Source: Paramacrobiotus metropolitanus
Lineage: Eukaryota > Tardigrada > Eutardigrada > Parachela > Macrobiotidae
Reading direction: 5' to 3'
Assembly (NCBI RefSeq): GCF_019649055.1
Contig: NW_026570266.1
Location: 1-64,000, forward strand
Length of the DNA stretch: 64,000 bases
In this document: positions 1-64,000 of the stretch, one piece after another
Layout of the letters: every line of letters starts with the position of its first letter
How positions within the stretch are numbered: the stretch's first letter is position 1
Notes under the pieces: model-generated
What the model saw: only the letters and a program-made list of their open reading frames with translations
Told to the model about the DNA's origin: nothing
The model's database searches: none
Made by a program: the position numbers and the translations under genes

Positions 1-3000
1 CGGACCTCTGCCCCCCACCGGACCTTCGGACCCTTCCAACAGGCAAAAGCCTCATCAATTTCGGACAAGTCCCAATAGGGATAGTCGACTTCTTGGCTGA
101 AGGGTCAAGCCAGGCTACTTCAAGGCTCAATAGAGCCACCACCGAAGATGTCGGTCGAGAGAACCCATATGAACGGAAGTTCGACCAAGGCTACGCCCGA
201 CGAGACAACGCAGGCGGGTACACCTTCCGCCATGCCGGCCCGGTAGTGAGCCTCACTCGTCGGACTCCAACCGATCGAGTAAGTCCGGCAAGTCGAACCA
301 GTCGACCAAGTCGGCCAGGAGAAGCGGGATGCGCGGATCCTGCGAACGACTTCACCCAATCGCCGGAGGATAGCTTCGAGGACGCCCACGACCGGACGTT
401 CCTCGAGCTACCACAGGCTGACCGGAGGTTCTGCATGACCCAATAGGTCAAACTGCGAACTCCGAGCCTGCGGCTGGACTTGTGCACCCAACAGGTGCCT
501 CGCCAGTCTTCTTCCCGGCCATCACCCCGGACCATGGAGCCGAGCCCGGCGCTAAGTAGCTCCGAGGCGTCACCAGACATGGGTGACCCTGTGCAGCCCC
601 AACAGGGCAGCATGGCTGGACCGAAACCGAGGCAAGGCCAGATGAGCCCAGCCAGATGAAGGGTACGGTATCACCGACCCGGGGGTGACCCACAAGGCGG
701 GTTCACCGACTAAGTCCCCATCGACCCTGGCTCAAAGCCCCAAACCAACGGGCAACAACCGTCTTCGGACAACAGCCGGAAATCGACGTCGCCGGACGAA
801 GCGACCCTCAGGGACTCGAAGGCGACCACACCGGACCGGGGACCTCACCGGGACTCCAACTCGGACTTCGAACTCATCGAAGCCGACCTCGGGACTTCAA
901 ATCTTCAACAGGAAGGTTGCAGTCGGCTGGAACCTCCGGACACCGAGGCTCGGACCCCAACACCGGGGTCGGACTCCGACAACAGGTTGGAACACCCAAG
1001 ACCCGGCCGGCAACCCCACTTCCTCGGCTAAAAAAGCCGTTTCCCCGGTCAAATTCCGTTTCGTCGGTTGCAACCTCCACGGGCGAGGTTGAGGTTCGGT
1101 TACCGAGGTTAACAACCTCGGCTGGCGGACCGTCATCCCCGAAAAAACCCCGGCAGTGAACCTGCTGACCCGAGCCAGCCGGATCGAAGCCTCAAAGGCT
1201 GATCGTAAGTCGAAATCGGCTTCGCCGAAGGTTGCAAAGTCGACCTCGGACCTTCCGGCCACACCCCGATGTTCGAACCCTCGGACCTCGGGGCTGATAA
1301 AACTCCATCACCGACCGACGATGTCTTCGACGCAACCGTGTTACCCAATAAGGTGACCGAGCGTCCGGACAGCAGAAAAGGCTTCAGGTTTCCGTCACCG
1401 AAGCAACCCAGGCTCACACAGGAGCCTCGGACTACACCCCGGCGGTACCTGACAAGACCTCCGGAAGATCGACAACCCACAGGTCCTCCGTCCAGGATTT
1501 ACGAGCTGCAAAACCAGCTCTTGGCCGGACAAAACATCGTCGAATCGACGGAGAATGTTCTGTCCCAGACGGTAGCTTCGCACAAACAGGAGCGCAAGAG
1601 GCTCACTGACGAACTTGAACGTGCGAACACTCATTGATGACCTTACCCAGGAGATCGAACGGTTAGAGGCCCAGTGCAAGTAACTGAGGCCCTGCCGTCA
1701 TGAACAAGCCGAAGTCACTAGACTCCAGGACATGCTGGAGCAGTCTCGGGCCGAAGTGGCCACCCTGCGCCAAGACTTGGAGCAGCGGTTACAGGCCCTC
1801 GGCTACTCGAGGCTGGCTCGGCGGAACTCCACAAGATGTTCGACCGGGTGGATGAGTACCGCGAGGCCATCACCTCAAACAAGCATTATCGGCCTGGAGG
1901 GAGAGATCGACGAACTCAACTCGGAACTCGACTTCCTCCGGACGGCCTATGCGAACCTCCGAGAACCAGAACGACCCGGAGGGTATAGCCGTAGACCTTC
2001 GGCTATGCCAGGCCCAACTTGGCCAGCAGATCCTCGCCCTCACCACATCTCCAGAACGAGACAGCCCGGTTCAGACAGGCTCGTACCGAGAACCTCGCAG
2101 TCATCGAGGCTCAACGAGCCCGGATCACACAGCTTGAGTCGAGAAGACCCAGTGGGAGATGGACAGGACCGTCTCCTGAAGTACCAACAGGAGCTTTACA
2201 ACTTCGGCATCGACCTATCTAAGGTACAACGACCTTGGTGACAAGTACAACCAGATGTACCAGGAACGAGAAAACCTGGGCATCGAGGTTCATGCCTGAA
2301 GGAAGAAGAAGACATACCTCGAGGACTCCATGACCGAGCAACCCCCTACCGGACTACCCAAGAGCAGGATAAATGTCAGCAGATTGATGACTACCTGCGA
2401 CGAGATAACCCCTGCTGAACCCAACAGGTCAAACGGGGGCTCTCGAGAGTCAGACTTATCAGGTCGGAATGCTTAGGGCTGAACCATCGGTTGGACCCGT
2501 ACCGAGGCGCCGGTGGTACCGTCAGCCCCGGAGCCGGAGCGAAACACTTCGACGGCCACCCCCAACGCACCGACCCAGTCATACCACAACGACTACGGCC
2601 TACGGAGGAACATCCACAACGACGATGTTCTCAGCCGGAACAGGCCTGTAGTATCGACTTCAACCGGACAGGACGACTCCCGAGCCTCCGGACCCCCGAG
2701 GCTCCCGACCCCAGGCTCGAACCCCTGAGCCCCGGTAAACGGATCTGGCATGGGACTCCGACCGCCGACAAACGCTTCGGCGGGAGCCTCACAACCTAAT
2801 TCGGGAATTCCAACCGGGACCGACAACGTTCGGGCTCCCAGAACACGTACCCGCCGAGGATCAAGTTCAACCGGTATCGGCAGGGCAGCGCAATTGGGCT
2901 GACCCGGTACGTCCCAGATATCCGAGTAACGCACCACAGCAGCCTCGGCCAGACAACCGTGACCCAATAGGTCTGGTGGGCCCCGGCGCTGTTGGCAATG

Positions 3001-3286
3001 GACCCTGTCAGCCTCGGCAAGGCAATATGGACCCAATAGGTCCGGTGCCCCAGGCTGACCAATATGTGGTTATACCGGGGATGTGGCTGACCACAACAGA
3101 GAGTCCTTCAGAGGATGCCTGGGTATGTGGCCAAACCCCGCCACCGAACCAGGGTATGGGCGCAGAATCCTCCGCCCGGACCTGGACAGCCCCAGCCGGC
3201 ACCCCTGGTAACCCCCACAGCCTCAACCACAGCCGTACCCACCTCAACCCGCCCCGGCTGCGCAGAACCAGCAAGCGGCCTACCCG
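1..3286 (+). pseudogene. Degenerate coiled-coil leader region of giant Ty3-like element
   Basis: This stretch precedes the gag-like frame and has no long intact frame. Three segments read as coiled coil in different + frames: about 1494-1634 (runs of Leu, Glu, Gln and Lys such as QNQLLAGQNIVESTENVL), 1732-1800 (LEQSRAEVATLRQDLEQRL) and 1894-1968 (GEIDELNSELDFLRTAYANL). Frame changes between them suggest one original coiled-coil protein broken by indels, possibly the N-terminal part of a long Gag. Codon and word use (frequent CCTCGG and CCGAGG) matches the rest of the GC-rich element, and several CAATA/CAACA hairpins lie here. The true 5' end and 5' LTR are outside the window. The indels could be decay or uncorrected long-read errors; I cannot tell which. 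Confidence 0.5.
684..707 (+). repeat. Hairpin with ACAAGGC loop
   Basis: The arms GGTGACCC (684-691) and GGGTTCACC (699-707) pair around the loop ACAAGGC, with one bulged T. It belongs to a second constant-loop hairpin family, also seen at 9352-9372 (7-bp stem), about 9282-9297, 12139-12151, 15022-15035 (loop ACAAGGA) and 18459-18477 (perfect 6-bp stem, loop ACAAGGA). Confidence 0.6.
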
Positions 3287-3959
3287 GTGGCTTGGAACCC
3301 TCCGGTAGCCCAACAGGCGATGCCGGCGGTCCAACACCGTCAGACCCCACCACCCGATGAGCAAGACATTGCTCAAGCCCGACAGGAAGGCTATGAAGAA
3401 GGCCGGCGCCGATACGAAGAGCGGAACAACCGGATCTTGGCTCGGAAGAATCGGGCAGAGTTGCCGAAGTTCAACGGCGACGGGGCCAAGGTGGAAGGCT
3501 GGATCACAAAGATCCGGCGAATCTATCGCTCGGAGGCTGACGGCGTCGCAATGACGGACGTAGCCTTTATGACGGAGCTGGAGGGCGCCCTAACTGGACA
3601 AGCCCTGGAATGGTACCAGAACCAGTCAACTCTGGAACCCGAAGAAAACGGATGGACCGTCGACTACTGGCTGCAGCAATTTGCGGCCCGGTTCATGGAC
3701 CGGACAAACAGGTCACGGCAGTCGCGGACATCACTACCAGAAAGTACATGCTGGGGCAAGAGACCCCGAGCAGTACTATGACGCCATCATAAACCTCAAA
3801 CAACGAGGCAACCTCACCGACGAACTGGCGGTCTTCTACCTGCGGACGAACGTCACGGAGCCAATCCTTCGGGCAGCTCTGGACGTCCGGATGCCGAAGA
3901 CGACGCGTGAGTTCCGGGACTATGTGCAGGACTTCACCCGGGACCGATGTATCAGGTAG
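3287..3959 (+). pseudogene. Ty3/gypsy-type gag capsid-like region (frameshifted)
   Basis: The frame at 3287-3781 encodes a Gln/Pro and charged N-terminus followed by a typical retrotransposon Gag core: 'LPKFNGDGAKVEGWITKI', then 'FMTELEGALTGQALEWYQ' and 'WTVDYWLQQFAARF'. The Trp spacing and the 'GxALxWY' motif are those of the Retrotrans_gag family, the structural protein that forms the particle. The frame then shifts, and the rest of the domain continues at about 3740-3959 in another frame ('YYDAIINLKQRGNLTDELAVF', 'FRDYVQDF'), ending at a stop at 3957-3959. So the gag core is recognisable but broken by at least one indel near 3740. A CAACA hairpin lies at its start (3308-3318). Confidence 0.7.
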
Positions 3960-4014
3960 TTAAAGGTGGCAACTCACCAACTACATCACCGTCAGGACGG
4001 CGACTCCCGTTCCT

Positions 4015-5015
4015 GTGACCCAACCGGCTCCCGGATACATCCAACCCAACTCGCCAGGTTACCAGAACGTGCAACCGGGGCTTCACCGACAGAGCCCTCC
4101 GGCGACACCACCACCCAGCCCGTGGTCAAATCGAACAGACTTGGGCGGCAATGGCGGCGATGAACCTGAATGGAGCCCCATGGGACCATGGTCACGCCGC
4201 CAGCCTATGGAAATAGCGGCCAACCGAGTCAGCCTCGGAGCCCCGGCTGCGGCCAATCACAGAGCGGGTTACTCCGGCTATGGCCAGCCCCAACAGGGCT
4301 ACAGCCAGCCTCAGGCCCCGGCTATGGCCAGCCCCAACAGGGCTACGGCCAGAACTCCGGCTACGGCCAACCTCAGAACCAGGGGTATGGCTTCGGAGGC
4401 GGATATGGACGCGGTGGAGCCTCACAATATGGTGGCTCCGGGCGGAAGACGTGGCGGCGGGAATCGCGGCCGCGGAAACTGGCAACCGCGCGGGCAGGCG
4501 GACAGCCCCAGAACGTGCAGCGGCAGCCTCGGACACCACAGCAGGAGGCTCGCCAGGCAACCCCGTCGGATGGAAGCCAAGTTCTTCCAGTGGACCCAGG
4601 ACGGATATTTTCCTGTGGTCACTGCCTATGGGGCAACCACAACCAAGCGAGTTGTGGCTATGCCAACCTCCGGCTGGAAGACAATCCAAACCGGAGATGG
4701 TACCTGGACTGGAGGTACCGGTACGATAACGGATGGCCATTAGGTTCGGCGAATCAGAACTACCCGAACATCGTACCACCCCGCGCCCCGTCAGCAGAAT
4801 GCCGGCGGATTCGGCCAAGGCAGCCAACCGGCAGCCTGGCCAGGGAAATGGAGGAACCCCCAGAATGGTGGTCGACCCCATTGGCAACCGCCACCAGCCC
4901 AACGGCCGCTGCCGCCGTCCCCGGCCCCAATAGGGGCCGGGCGGATACCAACCGGCAGTTGGCGGGCCTGTCAGGTACATCCCAGGAAACGCCTAAGGTC
5001 GATGAGCTCCGGTGA
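4015..5015 (+). pseudogene. Gag nucleocapsid-like region: GYGQ-rich, RGG-rich, CCHC knuckle
   Basis: Across overlapping + frames this encodes a low-complexity stretch of tandem G-Y-G-Q-P-Q-type repeats (about 4280-4420, e.g. GYGQPQQGYGQNSGYGQPQN), then Gly/Arg-rich sequence (about 4430-4500, e.g. GGRRGGGNRGRGNWQPRG). In the frame of 4170-5015 a zinc knuckle CGHCLWGNHNQASC follows (4614-4655), a perfect C-x2-C-x4-H-x4-C. CCHC knuckles are standard in retroelement nucleocapsids and bind RNA. The preceding prion-like and RGG combination resembles FUS/EWS-type low-complexity domains and is not usual in Gag. The GYGQ and RGG parts switch frame, so indels have occurred. Two of the repeats contain CAACA hairpins (4286-4300, 4330-4344), and the best hairpin of all is at 4920-4941. 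Confidence 0.6.
4920..4941 (+). repeat. Strongest AATA-loop hairpin (9-bp perfect stem)
   Basis: CCCGGCCCC (4920-4928), loop AATA, GGGGCCGGG (4933-4941). It lies inside the nucleocapsid-like frame, where it is read as Pro-Asn-Arg-Gly, so no stop is created. Confidence 0.85.
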
Positions 5016-6060
5016 CTCATTCGACCTCTGTCATCCAACGGAACCACCGGATAAGGATAACCCTACTAACCGGATAACCCTTTGGACACAACTCGGAACC
5101 TCAACGAATTTAGCCTCCGCAACGGTCAGCAGAGTCCGCTAGAATCTTAGCGGCGGGGACGGCAACTAGGCGCCGGACATCCCCAGTTCGGATACTCGGA
5201 GAATCGACCCGAACCTCGCCACGCCGAAATGCGGCTCCCGGACCAGAACAGGTACCTGGGAGGATCGGCCGGAACTTGGATCCGATCGGCAGCCGGGACA
5301 CAGAACGTGCCCGGACCCCAGGCCCAGAAGGTGAAGCCGGGGATGTCGGCCGGAGAAACCGGACCCGACCAGCCGGGACGAGAAACGTCACCAGGCTGCC
5401 CGGACGGCTCGGTGCCCAGTGGGCATTACGAGCCACGGGCTAAGCGGAGAATCGGGACGCCGACCCGCAACCTCGCAGGACGTCAGAATGACGCCTGAAC
5501 CGTCCTTGGTAGGCCAACCAGGTAGACGGCCGGAGGCTCCGACCGACGAAGTAACGGAGTACTTCGAAGACTGGGAAGCAGTACCTTTGGAGGCACAGGT
5601 ACCCGCCTACTGTCTGCAGCAGGAAGCGGACCTCTTCCAGCGACAACCGGCACGAACTGTAACCGGATCGCGTTCTTCAACATGCAATACAACCTCTCAA
5701 CCTTACGAGAAGGTCAACCATCCATGGAAGAACGGATAGCAAGCCGGATATACCCGATGGAAACCGCCGAATCGTTGATGGACGGAGTAGCTAACCGTCA
5801 GAGGCGAATCACTCGGTTATGGAAGTTCCATCCGCTACCAGGCTCACAAGCCCCGGCAGAACGACTAAGTCCACCGACCCTCGGTCAACCCACAAGACGG
5901 AGTAGACCTACCGAGGCTGGACAGAATCTCATCACCGCCGCGTGTAGACACCAATAGTGTCCCCGGCGGATCAACGACAACTTTAATTCCGGTCGAAGTG
6001 ACCATCCGAGAAGTAACGATCCAACCGTTACAGTCCACCGGACGACCGAAGGTGGTCGGG
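5016..6060 (+). other. Degenerate gag-pol linker, no intact gene
   Basis: Only short frames are present. The piece at about 5490-5650 ('VTEYFEDWEAVPLEAQVP' and following residues) reads like a linker between Gag and protease, but no family is recognisable. A perfect GACAC-CAATA-GTGTC hairpin lies at 5947-5961. Confidence 0.4.
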
Positions 6061-6440
6061 CATGGACACATGAAGTTCAAATGGACCGGTCACAACCGGC
6101 CATGTTGGACACCGGGCCGAAACATCCCTAATAGAGGAGCGTTTCTGCCGGGCCAACAACCTTAAACTCGAATCCCTGGGGCTTCACCAAAATACGCGGT
6201 GTTGGCGGACAAATCGCCTTCATGGTGACCCATTGCTGTACCGTACCGGTAACCTTGCAAGATTCACCAGTCCCCATACCTTCCACGTCAACCCAATAAC
6301 TCGGACGTTCCTGTACTTCTTGGATGCGACTACTTGCATTCCAAGTTTGTCTTCATCGGGCGCCACCGTGAGGTCAGCGGAACCCATCTTCGGGTTAGTG
6401 CAGCCTATCGATACCAGAGGCATCGGGCACGGCAGCGAAT
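6060..6440 (+). pseudogene. Retropepsin-like aspartic protease remnant
   Basis: An Asp-Thr-Gly catalytic triplet is encoded at 6108-6116 in the context AMLDTGPK, the usual hydrophobic-hydrophobic-DTG setting of Ty3/gypsy proteases. Just downstream the frame is interrupted (stops at about 6128-6134). A different frame then carries 'SLIEERFCRANNLKLESLG' (about 6126-6182), and a third carries 'KIRGVGGQIAFM' (about 6190-6226), which resembles the flap and second strand of the fold. The order gag, protease, RT, RNase H, integrase fits Ty3/gypsy. The gene is broken by indels. Confidence 0.55.
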
Positions 6441-7436
6441 GAGGCTCGGATAAATCGGCTTGATCACCGATGACCCCGGACCCCCGGTCTGCCCGCAATG
6501 CTCGGACACCGAACGAAGCCTCGTAACGGAGCTGCAGATCCATAACGCCATCGAACAATACTTGGCGAAAGTACGGACGACGGTGGGGGAACCAGTCCGA
6601 GGGATACTAAAGTCTATCCCGATACCAGAGGCATCGGCCTCTGGTATACCAACCAAAGGTACCGAACCTGGTCTTCCGGCATTCGACACCTCCTTGAAAC
6701 CGGACGATTGGCATAAGACTCGCACTTGATCGAGTCGGCGGGACGGATGATCAGATCCGAGCCGCAAGGGAGGAATGCCAGGAGGTAATTAACCTAACCG
6801 AAGCCTTAGAAGAGAAGTCATCGAATGGGAAGAAGAGCGGATCGTACTCCACGCACAATTTGTGGAACATCAGCTCCCCATACGGCGCTACTGGAGATCA
6901 GTCCATGAACTGGGCCGACGCCTTATGTGGCACTGGGACCCTTACCACTTCGGTACCCTGGATACTGCCTCCTTCTGGAGTCGATACGGCGAAGACACCC
7001 GTATAACTAAGGCGTGCCGGACTCTGAACCTCCGATCGAGCCTTGTAACTGGCACCAGGCCAAGAAAGTAAGGCTAGCTTCGGGGCTGTGCACCCACAAA
7101 ACTGAGGCCGCCTAGCTAATACCGCAGGCTGGGCCCCGGATCAAGAATATGGCCTTGGAATGCCCGATCTGCCGTGAAAACAATGGACGATCGTCCAAGC
7201 CCTCAGAACTCGGGAACGAAAAGTCTGGGAGCATGGTAGGCCACCATCCCCGGACCTCCCGAACCGGGAAGGTGGGAAAGACCGACTCAGCAGGCCCCAA
7301 TGGGGTTACTGACGGTCTACTTGGACCATCCACTTGAACAGCGGAGAAGGCAGAAGCCAACAGATTCAGGGTGGGACTCAGAAGCCTCGGATGTATGGTC
7401 TAATAAGGACATAACCATCCGGAAAGGAACCCCAAT
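6441..7436 (+). other. Degenerate pol spacer between protease and RT
   Basis: No frame longer than about 90 codons looks coding. Fragments probably derive from the pol N-terminal linker. A direct duplicate of 'ataccagaggcatcgg' occurs at about 6411-6426 and 6622-6637. Confidence 0.35.
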
Positions 7437-8600
7437 GGGTCGAGTCGAGCCGTACGAACATATGACGGACGACAAAAAGGCCCGGGTCCGACTTACCAAG
7501 AAGGTGACGAAGACCGGCAACCGTCGAAGAACAAAAGAAAGCCATCAACTCCATGAAGCTCGGTGACAAACTCTAACCGATGAGCAGCGACAAGTTCTAC
7601 GGGACATCGCATGGAGTATCGGCTTGTATTTCCAACCTCAAACGACCCTACGGTGACGTCAAGGGAGTCACCACGTCATCGACGTCCAAGGTGCAAAGCC
7701 TATAAAAGAACCAACTAGAACCAGTTGGAAGGGTCGCGAGTTCATCTCCAAACACGTCCAAGAGATGCTGACCAAGAGTGATCGAACCCTCCGACGCAGC
7801 ATGGAGCTTCCCGTGGTCTGGCAGCCAAGAAAAACCCGGACGGCTCCGTCGGAACCAGGTTCTGCATCAACTACATTAAGTTGAATGCAGTAACCAAGAA
7901 GAACAACTACCCTCCGAACCCGGATGAACTACTGGACAAGTGCGCCGGGATGGAATATTACGGCAAGGTAGATTGCCAATCGGTTTTGGCAGATCCCAAT
8001 GGACGAAGCCTCGAAGGACATGACAACCTTCGTTACGCCAGAAGGCATGTACAGGTTTAACCGGATGCCGTTCGGGAGCTGTAATGGACCGCAACCTCCA
8101 GATGCATGTCGATAAGATAACTGCAAAAGCCCGCAAGAAAGGTGTTTTGCGTACATCGATACATATCTTCTTTCGGCCGGACCTTTGAAGAATTCAAGGA
8201 AGCCTTCCGAGCCACCCTGGACTGCCTACTTGAGGCCGGGTTCACCATCAAACCCTCGAAGTGCGAGGTTGGAACGGATAAGTTACCCTTCCTCGGACAT
8301 GTCCTCAGCAAAGCCGGAGTCCAGACCGACGAAGAAAAAGTAGCGGCTATTGCTCAACACCAACCCCCGCGAAAAGAACGCCAATTGCGGTCGTTCCTCG
8401 GGTTGGCCAACTACTATCGGAAGTTCATCCGCAACTATGCCCAACGGACATCGAAGATGTATGAACTCCTTCGGAAGACTAATTCCATCCGGACAGACTG
8501 GACGGACGACCATACAGCGGAGTTCAACGGCATCAAAGAGGCTCTAACCACAGCCCCGGTACTCGCAAGTTCGACCCGACCAAGAAGACGGTAATCGAAT
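7437..8600 (+). pseudogene. Ty3/gypsy reverse transcriptase, frameshifted
   Basis: The RT fingers and palm appear at about 7828-7975 ('KKNPDGSVGTRFCINYIKLN', 'AVTKKNNYPP', 'GMEYYGKVDC'), and the next frame gives the 'FVTPEGMYRFNRMPFGSCNG'-type palm (about 8028-8085). The catalytic Tyr-Ile-Asp box starts at 8152-8160 and is hit by a one-base shift immediately after the first Asp. The thumb and connection continue in the frame of 8142-8594 ('SFGRTFEEFKEAFRATLDCL', 'FLGLANYYRKFIRNYAQRTS'), a classic gypsy pattern. This copy therefore cannot encode an active RT as written. The lesions are single-base type, so decay and assembly error are both possible. Confidence 0.8.
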
Positions 8601-8990
8601 GCGATGCCAGTGGAGCCGGACTTGGCGCGGTGTTGTCAGAAGACCACCCGTAGCATTTGCCAGCCGAGTTCTCCATGGAGCCGAAGAACTACGGAGTCAC
8701 CGAATGGGAATGCCTAGCCGTAGTTTGGGCCGTCCAGAAGTTTAAACACTTCATTGACCACGGACCCTTCACCGTCAGAACGGATCACCGAGCCTTACAG
8801 AACCTGATGCGCTGTGAGTCCAATAGACCCGGCATCAACCCCGGTTAACACGGTGGGCTTTGGCTCTGCAAGGCAAGGACATCACCATCGAGTACAAACC
8901 TGGAGTCTTCTGCGACAATGCGGATGCTCTGTCTCGGTGGCCCCTTGAACGACCGACGATAACGACCCCCATGAAGAATTGGACCAGGTA
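8575..8990 (+). pseudogene. RNase H domain of pol, broken
   Basis: It follows RT directly. 'KKTVIECDASGAGLGAVLSE' at 8583-8642 contains the first catalytic Asp of retroelement RNase H. 'KNYGVTEWECLAVVWAVQKF' (about 8683-8742), with the catalytic Glu, and 'FTVRTDHRAL' with the next Asp (about 8768-8797) lie in another frame after a stop. A short CAATA hairpin (8818-8828) interrupts the following segment. The domain order is normal for Ty3/gypsy; indels and stops make it a pseudogene. Confidence 0.7.
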
Positions 8991-9336
8991 CCCAACTTTG
9001 AGGACTTCAAGGATGAGATCAAAATAAGGTCTCTCCGGGTAACGACACGAAATCAAGGAAAAGAGCCGAAGACATCCGGACCTCATACTCGAGCCCGGAG
9101 GCTGGACGGACGAGGCTAAAATAAGGTCTCTCCGAGCGGCAGCTGAATGGAGGCAGACCACAAATATGCGTCGCCCCGTTCCAAAAGCAACCCGCTGCCT
9201 GGATGTAGGGTCATCTCGGACTGGAACGACTTGTCCATCCCATACGTACGGGTAATCAACGTAGTCGTACCGGACGACCCGGGCTCACAAGGCGAGTCGA
9301 GGGTCGGAACCGCAAAGGTACGGACTACCGAGGTTA

Positions 9337-10986
9337 ATGGACCGGAGGCTCCGGGTTCACAAGGCGAACCCGAGGACGAAGAAGAGAAGCCGATGGAGTC
9401 CAACAAGGAGTTACGCAGACTGCAACTCCGGGACCCTCACCTCCGGAAAGAAGATCGATGAGCTGGAAAACCAGGACCAGCTGGACCATAAGTCCCCATT
9501 GTTGGAACATTACCAGATGAGCGGAGGTCTATTGTACCGGCTGACCACCCACAACACCAAGTTGGAACGACGGTTCGTGGTCCCGCTCTTCATGCGAAAA
9601 GGCATCATCCGAGCACTTCACGACGGAAAAACCGGCAACCACTTCGGCCGCGTGAAGACACTGGAGGCAGCGAAGCTTCGGTACTACTGGGACCGGATGC
9701 TATCCGACATCCATGACTACGTGGATAACTGCCCCCGGTGTACCTTGGTGAACAAGCCTCGGACCAAACCACCCGGTAAACTCCAGAAGATGGAGGTCGG
9801 TGAACCATGGTTCCGAATCTACGCGGACTTTAAAGGACCCCTACCTCGGACTGAGTCGAAAGGATACCAATACATCGCGGTCGTTACCGACCAGTTCACC
9901 AAGTTCACCATAGCCCGAGCGACCAAGACTAACTCGGCAAAGGAGTTCGAAAAGTTCTTCGTGGAGGATGTCGTCTTAAAATACGGCATGCCGACCCACC
10001 TTCACACCGACCAAGGATCCCATTTCACGGCTAAGACCTTCGCCAAAGTGGCCAGGATCTTCGGGATCGAGCATACCTTCGGAACAGCCTACCACCCAGA
10101 GGGTCAAGGCCAAGTCGAACGTTCCATGCAGACGATATGGGATGGAATTCGGAAGGAATGCGACGCCAAGGATGGTCACCGATGGCACCGGAACCTACAG
10201 TACGTAGTATGCGGAATCAACCGAGCCAAACATGCGACCACCGGGTTCTCACCCTACTACATGCTGTACGGACGTGAGATGACCATACCCCAGGACGTCA
10301 TCACCGGAACCAACGCACCGGAACACTACACCGACAAGGAACAATACATCAGAAGGATGAAGGAACGGCTCCAGAGGGCTCACGACATCGCGAAGACGAA
10401 CATCGACGAAGCCTTCCAGAAAGCAGCCGAACTCTACAATAAGAAGAAATCCGTACCGGACTTCCAGAAGAGGGACCTCGTCCTGGTAGAGTATCCCAAT
10501 AAGGATCCTACCAGGAAGGAACGGTACGATGGAGTATGGACGGTACTCAACTATAAAGGACCCAACAACCTTTGGCTCCGCAACGTCGAAACCGGAAAGG
10601 AAGATGTTGTCGCCGTGGATAGATGTAAGCATCATCCAAGCAACAAGCGTCGGCGGATTACCCGATCGTACAGCCAGAAGAAAGCCGAGGTAACCCCGGG
10701 TAACAACCTTGCAACGGTGCCGTACCCCCATGTGGGTCAGCCCGCTCGCAATACCCGGGCCCGAAAGGCTAACTCAGCCGAAGATAAGCCGAAGGAACCG
10801 GCAAAGGAGCCTCAGAAACCGGACTTAACGTCGGTTCAGGACCCCAATAAGGGTCCGTCCGACAAACTAAGTCCGAGGAACCTCCCAAACCCAAGGAAAA
10901 CGTGGCCGACCGAGGAAGAAGCCTCCGTCGGACTTCGAGACACCAGCCCTGCAGGAATTGCAGAAGCAGGCTGTGATAGAGGATGA
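9337..10986 (+). CDS. Ty3/gypsy integrase (intact HHCC + DD35E + GPY/F)
   Basis: The 549-codon frame carries a full integrase from about residue 40; the first ~40 codons look like out-of-frame shadow of the preceding frame, which shifts near 9450. Numbering from 9337, the zinc-binding H95-x6-H102-x29-C132-x2-C135 is intact. The catalytic triad is D164 (YADFKGPL), D225 (HTDQGSHF) and E261 (GQGQVERS), giving exactly D-x35-E. After the core comes a GPY/F-like module ('YDGVWTVLNYKGPNNLWLRN'), which in this family helps chromatin or DNA binding. The C-terminus is rich in Lys, Pro and Arg. The enzyme would process and join LTR ends to host DNA. It is the only pol domain without lesions here, in contrast to the broken RT upstream. 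Confidence 0.9.
   Translation: MDRRLRVHKANPRTKKRSRWSPTRSYADCNSGTLTSGKKIDELENQDQLDHKSPLLEHYQMSGGLLYRLTTHNTKLERRFVVPLFMRKGIIRALHDGKTGNHFGRVKTLEAAKLRYYWDRMLSDIHDYVDNCPRCTLVNKPRTKPPGKLQKMEVGEPWFRIYADFKGPLPRTESKGYQYIAVVTDQFTKFTIARATKTNSAKEFEKFFVEDVVLKYGMPTHLHTDQGSHFTAKTFAKVARIFGIEHTFGTAYHPEGQGQVERSMQTIWDGIRKECDAKDGHRWHRNLQYVVCGINRAKHATTGFSPYYMLYGREMTIPQDVITGTNAPEHYTDKEQYIRRMKERLQRAHDIAKTNIDEAFQKAAELYNKKKSVPDFQKRDLVLVEYPNKDPTRKERYDGVWTVLNYKGPNNLWLRNVETGKEDVVAVDRCKHHPSNKRRRITRSYSQKKAEVTPGNNLATVPYPHVGQPARNTRARKANSAEDKPKEPAKEPQKPDLTSVQDPNKGPSDKLSPRNLPNPRKTWPTEEEASVGLRDTSPAGIAEAGCDRG
9352..9372 (+). repeat. Hairpin with ACAAGGC loop, 7-bp perfect stem
   Basis: CGGGTTC (9352-9358), loop ACAAGGC, GAACCCG (9366-9372). 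It is the best member of the second constant-loop family. A weaker one with a different stem (GGCTC/GAGTC) lies about 70 bp upstream at 9282-9297. Confidence 0.7.
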
Positions 10987-11404
10987 ACCCGAGGCCGTCC
11001 CGGAGAAGCCTAAGGACTTAGCCGGATCATCCGAGGCTGACCCGAAGAAGTCAGCGGACTTAGCCGCAAAACCCGAGGCTACCTTAACCAAGCCTAAGGA
11101 GCCTAAGGCACCGAAGGAGAAGCCGGCAAAAGCGAAGAAACCGGTGAAGAAGCGACCTGACACACCGGTCCCGGCAGTTTCAACCGATAAGGCGGTTGAA
11201 CCCCCGGCTCCAAAGCGGAAGTACGGGACGGTTAAGAAGCCTAAGTTAACGGCTCAGGAGGTACTTGAAGAAGCTCAAGTGGCCGAAGATGAAGCACACA
11301 AGGATATCCTCGACAGGATTGCTGAAGGACGGGCAGAACCGGTCAAATCGGCCAAACCAACAAAGAAGCCCAAAACATCAAAACCCACCACACCACAAAC
11401 ATAG
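10958..11404 (+). CDS. Lys/Pro/Ala-rich C-terminal tail of pol (frame-shifted continuation)
   Basis: This frame overlaps the end of the integrase frame and reads as its natural continuation after an indel near 10,930-10,980. Composition is Glu/Lys/Pro/Ala with repeated 'KPK', 'EKPAKAKKPVKKR' and 'KPTKKPKTSKP' motifs. That is strikingly like linker-histone or other chromatin-protein tails: disordered, basic, nucleic-acid-binding in character. It ends with a TAG at 11402-11404. No enzymatic domain is visible. Upstream, at 10839-10856, a perfect 6-bp stem encloses CAATAA. Confidence 0.5.
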   Translation: MQKQAVIEDEPEAVPEKPKDLAGSSEADPKKSADLAAKPEATLTKPKEPKAPKEKPAKAKKPVKKRPDTPVPAVSTDKAVEPPAPKRKYGTVKKPKLTAQEVLEEAQVAEDEAHKDILDRIAEGRAEPVKSAKPTKKPKTSKPTTPQT

Positions 11405-11578
11405 GGCCATAGTTAACCTAGAATAAGTTAGGGCTTAGCTAGGACATAGTTAAGAATGGACCTTTGGTGTCGGAATGGGACCTCTTCAGTTGTGCATGGA
11501 ATCTTCAGTTGAACTTATTTGGCCTTATCAGAATGCTAACGAGCCGTATCTCCTTTATCCCAATAGCCTCTCATAACG
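11405..11578 (+). other. Spacer between pol and the accessory ORF block
   Basis: This AT-richer spacer contains two copies of 'tcttcagttg' (about 11,486 and 11,511) and repeated 'tagttaa/gttagg' words. A degraded loop motif (CCCAATAGCC) is at about 11,559-11,568. No gene is seen. It may hold an internal promoter or leader for the next ORF; the sequence does not decide this. Confidence 0.4.
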
Positions 11579-13288
11579 ATGTCTGACCGACGACGAGACC
11601 CTCCGTCGAGTGGATCGAACAGCAGCCGACGCGACAACCGACGATCTCAGCCGTACCCGCACGACCGATCGGGCTCCCGAGCTGAAACGCGTTCGGCCAC
11701 CCAAACCCCAATCCCACAGGTAACAAATCCGCATGCGAACGTAGCGGCTGATTCTTTGGCAGGTTTAACGGTCGGGTCACGGATGGTCACTCAACCCCGG
11801 ACGATCCCCCTCCAGACCTTGCCACCGGGCACTATGCTCGACGAAACCGGACTTTTGGTGAATGTGAGCGCGGCCACCGGTCAGAATGCACCGGCTACCG
11901 GTCAGAACGCACCGGCAGTACCGATCGGCCCAATAGGTCAGATCCGCCCGCCACTTGTACCGGGACCATTCATCCCCGGACCAGTCATGCCACCGACGCT
12001 ACCATACATCCCGATTACGGTAACGAGCATCCAGCCGGCCCCAATAGGGCCGCTGATGACTCAAGCCGGGATGAACCCCATGCCGAACCAAATGTTCGCC
12101 ATGTTCACCCAATGGTGCAACCAGATGGGTATGAACCAGCCACAAGGCGGCGCGGTCAACCCTCTGATGGGATACCCCATAGTTACTGGACCCATGGGAG
12201 CCTCGCAGCAGCCGACTTTACCGGCGGCGCCACGACAGGACGGCACAAATATGCCTCCGGTGGTATCAGCGACGGCTCGGCCGGAACGTCAACGGACACC
12301 ATCCCCGTTCACTCGATACTACGAGGATGGAACGAAGGCTTTTTCAGTCCACATGCTGAAACGACCGAAGCCTCCGACATCATCATCGGAGGCAGCCTCG
12401 GCTCAACCGACAGCCGAACCCTTGACACCCGGACCTTCCACAGCCAGACCTTCGGCAACCGCAATTACGGTTGAACCGATCTCGGCCGCATCTTCGGCCG
12501 GATCGCGAAGGCAGATCCGACCCTCGGAAGAACTCACACTGGGTCTTATGGAAGCTGAGAGTGAATGGACTCTCGTCCAGCGCAAGATAGAAGCTCTCAA
12601 GCTGAGCGACCCTAACTTCGCGCAAGAATTGACCCGATTGAACTCGGAAATGAAGGAACTGGAACAATATATCCAGGATACCCGGGCCATACTTAGAGCC
12701 CGGAAGTCAACCTCCGAGACTCCAGCTTCGGAGAGAGGGCCAGCCTTAGCAACCGCAACTACGGGGGCTTCGGCCGGATCAACTAACCCTCCTCCCCACC
12801 CTTCGACGGCCGAAGTGCATGCACTGATCGCCCATACCAGAGCCGTAATGGAACAGATGCAGGATCAGAGGCTGCTCCAGGTCGAAGCATCGGGGAACAG
12901 ACCGAGACGAGACATACAGACATGGACCAACATCTTGACCACGGGAGTCGAAGAACTACGGAAGCTGGTGGCACAAACTCCTGTCACGGGAGGCCAACTT
13001 CAGCAACTCCGAGACCAATACCGGACCTTAGACTCCCAAATGTGGGAGGCTTCTGATTACTACTGGACCCTAAAGGGCCAGCCTCAGTTAACCGGGACTT
13101 CAGCCTCGGAGAGGCCAGCCTTAGCAACCATTGCTCGGACAGACAGCTCTCGTGAAAGGGGGGCTTCGGCTGGATCGACCGAACTTCACGTACACGCATT
13201 GCTCACCCTTGAATCGAGTAGAAATACTGAACGCGAACCCTCTAACAGGACAACAACTGCAGTTGATCCACCCACTATTGGCTTCTGA
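11579..13288 (+). CDS. Accessory ORF 1: Pro/Gln/Met-rich N-terminus, helical C-terminus
   Basis: It starts with a true ATG (11579-11581), 175 bp after the pol stop, and codes for 569 residues. The N-terminal ~70 residues are Ser/Arg-rich. Residues ~70-230 are Pro/Gly/Ile/Met-rich with 'PIGP' tripeptides, two of them encoded by CAATA hairpins. From ~290 the protein becomes Glu/Leu-rich and helical ('EELTLGLMEAESEWTLVQRK', 'LTRLNSEMKELEQYIQDTRA'). A module opening 'ERGPALATATTGASAGST' recurs in altered form near 13,100-13,180 and again beyond the stop (13,370-13,430), so the protein is built from repeats. No enzyme motif is visible. It may be a structural or RNP component of the element. The stop at 13,286-13,288 is probably an indel, because the repeat pattern continues in another frame. 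Confidence 0.6.
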   Translation: MSDRRRDPPSSGSNSSRRDNRRSQPYPHDRSGSRAETRSATQTPIPQVTNPHANVAADSLAGLTVGSRMVTQPRTIPLQTLPPGTMLDETGLLVNVSAATGQNAPATGQNAPAVPIGPIGQIRPPLVPGPFIPGPVMPPTLPYIPITVTSIQPAPIGPLMTQAGMNPMPNQMFAMFTQWCNQMGMNQPQGGAVNPLMGYPIVTGPMGASQQPTLPAAPRQDGTNMPPVVSATARPERQRTPSPFTRYYEDGTKAFSVHMLKRPKPPTSSSEAASAQPTAEPLTPGPSTARPSATAITVEPISAASSAGSRRQIRPSEELTLGLMEAESEWTLVQRKIEALKLSDPNFAQELTRLNSEMKELEQYIQDTRAILRARKSTSETPASERGPALATATTGASAGSTNPPPHPSTAEVHALIAHTRAVMEQMQDQRLLQVEASGNRPRRDIQTWTNILTTGVEELRKLVAQTPVTGGQLQQLRDQYRTLDSQMWEASDYYWTLKGQPQLTGTSASERPALATIARTDSSRERGASAGSTELHVHALLTLESSRNTEREPSNRTTTAVDPPTIGF

Positions 13289-13341
13289 AGGCCCAGATAG
13301 AAGAGGCTCGAGACGAACACCCTCTGGCACCCCCGAGAACG

Positions 13342-14803
13342 GTGGATAATGTGCCTGGATTGACGAGCCGAGGGACAGAATGGGGATCAGCCGTCGCAAC
13401 CACAAGTATGGGGGCTTCGGCTGGTACAACAAGGACCCCGGAAGATAGAGAAGCGAGCCCAAGCCGGCTACAAGTTTACGCGACCTTGAGGGAGTCGGAC
13501 GACTTAGCGGTGAGACTTAACCGCGAACATCAAGAAACCTCACCGACCGACCCTCGGTACTTGGATCAAGAATTGACCATCAACCGTATCATCCATGATT
13601 CCTACATGCTCCGACGGTCAACTGAAGTTACTAACTTCACCCCGCAGCAGATTCAGCAGTCCCGGCAAGCGTTCCGGAACCTGCGTAGGATCATCGATGA
13701 CAACCAAACCCGGCATCACCGACCCCACGCGACGTAGCCAAGTCAGACGCGTTTGTGGCTATCCGCAGAACTCGGCAACAAGGACTCGTGCTCCTAACGG
13801 AACTACGCCGACGCCAAGACCGATACCCTTAACTCGGAACAATGGGCGGAAACTGAAACTCAACATCGAGATCCAGTTGAAGCTCGGAGACATCGAACGC
13901 TTCAGCCATGACAGAATTCCAGCAAGTGTCCGTGACAGATGGACCTTGGAGGGTGCGGTGGCCTACGTCGAACAACAGATAGCGGCCTTCAACCTAACTG
14001 AGGGAGCCGGACCGGAAGGGCAACAACCAAGCCCCGCAACCCGCCAGGCGTACGACCGAGCCAGAGACAGAATGGCACTCTGGGAAAGAGTCAACCGAGT
14101 GAGGAGGCTCAGCGACAACATCATAACGATGTTGATAAGACGCCGTGAACAGGCCTACAGCCTCAACGGACAAGAGGCTGCCCGACGAGTCTCCGACCTT
14201 ATTACCGAAGTTAACCGGGAAACAGCCGACATCACAGGCCTCGTCTGGGAAGGGCTCCCAACAGGACCCTGGGAAACCCGCGAGCTCCCGAGACTTCTCT
14301 CTTCCATTGAGCGACGTGCCGACAATTACGGCATAGTCCTCTCCGATGACCCAGCAAACCGGCCCAATGAGGCCGAGGCAAGACTTCAGAGATGGCAACA
14401 GATCAGAGGGATCCTGGAACAGGGCCATAAGCTACGCAAGAACCTCCAACGACAAGCAAGCAGCCTATCCAAAGAAGGCCCAGAGGAGACTATGGAGCAG
14501 TCCAGGGTGTACAACTACCTTAACAACATCACGCAAAACCTACGTCACGTTGCCACGCCGACGGATCCCACCACACCAGACGAGACACGGGACTTGGAGG
14601 CCTCTCTTAGATACCTACAGAGGCGTATTGCTGAAGAAAGGGACTTGGATACAGACGAATACTCCGAGTATACCCCAACCCACAGTCGGAGCCACAGCCG
14701 AGGGGGAGAACCAATAGTGATCCCCGGCCCAGGCTCACACCGATGGGAAGAAGTCCATCGCCGATGTCAGAACCTCCGTCACCGATACCCTCACCGGACA
14801 TAG
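13342..14803 (+). CDS. Accessory ORF 2: helical repeat protein in two shifted frames
   Basis: Frame 13342-13737 continues the 'GASAGTT' repeat module and then reads helical ('LTINRIIHDSYMLRRS'). Near 13,700-13,740 it shifts into frame 13595-14803 (402 codons; real coding from about 13,740). That frame encodes long amphipathic helices: 'RARDRMALWERVNRVRRLSD', 'AARRVSDLITEVNRETADIT', 'LQRWQQIRGILEQGHKLRKN', 'LEASLRYLQRRIAEERD'. The spacing resembles spectrin-like three-helix bundles, but no family is recognised. A CAACA hairpin with one bulge lies at 14251-14270. It is probably part of one very long polyprotein that began at 11579. Frame breaks could be indels or sequencing errors. Confidence 0.5.
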
Positions 14804-15177
14804 AAATGTTCGACGACCCACCAGAAATGGACTTTGGTGTTACCACAACTACCGAAGAATTGCGGAGGGACTTAGCCGAAACGGAGCTAACAGCGGACCT
14901 TCTGACCCAACGGATCGCCACGCTGCAGCCGGGCGATGCGACTCGACGGACCATCACCGAACAGCGTGACATGGCTCGTGGACATGCTGAAAACTCCGGA
15001 GGAAGCTTAGAGGAAAGAAGCCACAAGGAGGCTCAACCTCGGACCCCGGACCTCAACAGGCTCAACCATCAGGGCTCAGCCTCGGACCCCGGACCTCGAG
15101 GGTCAACCCAACTGAGCCACCTCAACTCCAACCAGCCCCGACGGAACAGGAGATCCAAACTCTCCGTGATGACATAG
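14743..15177 (+). CDS. Accessory ORF 3: short helical/acidic segment
   Basis: The 144-codon frame overlaps the end of the previous one by 60 nt. The part up to about 15,000 looks coding: an acidic Pro-rich linker 'SEPPSPIPSPDIEMFDDPPE', then a helix 'EELRRDLAETELTADLLTQR'. Beyond about 15,000 the composition matches shifted reading of the next frame. An ACAAGGA-loop hairpin (AGCC/GGCT) is at about 15,022-15,035. It is likely another slice of the same long protein. Confidence 0.4.
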   Translation: MGRSPSPMSEPPSPIPSPDIEMFDDPPEMDFGVTTTTEELRRDLAETELTADLLTQRIATLQPGDATRRTITEQRDMARGHAENSGGSLEERSHKEAQPRTPDLNRLNHQGSASDPGPRGSTQLSHLNSNQPRRNRRSKLSVMT

Positions 15178-15224
15178 CCCTTAACGAAGGCTATATCCGG
15201 GACTTAGCCGCTCAGGTTAACCAG

Positions 15225-16808
15225 TTGGAGGATCGGACCCCGGCTCAGAAGAAGCTGAAGGAGCGGATCCGAGACCAGTACGTAATGGCCATGATGGATG
15301 TGGAGAGCTTAAAAGCCGACCTAGAAGTGGCACTTGCAAAAAGGAAGCATGAGGAAGAGAGCCGCAAAACGGTTCCACCTCAGCCTCCGGCCACTCAGCC
15401 GACCCAATCCTCGGCAACCCAGGCAACTCAGCCTCCGGCTACTCCGCCGACCCAAGCCTACGCGAACCTACCGCAGCAACCGGAACGGCCGGTAGCGACC
15501 CAACAGGTTGCACCGACCCAGCGCCTTTCGCCCCGCTCAATGGTACGGGCGATGGAAAACATACCGGACCCGGGAGTTCTGCCGCCCGACGCTCAACCCT
15601 ACATAGTTGAAGCCATGACTCGGGCTAATAATATCTTGACTGAGATGCGGACTCGCCGAGGCTTCTGCGACCGTCATAGCGCAGAATTCTTCAAACTGGA
15701 TGGTGACATCACCGGAGTTGAGAACCACACCAGGGCAACTCGGATACTTCTACACCCGGAAACTCCGAAGCATCAGTACAGCCAGGCTCAGCTGCAATCA
15801 TGCGTGCTTTGGCTCTCGGGCTTCATCCGGGATTATGAGGAAGAAAAGCAGGCCAAGGAACGGCGAGAGGCAGACCGAGCCTCCAAGGATCAGTCTCGGA
15901 TTAGGCAGATCGAACCCCCAGAGCAGGGTACATCTGACCAATCAACCCGGAGACCGACCATCAAGCCACCCTCGACGGCTACTCCACCGTCAGGAAATTG
16001 GCCACTGGCAGTACCCGGAATGGAGGAAACCATCCGGCGAGCACTTCAGCGAGCCGAGGATGCCAGCCATGAGATGCATGCCCAACTGCATGCTATGAAC
16101 GCCTGGGACCCTAGGGCGGCAAGGCTCGACGTTGACACCAATACTTTGGACACGAGCCGGAAGACCATTGCCACCATATTAACCCTATCGGCAGCGAGAT
16201 CTTCGGACACCGAGGAGACCCTGATACAGGCGCTGCAAGACATTAAGCGGATCACCGAGGGTTACTACCGTAACAAGCGACGTGAAGCCGCGGAGCGTAA
16301 AGCCCAACAGGCTAAGCCACCCGCACGACCAGCTACGCCGCCCGGTGAACCTATGGATGTTCCACCCTTAGAAGGTGAAGAAGAGACCCTTGAGCCCTCC
16401 ACAGCGGAACGGGAAGCTTACGCTCGGACGCGGGACTTAACCCCGGACCCACCGAGTACAAGCAAGGCACCGAGGCCAACAACACTGCCGGTACCCCCAA
16501 TAGGTGGTTCGGCTCGGCCAAAACGAACGGAACAGGTGCTCGTCATCCGACGTCCGACCGAACAGTCCGATGATCCGGAGAGAACCCCGGATGGTAGGGC
16601 TATTCATCAGCCCGGAGGCCCAGACTCGCCCAAGTTCGCGAGGAAGCCTCGGTCTAAGGACAGGGATGAGGATAAAGGCCCGAAACAGGCTGTTCTCATC
16701 ACCACCGAGACAAGTCCGGACCCTCGAACAGGTCCGAGAGATTGTGATGCGGGAAACGGCTTCAGACCCATCGAAGCCCCGTCAGAAGGTACGACCGACG
16801 CCGGGTGA
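15225..16808 (+). CDS. Accessory ORF 4: Gln/Pro linker and paired helical repeats
   Basis: The 527-codon frame opens with a helical segment ('KELKERIRDQYVMAMMDV'-like) and a Gln/Thr/Pro linker ('TQPTQSSATQATQPPATP'). Two similar ~85-residue helical modules follow: one beginning 'YIVEAMTRANNILTEMRTRR', the other 'MEETIRRALQRAEDASHEMH'. Both have a buried Leu/Ile pattern and an internal 'T..AT.ILL/T.KTIATILT' strand of similarity, so they look like duplicated domains. The last ~30 codons are probably out of frame, because the coding pattern passes to the next frame near 16,700. In-frame loop codons CAA CAG (15501-15506, 16305-16310) use CAACA rather than CAATA. Confidence 0.55.
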   Translation: MEDRTPAQKKLKERIRDQYVMAMMDVESLKADLEVALAKRKHEEESRKTVPPQPPATQPTQSSATQATQPPATPPTQAYANLPQQPERPVATQQVAPTQRLSPRSMVRAMENIPDPGVLPPDAQPYIVEAMTRANNILTEMRTRRGFCDRHSAEFFKLDGDITGVENHTRATRILLHPETPKHQYSQAQLQSCVLWLSGFIRDYEEEKQAKERREADRASKDQSRIRQIEPPEQGTSDQSTRRPTIKPPSTATPPSGNWPLAVPGMEETIRRALQRAEDASHEMHAQLHAMNAWDPRAARLDVDTNTLDTSRKTIATILTLSAARSSDTEETLIQALQDIKRITEGYYRNKRREAAERKAQQAKPPARPATPPGEPMDVPPLEGEEETLEPSTAEREAYARTRDLTPDPPSTSKAPRPTTLPVPPIGGSARPKRTEQVLVIRRPTEQSDDPERTPDGRAIHQPGGPDSPKFARKPRSKDRDEDKGPKQAVLITTETSPDPRTGPRDCDAGNGFRPIEAPSEGTTDAG

Positions 16809-18843
16809 GAGCCACAAGACGGCCCCCCAGCCTCAGTTAGTACTACAAGCCATCCAACCGGACTTAACCGCAACGGAACGGGAAGCCTTGGCTTACCACA
16901 ACCAGCTGGTAGACCAGATTAAGCAGGCCGAATTCTACCGGGTCATCCAAGAAGGTGAACTTACCGGTGGACAGCTCGAACATAAGATGTCGTCAAGAGA
17001 TCGGAACCGCATAACCCAGAAAATCTTGGACTTTGCGACCGACCGCGACGCTATTATACGAAGACTCATGACCCTCCGGAGCAGCATGCAGGTACTTCGG
17101 ACACAGAGGTTACCGAGGGTGGTTTTGGACTATGTCCAGCTGTTACGGAACCCGAGGATTAACCCGGCCGTATACATCCGTGAACCACCCCTGGAGGAAG
17201 GCCAGCTTAAAACCGACCTCATTCCTGAAATCGACCCCGACAACTCGGGAGGTAGCGACGAGGACCCTAATGTCTACGGCGCGGAGGATAGTGAAGAGGA
17301 ACGACAGTGGCAACAAGCCCTGCTTAACGACCTTCGGTCAACATCAAGGCTCTCGACCGAGCCTCGGTCAACTAGTGGACGAAGCAGGTCCCCGGTGAAA
17401 CAGGTGTCCCCAACTAGGGCTCTGTCTCAGCCGAACCGGATGCCTAGTATGACCCCCCTCCAGCCTCCACCACCGAGGTTTTCCCCGAAACGGACACCTC
17501 GGCAAGCCTCCCAAGAACGGATGGACACTTCGTCTCCCGGCAAAACTGCAGATAGCGGCAAAGAGCCGGGCAGCACAGCATCGATGTCAACCTCGGTGCC
17601 GGACATAGCCGCCGAAGTGACGGTTGAAAGTCAGGTACAACCGGCTGTGCAGCCCCAATTAGGGCCCGCGGTTAGTAACCAGACCCACCGTCAGTACCAC
17701 AACGACCCGGCCATGGATTCCATAAAGGACTTGACCATGACCGAGAGGGACGACTGCATCAATAGGGCCGCGAGCGCGGAGCGTAACTACTATAACGCTC
17801 TCAAGAGTCGCCGCGATAACCTGCCCGACAACGACTCCAACGAAACCATCCGTGAGTACCATAACCTGACCCAACGGATGAAGGAGATCGTGCAGCAGAT
17901 GGGCGATGACTATCGCAAGAAGCGAGCCTCCGGAGAAATCCCGGCGCCGCACCCCATCGCACCTTCCCCAATTAGCGGACAAGAAGCCTCGAAGGCCACG
18001 GTACCCCAAAAGGCGTCCGTGGTCCCGTCAAAACGGATGGTTGACCCTAAACGGCGGCCATCAGTGGAGATCGAGGATGAGGAAATGCCGACATTCAGCG
18101 GCTCGGTTATCCACTCAGCCAACTCCACTACTGTACGGAAGAAGCGTGAGGCCAAAAAGTCGACCTCAAAGAAGGAGTCTCCTAACCGACTGCCCAAGAA
18201 ACCTCGCGGCGGCGGAGATACCGACGTCTCGGACGTAGAAGTTCGCCGTAACAAGGGCCGAAGAAAGGTCCGACCCGAGCAACCATCCTCGGATAGTGAA
18301 CCAGAGTCAACATCAAGCCGACAGGAACCCGACAAGAATCGGGGGCCTAGGCCTGAGTTGAAACCCGGTCAAAGCATCGAGAGTTGGATCAACGAGATCC
18401 GCAACTGGGCCGAGGAGAAGCCTCCAAAAGAGGCACCCAAGGTCAAGAAGGAGAAAAAGGAGTCACAAGGAGACTCCTCGCTCCCACCATATCTCCAGCG
18501 GATGGTTGACAACATCCAGCAAAGGGACCGGGACTTAGAACGCTCGGCGTCCCCAGAGATCCAAATGGAAGATACTCCAGTTAAGCGGAAGCTCAATGAA
18601 TCGGATCAGCTGGAACCAGGCTCGGCCAAACATCTAGCCGAGGGCCCCCAAGTTGAGATGTGGGATTACCATGCTGATACCGACGAGTCTGACCTACCGG
18701 CCCCGGATAACCTCCGAAACAGGCTGCCGGACCGACAACCTGGGAGCCGGAACCGACCTTCTCCAAGGCGATCTTTAAGGAAGACGTCCGGCGGATCATC
18801 ACCACAGCTGACACGGAACGAAGAGACGTTTACCAGGCCCTAG
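16504..18843 (+). CDS. Accessory ORF 5: long basic/acidic disordered protein with helical modules
   Basis: The frame is 779 codons long, but convincing coding starts near 16,720. It has two helical modules (about 16,870-17,130 'LAYHNQLVDQIKQAEFYR', and 17,760-17,930 'AERNYYNALKSRRDN'), and between and after them long disordered stretches rich in Ser, Pro, Arg, Glu and Lys ('KKREAKKSTSKKESPNRLPK'). 'KPGQSIESWINEIRNWAEEK' (about 18,365) and 'YLQRMVDNIQQRDRDLERS' (about 18,490) form short amphipathic helices. It ends with TAG at 18,841-18,843, just before the winged-helix frame. It is likely a section of the same giant accessory polyprotein. It contains a perfect ACAAGGA hairpin at 18459-18477 and a CAATTA hairpin at 17652-17665. 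Confidence 0.5.
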   Translation: MVRLGQNERNRCSSSDVRPNSPMIRREPRMVGLFISPEAQTRPSSRGSLGLRTGMRIKARNRLFSSPPRQVRTLEQVREIVMRETASDPSKPRQKVRPTPGESHKTAPQPQLVLQAIQPDLTATEREALAYHNQLVDQIKQAEFYRVIQEGELTGGQLEHKMSSRDRNRITQKILDFATDRDAIIRRLMTLRSSMQVLRTQRLPRVVLDYVQLLRNPRINPAVYIREPPLEEGQLKTDLIPEIDPDNSGGSDEDPNVYGAEDSEEERQWQQALLNDLRSTSRLSTEPRSTSGRSRSPVKQVSPTRALSQPNRMPSMTPLQPPPPRFSPKRTPRQASQERMDTSSPGKTADSGKEPGSTASMSTSVPDIAAEVTVESQVQPAVQPQLGPAVSNQTHRQYHNDPAMDSIKDLTMTERDDCINRAASAERNYYNALKSRRDNLPDNDSNETIREYHNLTQRMKEIVQQMGDDYRKKRASGEIPAPHPIAPSPISGQEASKATVPQKASVVPSKRMVDPKRRPSVEIEDEEMPTFSGSVIHSANSTTVRKKREAKKSTSKKESPNRLPKKPRGGGDTDVSDVEVRRNKGRRKVRPEQPSSDSEPESTSSRQEPDKNRGPRPELKPGQSIESWINEIRNWAEEKPPKEAPKVKKEKKESQGDSSLPPYLQRMVDNIQQRDRDLERSASPEIQMEDTPVKRKLNESDQLEPGSAKHLAEGPQVEMWDYHADTDESDLPAPDNLRNRLPDRQPGSRNRPSPRRSLRKTSGGSSPQLTRNEETFTRP

Positions 18844-20845
18844 TGGAGAAGCTCACCGAAGAATACCGGGTAGAGCGAGGCCATTTCCTTACCGCACAAT
18901 TCATGCGGAAGATAGTCAGCTGGATCCAGGATGAATGTATGGCCTTTATACTCCATCGATCCTGGGACCGAATGGGCGAACTGGTACTCCCGAAACCACC
19001 GGCTAAGTTAAGCCAGAAGGAAACACCGGAACAGCGGATAGTCAGAGCCATCGGCTACTATCGGAACCCAAGAGGTACCACCCGCCTCCAGATTGCCCGG
19101 TTCCTCAACAAGATGTACACCTACGGCGATAAACCGATAGGCGAGGCCGAGATCGAAGATATCATGAGGGAAGTAAACCCTACCCTCGAGAAGATGGTGC
19201 TACGAAGGGAGCTGCAGACTACTAACGCGCAGCGCAGAGTCCACCTTCGGTATACCGTACCGAACTTCATCCCCGAAAAGAACCGGAGGAACAGAAGCTT
19301 CGGATGTCGTACCTCCACACAAAGAAGTATAGCCCAGAAGGAGCCGAGGTCCAGATCAGACCAGAGGAAGACCCTGCACCTCAAGCCAAAGTATGGTTGG
19401 AGCTGGCCAGATCAACGGCAGCCTCCTCAGGTAGCAGATTTCCTCCAGAACGACCAAGAGCCCCGGGCGGCTTGCAAAGGTCCGCCTCAGCCGACCAAGA
19501 CTCCGGCAGTAAACCCATTAAGCATTCGGCTCGAGACAGAAGGGGTAAATTTGTCAAGGACACACATTCAGCCCCTCCGGGATCCCAACCCCCGTCACCC
19601 ATGGACTTGTCGACTTCGCAGGCTGGAACCTCAACAAGGGGCCAGTCCTTGACTAAGAAGCGCAAGAACAAGGGTAGGACTTCGCGGAATGCTCAGTCCC
19701 TCGAGGAGGAAGAAGAACCCTCTTCGGAGGATGATGACGACAAGGACGCCAAGTCAGACCAAGACTCTGACAAATCCGACGACTCGGACGGCGACGACGA
19801 CGATAACGAAGATGGTAAGGGGCAGCCGCCAACAGCGGCACCCGAGCATCCGGAGCCAGAGGATGAGCCTGACAATCAGGAACAACCTCCGGCAGATGAC
19901 CCGGACGATCCGATGGAAGATGCGGGATCGACGGTCCCATCCGGACAACAAGCCTCGGGCTTTTTCGACCAAAGGACCCCGAGCCCTCCGGCCGACCAGC
20001 TACTTATGAAGTGGCATGAAGACACAGCGCAAGTCCTGCCTCGGGAGATCCCATCGAAGCCCATCATTCGGCTTCCCCGGCCAAAACAGCCGGCAACCAT
20101 GCGGGCATCCAGACCGAAGCCTCGGATCTCCGACACCGACCCTGGATGGGTGCATGTTCACGCTGCACTCAAGTCGCTGTCATGGTCGGGCCCAACCTAC
20201 GCAACCCCGGAGTTGGCTTACCAGCTGCTGAAGCATTGGCGCGTCGACAAGGACGGAAGCTGGTTCGACCTTAGCCTCGACAGAGTGAAGATCTACTGTC
20301 GGATGGCATACGAGACTGGTGCCATCCTTCGGGTATATACCAAAACGGAACGACCGTACTACGTCTTTCCGAGGGAAGAACAAGACCCAGCGCCGAAGAC
20401 TTACCTCGGATGGCGGGACGCAGTGATCGCCTGCCTGCGGACGGATCGACACCCGGAAGGATTAACTCGCCGGGAGATTTTGAACCACCTAATAGGTCGG
20501 TTCGAGTTCATACTGATGTCCGCTTACCCTCAACTGGAAGATGCACGGTACCGACCGGTCCGAAGAAAGGAAACCAACCTGTACTACCTGGCCGATGAGC
20601 TGGAGTATGTCCTCGAGCAAGCCTGCCGACAGAAAGTCCTCGGATCGAGTGAGGTTTACAAGACCCACGGGCAGCGTTTCTCCGTCTTCTACCTACCTGA
20701 AGACTTCGGACAGCACCTGCCGAAGACGCGGGCAAGCTCGGCGAGCCCACCGAAGGCTCCCACCTCGGCCGAAACGGAAGCCCAGAAGCGGTTGGCACGG
20801 GCCAAGTCAACTAACCCGGCTGACCTGCCGAAGAAGAAAAGCTAA
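18843..20845 (+). CDS. Accessory ORF 6: three winged-helix (linker-histone-like) modules around an acidic region
   Basis: Two overlapping frames (18843-19652, then 19304-20845, shifting near 19,300) give one protein. Module 1 (about 19,035-19,260) reads 'RIVRAIGYYRNPRGTTRLQI', a second helix, then 'LEKMVLRRELQ' and a beta wing 'RVHLRYTVP', the order of a histone H1/H5-type winged helix. Modules 2 (about 20,149-20,370, 'VHAALKSLSWSGPTYATPEL' ... 'YYVFP') and 3 (about 20,411-20,695, 'WRDAVIACLRTDRHPEGLTR' ... 'FSVFYLPE') follow the same pattern. Between modules 1 and 2 is a long acidic run of Asp, Glu and Ser (about 19,700-19,915). The ORF ends in a Lys-rich tail. A nucleic-acid- or chromatin-binding role is inferred from the fold pattern only. 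Confidence 0.5.
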
Positions 20846-21085
20846 ACGGAAGTACATCATCGGAGGTTCCTTGCCCAATAGGCGAGACCTATAACCTCCG
20901 TAACGGGGATGTTTCTCTTGCCCAATAGGCGAGAAGGGAAAGGATCGGACAAGACCTGACCGTACCCGACCGTTTAAGCTTACATCTAACCATAGAACGT
21001 TTAACCCAATAGGTTTACGTAATGACCCAAAAGGTTTAAAAACAAAAATAACTTAACAATATTAAGTTAAGTGTTTTGACCATAG
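20846..21085 (+). other. Hairpin-rich intercistronic spacer
   Basis: This 240-bp spacer holds four CAATA hairpins: 20870-20886 (CTTGCC/GGCGAG), 20916-20934 (TCTTGCC/GGCGAGA), 21003-21015 (AACC/GGTT) and 21049-21069 (TAACTTAA/TTAAGTTA). The last keeps the loop with an AT-only stem, the best evidence that the loop rather than the GC-rich stem is conserved. Confidence 0.75.
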
Positions 21086-23395
21086 CCTTCTCAGCCCCGA
21101 ACGGAAGCCTACGACTCGGATTGCCAGGCGTGCAAGGCCAATAACAACTCTCCTCGGACACGCCAACCCTGCGCGGAATGCCTGTTATGGCACTTGGACA
21201 GACAAGCCGGGGATCATAGAGTCACACGACGGGACCAGGCCAATGCCCTGTACGTCCAGGTCGTCACCGGGAACTTGAGTGCCTACATGCACGCCGTCCA
21301 TAACAGCCGCATCCTTGATGAGTTGGACGGTCGACAACTGCTCTACATGTGGGACATGCAGCGCTACCGCAGACGTACCCACGAGCCCGGCTGGGATAAC
21401 ACCCCAGCAGTCCCGGACAACGCCCGATTGGTCCATGCCCGTGAACAACGACGGGAGCAGGAGCGCGAGGATGACCGCCGAGAAATAGAGGCAGCCGACC
21501 GACGGATCGCTAAGGCCCAGCGTGAGCACGAAAAACGGACACGCCCGAAGGAGAACAAGAATCCCATCTTAGGCGTAGCCGGCGACTTACAGGCTAGGCT
21601 CATGGCGGAACCCAAAAGGTTCCCGGATGAGCCCTCAGCACCTCTTAATATGGACGTGCTGAATCCGGATCGGACCCTAAAAACGTCCAGCCTCCAGGAT
21701 GCGTTCCAGGTCGGCCCCGCCCCACTTACCGGGTTGACGGTAACACTCACCGGACCTGACGGCCGACAATATATGGCCCAAATCCTTGACCCCCAACAAA
21801 CGGAGGCTCTGCCGGCAATTCAGCGGAGCCAGGTAGAACAGCAGCTGGTAGCCCCACAAGAAGGTGGCTTACCCCAGCAAATGGACAGCGCACCCTTGCA
21901 GCCCCCGGCCCAACCAGTGGTTCGATCGGCAGAACCACCAGCGACGGCAGCAGTGACCCCAACAGGGTCCACTCCGTCTAACCGCAGAACCCAGAGTGTG
22001 TCGGACTTGGCACCCGGTGACCTGCGCCATAGGCTCGGAAGGGACCTACGACACAAGCTGGAGGCTCAACATAGGCCGGATGAACAGCCTTCGAAGGATC
22101 GGACCCGACCCTCCCCCGGCAAGCGATCCGGTTCGGAGGATACCGGGCTCGTCGTGGACTCCAACAGCAAGTCCCGGCGTAACTTCACGCAGCCTGTGGC
22201 CCGACACCAGACGGCTCGACACCCAGCCCTGCGACCACCCCCACCTTTGGAACAGCTGGACGAGCTGCCAGTGCAACAGCGTCCATTACCAGACCCGGAA
22301 CCGGTAGTGCCTAGCCAGCATGACCCTCGGTACGACCATGCACGCCGACAGGGCATCGCAGTGGAGATACCACACCCGACGGAACGGACGAACTACATCA
22401 TGGGCACTATGCAGTACCGGGAGGATCGACGAAACCAGATCTGGCACTTGGTCAATGACCTTCGGATCTTCCTCGACCACTCTGGATACCAACAGATGTT
22501 CGAACATCGGCAATGGTCCGAGGACTTCGAGATGAATGATCGGCTGTCCTATGGCATCGGATTCCCATACTACCGGACGAACGGTTTGCCTAGCACAACC
22601 GACCCAGCGACTTTGGGATTGCCACTTGACCACCTGGATTGGTCTCAACTGAGCCAGCTCCCGTTGTTCTCTTCGGAACGGGAGATCACGGACCATACGG
22701 AATGGGTGGCGCAGTTCGTACTCACCGAGGCACAAGCAGCCATGGTGATCACTGCAGCCAGAGCGGCCCAGGGTTTGCCCGAATACCTTGGCAACATCGA
22801 ACCCAGAAGCCCGGGAGATGCTCCGTTGGCCTTCCAGACAGCTTTGCGACTGATCTTCGCGGCCCGACTTGGCCACCATCACAGCCACTACACCCTGTAC
22901 TGCGCGTACCGGAATAACAACATTCCGCCCCGACTTCGGACGGCGGTGGCCCAGCTGAGCGCGCCGATGCGAGACACAGTGGTGGGATTATGGCTGCGTG
23001 ACTTCTTGATGACGGCAGAGCGATGGTACAAGGAATATCAGTACCATCCGGACGAAGAAAAGGATGTCGACGAAGCCTCGACCCTCTCGGAATGGTGCCG
23101 GACCCATCGCCACTTGCCGCCCGGGTTCACATCACCACCGATGCCCGAGGGCAAGTCATCCTACAGGTACAACATGTGGCCAGGTTCATCATCCTCGGGC
23201 AGGAACCGCCGAAGACGCGAAGCCCGCCGAACCAAAGCCGAAAAGCCCGGACAGGAAGCTTCAGAATCGCAGTCGACCTGTACCCAGGAGGCTACATCCT
23301 CGAACCACCCAGGCCGACGGGAACGGGATAAGGATGATGACTCGGAAGGTTCCCACTTCGGTGGTGGAGCCCCGGTCAACGTGGACTTGGAATAA
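21086..23395 (+). CDS. Accessory ORF 7: zinc-ribbon-like start, coiled coil, unknown globular domain
   Basis: The frame is open from 21,086 (after a TAG at 21,083-21,085) to the stop at 23,393-23,395, but has no ATG before the first conserved segment. That segment reads CQACKANNNSPRTRQPCAEC at 21,122-21,181, i.e. C-x2-C-x12-C-x2-C followed by a His: a possible zinc-binding module. Then come a charged coiled coil (about 21,430-21,540, 'AREQRREQEREDDRREIEAA'), a Pro/Gln-rich linker and a globular domain of about 250 residues (about 22,320-23,130) with aromatic clusters ('IWHLVNDLRIFLDHSGYQQM'). The tail is basic, then acidic. I recognise no family. The start codon is uncertain; a non-ATG start, recoding or splicing are all possible. 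A perfect GACCC-CAACA-GGGTC hairpin is at 21955-21969. Confidence 0.55.
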   Translation, partial: PSQPRTEAYDSDCQACKANNNSPRTRQPCAECLLWHLDRQAGDHRVTRRDQANALYVQVVTGNLSAYMHAVHNSRILDELDGRQLLYMWDMQRYRRRTHEPGWDNTPAVPDNARLVHAREQRREQEREDDRREIEAADRRIAKAQREHEKRTRPKENKNPILGVAGDLQARLMAEPKRFPDEPSAPLNMDVLNPDRTLKTSSLQDAFQVGPAPLTGLTVTLTGPDGRQYMAQILDPQQTEALPAIQRSQVEQQLVAPQEGGLPQQMDSAPLQPPAQPVVRSAEPPATAAVTPTGSTPSNRRTQSVSDLAPGDLRHRLGRDLRHKLEAQHRPDEQPSKDRTRPSPGKRSGSEDTGLVVDSNSKSRRNFTQPVARHQTARHPALRPPPPLEQLDELPVQQRPLPDPEPVVPSQHDPRYDHARRQGIAVEIPHPTERTNYIMGTMQYREDRRNQIWHLVNDLRIFLDHSGYQQMFEHRQWSEDFEMNDRLSYGIGFPYYRTNGLPSTTDPATLGLPLDHLDWSQLSQLPLFSSEREITDHTEWVAQFVLTEAQAAMVITAARAAQGLPEYLGNIEPRSPGDAPLAFQTALRLIFAARLGHHHSHYTLYCAYRNNNIPPRLRTAVAQLSAPMRDTVVGLWLRDFLMTAERWYKEYQYHPDEEKDVDEASTLSEWCRTHRHLPPGFTSPPMPEGKSSYRYNMWPGSSSSGRNRRRREARRTKAEKPGQEASESQSTCTQEATSSNHPGRRERDKDDDSEGSHFGGGAPVNVDLE

Positions 23396-23893
23396 AAGAG
23401 ACCGGTAGCTGGACCCCAATAGGGTTAGGCTAACCGTAAAACCGGTCAAATGGACATGACGACGTCTCCAATAGAGACGTATCCCATAGATGGAACCTAG
23501 CTTGTGGAGCCACAGATCGTTGGCCAACCACCTTACAGTTCGTCAAACCACATCTGCTACCAGGCCGCACCCTCAATAAGGGACACGGTCCAAGGGCAGT
23601 GCAGATCGCATTAACCACGATTAGCTACCTAAACCGGACCCTCAACAAGGGATACGGCGGTAGACCTGACCTTGTATTACGTCCAAACGGCCCGGAGCAT
23701 ACCTTTCACCGAGCCAATCTTCATTACCCTGCAGATCATAGCCTTAACCATGATCTTATCCTCCTGCAGATCGCAGTCCTAACCACATCTGCTACCATTA
23801 AGAAGTTACAGAGTCAGCCACAAGTACGGCTGTCCGTGGTGATCTCAGCGAGGAAGGCAACCTGCAGACTGCACCTAACCACGACTGACTAAC
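23396..23893 (+). other. 3' non-coding region, first part
   Basis: No coding frame is convincing. It contains CAATA/CAACA hairpins at 23413-23425, 23462-23480 (perfect 7-bp stem ACGTCTC/GAGACGT), 23570-23582 and 23639-23651, and repeated phrases 'ctgcagatc' and 'taaccac'. This begins about 4.5 kb of apparently structured non-coding sequence. Confidence 0.6.
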
Positions 23894-24250
23894 CTGTCTT
23901 TCGATCCGAGCAGATTGCTCGATACCTCACCGGACCCTAAAGGCTCCGGGGTATGAGGCCCAATAGGCCTCCATCTGCGGAAGGATCCAGACTTCGGCAT
24001 CATATAGGAACTTCCGTTCCTATATCTTACATAGCTCCAATCCATTGCTGAACAACGGCAGCGGAAGCAGAATGCGAACCTTCTTCGATCCGAGCAGATT
24101 GCTCGATACCTCACCGGACCCTAAAGGCTCCGGGGTATGAGGCCCAATAGGCCTCCACCTGTGGATGAACATTCTAAGTTCCGTCCCTCCGACGCGGGGA
24201 GCGATATCACCCACATCGCGGGAACGGAAATACCTCGGATCGAAAGACAG
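23894..24250 (+). repeat. Structured module: duplicated three-hairpin unit bounded by a 17-bp inverted repeat
   Basis: The block opens with CTGTCTTTCGATCCGAG (23894-23910) and closes with its exact reverse complement (24234-24250). Inside, a ~74-bp unit occurs twice as a near-identical direct repeat (about 23900-23973 and 24084-24157). Each unit holds three hairpins in a row: CGAGCA-GAT-TGCTCG, CCGGACCC-TAAA-GGCTCCGG (one C-C mismatch) and GAGGCC-CAATA-GGCCTC. Between the copies is a fourth, ATATAGGAAC-TTCC-GTTCCTATAT (24002-24025). As RNA this would fold into a closed multi-branched domain. Confidence 0.8.
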
Positions 24251-24479
24251 AGTCCAAAAGAAGTGGACCTAACCGGACTTCACCTCACGAAAGGCCCAAC
24301 AACTACCTTGTGAACCCAATAGGTTCCAGGGAAGGTGCCCAATAGGCCGCCAGAAGTTAGCGGAGCCTGATCCCCTGCGGACGACCAAGGCAGAAACTCA
24401 GACCTCGTCGTCAGTAGAGGAGACCGAACCGGCAACCCTCGGACTACCGTAGTTCTGGAAGAGAAGCCTCCTAAACCAC

Positions 24480-25870
24480 GTTAGTCCGGACCTTCGCACG
24501 AAAGGCGGTTTCTCCGCGCAGATCAGCATGACCTGCTGTTCTGCACGGATAATCCACTCCGGCAGAAGACTCTGGAATCGAACCTCGGATGGATCCCTCG
24601 GATAGACCCGATAAGTACGAGTTCAACCTGAACCGTACCGGACGTCTCCCCAGGTTTCCCTGGATGAACCGGACGGAATGTTCCGGTCTCCGGCGACAAT
24701 GACAGGAGGCGAACCGAGCCAAATAGCGAGGTTAGCCGACCCCCGACGGTTAGCTGGCTCCAGCTGGATCAGCGACTCCGCCGACCTGCTATCCCCGGAG
24801 CTAAAAGGGAACATCATAGGGCGTGGTAGAATCCCGACCCACCATTGACTTAGGGAGTAGACCCCAATAGGGATACCCCGATGTCCGACCCTCTGATTAG
24901 AAGGGTCGAACCCGAAGAAAACCTCAGTTCACCGGGATAAATCGCACGAATAGCGGCTGGCTAGCGGCGAACTGTGACAACACAGTTCATCTCGTCAGCC
25001 CCTCCGGCAGAAGGATCCTGGAGGCTGACCCTGATAAAAGTGTGAACCATGGAACGTCACATCGGGACGAATCGTACGAATAGCGACTGGACAAGCACAA
25101 CTGCGCACAACACAGTTGTCCCTGTTCAGGTCCCTCCGACAGAGGACCCCCGGCTGATCAGTTCCGTAACTTGGACTGCAGAGCCCAATAGGCTCTTACC
25201 CTTGAACCTTACTAGCCGGGACCTCGCGGACATAGGCAGCGAAAACGTCCTATATCAGCAAGGCCCTGGTGACAGCCCCAGTATCGGACCCTTCGCACGT
25301 AAGGAGGTCGGACAGAAGTTCCCAGCATGATCTGCCGGGTACTCCTGCTCGCACCCAGCCGGTAGAAGGACCCGGTGGAACTACGGTTCCATAACTCCGA
25401 ACCTTCGAGCCCAATAGGCTCCTATTCTTCAACCGAATGCGGACCGTGTGGTACAGGAAGCCATAATCCCTGACAACCCGATCCGCACGACTCGAACCCT
25501 TAACGGAGTACGGATTACGCCGACCTAGGACGAAATACTCCCTCGGTCAGCGAACCCGTATGACTAATTTCCGGAACCTAATCCAAGAGGATTCCGCTAA
25601 CATGTTCCCGAAGAAACTACTGCCATCTTCAGCAACGTGTTTGCCAACAGACCCATGGACACCCCGGGAATCGGAGTAATAGCTGACTGACCTCCACTTG
25701 AAGTCAGCACGAGAGCCCAATAGGCCTCGGCAGCATAACTCCGGCGGAATCCGTCGTACGAAAAGCGACGGGACGGTGCTGCGCGGCGCGATCCGCTTCG
25801 CTCCACCGGCCTGTCCCTCCGGCAGAAGGACCATCGGAGGATGCAAGCCTTCGCAGATCGCGTACAACCA
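24480..25870 (+). repeat. Array of about five diverged hairpin modules (CGCACGAA and GGCAGAAGGA loops)
   Basis: Five diverged units share two landmarks. The first is a small hairpin with loop-like CGCACGAA or CGTACGAA (near 24,494, 24,943, 25,067, 25,291 and 25,753); stems vary, for example CCTT/AAGG and CCGTCG/CGACGG. The second is GGCAGAAGGA or close to it (24,561, 25,006, 25,135, 25,361, 25,821), usually enclosed by a variable stem. The best is 24994-25029, with stem GTCAGCC(C)CTCC against GGAGGCTGAC. Between the landmarks there is often another stem, such as GAACTGTG-ACAA-CACAGTTC (24,968-24,987). CAATA hairpins are interspersed. No protein is encoded. Confidence 0.55.
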
Positions 25871-27135
25871 CGACCTGTTACCATGTCAAGTGGCGCAGAT
25901 CAACCACGATCTCTACCTTACCGTGGATGCCCATCGAGGCCCAATAGGCCTCCCTTCCACCCCGGAACGGAACGGAAGAAGTGGGACATTAGGGCACACT
26001 CATGCCCTTACCCCTACGCACAACGCTGTGTTGGAGTAATGGTATGAGTGACCGGCATGACCATTTCACCGTGAATCGGACTGTGGTCACCGGAAGGATG
26101 TACCAGGACATTAGGGTACACGGGTGAATGCGTATATACAACATCAGTATATAATCATTCCTCCGCGTCCGACATGACTGAACCCCCAACGGAGGCTACG
26201 GACGTCCATAACTACGCCAACAGGCCCAATAGGCCTTTAGCCCCATATTCCGGCATCCCGGGTGTTTCCGCCTAAGTGGAAGCACGGGATCAGCCGAGGA
26301 ACGGACCAGCTTGGACTCCGTCTTTAAAACTTAGAGTGCCTACCTCGCAGCTTTGACCCAATTAGGTCTTATATAGCTGTCGGGGAGCCTCTTTTGCATG
26401 ATTTTTGCTAGTCACCCGGTGGACATCTCCAGCATCAAGCGGACTCCCACCAGAGCATGTTGGGCCAGTCTCGTTACCGAGGTTCGGACCCCCGGACACC
26501 GAGGCTAATTGACCCTCGGATACTTGTTCGGACCCTGTCCAGAGGCACTGACCCTCTCCATGTTACCCAATAGGTGACGGGAGACGTTAAAAGGGTTTTG
26601 CCCGGGCAGAATGCCTTTGGACCAGCCTTAGCGGATGCTGACTACCTCACCACCGAGGCTACCCCGGACACGGAGGCTGCCCCGGATAGCGACTTCATCT
26701 CACCGGTAAGACCCTCGGTAGAGTTGCCCAATAGGCGACCTACACCGTTAATAAGGGTTCTTGCCGAGATGAAACGACCATCAGACCTTCGGATACCGAG
26801 GCTCGAACCTCCGACCCTCGGACCCTTCGAACCCCGGCGATCATCCTCTCCGAGTTACCCAATAGGTGACAGGAGACGAATTTAGGATTTTCAGCCGAGC
26901 GGAACATCACCGTATCCATTTGCCAGCGCAGCCGAGGGTACAACCCGGACTCTAACTCGAGTACCGAGGCTGCCAATGGACTTAGACTCAGCAACCGAGG
27001 CTGAGCTTGGACTCTGATTTCACAACCGGAGCTGACCCTCGGTTACCGAGGCTACCATCGGACTTCAAAACCTTGAAGCCAACCGGATACAGGGTCGGAC
27101 TCCCGTACAGAGGCCATATCATCATGCGGACCAGA
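25871..27135 (+). other. 3' non-coding region with many CAATA hairpins
   Basis: No gene is seen. Hairpins with constant CAATA loops lie at 25936-25952, 26222-26236, 26562-26578, 26723-26739 and 26854-26870, and a CAATTA one at 26355-26368. The words 'accgaggct' and 'cctcgga' recur throughout, also in the first 1.5 kb of the window. Confidence 0.5.
26441..26470 (+). repeat. Copy 1 of a ~30-bp direct repeat containing TGTTGGGCCAGTC
   Basis: GGACTCCCACCAGAG is followed by CATGTTGGGCCAGTC. A near-identical copy (GGACTCCCGCCCAGAGG, then CATGTTGGGCCAGTC) is at 28089-28120. The TGTTGGG word is a plausible LTR start, so one copy may mark an LTR edge. Confidence 0.5.
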
Positions 27136-27172
27136 ACGTGGTTTACACTGCACAGTGCAGTGTAAACCACGT
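27136..27172. repeat. 37-bp near-perfect palindrome
   Basis: Two 18-base arms (ACGTGGTTTACACTGCAC at 27136-27153 and its exact reverse complement at 27155-27172) flank one central A. It is the longest perfect short palindrome noticed in the GC-rich element and has no CAATA loop, so it is a different kind of site. Confidence 0.9.
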
Positions 27173-27819
27173 CCATCGACCACTCGACCCTATGGAGACC
27201 AGGCATTAACCGGTCCTTGTTGCCCAATAGCCGACAGGACACAATATTACGGTTTTGCCCGGATGGAACTTCGGATCACCGGACTCTTCCGGAGGATCCA
27301 CCGATCAATAGACCCAATAGGTCTTATCCTGCACCCAGAGAGGGTACCTTACGGTATTCGCGGATGCGACAGTGCCTCTCCATCAACCTTACCCGATGAA
27401 CCTCGGCTGGACGTAAGTACGAGCTATCTTACCCGGCAACGGAGGTTCAAGCAACTTTACCGGAGGATCCCGGTCGGAAAGTGTGTTTCACGCCCGTTTC
27501 ACACCCGACAATGGAGATCCATACCTTACCCGAAGTTGATAGGGTCGAACCTTTGACCCTCGAGGTCGAACCCCGACCCTCGGTGAAATGAACCGGTACC
27601 ACTTGGTATCCCGAGAACCGATGCCTCGGACCTAGATGGCCGGATATCCTGTGGACTGGAGCCCCCGTGAGCGGATCAGCTCTAGTCGGAATGAGCACCC
27701 GGACCAAAGCCCCGGACCAAAGACTTTGAGTTTACTTTTTCTAATCTCGAAATGATGTTCTCAATTTTATTGATCTTTTCACTAACCTGCTCACCAGGAA
27801 TTGTGATGTTATTTTTACT

Positions 27820-27834
27820 AGAGAGAGAGAGAAA
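27820..27834 (+). promoter_or_regulatory. Candidate polypurine tract
   Basis: An uninterrupted 15-nt purine run (A, five GA units and further purines) follows a T-rich stretch (27,811-27,817) and precedes TGGAATAATA. LTR retroelements prime plus-strand DNA from such a tract just before the 3' LTR. The surrounding AT-rich island (27,730-27,870) stands out from the GC-rich body. Confidence 0.4.
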
Positions 27835-28531
27835 TGGAATAATACTTTATTTTTTTTACTTTTCGCCGTTACGGACACGACCAACAGATGCCTACACCGG
27901 TCCAACAATACCACCGACCGACCTTCGGATTTCGGCCGTGAGTTGTATCGCCACCACGGGTCCGGAGGAGAACGCGGCACCGAGAGACCTTCGTCATCGG
28001 ATACCCCGAGGCGCAGCCACCGACCCCAATAGGGTCGTGTGCGGAGCGGGCACTGGAGCGGTACGAGGCCGGTCCTTCGCAGGGGCTCGGACTCCCGCCC
28101 AGAGGCATGTTGGGCCAGTCGCTATGGCAGCCTACGAGTAGGCAGCCAGCGACAGTCCCGCTTCCGGTGTGCTGACTCACACCGAGTCGCACTCGCTGTC
28201 GAGCGCTAGATCGGCCTCGACTCAGGCAGCTTTCCGCCCAGCCTTTCGTCTCGGCCAATCATCGGCCTCGATGTAGGCGGAGCCACGCCTCCTTTCCACA
28301 TCTCGGCCTATCAGCGTTCGTTCGCTCGTGTTGGATCTGCCCAGTGCCGCATTAGGCTTTTTCCCATGTTATGGCTCGATGTGCCATTCATTTTCATTCA
28401 TTAGCTGACATTCGGTGATTTACACTCTACAGCTCACATCGAGCCTTTGTGTTTTGGTTCTCTGTACTTTATTGCTATCCACAATAAAGCCTCTTCTCAC
28501 TATCGTGAGCCTTTGTTCGCCTGCTGTCACA
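27835..28531 (+). repeat. Candidate 3' LTR (boundaries uncertain)
   Basis: If the purine tract is the PPT, the LTR starts TGGAATAATA at 27835. Alternatively it starts at the TGTTGGGCCAG at 28108. The downstream half looks like U3/R/U5: an AATAAA signal at 28483-28488 within 'ccacaataaagcctc', a repeated 'gagcctttgt' on either side (28441 and 28508), and an end near '..ctgctgtcaca' (28531) where the sequence turns AT-rich. The 5' LTR is not in the window, so the pair cannot be compared. A CAATA hairpin (28021-28037, 6-bp stem) lies inside. Confidence 0.4.
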
Positions 28532-29437
28532 CCACCTCGGCTCGTTGAGTCAAGCTTTCAACTAATTTCAACAGAAATCATTTCAATTGCTTCAAGTGAC
28601 CCAAGTTATTCTGTGCGAATAAAAAGAATTGTTGGACATAGTAACTGTTGCATTGTTCCACATATCCCTCGGTCCCATAGTTCGACGATCGCAAAACACC
28701 CGGAGAAGCGTTCGAACATTTTTTTTATAAATCAGTAAATCAGTAAATCAAATCAGTATCATTTTGTAAATCAGTATTCAGTCACAGCCCACAAAAGTGG
28801 CAAACATCCCAAGAAGAAAGGCGACAACGCCTTTTACAGTCTGGGAAAATATGCCATACGTGTGCACAATTACAGATACATACATTACGGGGCAGGAGTA
28901 CGGAAAACGGTCGCGCCATTCACAATGCGAATTTGGCAAGTATCAGCTGAGCAATGCGCATCATTCGCATCTGTGAGTGTGGCAAGTAAGTATACTGCCA
29001 TCATTCGGATGGCGATAAATTTATACAAAACCAGCAGCAAAATGTCATGCTAACTTTTATTTCTTACTCAGTGTATTAGAAAAAAATTGGCAGTAAAGCA
29101 TTACACACTGTAAAATATGCATGAATCGCAAATTTTGAGGTTTTTACGGCAAGGGAAAGCCGATGCAAAACTTAAACAAAGTCAGTCGATTAAATTCAAG
29201 GGGTGAGCGGCATGGATCTGCGTGCCAGCTCCCTTAATTATCTTTAGAGCGTCCTTGCCGCACTTTTCGGCAACTGCCTGGCCTAATGGGCCGTCGATAC
29301 GCTCTGGCACTGCTGCGTCGCCCCAGAAGTAAAGTCGACAGCATAAGAAACGCACCAATGTTGTAAGTTCCACAAGAAATAAGTAATTTAAAATACATAC
29401 GAGTACGAGTACGAGTACTGAAAACAATCAAGCCTCT
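28532..29437. other. AT-rich host flank; possible short hydrolase-like exon
   Basis: No confident gene. 28,735-28,785 has repeated 'aaatcagta' units. A short simple repeat (gagtac) is at 29,400-29,418. On the minus strand, 29182-29340 reads 'FWGDAAVPERIDGPLGQAVA' ... 'IIKGAGTQIHAAHP', which faintly resembles the C-terminus of an alpha/beta hydrolase. No splice site confirms it. Confidence 0.3.
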
Positions 29438-31803
29438 TCAATTTTCGTAACATCCTTCCAGTATGTGCATGGCCAACCGACTCAGCACGGTTACGTCAAG
29501 TTTTCGCAAGTCCACATCATACCAACACTCCCTAGTGTGGTCGAGGCTCCAACCACTAAACCTTGAAGAAACACAGCGTAATAACGGAACGAGCACGGTA
29601 ATGAAGTTCGGTAATAAACTTGCCATATTTACAATTTTAGAAACGCCCGAATGCCGGTCCATCCCTGAGGATAGGCTAGCGTATGCACCCAATTCGCATG
29701 CACACCGACGACCTTATCATATGCACGCTGACAAACCGGCGGACAACTGCTGCTCACCGCTGCCAGAAAGCTCTGACACTGTTCGGTTGATGTTTGCGTA
29801 GAACAGATGCGCAGAAACGGAATAACCGTCGGTGGTTGCGGCGCCTTTGTATGTAGAAGAAAGGGCAAATTTCCTGGCCATGAAGAACCGAAAAGCCTAA
29901 ACAGTACTCTCCTGACGGTGGTAAGATCCGACGCAGTGTAGTCGATTAACAAGAACTCCTTGCAAACCGTCATCAGTTCAGGCAGCGCATAACAGTAAAA
30001 TTGTTCATGAGTAACGTGACTTTGAATAAGGCCTAGGAGCGGCAGTCCTCGGTCTGGCTCCTCGTCCTGGCCGTTCTTGACGACTAGTTTTCGTAAACAG
30101 AAACCCTTGGCTTTCGCAATACGTGCAATGGTGGACATACTCCAGACGAGTGAGCCCCGAAGCAAAGTGGCATCACCACCGTGTTTCTCTTTTTCAAGCA
30201 AAACCACCGTACGTGTGTGTTGGGACACGGTGATGTCTATCATCGTTATGAATTTAAAGAGGAAACGGAACCTGGCAGCGGGAAATTGCGCATCATGGGG
30301 CTTGTTTGGGGAAATCTCGGAGATATCCAAAATAATGTGTCGGCTAGCTACATATTTCAGCAGAATCAACTTCCACAGCGCACACACCCTGAAATAGGCA
30401 GCAGGAAAAAGGTCACCTGGCATTTAATTGACCGTTAATCTTTCTAACAACAGCTAACTTGCCGGCTCGCTCGAATCTGAGTAACGGCATCAAGATGGAG
30501 CAAAACATCAGCGAGAATCAGATGTGGAACTTTGTTCATACTAGTTTCGTCAACTCCGGCTGCAGAAATTAATGAATATTATTAAGCTCGAATACGGAAG
30601 TGAATATAGCAGATTTATGTCAAACGTGAACGACTCGTGAGATAATCTGTAGTAATCCTGAAATACAGAATACTATAAAATACATCACGTATGCGAGTTG
30701 GCAGAACGCTTTTCTACATATAACAACAAAAACGAGGTAGACAGCTTTGCAGCTAATTGAATTATTTGAATACAACGAGTCAAAAAACTAATTGAACGAA
30801 CGAATTCTGCAAGAAAAAAGGTTACGCATACTCCATACATTGAGCACATAGAGGGACGGACGACACTAGATGAAATGTTTTGATTAGCCTTCGCTAAACT
30901 CACCCCTTTGTACCGTTCTATTTGTGCAGACATTGATGATACCGCTGCCAGATGGTTTCGATGGCTGCACCGCGAGGCACATCTGGCAGGCTTCCTTCAG
31001 AGAATCGTCATCCCAAAACATGCTGCGACCCACGGCGTCACCGTGGACTTCCATACACACGAACGTGACGGTGTCAACTCCCCACCCGCACAAATACACG
31101 ACAACCGACACGGAACCAATATCCCGGAGTTGTCCGGTGCGTGCCGGTGCGTGCCGGTGCAGCCGAAATAGAAGAAGTGCGTATCAGCATAGCGAATGAA
31201 CTCACAACTGGTATCACACGGGTCCCCACTGCTCAACTTCAACCGACGTGTGTCAACCAGAAATTTCGGCATATTAAACACGTCCCGCAGTAAATGCGCC
31301 TGAGGAAAATCGATAACATGTTTCCGATAGACGAGCCCGTTACTGCGGCCAAAAACACTCGGTTCTCCGTTAGCTGCCGGGATTTTTTCGGCTACCTCTT
31401 AGCTAAGCACGATACGGCAACCCGCAGAACTGCTGTGCTGATTATCGTCGATGCGGACAATGCAGAACGCGGTACCTAACAGGCCGATATAGGTACCCGG
31501 GCGAAAAACCATCGGGCCGTCACTGGCATCCCGCAGCGCCACCTGCAAAGAGGAGCCAATATCCGTCATACTGTCTCGGCGCAGAACCTTGTGCATCCAG
31601 AGATGATTGGAATGAATCCATTGTCCATTGACGGTGCTGGCGTCAAAATCAACGAAGAAATGATGGCCGCCAATATCCTGAACATATCCCAGCCACCATT
31701 GACCGTTGTCGCGCTGCACCAGCACTGTGTTGCCGTAGTTAACATCCCGCGAACTGGAACTCAACTGGCGAAAGTAGCGTGAAGTGGCGTTCATGGCGAC
31801 CAA
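29438..31803 (-). pseudogene. Gene A: Tudor/agenet-like + F-box family member, damaged
   Basis: Exons on the minus strand: 31803-30904, 30559-30459, 30388-29633 and 29561-29438, with GT-AG introns of 344, 70 and 71 nt. Exon 1 begins 'MNATSRYFRQLSS' and contains 'NTVLVQRDNGQWWLGYVQDI' and 'FFVDFDAS', a Tudor/agenet-like barrel pattern that usually reads methylated or nucleic-acid ligands. Exon 2 encodes an F-box core ('KVPHLILADVLLHLDAVTQI') continuing into 'VCALWK' of exon 3, the typical LP..VC..W signature that binds Skp1 in SCF ubiquitin ligases. The last exon ends 'LSRLAMHILEGCYEN'. Lesions: an in-frame TAA at 31399-31401, a frameshift at about 31,110-31,160 beside a 10-bp tandem repeat, and a phase mismatch at the exon 2/3 join. 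Likely a pseudogene. Confidence 0.7.
31133..31160. repeat. 10-bp tandem repeat inside gene A
   Basis: The unit CGGTGCGTGC is repeated about 2.5 times. It coincides with the point where the reading frame of gene A is lost, so replication slippage is the simplest cause. Confidence 0.6.
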
Positions 31804-32620
31804 AGAATTGTACGCCCAGCACTTTGTCAGGCGAACTTATGTTTTGCCTGAGAATGCAACGTGGTCGCGCTAATTTTTTGTAAAAATGTTATTATATCGT
31901 ATGCGATTTTAAGGCTGCTAACTATTTTACGACCCGATTTTTATACTGCGAGTTGAAATGCGGTAGAAGTATGGCAGCGACCGCCGACCACGAGCGCATG
32001 ACAGATAATATGTCAGGTCACATCAATCCGTTTGTCTGAACGGAACTGAATTCGTTATGTTTTTAGCACCATATACTGCGAGTGCCGATATCCGTACGTA
32101 GTTGATTGCAGTTACAGTATTACTAGGTTTTTCTTCACGTCTTGGTTTAATAGAGTTCGCCTCTATCGATCTGGCTCGGAGGAATTTTTCTGAAATTCTT
32201 TCCGGCACGGTTTACGGCCACCAAAACCGCGCGACTCCCAGGCAAGCAGCCGTTTGGCTCCTCGTCCACTTTAACTTTACTCGGAAATTTAGCTTCACCC
32301 TAATGCTTGGTTGTAAATGCTTCCGAAATATTATAGTGGACATTTTTTTATGATGTGTGAGTAATGATGTGACTTTAACGTACACCAACTACTACGCTAG
32401 CCGTTCCTAATTGATGGATTCGTTTCACACTGCAAACTACACATGGCGGCAGTTACTGTACCGAGAAGTTACTGTACCTTAGACGTTTTTCAATAAATTC
32501 TTGCAAATGTTGCAGTTTTTATTATGCTAACTTTCCTAAGTATTCACAACTGAACTCAACTATTGTCATTTTTCTCCGACGGTTACTGGCGTATTTGCCC
32601 TTGATTAAGCACTTCATGAA
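31804..32620. other. Intergenic region between divergent genes A and B
   Basis: AT-rich, with no convincing ORF. It separates the head-to-head starts of A (minus) and B (plus), so it could hold a shared promoter region, but I see no clear element. Confidence 0.4.
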
Positions 32621-35205
32621 GTGGACGTCAGGGACAAAGAGACCGTATTAATACCACTGCACCGAATAATGGATTTTTTCGCATGTGGAAAGCGTGGTAA
32701 TCGCATGGCAAACTTGGGCAACACAGTGCTGATTAATCGCGGTGACGCTGTGTGGATGCTGGCGTACATTCAGGATATTGAGGGCGATAACGTATTCGTG
32801 GATTTTGACTGTACAGAACTGGGACCTTGCTGGATCCATTCGCAATATGTGTGGCAGCATCAACACTATGACTCGCTACAAGCGGTCAACCCGGTCACCG
32901 TCCACGTTGCTGTGCGTAATTCCCAGAACGGACCATACACATTCCGTCCTGGAAAATTGTTAAAGAGATTTGATGTGTACTATGCCGCTCTAATAAATGG
33001 AAACGGGGACCCGAAACCCAGCTCGTTATACATCGGTGGCAAATTGTTGATGAACTGCCGATTGCCCAGCCGTCGTTGTGGGGACGATTGCACGAAATAC
33101 CCATCGTCAAACTGACAATCCAATCCGAATACATCCGCCTGATCCACAAAATTGCCGACTATGAAATGCTGAGATTTGTTCAGTTGGTCTTCAGTGCTGC
33201 TGGGTACGCAGTGTGCTGGTGGGTGAACGATCGATTTTTCGTGAAGGTCGAAGAAGACAAGATGGTGTGGTTGTTCGTGGGGATTGTTCAGTGGAGAAAG
33301 TACCATACGCAGCAAGACAACGAAAGCTTTCTTTTCTCAGCGGATTGCGAACGCAGATTGTTAACAGCCGCGGAGAACCTTGTCCAGTTTTATAGCTGCA
33401 GCGAAAAGGAAGTGGAAGCGGGCTGGAATACATATATACTAGGTATTTGTATACGAAGCGCCAACGTAAACTACGATTTACAGTTAGAATACAAGCACAG
33501 TGAGGAGTGATACACTGAGATTATCCTACTACTGTGTGTTATTTTGTCTTGCAGCTCTAGCGCAAAGCGGTTTCGGCTTTCCGTGCTATGATGCTTGGCC
33601 TTACCTTAACACACGGTGGTTTGGACCTAAGCCCTTCCGAAATATTTCCACAGACCATGCGAACGCTGTTGGTGGGTCCCGCACCGCTAGCCAGCAGGTT
33701 GTTGCTCATCCGGAAGCATGTCGGTTCACTCTGTTAGGTTAGTTCAAACATACATTCGAACGTACCCTAACGGTCGCCGAGCTAAAGGAGGTCATATTTT
33801 TCACCCAAATTCATAACAAATAATAAAGGGAACCTTTCGAAAGTTCTGTTTTTCCATATAGGCACTTTGTGGTCTGTGTCGCTCAAGTCATTGCAGCGTT
33901 CCTGCGCTAACACAATGAATGGCACGAGTAATAAATCGATTAGCGCATAGCTTGACCGATATCTCACACAATTTGTAGACACCGCTGCCAACATGCCCGG
34001 AAATTTTGCCATTACCGTTCTGCCGGAAGTATTTTCGCAGCTCGAATGTCGTTATCGCGCTGTTTTGAAGCGGTAAGAAAACCCAAAAAACCGAAAAAAT
34101 CTATGACAATGTTTTCACTCCATGTTTCTACATTTGTGATAACCTAGATGTAGAATTCGCTACCAGGGCCAATGCACTTCTAGAAATAATATGTACTTTT
34201 AATTTTAGTAGGAAGTATAGAATCATTCCATTTAAACCGTTGCTCCTCTACGCTTGTGGGTGTTCTGCTTTGTCTTACGTGTTAGTATTCAGAGTAATTT
34301 TTCAAATAAACTGACAGCATTTGTAGAGTGTGTCACTTGTGGAAGGCCGTGATTGATAATTCCGACTCAGCACTGGTGATCGTCGATTTCCAGACTATGC
34401 GAAGGTATCCGCCTGGTTGGCCGGATACGGAAAACTACTATTATGGTTGTCTGATTGATCGCTTCGTGCAGCCTTCGACGCGGACGTTGGCGCTGCTCAA
34501 TTTCGGTCGACGCGGCGATGATACACAAAGCTCATTCGGTATTCTGGCCGCGTTGCTCAATCTGAACAAGAACAACGTACCCACAATCATCATTAAAAAC
34601 TGCCTTGTCCCGTTCGAAATTTGTTGCGGCGACATTGGTTGTGATAAATTTTTGTTCCATCTGCCAGTTCTAACATCTTATTGCCGGCAGCTGCTGGTCT
34701 GCCACTACACCGTTGAAAGAATTCTCTGTCACTGTCCTCAGCAGTATCAGCGTCCTGGAGGGGACCGTTGTGGCAATCTATCGATTTCAGTGCCTGTCAT
34801 GCGTTTCCGTTGCTCTGAAACCTTGGATAAGAATGGTGTTTTCCATGATTTCATGGCACTGATAGAAGATTATTTGCCTCCCGTGGAGGCCATTTCCCAG
34901 CAGCTTTGTCAGAAGTTCCATGAGATGGCGCGAAAAGTGGACTACCCTGAAGGATGGCAGGAATTCCGGGACTTCCTGCAAAAGTAACGTTCACAGAAAA
35001 ACTTCTCAGCTAGATTTATAGTGGATGTTATGTTACAGATAAAAAAAATTTCTATATCTGCAGGCATGCGTTCGAGGAAAACCATTTGCGTGAAAATTAC
35101 TGGGCAACAGCTGATCTGCTGGACTTTAAAGCGCTGCGCCTTAGTCGTTACCTCATGCACTTGCTGAATGTATGCAAGGAACTGCCGTTTTCTAGATATT
35201 TCTGA
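32621..35205 (+). CDS. Gene B: Tudor/agenet-like + F-box protein, five exons, one frameshift
   Basis: Exons: 32621-33499, 33555-33737, 33979-34072, 34327-34983 and 35063-35205. All introns are GT-AG (55, 241, 254 and 79 nt) with matching phases. Exon 1 carries 'NTVLINRGDAVWMLAYIQDI' and 'VFVDFDCTELG' (Tudor/agenet-like). Exons 3-4 join as an F-box: 'FAITVLPEVFSQLECRYRAV' then 'VCHLWK'. Exon 4 ends '..YPEGWQEFRDFLQ', as in the paralogues ('WTG.R.FL'), and exon 5 ends 'LPFSRYF'. The one visible lesion is a single-base frame change near 33,025-33,045 in exon 1, where homology continues in another frame ('QIVDELPIAQPSLWG'). It is the least damaged member. Role by family: substrate adaptor of an SCF-type E3 ligase (inference). 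The start codon is uncertain; paralogues start at MNAT. Confidence 0.65.
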
Positions 35206-36443
35206 CGTCGTCTGGACTATCGGTAACTGTGGAAGTATCGTACACCGTTTTGTTTTTAATTATTTGTACAAATGTCTGTAGTTACCGCAAACCACATATC
35301 GACAGAATCCAGCAAGATCATTATTTATCTCAATGTTTAGAACAACTAATTTGCTGCTTCGATGATGAAATGTTGTTTCTCGGAGATTGTAGTCTTTAAG
35401 GAAACTGATCAAGCACGCTTTTGGACAGTGTTATGAAAATTTCCGGCAACAGTGATTCTCACAGTGACCGCTAATTTTATACACAGCAGATGATTCGGCT
35501 ACCGAATTTCATAAAAAATGCAAAAAGCGTTTTGGAGTGTGCGAAGAGAAAGTTTTCCTAGATATACACGAATTAGTAAAGTTGTCGGGATTATCGTTCA
35601 CTATGTCCGTATATATCCTAAACGTTTTATGTATAATAGTTTTATCCCACCTGAGCGAGCAAGTGTTAACACAGAGCTCTACAACAGGTCGAGAAAAACG
35701 GTAGCTGCGATCCTGCAAAGAACGTGCCACACAATCCTACATTCTGTTGTGCAGCGCGGTATATTCGATTTTCTTGCGCAAATCTACTTCGAAGTGCACA
35801 TTTATCACCGAAAATAGTTCCCATGTTGCACGTTCTTTATTACCAACCAATCTTTTGCCAGAGAAGAACAAATTCTTAACTTTAACACACTTCCATAGCG
35901 GAGAAAATTGTATGAGCTTTAAGCGAATATAATAAAGGAGCTGTAGTATTATATGTATATACTTGAGGTAGGAATAGGTTACGTGTTACATAGTAGAAAC
36001 ACGTAAACGCGAAAAAGCTTTAATAATAGTAATAAGCTAAGAAAGTTAAAGTTAACATGTGTGGCCAAGTTAAGTGATAAGTAATTTGAACTGGTTGCCA
36101 GTATAATCCAATTAAGAACATCCACCTAAGAACATTTGTACAGGTCGGTTACATCCAATTAAGAACATTTGTGAACTCAACATCGAGACTTGGGCAACGG
36201 TGAATATTACAAAATGCACGTTTTCGCAACACACCTGCAGACATACCTGATGAAATACTCTAAATTCAAAAATAAAAATAACGTTACAAGTATGGTCCGT
36301 CATACAAGGACCACTAATATGAGTAATATTTCATGTACAATCAAAAGTAATAACTGCTCTGCGTAATTCAGCTGCTTGTGTATAGGTAAATGATATTCTA
36401 TGATACGCAGTTCCTATTATACTGCAGCACTGACAGGGGTCAC
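35206..36443. other. Intergenic AT-rich region
   Basis: No supported gene. A 16-bp phrase 'atccaattaagaacat' is repeated at about 36,106 and 36,148. Confidence 0.4.
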
Positions 36444-38260
36444 TCAGTCTGCAAAGTATCCGTCCATGATATGAAGTGCCAATCGACTCAACATCCAACT
36501 GCCGCACTTTGGCTCCTTCCCAGCACTGTGGACGGCCGTCCGGCCGAACACTGCTGAACCTGTTAAACCAGATACCATCGCATTATAACCGACCGAAAGC
36601 ATGAACGCCTTCCGCGTTACTCACAAATTCAGGAACCTGCGAAGTCCGGTCCACTGATCGGGATGCTGCAGTGTATACAACCAGCGCGCATGCACCCGCC
36701 CAACCTTTGCATAGATCAGCGGACCAACGGCCGGACAATGGTTGCTTACGGCGGTGATCAATCTTCGGGATTGCTCGGCTGGCGTCTCCGAGCGATCGAA
36801 GCGCAGAAACGGGACAACTATATCCAAGTACGCCCCTGTGGTCGGCTGAGCCGGATACCCGCCTTCCAACCAAGCTTCGTTGTCGGTGTCACTGTTACAG
36901 AGAGCGGTGAGAAATGTACGGTTGCCTGACGGAATGGAGACAGTGTGGTTTATGAGCAACAGCTGCTCACAAACCAACAGCCACGACGACACCTGCTGAC
37001 ATTCATACTCTCCGGCCTGCTTATGCCATGTGATGCCCATGAGACAGTTTCCCCACGTATCTGTGATATCCCCACAGTTCTCAATGGCGATCAACGGCAG
37101 GCAAATGCTCTTTAGCCTCAGTATTTGTTGGATATCCCGTAAATTACTCCAGAAACTATCGGCTTCCCGGAAGAGATGCTCATACTGCTTGTCGCCCGTA
37201 AGCTTCAGGACCCGCGTATGCTGAGTAATCCAGCCATCCAGCATCGTTACGAATCGACATGTGAAGAAGCTTTTTCTGATATAGAAATCGGAACCAAAGT
37301 ACTGTCCTGTCAAGTGCAAGGGAGTGGCGTTAAAGATGACAATTCGTATCTGTGATGGTCTCCCGAAGTTAAGCTATGGCATTACTGGACTGACCACATT
37401 GCAAAAGGTTTGCTCCAATTTCCTGGCAAGGGTGTTGCCGGTCGTTCGTAGCAGTTGGCCAGTGAGACAGCTGTGGCATGCGACCCGCAAGGCGTCCTCA
37501 TTCCAGAACATTGTGCGACCAGCGGCGTTACCGTGGCGAAGATCGCTGCCACGGTGTCTGTTCCCGCCCGTGCAAATACACGGCAGCCGATATCCACCTG
37601 AAATGTCTTCTCGAGCTCCTCGGCACACTTAAACTCCATGGTATCCCATCCCACAGCCGGTGTCCACCAACACCGGACACCACAAACAGGATCCTTAGGC
37701 CCTAGCGCTAACCAGCAGGTTTTAGCCAAAAGACCAGGCAGGAAATCAACGTGACGTAACAGATGGGCCGTGACGAAGCGGATGGTGTACTTGCGGTACA
37801 GGACGCCAGTTTTCTTACCAAAGAAACTGGGCTCCTGGCCGGGTACCGGCAAGTTTTCTACGAACTGCGTCTTATGCACGATGAGGCAGCCCAGCGTTTT
37901 ATCCGGGTTCGGATCGTCTAGCTGGCGTACAGCGAAGAATTCGCCGCACACCTTCTCGGAGATAGCCACCTGCCGGAAAACCATCGGTCCACCGTCGACC
38001 TCCCTTATGGCGGCATGCATAGCCCTCGAAGCGCTGGTACTGGGGCGGAGGAAACGATGTGGCCAAAGATGGCTGGCATGCGTCCACTGAGCTTTGATGG
38101 TGCTGGCGTCGAAGTCAACGAAGCAGTTGTCTCTGTCGATATCCTGAACGTATCCCAGCCACCATTCGCCATTGTCGCGCCGCACCAGCACCGTGTTCCC
38201 AAAGTTAACTTCGCGGCGACCCGAATACAGCTGCTGGAAGTACAGAGGAGTGGCGTTCAT
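36444..38260 (-). pseudogene. Gene C: family member lacking its F-box exon
   Basis: Minus strand. Exon 1 is 38260-37395 (starts MNATPLYF; 'NTVLVRRDNGEWWLGYVQDI', 'NCFVDFDAST'). It keeps the correct donor (AATGTG/GTCAGT), but the F-box exon and the 'VCALW' start of the next exon are absent: only about 75-90 nt separate exon 1 from sequence matching the middle of exon 3 ('LRFDRSETPAEQSRRLITAV' etc., to 36625). Intron 36624-36560 (GTGAGT..CAG) and a last exon from 36559 follow. Further lesions are a net loss of about 7 nt near 37,540 that shifts the frame (the rest reads in the frame containing 'MFWNEDALRVACHSCLTG') and an 8-nt deletion in the last exon near 36,490. A deletion removed the Skp1-binding part, so this is most likely a pseudogene. 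Confidence 0.65.
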
Positions 38261-40100
38261 CTTGATCGTTGCTAGCCGTTAAAAGGTCGTCTCGTCAACG
38301 TGGCGTGGTGGGCAGCTTTGGAACACGCTCAGAGGTCGCGTGTGCGTATAACAGACAGGAAAAGTTTCTATCTGTGGAGTACACCAATTTACTCAGTACG
38401 AGTGGAAAAGTAGAATTTATAAATGCGGCAGCTTGCTTCGGCAAGATTTATGATCGTGCAAGCCGAAGCAGAGATTTAGCGGCTTCTATGGGACTTGAAA
38501 GTACTACAGAATCACAGTGCGTAGCGCATCAAGATCGGACGCTACTGCACGGAGGGCGCTGCGATCGAAGCCGGTCGACATATCCGTGTTGGTCTCTCTG
38601 AACTCCACTTACTGCAACTGCTAGGTGAACTTGCGTCATAGCGTCCGGTATTCTACAGACACTGCTCGGCGTTGTAGTGTGAGGAGGAGTGGCCTCTCCG
38701 TTCACCCGCGCACAGGCGGCTGCTTGGTTGTCTTGTTGTTTTTGCTGTGTTTTTCTCCATCTACCAGATTCTAAATCTGGTAGATTCTTTAGTTGCTAGA
38801 TTTCGTCGTCTGAGCTGGATGCTTTTTCCTTTTTGCCCCGCAGCAAGGTGCTGCGGTGGCCTTTGAGATGTTGTATGTGAGAGCGATAAAGTGTGCAGTG
38901 TGTTGGCGTTCAGTTTCCGTTAAACTGTTCGCGCACAGGGGTGAACTAGCCGTTCATCCCCTGTTAGAGTAGGTAACTCGTGCAATCCAGGAAGAGAGAA
39001 CTGGAAGGCAGTTCATATTCTTGTAAATCAAATACAGCTTTCTGATAATAGTCCTCTTCGAACTTTGACATGCCTTATTGCAATAACCGAGAGGAAGTTA
39101 ATTTACGGGCGGCGGCCTTTTGCAGTAGTGGACGAGAAATTCAGCATTCACATTGAATGAACCGGCGATGGGCTGCATTAAGAAAAAGGATGTACATGGT
39201 CAAGCTGAACGTGCAGTAACATAGCAGGCACGGCAGTCACTAAATACGTTCTCCTACGAACACATTTGACGACCAAATGATTTTTTGGGTCTAAATTTTG
39301 CACCGGCACAGTACTTAATTCTCTTACATTATAGATGAAGCTGTCACCACACAGTGAGTCCGTTTTAGGGTTTAGGGTTAACCTTGTTTTATGGCTAAAC
39401 ATCAACCAGCGAGGTCAACAAGCCAGCGTATTTTTGGCGGCATCTTCACCTTACAGCATTACTCGCTGCAAACTGCAAAACTACCTGTATCACTACTATA
39501 CTGTATTATTTACTGATGACACTGTGCAAGTTCATAAGAAAGACTATGTTGTACAAAATCTGATACGCAAAACAGTTGTCGCTATCAGGTAAGCAACCGA
39601 ACGCATTGTACTCTGTAGTGGCTGACTTACTGTTAATTTAATAACCGATCAACAGCAATCCAACCAGTGCAGTTTGTCTCGAAAACCAATTTCCATCGCA
39701 ATAGTGCAAACTGTATGCAATTTATTATATCACGTTACAATGCAACGGAAGTTGCTTGGTAACACTCAAGCTATGGCCTCAAGACGTAAAGCTCCAAACA
39801 ACTGCGACATATCCCCGAATTTTCCCGTGTCTGCACATCTGTTGTCAATGGTTAGACTAGCCGCATGTATGATGTGCTCGGTCTCGTTTAGTAACTGATA
39901 ATTTCAAAGGCGTGGCTGGTGTATTACAACGTAATGAATACCTTGCTGAATTATCCCGAAGGAGAGAAATTTATTTCTGCTCTGTGAAGTTCACAATCAA
40001 CTGTTATTCTCCAAGAAATGCCTAAGGATGGAGGTGGCCGCGACCGTCAGGCTATAAAACCTTGCGGCGTCAGTTAAGGTAACGACTGCTCGGAACCAGT
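36444..40100. repeat. Segmental duplication, copy 1 (gene C and upstream flank)
   Basis: The gene and more than 1.8 kb upstream match 45497-53010 in the same order and orientation. Shared upstream landmarks: 'cagacaggaaaa' with 'gtacaccaattta' (38,352 and 51,496), 'cagtggacga'-type text (39,126 and 51,836), 'gttgcttggtaac' (39,750 and 52,662) and 'cacaatcaactgttattct' (39,991 and 52,901). Identity looks moderate, roughly three quarters by eye. Confidence 0.75.
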
Positions 40101-40111
40101 TTACGAATAGC
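38261..40111. other. Upstream flank of gene C
   Basis: No gene. A TATA-like TTTATAAA at 38,417-38,424 is about 160 bp upstream of the gene C ATG. A perfect hairpin ATCTACCAGATT-CTA-AATCTGGTAGAT is at 38759-38785. A fold-back CAGGGGTGAAC/GTTCATCCCCTG is at about 38,936-38,963. Confidence 0.5.
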
Positions 40112-40523
40112 GAATTTTAGATTTCACAAAACAAGTTACGTCCAGTTCGACGTTCTGGTAGAAGTTGGCGTTACGGGTTGATTTACGTCCGTTCGCGACG
40201 TAAGGCGCCGTAACCCAACGTCGTTGGCTGACGCGTAAAAACTGTCTGCCTTACGTGGATCTGTGCAACGGCTCAGCCATATGTTAGAGCGACAAGCCAG
40301 CGTATGCTGCCTGTGGATCTTTTTTTTATGCTCTAACCGCCTCCCCGAGAGCAGGTTGGTCACGCTCTCGGCACTCTCGATTCGATTTATTTTTCAGCTG
40401 TACGTCACTGCAAGTGTGCATCCGTACAAGCATTTTAAACGCTGTTAAGTCTGCTAACGTACTGTTTATCTGACGCGGTAGTTTCTAGTGAACGGAGCCT
40501 AAACCATGTGAAATCTAAAATTC
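40112..40523. mobile_element. MITE-like element with 16-bp terminal inverted repeats
   Basis: GAATTTTAGATTTCAC (40112-40127) is exactly inverted at 40508-40523. The interior has further nested inverted words around ttacgtc and gacgtaa. No ORF or transposase is present. It lies just beyond the end of the C/D duplication. The target duplication is not clear. Confidence 0.5.
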
Positions 40524-42080
40524 CCTAATGACTATAACCGGACGGACAGTTGACGAATAACGGATAACTACTCTTATGTAATTTTATTTACAATCGGCAC
40601 TCCTTTTTTATCGGGCTAGTACTTTGTACTTTTATCGGCTTGATGAAGAAGCTGGGTTGACCTTTTCGCATACCTAAATGAGGCTTTGGACCACGGTTGT
40701 TAGTTTATTTTACGCCTGTCGTCGTATTTATTTTTTATGTATTGGATATGGTTTGTAGTATCAGCACTCATTTGGCTTATTGAGAAAAGGAAACATTAAT
40801 AGGGAAACATTAACGATTATTGGGAATCTCGTATGTGGTTTTTAGTGGGAAGGTGATGTCAATTTCAAAGTAAAACAGCTTCTTCGCTGCTTCAGTGTGG
40901 ATAATTCGGAAATGTTTTTTTTTAAATTGCGTTGAAATTTTTAAATTGTAGGTGTGTTGTTGAATAGAAATTGTGAGGAGTACACAATTTCGTTCTGATA
41001 GTCAGAAGGAAAGTTTTGCGCCTGAAAGGCGATAACCATTACTAGTACTTGCCATTTGGAATTAGGTGCCTAAATTGGATAATATCGCATACAAGAAATG
41101 CCATCGGCTTCGCCTCCGCACTCCTTGAGAGAATACCAACCCTGTTCAGTACAGTAAACCAAATTCACCGATAGTATATGGCAGGTGTATAGTAGACGAT
41201 CAATATAACACGTATTATAAGTATTGTATGGCTCATACATTAAAAGTTACCAATAATAATGGTGGTACTGTACTAAAGAGTATCACGGCGGTTTTGTTTG
41301 GTACTGGCAACTGGCAAGTTTAATTACAGTACTTACTTATCACACAGTATGGCAATCCTCAACCATAATCAATGCACAGGTAGAAAGAAAAGAGTGGATT
41401 TATAAACAGTCGTGCAGTAGTTACAGTACTTCTATAATTTTGTGTTTTATTTTGAAATCCGAGAACACAGTATGGCAGTCATTTAGCAATAAATGCGTAG
41501 GGTGCTTTTGACTTACATAATTACGCATTAGTACATGCAGCTATAGGATTTCAATGGTGGGTTACGATTAGTAATGCCTCATAGCAGTCCATTTTCCTTC
41601 TAATCATTTTCTTTATTGTATCTTTATTGATTTTCCCAAATAAAAGTAAGTCGCCATTCTTCAACGGAGCTTTACAGTATGTGTCAACAATAAATTCGTT
41701 GAATAGTCCTCCAAGGAAATTTCTCCGTTTTCTCTGGAACGTTCGATATGAGCATTTTGTGCGTTTAGGCAACTGATGTGAGCTTTTAATAGAAATACTG
41801 GTGCAGGAAAAATGCAGATTTATTTTCACGGTCAAAGGTCAGTTAGTATTACTGTTAGTTAGAAAATTGTGGTCGTGTATTTGTTTTGGATTCTGAAACC
41901 TGAATATGTACGTATTAAGTGTAGCGTACGTATTAAGTGCTTGAAGTAAAAGGCTAATATTTTATAGTAAGTGCTTAATAATTGAAGAAAGAAATGTAGC
42001 AACGATTCTAAGATGGATCAACGGACGATAGACGGTATTGCAGTGGTGGTCGCAAATTATCACTGACTTCTTCGCCATCT
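40524..42080. other. AT-rich region, nothing recognised
   Basis: No supported gene or RNA. A minus-strand 94-codon frame (41551-41835) has slightly coding-like composition but no recognisable domain. Confidence 0.3.
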
Positions 42081-42082
42081 TA

Positions 42083-42246
42083 GGCTCGTCCCGAATTCAA
42101 AGCGAATCTCGTTGCGATACAGCAACTCCACCTCGCGAGGTGGCTTCGCGTACCGTATCTGTAGGCGTGGCCACTGCATACAGCCACCTCGTGCGGTTGA
42201 GCAACCGTACCATAGCGAGATTCGCTTTGAATTCGGGACAGGGCCT
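42083..42246. mobile_element. Palindromic MITE with 24-bp perfect TIR and TA target site
   Basis: A 24-base arm at 42088-42111 (starts GTCCCGAATTCAAAGC) is exactly inverted at 42216-42239, and the match extends imperfectly to TA dinucleotides at 42081-42082 and 42247-42248. The interior is itself partly self-complementary (ccacctcgcgaggtgg). The TA target and about 160-bp size suggest a Tc1/mariner-type non-autonomous element. Confidence 0.7.
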
Positions 42247-42249
42247 TAG

Positions 42250-43146
42250 AGTGTGATTATGGGAACAGGAGGGTTAGGTTGTGATAAAGACGACCTGATG
42301 CTGGTTTTGAAGGACCGCCACGTGTTAACTCTTCGATCTGACGCTGTAATTTTAAAACCACACACTGAAGTTCCGCGTTCGTGACCTTTGGTTTGGCAGG
42401 CTTGGTTGGCGGCGGATGAACAGCTTCGTTGGCCGAGGCGTTAGTATAACAAAGTCTTTATCGTTTTTTGTTTTCCACGGCTAAACTTAAGAATTTTTGA
42501 AAACAAAAATATTCAAAAATGCCGTAACTGAGGCTGGTGCACCGGAAGTGGTAAGTGGAGCCCTATGTCCAACTTGGCATCGAAAACCAAGCTGGTTGGA
42601 CTACCGCTTGTGAACCATCCGCGACCAAACCCCTTTTATTGATAAACCCGATAAATGACAAACGATAGACAAAATGATAACCATAGAAGGGTGTGAAGTT
42701 ACGAGAAGGGGTACTGTAGCACAAATGCTAGGACACCATGTTAAATGTTGGTACTACTTGTAGTAGAAAAATACGACGTGTGATAGGGCTCGGTTGTACG
42801 GTATAAATTGTGCAGAGTCGAAATGCACACGAGTTGACATTGGCATGTTACAGTAAGTATTTGTTTTAAAACTTGGAATGCCCGACGGCGGCACAGTTGT
42901 AACAGATGACACGGAAGTAGGATCGGGCATCGGAACGGTGCAGATGATGTCTGCCATTATGGCCGCATCTTCACTATACACTGATGTTAGTGATATCGTC
43001 TGGCAGACGATATCCCTAACTTCCGTGTACGCTGCTTTTTCACGGAAACGAGTGTCACAATCTGGCCATATGATGAGTGAGCGGGACACGGACATGCTGC
43101 GGATGATGTCGATGTAGAGTAAGAAACAGAGTGTCAGATCCGGATG
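42250..43146. other. Region with a 35-bp palindrome, gene content unclear
   Basis: Overlapping plus and minus frames (about 42,754-43,117) both stay open, largely because of the palindrome at 42986-43020. Neither shows a domain, so I do not call a gene. Confidence 0.3.
42986..43020. repeat. 35-bp palindrome
   Basis: Arms GTTAGTGATATCGTCTG and CAGACGATATCCCTAAC flank a central G, complementary at 16 of 17 positions. The central 11-bp arms are perfect. Confidence 0.85.
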
Positions 43147-43605
43147 TTAGAACGATCGAAAGCGCGCAGATAACAGGAACGCTTCTAACCCGGTAGCAAA
43201 GCTGTCAATTTTTCGTCGAGGAGGAGGAGCCACCGTCGGCACCAGTTTCCCTTCTCCGTCTGGCACAGAAATGTTTGGTTCGCTTGAAAGGTCAAAATCG
43301 CGATGTAGCGGCTGCATTTTATTTAGGCTAAATAAAGCTTTTTGATCGGCTAATGTTTTCACAAGCAAATTTTCCAGAACTGGCAAGGACTTTTACGCTG
43401 GAGGCTTGATGAAACCATGCGGATGGACAGAAGCGTTCGCCAGGTCGATCAGCACGGAGGTTTGGTGAGAGGCTGCTGACAGTGAGGCAACTGGTGGAAG
43501 AGGATGCTTGCGATCTATTAGCAGTGACGCTTGGCTTTGTAGAGCTGTCACTGATGCTGTCAATGATTCGAGGGAATGGCGTTTCCCTTTTGGCTTAAGA
43601 CGAGG
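43147..43605 (-). CDS. Unrecognised exon, Ser/Ala/Pro/Leu-rich
   Basis: The minus strand is open from 43605 to 43396 ('HSLESLTASVTALQSQASLL', 'VLIDLANASVHPHGFIKPPA'), then one TAA (43393-43395), then open again in the same frame to the stop at 43147 ('LPVLENLLVKTLADQKALFS', 'DGEGKLVPTVAPPPRRKIDS'). Composition is much more protein-like than the surrounding AT-rich DNA. The single TAA may be a lesion or lie in a tiny unrecognised intron. No family is recognised; it could be the 3' exon of a larger gene or a pseudogene. Confidence 0.4.
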
Positions 43606-44299
43606 TTACGTTTCGGGATTGGTACCCATCGGCTTCTACACCGAAGCCGTTGTCGGAGCAACGTGTTCTTCGGCGCAGCATGACAATATAACCGCTCGAT
43701 TTTTGATTTGCCAAAATTGCAATTTTAAAATACAAATTTTCTGCGTTCACGAAAGTTTTGTGGTAGTGGGGTCATGAAGCATCAGCAGGATGTTTTCGCT
43801 GTCGCCATTTCTCTCGCTCAGCGCTAACCTTATTTAAGCTTCTGCGGTAAATGGGATTTAAATATAAATTTATATATTAGCCCATATTTTTAGCAAAACA
43901 AGTTAAAGGTCACACCTGTAGTTTCCTGATGTCACGTCTTTTATTGCTGAACAAGCAAAACGTGCATTTTTTCGCTCGTTTGAAGAGGTTCATGTTTCCT
44001 GGTAAAGGAAGTCTGAAGGTAAATCTTGAAAAGTGTTTTCCATTTCAAGAGGATTCGATCAATCGTGATATTTTTCACAATTGTCCTGTGACTCCTGTCC
44101 TTAATATTGTATAAACGAAGACGATAAAGTAATTACTTAAGTGTACGGAATTTTGGTAACTGTTTCGTTGTACGTAACACAAAGGGTGTACGCCATAAGA
44201 CCGTTCGTATCACGGAGGTTTTACTGTATCGCGGTAAATATGTACTCCGCTGTACGAGTACGATTGTGATTTGTGATACATTACGATTCGTTTGTTCTC

Positions 44300-44740
44300 T
44301 TATTGCAGCGATGTCTTATGTCTGTTATAATTCAACGCGTACATTTGGGTGACCTGGAGATTCCGTATTTGGCAGCATTTCGCGTGTTATCAGCTGACAT
44401 ACGTTTGCTTGCCAAGTGCGGAAAATAAGGTGTTTGAATTCTTCATTATATTTCTGTATACTATTAAGCTGGAAATTACAAAGCTGGGGTTTAGTGTTTG
44501 AAAACATTTTGATGGACAAAAAGTAAAACGGTGCGGCGTGCATTGCGGCGTTATTGCGTCGTATCATGAAAAAAGTTTTCTTATACAGAATATCACCTAT
44601 AGAAGTCGGTCCTAACTCTGCTTGTCGTAAATCAGTTAACGATTAAACCTGTAGCCTTGCAGTTATTGCTGCTTCAGTGGTTGGTGAATCAAAAAAGCAG
44701 ATTTTGTATTCGTGAAAAGCGTGAACGGCACACTAGCATT
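44300..44740. repeat. Dispersed repeat, copy 1
   Basis: It matches 61468-61905 along its length, with shared text such as 'cttccgtatttggcagcattt'-like, 'gcttgccaagtgcgg' and 'aaggtgtttgaatt'. Both copies have a 'TACATTTxGGTGACC' phrase near their left end (44,341 and 61,518), which looks like an LTR end followed by a primer-binding-site-like GGTGACC. It may be a fragment of an LTR element leader. Confidence 0.6.
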
Positions 44741-44798
44741 TGAATGTGATCCAAGTGAAAGGGCTGGGCTAGGCTCGCACAGACACTCGCAAAAAATC

Positions 44799-44869
44799 TG
44801 CCGATTGAGGGAATCGAACCCACAACCTCCATACTCTAAGGCCGAGAGACGAACCACTAGGCTATCGGC
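44799..44869 (-). tRNA. tRNA-like Pol III unit (tRNA pseudogene or SINE head)
   Basis: On the minus strand GCCGATAGCC... ends ..AATCGGC plus discriminator A, giving six acceptor pairs. The A box TAGCCTAGTGG (44864-44854) and B box GGTTCGATTCC (44820-44810) are perfect consensus, 33 nt apart, and a T6 terminator follows at 44796-44791. The T arm pairs at 4 of 5 positions with a canonical TTCGATT loop, but the D and anticodon arms do not fold well, so I cannot assign an amino acid. It is best read as a tRNA-derived, Pol III-competent sequence rather than a certain tRNA gene. Confidence 0.6.
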
Positions 44870-45496
44870 AAAGCATACAAATGTAATGAAATATTCCATT
44901 GAACGATCCTATAGAGAGCGGATGCCGCTCTGACATAAGTACCGTAATTATCGCATTTGTAGCTCCCCCGAACTATGAGCCGTCCCTTCTGAAATAAGCG
45001 CTCCTCCCCGATCCTGTTTGAAAAAAAGGACACCCCCGAAACTACGCCCCAGGGGCCGATAATGAATGTCAAGCGCTGCAAATTATAGGTGTGCTGCACA
45101 TTTTTTTATATCCATTGTTGTGATTTCATTGGTTTTATGCTTAAAACTTTATGGTTAAATGAAGTTTTTCAGTTTAGCGTTCTTTGTCCAATTCTTCTAC
45201 AAGGTTGGCGATACGATACTGATTGAGGAGAGAACATTCTGACTTGGCCACTTTTCTCGTAAATTTTATAAAAATGTTAATATACAGACACATCTGCAGC
45301 GCAACACATCTGCAAACAGAGATCATAATATATTGTATATAAGGACTAAAATTAACGATGTGAGATATCTCACAACGGCAAATAAAAACAATTTAAGCAA
45401 AAGTAATAAGAAAGGTGATGTCGACATGCATAAACAAATCATAAGCATTATTATGTGCGTCGTGACACGCGATATGCTGAATCACGGACATGGGTT
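44870..45496. other. AT-rich intergenic region
   Basis: No supported feature. Confidence 0.4.
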
Positions 45497-46441
45497 TCAG
45501 TCTGCAAAGTATCCGTCCATGATATGAAGAGCCAACCGGCTCAGCATCCAAACATCCAGCTGCCGCAGGTTCACTCCATCCCAGCACTGTGGTTGGCCGT
45601 CCGGCCGCACACTGCTGAACCTGTCAACCAGATACATTTCCATTATAACCAGCCGGAGTCTCGAGAATGATAATTTTCCGTGTTACTTACAGATTCAGGA
45701 ATCTGCGAATCCCCGTCCATTGATCGGGACGCTGCAGCGTATACAACCACCGCGCATGCACCCGCCCGACTAACGGTCGAACAATGGTTGTTGACGGCGG
45801 CGATGAAACGGCGGGATTGCTCGGCTGGCGACTCCGCGCGATCGAAGCGCAGAAACGGGATAATCACGTCCAAATGCGCCCCTTGAGACGGCCGCTCCAC
45901 CAGATGGCCGCCTTCCAACCAATCTTGGCTGTCATTACGACTGTTACAGAGGGCGCGAAGCAGGTCTCGATTACCTGACCGAACTGAAGCAGTGTAGTTG
46001 ATGAACAGCACCTGCTCACATTGCGACAGGAACGGCGACAGCTGCTGGCATTCATACTCTCCGGTCTGGTGATGCCGCGTGATGCCCATGAAGCAGTTTG
46101 TCCACCTATCCGCGATATCCCCGCAGTTCTTGATGATAATCTACGGCAGGCAGATGCCCTTTACCTTCAGTATTTGCTGGCTATCGCGTAAATTATTCCA
46201 GAAGCTGCTCGTTTCCCCGTAATGATGCTGGTAATGCCAGCCGTACGTAAACGCTAGGATCCGCGTACTCGGAGTGAGGCTGCCATCCAGCATCGTTACA
46301 ATTCGGTACGCGAGGAAGCTTTTCGCGACACAGGCATCGGAAACATGGTGCCGTTTTTTCATGTACAGGGGACAGGCGTCGAAGCAGTGTTTTGCAACAG
46401 ATCCCCTCCACAGCGCGCAAACTCGGGCAAAATATGCCAAA

Positions 46442-46634
46442 TAGAGATGGCAGCGGCCGGCCGGGAGCCGGCTAAGCCGCAGCTTAGCCGGCGATTGGCC
46501 AGCCGGCTGAGGGTTTTTGCTAGCCATAGCCGCTCCAAAGCCGGCTGCTTCAGCCGCGATGAGTTAGCCGGCTAAGGATTTCAACCGGCCGTCAGCCGAA
46601 AGGTCAGCAGTTTAGCCGGCCGCTGCCATCTCTA
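46442..46634. mobile_element. hAT-type MITE in gene D intron, built from AGCCGGCT words
   Basis: The terminal inverted repeat TAGAGATGGCAGCGGCCGGC is matched at the other end (..GCCGCTGCCATCTCTA). Flanking 8-mers ATGCCAAA and ATGCAACA form an imperfect 8-bp target duplication, as hAT elements make. The interior repeats the palindrome AGCCGGCT/TTAGCCGGC many times. It sits only about 20 bp from the gene D splice acceptor. Confidence 0.7.
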
Positions 46635-46647
46635 ATGCAACAGCTTG

Positions 46648-46745
46648 ATAATCTTTTAAGTTTAATGGTTTAACGTCCGCACAAATTCAGGGAAAAACCC
46701 CAATTCGGGGCAGCAGACACTCGCAACAACAACAATAATTCTCCA
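46648..46745 (-). mobile_element. 5'-truncated LINE fragment (3' end only)
   Basis: 'aagtttaatggtttaacgtc' and 'ggcagcagacactc' match the 3' end of the LINE at 55.3-59.2 kb ('aagtttaatcgtttaacgtc' ... 'ggcagcagactc'), same orientation. It lies in the swollen intron of gene D. Confidence 0.6.
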
Positions 46746-47136
46746 GAATACACAGTATTTCAGATCAAGCTTTAAACAATAATACAGCAGCTTTTTAAAC
46801 TCTATGTCTACACTGAAATGCACAAACTCGACAATTTTTTTCGGTGAAAATTTTTTTGAAAACCGATTGCAAATTCGTGCTCAGCGCAACTCTACAGCCA
46901 CTGACCCGCTATGGCAGTACTGCTCCAAAACCTGTAATAGCAGTACTGTAGGCAAAGCAAAACAGAAGATTACCAGTTTCCGGAGCTCAGAATTAAATAA
47001 TCGCCGGCGATGCAGTTCTCGCTTCGCGTAAATTTGTATACTTAGTTATGTCACATCGAGATTGTTAGCTCATACTCTGTCGCTGATGTGTTATTGCGGT
47101 ACATATTCGATATTCCTATCGTACTGGCCTCCCATC

Positions 47137-47929
47137 TAGAGATGGCAAAACTAAAAAAACTAAACTAAACTAAGCTAAAACTCGGTTAAAAGTTTTAGTT
47201 GCTAAAATTGACTTGGTTAAAACTTTTTAGTCGGCTAAACGTCGGCGACTAAATTTTAGTTGTTAACCTGAATTTAGTTAAAAATTTTAACCGGTTAACC
47301 AAAGTTAACCGAGACTAAAGATAAATTTTCTGTTAAAATGTTTTCCTTATTCTACAGTGGGTGTCACTATCGCGCGGCGAAATGAACCCACCTGTCGCCA
47401 TAGTGCCATTAGTTCCGTATAACAAATAAAAACAGAATCAAAATTTATTCAGCCTTCAGAGAACAATAAAATTTTATTTTGAAAATATAAGCTACAGTAG
47501 AAACAAATCCGTAATTGTATAATGTACATAAGTACTGGAAAAACTGTCAGTACTGTCAGTACATGCATATTACACACTTCATAGGGCCATTACACAGTAC
47601 AGTACTTCAATGTAAAGCCATGCAGCTAACTGCATTAGAAGATACAATACGCCATGCGCTACATTTACGATTAAATTGAAGTACTGCACGCATATGCGAA
47701 AAACCAACGTCTCTTGCGGTCCGCCATTACGCTGGTAATAAATTTCGGTTAACCGGTTAACCGCTGAGTTTTAGTAGCTAAAACGTACTCGGTTAAAATT
47801 TTAATTACTAAAAGCTCTTGACTAATTTTTTAGTCACTAAAGTTTGTTAAACTAATTTTTTTAGTTTTAGTCGAGTTAACCGAAGTTAACCGACTAATTA
47901 GTCGACTAATTGTAGTTTTGCCATCTCTA
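47137..47929. mobile_element. hAT-type MITE built from GGTTAACC/AGTTTTAG words
   Basis: TAGAGATGGCAAAACTA (47137-47153) is exactly inverted at 47913-47929 and shares its first 11 bases with the MITE at 46442. The interior, near both ends, is low-complexity text made of GTTAACCG, CTAAAA and AGTCGACT palindromic words. The middle (about 47,340-47,740) is ordinary AT-rich sequence. A clear target duplication is not seen (only CCATC is shared). No transposase ORF. Confidence 0.65.
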
Positions 47930-48385
47930 CAGTCCATCAACGATTTTTCCCACCCACTCTTTTTGATGGCTTCCATCCAAAAACATTGCTGGCGTGCAAC
48001 CGCAAAACATTTGCCTCACGACATTTCGTACTAGGTTTGTAGCGCAAGGGTTTCCTATGTGTCGTTGTGCGACATAAATTACGCACATAAATTATGTACT
48101 CATTAAAATTAATAACATCTGAAGTAGTGCCGTTTTCTCTACCGCTTTTTGTAATGCAATTAGGTTATTAACATTGTTTCGAATTATTGGTTATTTACGT
48201 GGTCTCCTTCTCAGTGGTTTCTCACTTTGTGCCAAGAATTATCCATAACGCCGGAATGATACTCGGAAAGTGCAGGCGAGTGTTTTCATCCAGCCTATTG
48301 CATGCAGCGGATAATGTTTCCGGTTGCACAAAACAATCGAAATAAACCAATAGTCACAAAGGCAAAAAAATATTCGATATCTTAC
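47930..48385. other. Remainder of gene D intron
   Basis: AT-rich intron sequence without further recognisable elements. Confidence 0.4.
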
Positions 48386-49295
48386 CGGTTCATGCACAAC
48401 TGCGTAACGATGTCCAGATTGCACAGAAGCACCTGCCAGGATTGGATGAGGAAGGTCGGTAATCTTCGCGTCGTCCACATCTACAAGAAAACCAGCGTAA
48501 AAAAGTCATAACTTTATGACTTTCATGATCACCCCAAAGTTAAGATTTTAGTTTCTTGGTGAACGAAATCTCCAGTTAGGCAAAGCTGTGGAACAGGTGT
48601 CCTGCACTTACCACATTGCAGACGACTTGCTCCACTTATCGTGGCAGTGGTACTGTCGACTTTTTGTTGCTCAGTGAGATACCTGTGGCACGCTTCCCGC
48701 ACGGCGTTCTCGTTCCAGAACATTTTGCGCTCGGCGGCGTCACCATGCACTTCGCCGCAAACGACCGTCGCCGTGTCAGGTCCCGCCCGTGCGAATACAC
48801 GACAACCGATATCCATCGCAAATGTCGGATAGTGCGCTCCGGCACACTTGAACTTCATGGTATCCCATTCAGCAGTTGGTGTCCGTGAACACAGGCCACC
48901 ACACACACGATCTCCAGGTCCTAACGCTAGCCTGCAGGTTTCAGCCAGGAAACGAGGGAGGAAATCCACTCCACGTAGCAATTGGGCCGTGACAAAGCTG
49001 ACGGTGTGTTTGCGCTACAGGATGCCGGTTTCCTTACCAAAGAAACTTTGTTCCTTGCCTGGTACCGGCAATTTTTCCACAAACTGCGTCTTATGCACGA
49101 TGCGGCAGGCCACCATTTTATCTGGGTTCGGATTATCTAGCTGACGTACGCCATAGAATCCGTCACACACCTCCTCCGAAATAGTCACCGGCCGGAATAC
49201 CATTGGTCCATCGTCCACGTCTCTTAATGCGGCATACACAGTGCAAGTGCAGCCTTCAAAGCTGTATCTGCGGCCGAAGAAACGGTGTGGCCAAA

Positions 49296-51185
49296 ATTAT
49301 TAGCTCTTTATTTGAAAACCGAGACACACATGTATCAATAACATAAAACCATTATAAGCAAGCGAAAAAGCTAGACTTTATAACATCCAGATTTCATTTA
49401 GCTTTTCCGCTTCGCCAATAGTGCCCATAATTGAGGCCGCATTGCCTCGCTGTATCTCCAATGAGATACGCTGTCGGAGAAATTCGTGCGAGCGTTTTTC
49501 TCCAGAGTGGTCCCGCAGACGTCTTCCTAGCTCCTTAATCAAGGCGATAGCCGATGGACCCCAAGCCCCCATAGTTTCGAAAGCTATTGGGGCGAAAATG
49601 TATCGACCGTTCAAGTACGAGTAGAACCTGGATTTCTTTTCTTCTGCCTGGACAGCGGCCGCTCCCGCAGTTGTCGCGGTGGATTTGACATGGGAAGCAG
49701 CAACAGTATCGACACATGTGACATCCCAAGCCAAGCACATTCCTCTTTTCCATGCGAAGGTTGTACAGCCGTCAGGACGTCGTTCATTCGTGTAAGAGGT
49801 GCCGCGTGGTTATAGTTTAGCTGGGATACCTGCCGAGACGAAGGCGCGGCATACAATGCTGTTGAGAGCACCATGTCGCGGGTGCCTTCCGGCCGAGAAA
49901 GTGCATGATAGACCGTGATGAGCGTGGCCATCAACAGACTTGTGGCATTTCATACATTCATGTGGATCACAGATCACAGCACCGAGTCTAAGGCCGACAG
50001 AAATTTTGAGCGTGTCGTCGTCAAGTAGGTTGCCGATATGAGCGGAAGGCAGCGCGTTAAGCCAGACACCAGCTTCCGGACTTGACTGGGCAAGAAGGCG
50101 CGCTTTATTGATTTCGTCGTCGCGGAACACTTCAAGTAGAGTGGACAGGGAAACGTTGCACAAAGGTAGATCCCATGTTTTCTGCAAGCTGCGAAAGCCA
50201 GGGTCAGGAAGTTCAGCTAGGCGAGTATTGAGTTTCCACAATTCCTGAGCTGCAGAGACATCCACTGCCGGTCGCCCGGGAGCAGTAAAGATACCTGGCC
50301 GGTTACGGAATGAATCGAGGCTAAATAAGCCGGGAGAGCTAATTCTTCCGATCGACGTATACCAATACCACCTTTGCTAACCGGTAGACTTGCTTGCCGC
50401 CAGCATGGATAATCATCGTGATTGGTTCGGACATTGCACAGCAATTGGAAACAAGAACGTAGAACTTCATCGATTTTGTATAACTGATGCGGATACTTCC
50501 AAGCATTACAACACCTCAACATATAAATTATCTTTGGCGCGCCAAGGCAGTGTTTCAATAGATACAAGGCATGGTGTCGAGGAAGATGCTGCATTTGTTC
50601 GGATACGATGGTTAAAGCCGCCGCTTTCTCCGCAAAAATCGGGGCAATCGCTTCATCCAAAACAGGAGCCCCGAGCAGTGTAAAGCTAGAGCTTGACATA
50701 ACGCGCAGTGCCGGATGTCGTGTCAAGAAGTCCTTAATTGCCTCCTGTTGTGAACATTCAGTCCCACCTGTAACATACAACTCGCATTTTCCTATGTTGA
50801 TTTCCAAACCCGCTGCCCGAGCGCCTTCAACAATCCTCCCGAAATTTTCCAGTACGTCTCTGGGAAGGCCGCCAAGTGTCCCGTCGTCGAGATACCATGC
50901 ATTAAACTCCGCTTCCAGAGTGGCAACAACCGCGTGCAAGGCGAGGCAAAACAGTAACGGTCCCAACGGGTCACCCTGCTGCACTCCAGCTTCAGACGAC
51001 AGAATGTGGTCACCGACAAACAGTGCTGAGTGGTGTCCGTACGCAGACTGGAAAAAGGCGTAGTATTCCGGGAAATGCGACTTTACAGCGTCGAGTACCA
51101 CTTCTCTAGACACTGTGTTAAACGCGTTCCGAAAATCTATCTTGACGACCGCCTTGGTGATATCTGGTGAAGCATTGAGGAAGTG
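49296..51185 (-). mobile_element. 5'-truncated RLE-type non-LTR retrotransposon inserted in gene D
   Basis: Bounded by a 5-bp duplication CCAAA (49291-49295 and 51186-51190); gene D resumes exactly at each side. On the minus strand it encodes an RT ('AGVQQGDPLGPLLFCLAL', 'FNAWYLDDGTLGG' with the catalytic YLDD; about 51,150-50,270), a C-x2-C-x8-H-x4-C knuckle (CMKCHKSVDGHAHHGLSC, about 49,950-49,900) and then RPDG ... WDVTCVDT (about 49,770-49,705), consistent with the PD-(D/E)xK restriction-like endonuclease of R2-type LINEs. It has one frameshift near 50,240 and one TAA at 49810-49812. An AATAAA lies near its 3' end (about 49,310). There is no poly(A) tail. The N-terminal part of the ORF is missing (5' truncation). 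Confidence 0.85.
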
Positions 51186-51398
51186 CCAAAGTTCGCTGGC
51201 ATGACTCCACTGAGCTTTGATGGTGCTGGCGTCGAAGTCAACGAAGTAGTTGTCTCCGTCGATATCCTGAACGTATCCTAGCCACCACTGGCCGTTGTCG
51301 CGTAGCACCAGCACCGTGTTCCCACAATTAACTTCGCGGCGCCCCGAGTACAACTGCCGAAAGTACAAAGGAGTGGCGTTCATCGTGATCGTCTGCAT
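50217..51398 (-). CDS. In-frame chimaeric ORF: host Tudor-like domain fused to LINE reverse transcriptase
   Basis: A continuous 393-codon frame starts in exon 1 of gene D (about 70 residues ending '..WSHASELW') and runs directly into the inserted LINE RT ('HFLNASPDITKAVVKIDFRN'). The junction is the CCAAA target site at 51186-51190. Because the 5' truncation kept the host reading frame, a chromatin-reader-like N-terminus is joined to an RT with intact YLDD. The frame is lost near 50,217-50,265, before the zinc knuckle and nuclease. The fusion is probably accidental. Whether it is transcribed is unknown. Confidence 0.7.
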   Translation of the reverse strand: MQTITMNATPLYFRQLYSGRREVNCGNTVLVLRDNGQWWLGYVQDIDGDNYFVDFDASTIKAQWSHASELWHFLNASPDITKAVVKIDFRNAFNTVSREVVLDAVKSHFPEYYAFFQSAYGHHSALFVGDHILSSEAGVQQGDPLGPLLFCLALHAVVATLEAEFNAWYLDDGTLGGLPRDVLENFGRIVEGARAAGLEINIGKCELYVTGGTECSQQEAIKDFLTRHPALRVMSSSSFTLLGAPVLDEAIAPIFAEKAAALTIVSEQMQHLPRHHALYLLKHCLGAPKIIYMLRCCNAWKYPHQLYKIDEVLRSCFQLLCNVRTNHDDYPCWRQASLPVSKGGIGIRRSEELALPAYLASIHSVTGQVSLLLPGDRQWMSLQLRNCGNSILA

Positions 51399-52288
51399 TT
51401 GCTAACCATTAAAAGTTCGTCGCGTCGATCTATTTTTTAGGTGGCGTGGCTAGCAACTTTGAACCACGCTCAGAGGTTCGCATATGCGTGTAACAGACAG
51501 GAAAAATTTTTATCTGTGAAGTACACCAATTTACGCAGTACGAGTGCAAAAGAGACCCTAATGGTAGGATAAGAAAGGACACTGTAACAGAAATTTGGAT
51601 TTGATAAATGCGGCAGCTTACTTCGGCAAGATTTGCATGGAGCAGGCTGCCGCGGAGAACTAGTGGGTCCCCAAGGGCTTGAAATACTTGTAGAGAATCT
51701 GTAGAATACAATTGCGGTGCATAGCTTATCTGGATTTGACCTGCGTATGGCGCCGTGATCGAAGCCGGCCATCACATGATTCACATCCGCGTTGGTCTAG
51801 CTGAAATCTAGCGACGGGCGGCTGCCGTTTTACAGCAGTGGACGAAAAAATCAGTATTGAATGTACTGTATAAAACATGGATGGATTGCACGAAGAAGGA
51901 AGTATATGGTCAAGCAGATGCACATAGTTTGACGTAATTTGAGTAATTGTCCGTAATCAACTGCATTTATCATGCTCCTCAAATATCAGCTACGCTAATT
52001 ATTGCTTCTCATCGCAAAGGTTAAATTTAGGGTTCCAAAAAATTAAGCATGCGTTGTACAGTAATTCGTATGCATTAAAGCGATGGTGGCTGTCACACAG
52101 CGAGTCCCATTTTAACATAAAGGTGCACAAGTCAATGCTATTTTCTACGGCTAAATAAGATAAATATAAAACAGGTCAGTTCAACAAGCCAAAACATTTT
52201 TGGCGAGACCTTAACCGTATACCATACTCGCTACAAACTGTAAAATTATCTACTACTAGTAAGCTCACTACTAGTCTACTATAAGACA
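51399..52288. other. Upstream flank of gene D
   Basis: No gene. It is homologous to the upstream flank of gene C, including the region about 200 bp upstream with 'gataaatgcggcagc' (51,604). Confidence 0.5.
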
Positions 52289-52290
52289 TA

Positions 52291-52425
52291 GGCGGCTGGA
52301 ACCCCTCGGCCAGTGGGCCGAGGGGTTCCAGAAAAAATTTCCAGTGGTTCCAGATCTCCAAAAAAAATTTTTAACATAGTGGTCTATGGGCCTGGTGCAC
52401 CAAACCGGGAAGCTCCAGCCGTCCC
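52291..52425. mobile_element. Hairpin MITE with TA target site
   Basis: Absent from the matching position of duplication copy 1. TA dinucleotides flank it (52289-52290 and 52426-52427). Its ends GGCGGCTGGA and TCCAGCCGTCC are inverted. Inside the left end is a 16-bp perfect stem (CTGGAACCCCTCGGCC at 52296-52311, inverted at 52316-52331) with loop AGTG. Confidence 0.65.
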
Positions 52426-53010
52426 TAGTGTAAGATAATATTATTATGAATGGCACTGTGCAAATAAGTACATGAGACAGGCACTGCGCAAATCAATTGC
52501 CGCTGACAGGAAGCAACCGCGCGCACTGTAGTGGCTGTTTATGTAATACACAGCGATCCAACCAATGCAGTCTGTTTCGGAAAACATTCTCCTTCGCATT
52601 TCTGCAAATACTACCTATGTAATAGTAATTTATTACCTAGCAAACTGCAGTGCAACAGAAGTTGCTTGGTAACGCAAGCTGCCCGTAAAGGTCTCGATAT
52701 GTGTGATATATCCCGGAATTTTCTCGTGTCTGCACATGGGCTGTCTACAGCTTGGGCTCCCGTCAAGGATTTAGCGCATGTGTGATGTGCCGGGTTTCGT
52801 TTAGTAATAATTGACAAATTCAGAGTCGTGGCTGATTTATTGAAAGTTATGCCTTGGTAAATGATTTCGAAGGAGTGAAATTTTTTCTGGTCCACGAACT
52901 TCACAATCAACTGTTATTCTGCAAGAAAAGCCTGTGAATGGAAGCGGACGCGACAGTCAGGCTGTAAAGCTTTGCGGCGGCAAAATAAGGTAACGATGGC
53001 TTTGAAAGCT

Positions 53011-54472
53011 GATGGCATATACCAATTACTACGCTATGCAAAGCGCGATATGACGGTTGTGGCGGACGGAAGGTCACGAGACTTCCGAATCTGTTGTGAT
53101 CCGGGTTGAGTAGACTAACGTGGTTTTAATTGAATGTAACATTTTTGACACATTAGCACGAGAAACGATTACGGTTTGAGCTATGATTATGAACAAAAAT
53201 ATGATGACCGGTAGGACCAAAGTATGGAAGGAATAGGAAGAGGGGGAGGAGGGACATGCGGTGGTAAATAGCGCCTGTTGTGGTACTGATTGAGGGCGCT
53301 CTGACGATGCCGGAGCAGATTGAGATCAGGGTGGAGGCAGTCGTTAATGTTGCATTAGACCGACTATATGCTAAGGAAAGGTCGCGCTTAGCAATATCAA
53401 ACAACCGAGGATGCCGTAAAGCTAACTCGGCTATTTATAACACTATTTTACTATTAATATTGCTATTATTATTCATAATGCGGTATTTAATACTAACAAT
53501 ACTTAATAGTAATAATATCTAAGTACTAATAAGTACCAGTGCGCACTGGTAGGAGTTATGATTATGAACAAAAACATGATGATCCGGTAGGATTAAAGTA
53601 TGGTTTTGATTATTCAGAGAGCCTACATGAGTAGGAATCCTGAATTACATAAGAGTAAAGTTTATGAGCATATTTGGGGAACGTAATGAGTATTAGGTAC
53701 ATACCTAGCAAGCACAATGTAATAATTACAGATACCAATGGGTGCCTATATTCATAATAAGTAATTTAAAAAATAATAATTTATTTTTCGACATTCATCT
53801 CCGCCTCTGCGTCTTGATTGATACCCATCGACTTAATCGTAATAGTCGTCAAGGTGGATTTCCCGCTGCCGCCGGTACTGCCTTTCCAACTTGCACTGCA
53901 GTTGCCATCACAGGAGCTTTCTTTGTCACGGTGTCCCCTTTGGGTGGCTCCGGTTATTGCTAGAGGCGGTGATGTGCGTCGCCAATTATCGTTGATGGCT
54001 TGATGGAATTATCTCCGAATGTGGCCCATCTGACCACATTGGTCGGCGTCGTGGTGGTCGCTTCCGTTGATATGCATGTCTGCTATTGTTATCCCCATTG
54101 AACGACAAAGTGCGCGCGTGTATATTATAGGTAGGCGGAATGCTGTCTATCAATTATTTCGTAATTCGCATTCGGGATAATTATCTAATGAATACTGCGT
54201 TTATGTTATTATGTACAATCGCAACCTGTAACTGTGGTTTTTCTTAAAAATTCTTGAACTGGGTTGGTAAGAAATAATTTATGATATGCCCTTGGTTGCA
54301 AACAAGTTTAGTTGCAATTACAACTACACAAAATATGCAGAAAAAAATATATAAAAATGTAAATAAAATTATAAATCCATAATATTGTACATAACAACTA
54401 TAACAAACATGATGAACTACTTTTCTTCTCCGGGTGCAATTCTGCGTTGTGGAATTCTGTTTCGTCATGTTC
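53011..54472. other. AT-rich region with a 48-bp direct repeat and an 18-bp palindrome
   Basis: 'atgattatgaacaaaaa' ... 'aaagtatgg' occurs at 53,182-53,226 and 53,559-53,603. A perfect palindrome TACCAGTGCGCACTGGTA is at 53534-53551. A GC-richer island at 53,800-54,000 is open in more than one minus frame (e.g. 'VTKKAPVMATAVQVGKAVPA'), but no splice sites or family support a gene. Confidence 0.4.
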
Positions 54473-55226
54473 TTACCAGGGCAGCGTCACCGGCCCCCCC
54501 TCTCAGAAAAATTTCATTTTTTGCAGGGTTGCAGAGTAACACTAGGGTATGCTTAAAAAAAATAGTTTCATCTGCCATGGTCAGTAGGGCGTGGCCAAAC
54601 AGAATTTAGAAGTTTAAAATTTGCTATGTTATAGCCTATGGCCAATGCATTGCTTCGTACTTTAAGCACATTTACGATTTAATACAAACCACTTCACGTG
54701 GTATCGTACGAGGCTTATGTGCGCTAAATGTTCTCGGCTTCCCGTTTCTGAAACGGACTAGTAGATGACAGTTAATTATTTTTAAGTTTAGAGATAATCT
54801 GTAGGTCCTCATTACCTCGGTTTTCGTGCTAGCGGTATGTGATAAAAACTGATAGCGCGAATGGAAATGGAAGTATTTACACAATTACACCTGCTAATCT
54901 AGCTCTTACAAAATATTGTTAAGTACCACGTACAGGCCGCTTCAGAAACAAAAACGGTTAACGGGGAATATTGGACACACATAGGCCTCGTACGATAGCG
55001 CATTCAAGTGGTTCGTATTAATTCGTAAATGTGCTTAAAGTACGAAGCAATGCATTGGCCATAGGCTATAACATAGCAAGTTTGTAACTTCTAAATTCTG
55101 TTTGGCCACGCCCTGCTGACCATGGCAGATGAAATTATTTTTTTAAGCATACCCTAGTGTTACTCTGCAATCCTGCAAAAAATGAAGTTTTTCTGAGAGG
55201 GGGGCTTGTGACGCTAGCCTGGTTAA
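54473..55226. mobile_element. Fold-back element with ~280-bp inverted arms
   Basis: The left arm from 54473 (TTACCAGGGCAGCGTCACCG ...) is repeated inverted to 55226 (... GTGACGCTAGCCTGGTTAA). Shared inverted text includes 'agggtatgcttaaaaaaa', 'ttggccacgccctgctgacc'-type and 'tgcattggccataggctata'-type strings. Arms are imperfect but long; the centre is about 170 bp. No ORF. A snap-back non-autonomous DNA transposon is the best reading. Confidence 0.75.
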
Positions 55227-55653
55227 TCATAGATGTTACGCTGAAATTCTGCGTCGGAATTGGCTGCGTGGACAACGGCTAGCTCTGGTCTATTTTAAGT
55301 TTAAGTTTAAGTTTAATCGTTTAACGTCCGCACACAATCTGGGTAAGACCCAATCCGAGGCAGCAGACTCATCATACTTAAAATAAAGCAAACATCGAAT
55401 AATGCTAGGCAAACAAATTAACAAGCGCTCAAATTTGTAACAACTGCACATGATCAGTATGGTAAAACTTTTTAAGCGACTTTACTGTTTTCCAATCAAC
55501 AATATTTAAAGCCGTTTTAAATTTACTCAAACTCCCATAAGCTTCTGCCGGCATGCGTAGGTCATTCCATATCCTAGCCATCCGATAGGCGAAAGATTTG
55601 TCCGACGGGGGAAGTGTCAGACCACAAAACTTTGATCCGGTAGGGATTATCGG

Positions 55654-58380
55654 TCATGGGTGTTCAGCCATCCTCTGCCAATGACGCGTCGCACCTGCAA
55701 CACCACAACGCGCAGTAACATCCTTGCAGAATAATTTATCTCCGTAGGGGATAATGTTGTACAGAAACTTGTAGGTCAATTGTAAACTGTGTTTGAGATT
55801 TCGCCGCAGAATCGGTTCCAGTTCAAGTTCTTTTAGCCTGCCTTCATAATTATTCGGTTGACCTTTGATTGCAAGCGATCTGAGAAATCTTTTCTGAACA
55901 CTTTCGACAGCATCAATTAATCCTTTTTGAGCGGGAAATGTTACAGATGCACAATAATCGGAGACAGGAAAAACTATGCTTTTATACAATACACAACGTG
56001 CCGACAAGTCTCGACGTCGAAACAGTGTATTAAGGTATCTTAGCCGTTTAAGCATCCTACTAGAAACATTTTTACACTGTAACTTCCACTTGTGATTGCG
56101 CTCAAGGTAAATTCCCAGATATTTGGCAGAATTAACTATAGGAATGGCTTCCCCATTCAACTGATAGCAGTGAGACGACTTCGCACGAGACGAAAACTTA
56201 ATACAAGCAGATTTTTTACCGTTAAATACGAGGCTATGGTTTCGTGCCCATTCAGTGACACTATCAAGATCTTTCTGAAAAGCTAATTCATCCGCGTTCG
56301 TTTCGATAATCGTACACATCATTACGTCATCTGCAAACATCAACAACTCGCTTCCGTGTACACAAACTTCGGGAAGGTCATCGACCAAGCAGTTATAAAG
56401 AGAGGGGCCAAGGCGCGAACCTTGAGGCACTCCGCTGGTAGCCGGTAAAGAAACAGATTTTTCGTTACTTACAATAACTGCTTGAAACCGGTTGGACAAG
56501 TAACTACTAAGAAGTTTCAACATATTAGACGAAACGTTTAATTTTGACAATTTTTCAATCAAAATTGCGTGATCAACTTTATCGAATGCTTTACTACAGT
56601 CTAGAAGTACCACTTCGACACTTTTTTCGCGGCTTAAAGCTTCGGTTAATTTTTGACAAAACAAAGTTAGCAACAGCTCTGTTGAATGCTTTCTGCGGTA
56701 CGCAAACTGTTTTTCAGTAAACTTACCAATTTGCATTAATAAAATTTCACATAAACATTTTTCAAAAACTTTTGATAAAGGGTGCAGCAATGCTACTGGT
56801 CGCCAGCTTGCAGGGTTGGTCTGATCTGAAGCTTGCTTACTAATCGGAGTGATGAAAGCAGTTTTCCACAATGCTGGAAAAGTGCTTTGCTTCAAACAGT
56901 TATTAAAAAGAATTTTCAGCGGTATAATTAAAGATGCGCCGCAAGTTTTTATTAAGCTCGACGAAAGGTCATAAGGCCCACTAAATTTCTTAGTGTTAAT
57001 AGTTCGTAAAACATCCCAAATATCCGATTCTGTAATAAACACTGCTGTTTCATTTGAACTCGCTTGTTTCTAGTTAGACACTGAGCAATGTTCATTACAC
57101 TCGCCAAATACACTTGCATACTGCGCGCTTAAACATTCAGCTTTTTCCGCATCGGTTACAGCGTGAAGACCATTTGGTCGCTTTAGTATTGGCATATTAG
57201 GGTAATCTACCGATGACTTCACAAATCGCCAAAATTTCTTGCTATTATGTTCAGCTACAGACGCAATTTTCAGAGTTTCAGATCGATGGTGCGCTTTGAC
57301 TTCCTTCTCTGCTGCTTTAGACCTTATCAACCATTCATGTCGCAGTCTCTCTTTTCTTAAAACATCTCGCTCGCGTTTGAATCGTTCAAATGCAAAGTTC
57401 CGGCTTTTTATCAAATTACGCAACTTAAAGGGATATTCAGTTTTATTTGCCCTTTCCTCGATTTTCTTTCGCTGAAAAAACCTGTTAGCTGCACTCAGAA
57501 TAGTGTTTTCAATAAAAATTGCCTGATCATTCGGACACATATCCTGCAACACTGCCGTCCAATTTGTTTCGTATAGAACGTTGCGAAATTGGAGAACATT
57601 GTCCTCTTTGATAAACCAGCGTTTCTTTAAAATTTTAGGATCCTTACTTTTTTGTTTTAGAAATCGAACGATAACACCGTTGTGATCGTTTGTCACTGAT
57701 GGCGCAGCTATGCTTACTGGTTCATCTGCTAACCACCCGGTTGGCACAATGCACAAGTCCAAAACATTCTCTTTTCGCGTTGCGCAACGAACTAATTGCT
57801 TCAGGTTAAACTCTTTTATACTTCCCAGAGATTCGCGACTTGTTTTGGTAGTTGCACAATTTAACGTCCAGTCGATATCGGGAAGATTAAAATCGCCAAC
57901 GAGCAATAATTTCGAAAAATTTTCATGCGGAGTATTTCGTAAATGCTCAATAAAGTTCGGGATGTCAACAGTTACACGAGACGGTGGAGAGTAAAATGCG
58001 GCAACCAAAACATTAATCTGCTGTATTTCAACAAAAATCAATTCAAGGTCAGTATTTTCCAAATCTGCACGACGTACGGCCTTCAAGCATTTGCGCACAA
58101 CTATACATACACCACCGTGAGGATCAGTGTTTCTAGGTCTTCTAAAAACGTTAAACTTTCGTAGATCAGCAAACACTGAATCGGGATATTCAGGTCTATC
58201 CCATGTCTCAATCAATCCAACAATATCACAATCATTGCAGTACTGTTTTACACAAGCGGATTTCGAAAGTATTCCATTAATGTTGCAAAGTTTTAAAGTT
58301 ATTTTACTGAACGCTGAAAATTTAGATTTATCAGAAATTGAAACAGATTCTGAGTTTGCACCGTTACGCGAGTTTTTCAA
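55654..58380 (-). pseudogene. LINE ORF2: AP endonuclease + reverse transcriptase, one TAG
   Basis: From 58380 (TTG; no early ATG) the N-terminal ~240 residues are an APE-type endonuclease: 'LCNINGILSK', 'VGLIETW', 'AAFYSPPSR', 'LLVGDFNLPDIDW', and a terminal 'TNDHNGV' in place of the usual S-D-H. After a linker, one TAG at 57070-57072 interrupts the frame. The same frame continues with the RT: 'WKTAFITPISKQ', 'SWRPVALLHPLSKVFEKCL', 'VVLLDCSKAFDKVDHAIL', 'SGVPQGSRLGPSLYN' and 'LLMFADDVMMC' with catalytic FADD (about 56,320-56,345), to the stop at 55654. The endonuclease nicks target DNA and the RT primes from it. The arrangement is of the CR1/jockey group. Confidence 0.85.
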
Positions 58381-58405
58381 CGCTGATTGCGATGAAAAAC
58401 TCGCG
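58367..58405 (-). promoter_or_regulatory. 12-bp stem hairpin at the LINE ORF1/ORF2 junction
   Basis: CGCGAGTTTTTC (58367-58378) and its exact complement (58394-58405) enclose 15 nt. The ORF1 stop TGA (58377-58379) and the TTG that opens ORF2 are at its edge. The position suggests a role in termination-reinitiation or recoding. Confidence 0.65.
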
Positions 58406-59219
58406 ATTTCACATTTCCCGCCTGTTGGGCAAGAGGCTTATACTCCCATCGTCTTAACGACACATTAGTTGGCCACAAATCAGCAGACATCAACGCTTCT
58501 TCACAATCAGCAAATGTGCCAATACGTGCACATGTAGTACTACGCTTGTCACCCTCTTTACGGTCAAAGATTTTAACGAAACGCACATTTACACCGAGGT
58601 CAGCCAAAGATGACTTCATATCGTTCGCATATTCCTCTGCATTTTCGTAACCCGCATTAGTAGGCAGCGGAATACCCATTACGCATACATCTAGATGAGC
58701 TTTACGTTGCAGACATAGCTTTTTGGCCAGGTTGTGTCGTGGGTCGGCATCCTCATGTCCTCCGGTTTGAAGTTTTCCCTTGATAATCTTTCGACGAGTG
58801 ACTGTTGCCCAATCAGGAGTCTTGACTTCCACGATTTCAGGATCATCGGATGGATTAGCAGTTGGGCGTACAGGCTTGTTCGGTTTAGGCATAGTTGGTT
58901 TACGATAAGCCGCCGACTGAACAGATTCAGCAGGGTTCGCCGCCATCTTGGATTCGGTTTCATCGACTCGGTTCGCTAGCGCTGGTAGTTCTTCGTCCAC
59001 GATTCGCTACATGGTATCCCCAAGTTTATTCACATCTTCCTCCAGTCGATCCACGCTCACACGGAGCTGTTGCCCTTCAAGAATGTCCACTCTTCGGCGA
59101 AGCTGTAGATTTTCGTCAACCAGTTTGTAGAGAATGGGCGCAATTAGCCTCACTCCCTTCGCTGTCCCAGTTTTCGCTTCTGTCTCCAGTTCAGCAATTA
59201 GCTTCCGTAGTTCCTCCAT
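58377..59219 (-). pseudogene. LINE ORF1: coiled coil + RRM-like domain, one TAG
   Basis: The first ATG is at 59219-59217. An N-terminal coiled coil ('MEELRKLIAELETEAKTG', 'LQLRRRVDILEGQQ') runs to a TAG at 59007-59009; the same frame continues ('VDEELPALANRVDETESK'), then a Pro-rich linker and a ~100-residue fold with an RRM-like beta-alpha pattern ('AHLDVCVMGIPLP' ... 'VNVRFVKIFDRKEGDKRSTT' ... 'ARIGTFADCEEALMSADL'), to a TGA at 58377-58379 overlapping the ORF2 start. LINE ORF1 proteins bind the element RNA as a chaperone. The single TAG is the only lesion seen. Confidence 0.75.
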
Positions 59220-59393
59220 CTCGTTTGACAACCAAAACGTTTGGCGTCAATATCCACAGAATGTTCGATAAAATGTGATAGTAGTTTACATCAAAACATA
59301 TGAAAGGTCACAGTTTTACTGCTTGCATACAATAACCCGGATACGGTTAACACACGCTTCAAAAATATTCAGAAAAAAAGGTCCGTCTCTGAA

Positions 59394-59451
59394 TCGGTCA
59401 GAGCGAGAGTGATCGGTCAGAGCGAGAGTGATCGGTCAGAGCGAGAGTGAT
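59394..59451. repeat. 19-bp tandem repeat, three copies
   Basis: The unit TCGGTCAGAGCGAGAGTGA is repeated three times without change. Confidence 0.9.
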
Positions 59452-59526
59452 CGTGTCGAGAGTGTTGCGCTTAATGATATTCCACGCCGGCCTGTTTCTT
59501 TTCGGGCTCCGCTTGATTTGTCGCAG

Positions 59527-59628
59527 GGGCTGGCGTTGGCGGAATGGACAATCACAATCAGTAAAAGCTGTAGTATAGGGCTGGCGTTGGCGGAAAGGAC
59601 AGCACAATCAGTAAAAGCTGTAGTATAC
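59527..59628. repeat. ~52-bp tandem repeat, two copies
   Basis: 'ggctggcgttggcggaa' ... 'cacaatcagtaaaagctgta' occurs twice in tandem, with small differences. Confidence 0.85.
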
Positions 59629-61467
59629 TACTGCCACATCTCTACTAATGCTTATAATTCTGCTTCCGGTTTCGCTTCGGTCTTTAAGTGCTAGCAAAAA
59701 ATTGTGCACTTTCGTATTACTGTATTTGCAGTATTTGAGGAATACATTTCAGCGTCTCTTTCTGTGGGTACTTTAAGGGAATGCCTAGACAGTGGAGATC
59801 CCGTCTTTGATGGGTCTCTTTTGCAACTTTTTCGTTTAGATCGGGCACGTGTTTTATGCCTTCCTCGTCCAGTTCTAACACCTTGACTGGAAACGTAATC
59901 GTAATAACGCAGCGCTAGTGTCTGGAAGTCAAGCGCTCCGACTTTCCGGTTTCTTGCGAAAAGATCTTTCAGTATGAGGGTTTAGTAGACAATGGGATTA
60001 GTATGGCTCAGTGTTCGTAGCCCTTGCCCTTAAGCCTTCCACTTAAGAATGCCCGTGTCGAGGTTACACAGTTTAACAGATAAAATCACCATTCACTGCA
60101 ACTGCGTTACATCGCCTGATTGTCCTCAACTCTCAACAACAAGTATAGCCAACAATTGTTGCTAATCACATTAGGTAATACATCACCTCCTGAGAGTGTT
60201 TTTTAAATAGATGCTGGTCGAAAACTTGATGCACGATTTTCGCGCATTGTACGTTAGTCCCGTAAACATTACGTTTTGGCAAGGGCACTTCCGTCGTACA
60301 AGCAATTCGTTAAGTGGCAAAGCTTCCCGTTTTTCTTATTAAAGATATCGACAATGTCACCAATTTACTCAGATATTTTGCTAAACGCCCTGCTAAAATA
60401 TTAGAAATGTTAACAGCTGTGACCTTTTATAAAATTATGGACAGCAAAATATGACTGCTTGGATGGCGGTTTTACATGGAACACCGACTGTGACTGTAAG
60501 CACACAATCGTCTCCCCGCTCGCTTCTTGCACATGAGCTATAATATTCTGAAATGTTGGTGATTTTCCGGCCATTGCTGGTCCAACAGTAAACAAGAGCA
60601 CAGCTTTATCAGATTAACTGCTATCCTTAGACGTTTAAATGCCTGTTGCACTTGTTTCCACAAGTTCTGGAAATATGATGTCGCTGCACTAATGCACCCA
60701 TCGCCTCGCAACTCTCCCACACAGTACGCTTTCATCACCGCTGACGCGATCAGATACATCCGCATATTCTATGGTGATTTCTGAGGCAAGCTAGAGCAAC
60801 ATCACCAAATCTCGTATCAATGCAACTCCTTGCGTGAAGTTGGTGTAAAGTGAAAATTTAAGGACATCTTCCACAACTTGTAATAAAGGTTAAATAATCA
60901 AAACACTTATAGCCGGTAGCGCATAGCGCAAAAAGGTAGATGGCTGGAAAAGGTCTTCCACAGTGAGCGTTTGAAAATCAACATGACAGAACCACAGAAA
61001 CAAGGCACATGCAATTAGGTGTTCTTTTTAATAACCTATACCAGACTGCGCCAGTCTTTCAACGCCCCATGAGAAATGCTGTCCTTCTTCCGTCAAGTTT
61101 CTCAATGCAGTTCACAAATTAACACTAGGGTTCGTTGCATGACCTGCTACTCATCAAAAAGATGTACCACCCTTCCCTTTTTGAAAGCAAAACGCATGAT
61201 CTCTTGGGAACAGGTAACGCAACCTAACAGACTGTTACCAGGGATGCAACACGCTAACGTAAAAGAATCTAAGCGAAATGACACCAGCACAGCATTCACT
61301 ATGGCAGCACGCGCTTCGTTGTCCGTTGCAACTGAATTTTGCATCTTTACCCTGTTTCAAACATACTATGCAACTGCTAACTGACCTTTCGAAAAATCGC
61401 CATTCTGAGCTAGCGCCCGATACTGGAACCGGTTGCTACAGAATTTCTCCGTTCTCGGATTTCTTCA
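59629..61467. other. AT-rich region; one P-loop-like fragment
   Basis: No confident gene. On the minus strand 60,410-60,765 two adjacent frames read 'VGELRGDGCISAATSYFQNL' and 'GPAMAGKSPTFQNIIAHVQE', the second with a Walker A-like GPAMAGKS. They could be one ATPase-like exon split by a frameshift, i.e. a pseudogene fragment, but the family is not identifiable. Confidence 0.25.
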
Positions 61468-61905
61468 GCGATGTTTTATAGAGGATGATGCAGTGTAATT
61501 GTTATAACATTTATCCCCTACATTTTGGTGACCGGGGGCTTCCGTATTTGGCAGCATTTTGCATGTCGTCATTTGACATTCGTCTGCTTGCCAAGTGCGG
61601 AAACTAAGGTGTTTGAATTTTTCAGTTTACGTATTGTTCTATTCAGCTGGAAAACACAAAGACGGTGTTCAGACTTCATACTGATGAATAGTAAAACAGT
61701 GCGGCGAGCATTGTACTGCCTCGTATCATGCAAATGTTTACTTATGATTAGCCTGAGATTGCTACAATACCAGCAGAAACCGGTCGTAACTCTGCTTGAC
61801 GTAATTATTACAGTTTTCCTCGTTAGATAATGCGCAGCATTTTAGTTTTCGCTGTTCCAGTGGTTGATGAAACAAAACTGCAGATTTTGTATTCATGAAA
61901 AGCTC
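61468..61905. repeat. Dispersed repeat, copy 2
   Basis: Diverged copy of 44300-44740, same orientation. It contains 'tacattttggtgaccggggg' at 61,518-61,537, a primer-binding-site-like phrase. Confidence 0.6.
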
Positions 61906-64000
61906 GAGTAGCAATTTTGCACCGACATCTGCTCGAAAGACGTACACAGTGCATATAAAAATAATGATCACCATTAACATGTATCATCTGTACCATGTAT
62001 CAGCAATTACAATTACGCTTTAACTATTGCCAATAAAAGAAAATTTAATTGCTTACTTTAAAAGTAAGCACGGAAATGCCGCTTACTCAAGAAGTTCACG
62101 GTAATCCCTCCACCACCTTATACATATGACGAAAACTAATACTTTACAGAAGAACTGGTAATCGATCCCAAACTGGCTGAACGCCGGAACAAGCAACAGC
62201 CAAAACACCAGCGCAAATTTAAAAACTGTAGCGATAACAGAGTTAAAAACTGTAGCGTTAAATACTGTAGTAACAAGCTGTAGCGTATAGTGTACATGTG
62301 CACACCGGTATGCGTTTTCTCTTTCCACGTTATGCGCCAAATCCACAATCATTCTCTAAAACCTGCAGTAAATTTGTACGATATAAAAGGAATGGAATAG
62401 CCGTTGAAGGATTACGTTATCTAATTATCCTTTATCTAGTTATCCTCGAAGTTTCTTGACGTAGTTAATAAAAAGTCAGTCTCGATAAACGAGTTATTTT
62501 TCAGTGAGCGCAAGTCACCAATAGGTAATGCGTAAACCTGCAGGAAAAAACTGCTGGGGTAAATTGCACGGCTTTGGGCGACAAACATTAAATTGCACTT
62601 TTTCCCACATTGAACGGATTTAGGTACTTAGTATCCAGCCCAATAGTTTCTGATTTTCCTGTGGTCAATTATCGTTTTGGATCGAACGCATTGGAAACAT
62701 GCTCGCATCGGTATTCACTGCACGAGCACCTACCGCAAAAAATTATCGCTGCAAAAAGGTTCGGGGCATCCATTGTGTTTCGTTCGTTGATCGACATAGA
62801 TGCAACTGATACAAGTGAACTGGACCAACATCAAATCGAAAGCGCATATGGCAGATTTACTTTGAAAGCTGTAAGTTCAGCGGGCGCACTTTCATCGGTT
62901 ATTCGACGCGCTAATCTCGTTTGTCCATCAGTCATGCAAAACCTGCTTTCAACCAGCAAAACCTTGATGCACAAATGCAGCGGAGCAAATTGTAAATTAG
63001 TACAGCTGAAATGGTGTGATTCCATGCGGACGCATTAATTTTAATGCGAACGTAACCGTACAAGTACACGGTACACACCGTTTGCAATTTAAAAATACAT
63101 TCTTCTCATCTACATGTTAAGATAATCTTGCTGTAGCAAAGCAGTACATCGGACGTCTAGGAAACAATCTTCTTCTTGTGTTATGGGTAAGAATTTGCGA
63201 AAATGGGTAAATATTTACGAACAGAAAATGTGGAATACGGCATTGTACAGAAAAAAGTTATCCGGGCACAACCATTTTTCCTTTATTTGTCTATTTTTCT
63301 TTTTCCTTTTTGATATCTCCTATTAATTTATCCATTTTTCCTTTATTCACTCCATAATGCGCCAAATATTATTAACTGTATACATATTATGCGAATTTAA
63401 AATTTATGATATTATGATATTGTTATTTTAAAAAAGTAATACCTGAACACTGAATTAAAATAAGTTGAATTTTGTTATTTGTCGATACTGTCATTCAGAT
63501 ACATTTATTTATTCATCAGCCCTCAAAATTCATGCTGGCCCCTTATTAAGCTGCTACTGCTCATAATTATCTGCGTTTCTGCGTCAGATTATTGATTTTA
63601 TATACTCGTAGTAAAGTTCAACAGTAAGTTGTACTGAAGAAACACAATAAATTGTATTGAGGAAACTGGTGCTTTTGTGAATTGTTTGTTTAAGGTGATG
63701 GTCAACGCCCACAGCGGCGACCTGGATGGTTATTGCATCCAACCAAGTAAGCAGCGGAGAAACGCTCGTCTCGTTCCTGTCCATGACATTACCAGTCAGT
63801 TTATCCGAAATCGGCCGAAGATGTTACACATATTATTCCCCTTAGTCTTCCGTACGATGACAGTCCGGGTACCGGTTACGGTCGAACACCCTGATGTTGA
63901 CCTTTCCAGCGGATGGGACGATCCGCTGAAAAGATCAACAACCAGAGTAGTCGATCCAGTGCCATCCGTTCCAGCCCAGTGACGATACAGACCGTGCACA
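61906..64000. other. AT-rich region with unassigned short frames
   Basis: A 142-codon plus frame (62610-63038) and a 101-codon plus frame (63677-63982, GC-richer towards the window end) could include exons, but neither shows a domain or clear splice sites. The last ~250 bp look more coding-like than the rest. I leave both uncalled. Confidence 0.3.

Follow-up and report, generated by a model that had tools for sequence, protein, structure and literature searches.

Dispersed sense-strand hairpins with family-specific loops in giant Ty3-type LTR retrotransposons of Paramacrobiotus metropolitanus: candidate RNA recognition sites

In this study, we analysed a 64,000-nucleotide stretch of DNA (the window) from the genome of Paramacrobiotus metropolitanus. 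Its bases 1-28531 are a copy of a Ty3-type LTR retrotransposon, referred to here as family A, which is truncated at its 5' end by the end of the contig. A complete family-A copy on C73 is approximately 31.3 kb long; its two LTRs are 98.6% identical over 423 aligned bases, have TG...CA ends and are flanked on both sides by CTCG (ends and flanks were read by eye). The element thus has the two direct TG...CA LTRs and the short target duplication of Ty3/gypsy elements, and an integrase with zinc-binding and rve domains lies downstream of reverse transcriptase/RNase H, although the matches to the latter two (8121-8591) are weak and under the Pfam cut-off, with short frames in the window copy. Inspection of the LTR edges of the C73 copy by eye showed no obvious tRNA primer site or polypurine tract. 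The features of the element are as follows:

1..28531, + strand: giant Ty3-type LTR retrotransposon, family A (3' end common to copies; in the C73 copy, a 5' LTR precedes the position of window base 1)
4170..5015, + strand: gag-like frame with GYGQ repeats, an RGG-type stretch and a CX2CX4HX4C zinc knuckle (CGHCLWGNHNQASC), by eye
9265..10986, + strand: integrase ORF, zinc-binding H2C2 and rve core (Pfam PF17921, 1.4e-17; PF00665, 9.6e-15)
11567..20845, + strand: six extra ORFs downstream of pol, of 573, 408, 605, 779, 313 and 539 aa (ORF list)
11720..21085, + strand: GT-AG intron of 9,366 bases (missing from retrocopy L020; junction by eye; joined reading frame seen)
21086..23395, + strand: ORF7, 769 aa, downstream of the intron (ORF list, joined frame)
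28108..28531, + strand: 3' LTR, TGTTGGG...TGTCACA (C73 LTR comparison)

The intron junction was taken by eye because a small indel alongside it in L020 kept the script from pairing GT with AG. In seven other rearranged copies (L014, L015, L019, L021, L022, L023 and L026), none of the best breakpoints combines GT with AG, and their junctions were therefore treated as deletions. A Pfam search gave no match for the gag-like frame and no family over its cut-off for the six extra ORFs, four of which have a homologue in the family B or C element described below. Winged-helix domains in two of the extra ORFs are an idea from reading by eye, and no RNA-binding fold was identified among these ORFs. Protein searches with ORF7 and the 539-aa ORF returned nothing at E ≤0.001 among the 8000 candidates scored for each and no match to PDB sequences up to E=1, and the AlphaFold2 model of ORF7 was unusable (mean pLDDT 34.7). 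Searches of the window with Rfam at gathering cut-offs (0 matches) and for tRNAs also found none.

It was claimed in the first-pass annotation of this DNA that about 40 micro-hairpins with one loop lie on the + strand of the element. A broad rule (loop CAA[CTA]A, at least 4 stem pairs with G.U counted), applied to bases 1-28107, bears this out: 39 of 154 sense-strand sites have such a stem, 30 of them with at least 5 pairs (the stronger hairpins), compared with none of 25 on the antisense strand. The 39 hairpins are given with their loops and the evidence (s, scan; f, RNAfold; c, copy comparison):

436..450, +, CAATA (s, f)
484..498, +, CAACA (s, f)
596..608, +, CAACA, 4 pairs (s)
2961..2973, +, CAATA, 4 pairs (s)
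3028..3044, +, CAATA (s, f)
4286..4300, +, CAACA, within gag Gly-Tyr-Gln repeat (s, f)
4330..4344, +, CAACA, second unit of gag Gly-Tyr-Gln repeat (s, f)
5947..5961, +, CAATA (s, f)
11927..11939, +, CAATA, 4 pairs including one G.U (s)
12036..12052, +, CAATA (s, f)
15359..15375, +, CAAAA, closing pair G-C (s, f)
15495..15511, +, CAACA (s, f)
16301..16313, +, CAACA, 4 pairs (s)
18420..18434, +, CAAAA (s, f)
19825..19839, +, CAACA (s, f)
20870..20886, +, CAATA, near intron 3' end (s, f, c)
20916..20934, +, CAATA, near intron 3' end (s, f, c)
21003..21015, +, CAATA, 4 pairs, near intron 3' end (s, c)
21024..21036, +, CAAAA, weak, 4 pairs, one G.U (s)
21049..21069, +, CAATA, 8-pair AT-only stem, lost in L017, folding probability 0.21
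21607..21623, +, CAAAA, in ORF7, some copies having CAATA or CAACA (s, c)
21955..21969, +, CAACA, in ORF7, present in L017 and L020 (c)
22788..22800, +, CAACA, 4 pairs including two G.U, probably chance (s)
23412..23426, +, CAATA (s, c)
23462..23480, +, CAATA, 7-pair stem (c)
23570..23582, +, CAATA, 4 pairs (s, c)
23639..23651, +, CAACA, 4 pairs (s, c)
23955..23971, +, CAATA, in an 82-base duplication, 98% identical, with 24139..24155
24139..24155, +, CAATA, duplicate of 23955..23971 (s)
24312..24326, +, CAATA (s, c)
25180..25196, +, CAATA (s, c)
25407..25421, +, CAATA (s, c)
25936..25952, +, CAATA (s, c)
26222..26236, +, CAATA, no aligned counterpart in L017 and L020 (s, c)
26561..26579, +, CAATA, four pairs differ in L017 and L020 with pairing kept (c)
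26723..26739, +, CAATA (s, c)
26854..26870, +, CAATA (s, c)
27310..27324, +, CAATA (s, c)
28021..28037, +, CAATA, last one upstream of the 3' LTR (s, c)

Under the same rule the remainder of the window yields 1 hairpin in 179 sites on the + strand and 5 in 156 on the - strand, and the loop sequence read backwards, used as a control, lies in a stem at 1 of 129 sites. A strict rule (CAAYA, at least 5 Watson-Crick pairs) gives 20 hairpins on the + strand and none on the - strand, compared with a mean of 0.045 and a maximum of 2 in 200 local dinucleotide shuffles, and with a mean of 0.73 and a maximum of 4 when the right arms were permuted 1000 times among the 124 CAAYA sites. Synonymous-codon shuffles of eight ORFs (500 times) gave a mean of 0.13 and a maximum of 2 CAAHA hairpins where 7 are seen, two of which share one gag peptide repeat. 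The shuffle check that had been suggested for the set therefore does not refute it. When five-base loops are ranked, CAATA comes first (15 of 58 sites), followed by CAACA (5 of 66), CAAAA (2 of 30) and AGATT (2 of 12); at 5 Watson-Crick pairs, the fourth loop base is T in 15, C in 5, A in 2 and G in none. RNAfold pairing probability exceeds 0.5 in 29 of the 30 stronger hairpins (mean 0.95), as against 39 of 133 control hairpins with other loops and at least 5 pairs (mean 0.30). The AT-only hairpin noted earlier at 21057 does have its 8-pair stem; it folds poorly and is absent from the list of a covariance model of the CAAYA hairpins, which gave 80 matches up to E=0.2. The total number of hairpins also exceeds shuffles outside the element (69 tetraloop hairpins in 28540-64000; mean 43.1, maximum 63), and for this reason only a loop-specific excess was counted as evidence.

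The hairpins are unevenly spread, as none of the stronger ones falls in the pol stretch 6300-11500, where 5.6 would be expected under uniformity (P 0.004). They occur in coding and non-coding sequence alike, among it gag, ORF7 and the 3' non-coding part. The range of 70 to 28037 given previously is right at its 3' end, the last hairpin ending 70 bases upstream of the 3' LTR (28108), which amends the claim that the set stops at the end of the element; at the 5' end, the rule finds none between 70 and 436, where the first one starts. The leader of the C73 copy (L041), up to the base matching window base 1, contains no CAANA hairpin with 5 pairs, and the set does not occupy the position of a retroviral-type 5' packaging signal, the leader between LTR and gag.

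Comparison between copies indicates that the hairpins are maintained. Sense-strand CAATA hairpins are present in all 20 further family-A loci; antisense ones occur only in L028, which contains inverted sequence, and L026 has one antisense CAAAA hairpin. In the 3' non-coding part the arms differ from the window by 1.9% and 2.5% and the three bases just outside by 14.9% and 9.4%, approximately a fivefold difference, whereas divergence does not drop at CAAHA sites that lack a stem. In the coding part, arms differ by 2.1% and 3.4%, the three bases outside by 4.8% and 3.5% and bases further out by 8-11%; here the conservation of the arms stands out less against the adjoining bases than against those further out. 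That stems vary while pairing is kept, as had been claimed, is supported against the diverged subfamily L017/L020: 24 of 28 changed pair cells are still paired, including 14 with a change on each side. A set of 34 control hairpins keeps only 29 of 101 (Fisher 9e-8; 12 hairpin and 74 control cells were skipped for gaps). L017 and L020 are related, and the 28 cells are thus not 28 separate events. As an example, the stem at 23462..23480 reads ACGTCTC in the window, ACATCCC in L017 and ACGGCCC in L020 and is fully paired in all three. A separate set of stem rows, used in comparing stem sequences within the set, was picked for pairing. Among close copies, compensation is not visible. Of 1254 cells, 29 are changed and 18 of these break the pair; both-sided changes are paired in 6 of 6 cases (11 of 14 in control hairpins) and one-sided ones in 5 of 23 (12 of 44), fractions no better than in the controls. 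Alignment A2 covers 26 of the 30 stronger hairpins. The copy-comparison check that had been suggested for the set thus gave a split outcome: varied stems with retained pairing, as in dispersed packaging signals, are seen in the subfamily comparison and not among close copies.

Two sister families, each studied in detail in one element (27.5 kb read), have their own sense-strand loop instead, ACAMA in family B and the tetraloop CAAC in family C. No CAAYA hairpin was found in either element, and a search of L042-L045 with the covariance model returned 0 matches at E values up to 1. Of 104 CAAC sites, 9 form hairpins, a score of 10.7 against at most 3.2 in 60 shuffles; for ACAAA, the figures are 5 of 27 sites and a score of 8.2, against 4.2 in the best shuffle. 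In three non-element sets no loop rose above its shuffles. In the three families examined, the hairpins end shortly upstream of the 3' LTR. Among the genome places listed, CAATA hairpins occur near 8 of 8 family-A, 0 of 34 family-B and 0 of 24 family-C integrases, CAAC hairpins near 18 of 25 C and 0 of 49 A and B integrases, and ACAMA hairpins near 4 of 5 B, 0 of 3 A and 1 of 3 C integrases; loop type therefore tracks integrase clade among these places. The lists comprise the first 100 of 329 CAATA places, the first 100 of 1136 ACAMA places and 41 of 62 CAAC rows with letters (the other 21 are imperfectly paired), with 38 more rows without letters and 121 CAAC places in all. Integrase scoring covered 150 of 1202 candidates, and 55, 41 and 12 places across the three loop lists have no scored integrase within 22 kb.

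At the level of sequence, the evidence supports a set of sense-strand hairpins under purifying selection, with compensatory change, a tie between loop and family and an end shortly before the 3' LTR. The earlier reading as repeated RNA recognition sites is well supported by the single strand, the fixed loop, conservation, pairing relative to the subfamily and the loops of the sister families. We propose, with about even confidence, that they are dispersed, family-specific recognition sites for a protein that the element itself most likely encodes, Gag being the first candidate, and that they serve RNA selection and condensation. The sense RNA would bear a dispersed set of hairpins, and a putative protein reader would recognize the five-base loop CAAYA whenever a stable stem of roughly 5-7 pairs carries it, the stem sequence being free provided pairing holds. 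Many bound copies on the 31-kb RNA might allow the element to select its own RNA among those of many relatives, and the bound hairpins might help to condense this RNA into a particle. We infer the reader, its encoding by the element and the packaging role; packaging signals are a plausible reading and our first choice. Since the two sister families use ACAMA and CAAC loops, the reader is most likely element-encoded and evolving with the element; Gag, with its zinc knuckle and RGG-type stretch, would come first and the extra ORFs next. Retroviral Gag zinc knuckles usually favour a G in the loop, and it counts against Gag that CAAYA, ACAMA and CAAC contain none. L020, a retrocopy of a spliced message, retains the exonic 3' hairpins; RNAs bearing them are therefore reverse transcribed, which speaks for the proposal, but as spliced RNA is among these, the unspliced genome is not set apart by its hairpins, which speaks against it. 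We further suggest, more tentatively, that the loops form an RNA identity code, the sister families having changed reader and loop together, the latter across dozens of hairpins, each selecting only its own RNA, which would mean that the whole set switched at least twice in one genome. Kissing-loop dimerization was dropped by reasoning because CAAYA is not self-complementary.

A host RNA-binding protein might instead read the hairpins for nuclear export, stability, localization or translation, the three loops being variants of one preference. This would fit with the A/C-rich composition of all three loops, which have CAA, ACA or AAC cores, with the position of 14 of the 30 stronger hairpins in the 3' non-coding part, which is retained in spliced RNA as well, and with no recogniser having been found in the element; however, family A and families B and C do not overlap in the cross-table of listed places, which is unexpected for one shared reader, and we regard a host reader as rather unlikely. 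A role of the hairpins in regulating how the 9.4-kb intron is spliced, with some RNA left unspliced for gag-pol and genome, is improbable: a GT-AG intron is present and its final 216 bases contain five hairpins, but most of the stronger hairpins (22 of 30) are located elsewhere, including the 14 of the 3' non-coding part. Mobile or duplicated palindromes spread by copying, comparable to double-hairpin elements or REP repeats, are very hard to reconcile with the data, since copying would bring the stem along, yet stems differ under a fixed loop, share no common sequence apart from a few local duplicates (23955/24139 and 26544/26836/27201) and change on both sides together between orthologues, even though the family-A stem GACC/GGTC recurs in family B. 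Equally doubtful are palindromic protein sites in the DNA of the integrated copy or the cDNA: the letters cannot tell RNA from single plus-strand DNA, but the sites lie on one strand only and 10 of 13 one-sided changes relative to L017/L020 keep a standard pair, which requires G.U on one side.

In the literature searched, we found no precedent for a dispersed hairpin set in an LTR retrotransposon. MS2 and other ssRNA viruses have many stem-loops per RNA with a common recognition motif in otherwise varied sequence, as set out in the sections consulted of PMC6281560. Family A resembles them in that several stem-loops on one genome-length RNA, though unevenly spread, share a loop motif; it differs in that it is an LTR retrotransposon, its RNA is about 31 kb long and Gag binding is only putative, and in having a fixed five-base loop with no common bulge visible in folds. 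For Ty1/Ty3, the consulted part of PMC4974528 states that element RNA has to be picked out of an excess of cellular RNA, and that UTR or POL sequences were required for retrosome localization and packaging in Ty3, which leaves room for internal signals there. Family A belongs to the same class as Ty3, for which that part describes no hairpin set; moreover, nt 429-4979 of yeast Ty3 are dispensable for retrotransposition with proteins in trans (PMC4974528), whereas family-A sites span the internal region and stop upstream of the 3' LTR. Burro of planarians, which is gypsy-like, and Ogre of plants are LTR retrotransposons that reach 25-30 kb and likewise have additional coding capacity, and their description in the portion consulted of PMC6431247 is, unlike that of family A, without dispersed hairpins; Burro encodes one huge polyprotein with recognizable domains, family A several extra ORFs without a Pfam match over cut-off.

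A 31-kb element thus displays its candidate recognition sites openly, and three loop types occur in one genome, so that a simple cross-binding test offers a way to look for the reader. The MS2/PP7 pair represents natural specificity variants, and if our proposal is true, the three loops would be comparable variants. Dispersed packaging signals would then be a feature of LTR retrotransposons as well as of small RNA viruses.

In the window, the first 64 kb of one contig of a 170 Mb genome, positions 1-28531 belong to an LTR retrotransposon copy whose integrase is of Ty3 type (family A), and the 5' end of this copy is missing because the contig begins inside the element. In the database, the integrase ORF is matched best by a Paramacrobiotus metropolitanus protein, at 97 % identity. 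A complete copy of about 31.3 kb, C73:261849-293135, has two LTRs (98.6 % identical over 423 aligned bases) with TG...CA ends and CTCG flanks. The gag and pol frames of the window copy are short; open frames around the integrase are longer elsewhere, with up to 1907 aa in copies whose integrase is at least 97 % identical. No Pfam match above the cut-off was obtained for the extra ORFs 3' of pol. Features of the window are:

4170-5015: candidate gag frame with GYGQ repeats, an RGG-type stretch and an adjoining CX2CX4HX4C zinc knuckle (read by eye)
11720-21085: 9.4 kb intron
20870-21069: five hairpins within 200 bases just 5' of the acceptor site, the densest cluster of the element
29-52 kb: diverged repeats
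50217-59006, minus strand: non-LTR retrotransposon genes with reverse transcriptases (endonuclease at 57070-58437)
54495-55204: two inverted repeats, one nested in the other, with 95-97 % complementarity, together about 0.7 kb

With its GYGQ repeats and RGG-type stretch, the Gag-like frame is reminiscent of FUS-type low-complexity proteins.

The first-pass annotation had described about 40 hairpins on one strand with a common loop, and these are real. On the sense strand of positions 1-28107, 39 of the 154 CAA[CTA]A loops have a stem of at least four pairs and 30 one of at least five (the stronger hairpins), compared with none of the 25 on the antisense strand; with the loop read backwards as a control, one of 129 sites has a stem. 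Among five-base loops, CAATA ranks first (15 hairpins at 58 sites, 0.12 expected) and CAACA second (5 at 66, 0.14 expected), followed by CAAAA (2/30) and AGATT (2/12). The excess held against shuffled and codon-matched controls: the 20 hairpins observed compare with a mean of 0.045 and a maximum of 2 in 200 shuffled sequences, and with a mean of 0.73 and a maximum of 4 when the arms were permuted 1000 times among sites, while the 7 observed in eight ORFs, two of which lie in one peptide repeat of gag, compare with a mean of 0.13 and a maximum of 2 in 500 synonymous-codon shuffles. Folded with about 200 bases of context, the stronger hairpins have a mean pairing probability of 0.95 (29/30 above 0.5), as against 0.30 (39/133 above 0.5) for other-loop hairpins of at least five pairs. 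The loop is closed by C-G in 24 of 26 hairpins and the next pair outward is C-G in 21 of 26; the remaining Watson-Crick pairs are also found at loop-proximal positions.

Twenty further family-A loci were read, and all have sense-strand CAATA hairpins; antisense ones were found only in L028, a locus that includes inverted sequence, and a single antisense CAAAA hairpin is present in L026. For the 14 hairpins of the 3' non-coding part, divergence from the window copy is 1.9 % and 2.5 % in the arms, 2.2 % in the first three loop bases, 5.3 % in the fourth and 0.8 % in the fifth, and 14.9 % and 9.4 % in the three bases that adjoin the arms on the outside. For the 16 hairpins in the rest of the element, these values are 2.1 % and 3.4 % for the arms and 15.8 % for the fourth loop base; the hairpin edge is blunter here, since the three adjoining outer bases differ at only 4.8 % and 3.5 %, with 8-11 % further out. 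Stemless CAAHA sites have no such dip in divergence. The covariation of the stems that had also been proposed holds towards the diverged subfamily L017/L020 (DNA 72-73 % identical in the longest alignments), where, of 156 stem cells, 28 changed; pairing is kept in 24 of these, through changes on both sides in 14 and through a one-sided change that creates or removes a G.U in 10. Among 201 cells of 34 control hairpins with a different loop, 101 changed, and pairing is kept in 29 of them (Fisher 9e-8). The seven-pair stem of hairpin 23462 has its own sequence in each of three copies (window, L017, L020) and is paired in all of them, and at hairpin 26561 four pairs differ with pairing kept; several hairpins of the subfamily have no window counterpart, and vice versa. 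Among close copies, 18 of the 29 changed cells (of 1254) lose pairing, no better than controls; close copies show conservation, not compensation.

An integrase search, in which 150 of 1202 candidate copies were scored, yielded family A (26 copies, at least 88 % identity) and the sister families B (72, 74-84 %) and C (52, 69-73 %). For B and C, the post-integrase part and 3' end of one element each were read (27.5 kb), and homologues of four of A's six extra ORFs are present in them (28-47 % identity). In this sequence, no hit up to E=1 was obtained with a covariance model built from the A hairpins; nine sources gave 80 hits up to E=0.2, training hairpins among them, and every one of these lies in family-A sequence in the sense orientation. 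The few weaker hits include window 58416 (minus strand) and one in the leader of the C73 copy. The loop of C is the tetraloop CAAC (9 hairpins of five pairs at 104 sites) and that of B is ACAMA (ACAAA 5/27; also ACACA). The loop scores are 10.7 for CAAC and 8.2 for ACAAA, and the best of 60 shuffles reached 3.2 and 4.2, respectively; none of the loops in three non-element sets rose above its shuffles. CAAC (C) and ACANA (B) hairpins with at least four Watson-Crick pairs lie on the sense strand inside the element, and past the 3' LTR edge there are a weak ACACA (L045:3691) and an antisense ACAGA (L045:4285). Like those of A, which end ahead of its 3' LTR, the stronger B and C hairpins end before the stretch matching the edge of this LTR. 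The loop rule may be looser in B, where 25 of 45 loops of six-pair hairpins hold ACA (5.3 expected) and other A-rich loops are present. The B loci L042 and L045 have about 2-3 times the shuffled number of hairpins at loop lengths of 4, 5 and 6 bases, and ACA is frequent in these loops; in C, CAAC hairpins lie within short, nearly identical direct repeats at L044:1395-1640.

Genome-wide, fixed patterns were found at 329 places for CAATA (42 for the reversed control), 1136 for ACAMA (196) and 121 for CAAC (53). The first 100 CAATA places, the first 100 ACAMA places and the 41 perfectly paired CAAC places (of 62 with letters) were compared with scored integrases within 22 kb on the same strand. 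Among these places, CAATA hairpins lie near 8/8 A, 0/34 B and 0/24 C integrases, ACAMA near 4/5 B, 0/3 A and 1/3 C, and CAAC near 18/25 C, 0/11 A and 0/38 B. The sole C integrase near ACAMA, C3:3427173, is interrupted by stop codons and is perhaps a degenerate B copy. The strand is that of the nearest integrase at 45/45 CAATA, 58/59 ACAMA and 28/29 CAAC places listed, and 55, 41 and 12 of the listed places, respectively, are without a scored integrase nearby. In five B-type clusters with a scored integrase, the hairpins flank the integrase and the cluster covers about 27-33 kb. Same-strand CAATA clusters with no scored integrase nearby are present at C23:889329-916760 and C29:1290323-1304402 of the genome, and possibly represent another CAATA family. 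The sequence data support the view that loop type is tied to family.

L020 lacks the 9.4 kb intron, whose junctions CACAG|GTAACA and CATAG|CC, read by eye, are those of a GT-AG intron; the gap site is L020:850-930, and in its reading frame the ATG-containing ORF at 11567 continues into ORF7. The best explanation is that L020 derives from a spliced message by retrocopying, which suggests that spliced RNA of a family-A element was once reverse transcribed and integrated. Of the 30 stronger hairpins, 22 are located outside the intron, whose final 216 bases hold five hairpins.

Searches of open-access papers on dispersed or conserved-loop hairpins of retrotransposons, giant LTR elements or the elements of this host brought up no report of such hairpins among their listings. 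Passages on the giant elements Burro and Ogre describe none (PMC6431247), and those from a tardigrade transposon curation study do not mention Paramacrobiotus (PMC11071193). The nearest working model is the dispersed packaging signals of RNA viruses (PMC6281560, in part). In yeast Ty3, internal sequence is mostly dispensable for retrotransposition with proteins supplied in trans, and UTR or POL sequences are needed for packaging (PMC4974528).

Comparison of the copies supports the idea that the hairpins are under selection in the sense RNA, with the loop conserved and the stem free. Their likely use would be to select and condense a very long RNA; it counts against the proposed mechanism that none of the 30 stronger hairpins lies in pol, that the loops are without G and that spliced RNA was reverse transcribed too. 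Some protein would read the hairpin loop, and the putative reader is Gag, a natural candidate with its knuckle and RGG-type stretch. That one host protein reads the loops of all families is less likely, because families sharing one nucleus have different loops, and a reader encoded by the element itself would for this reason be the more likely one.
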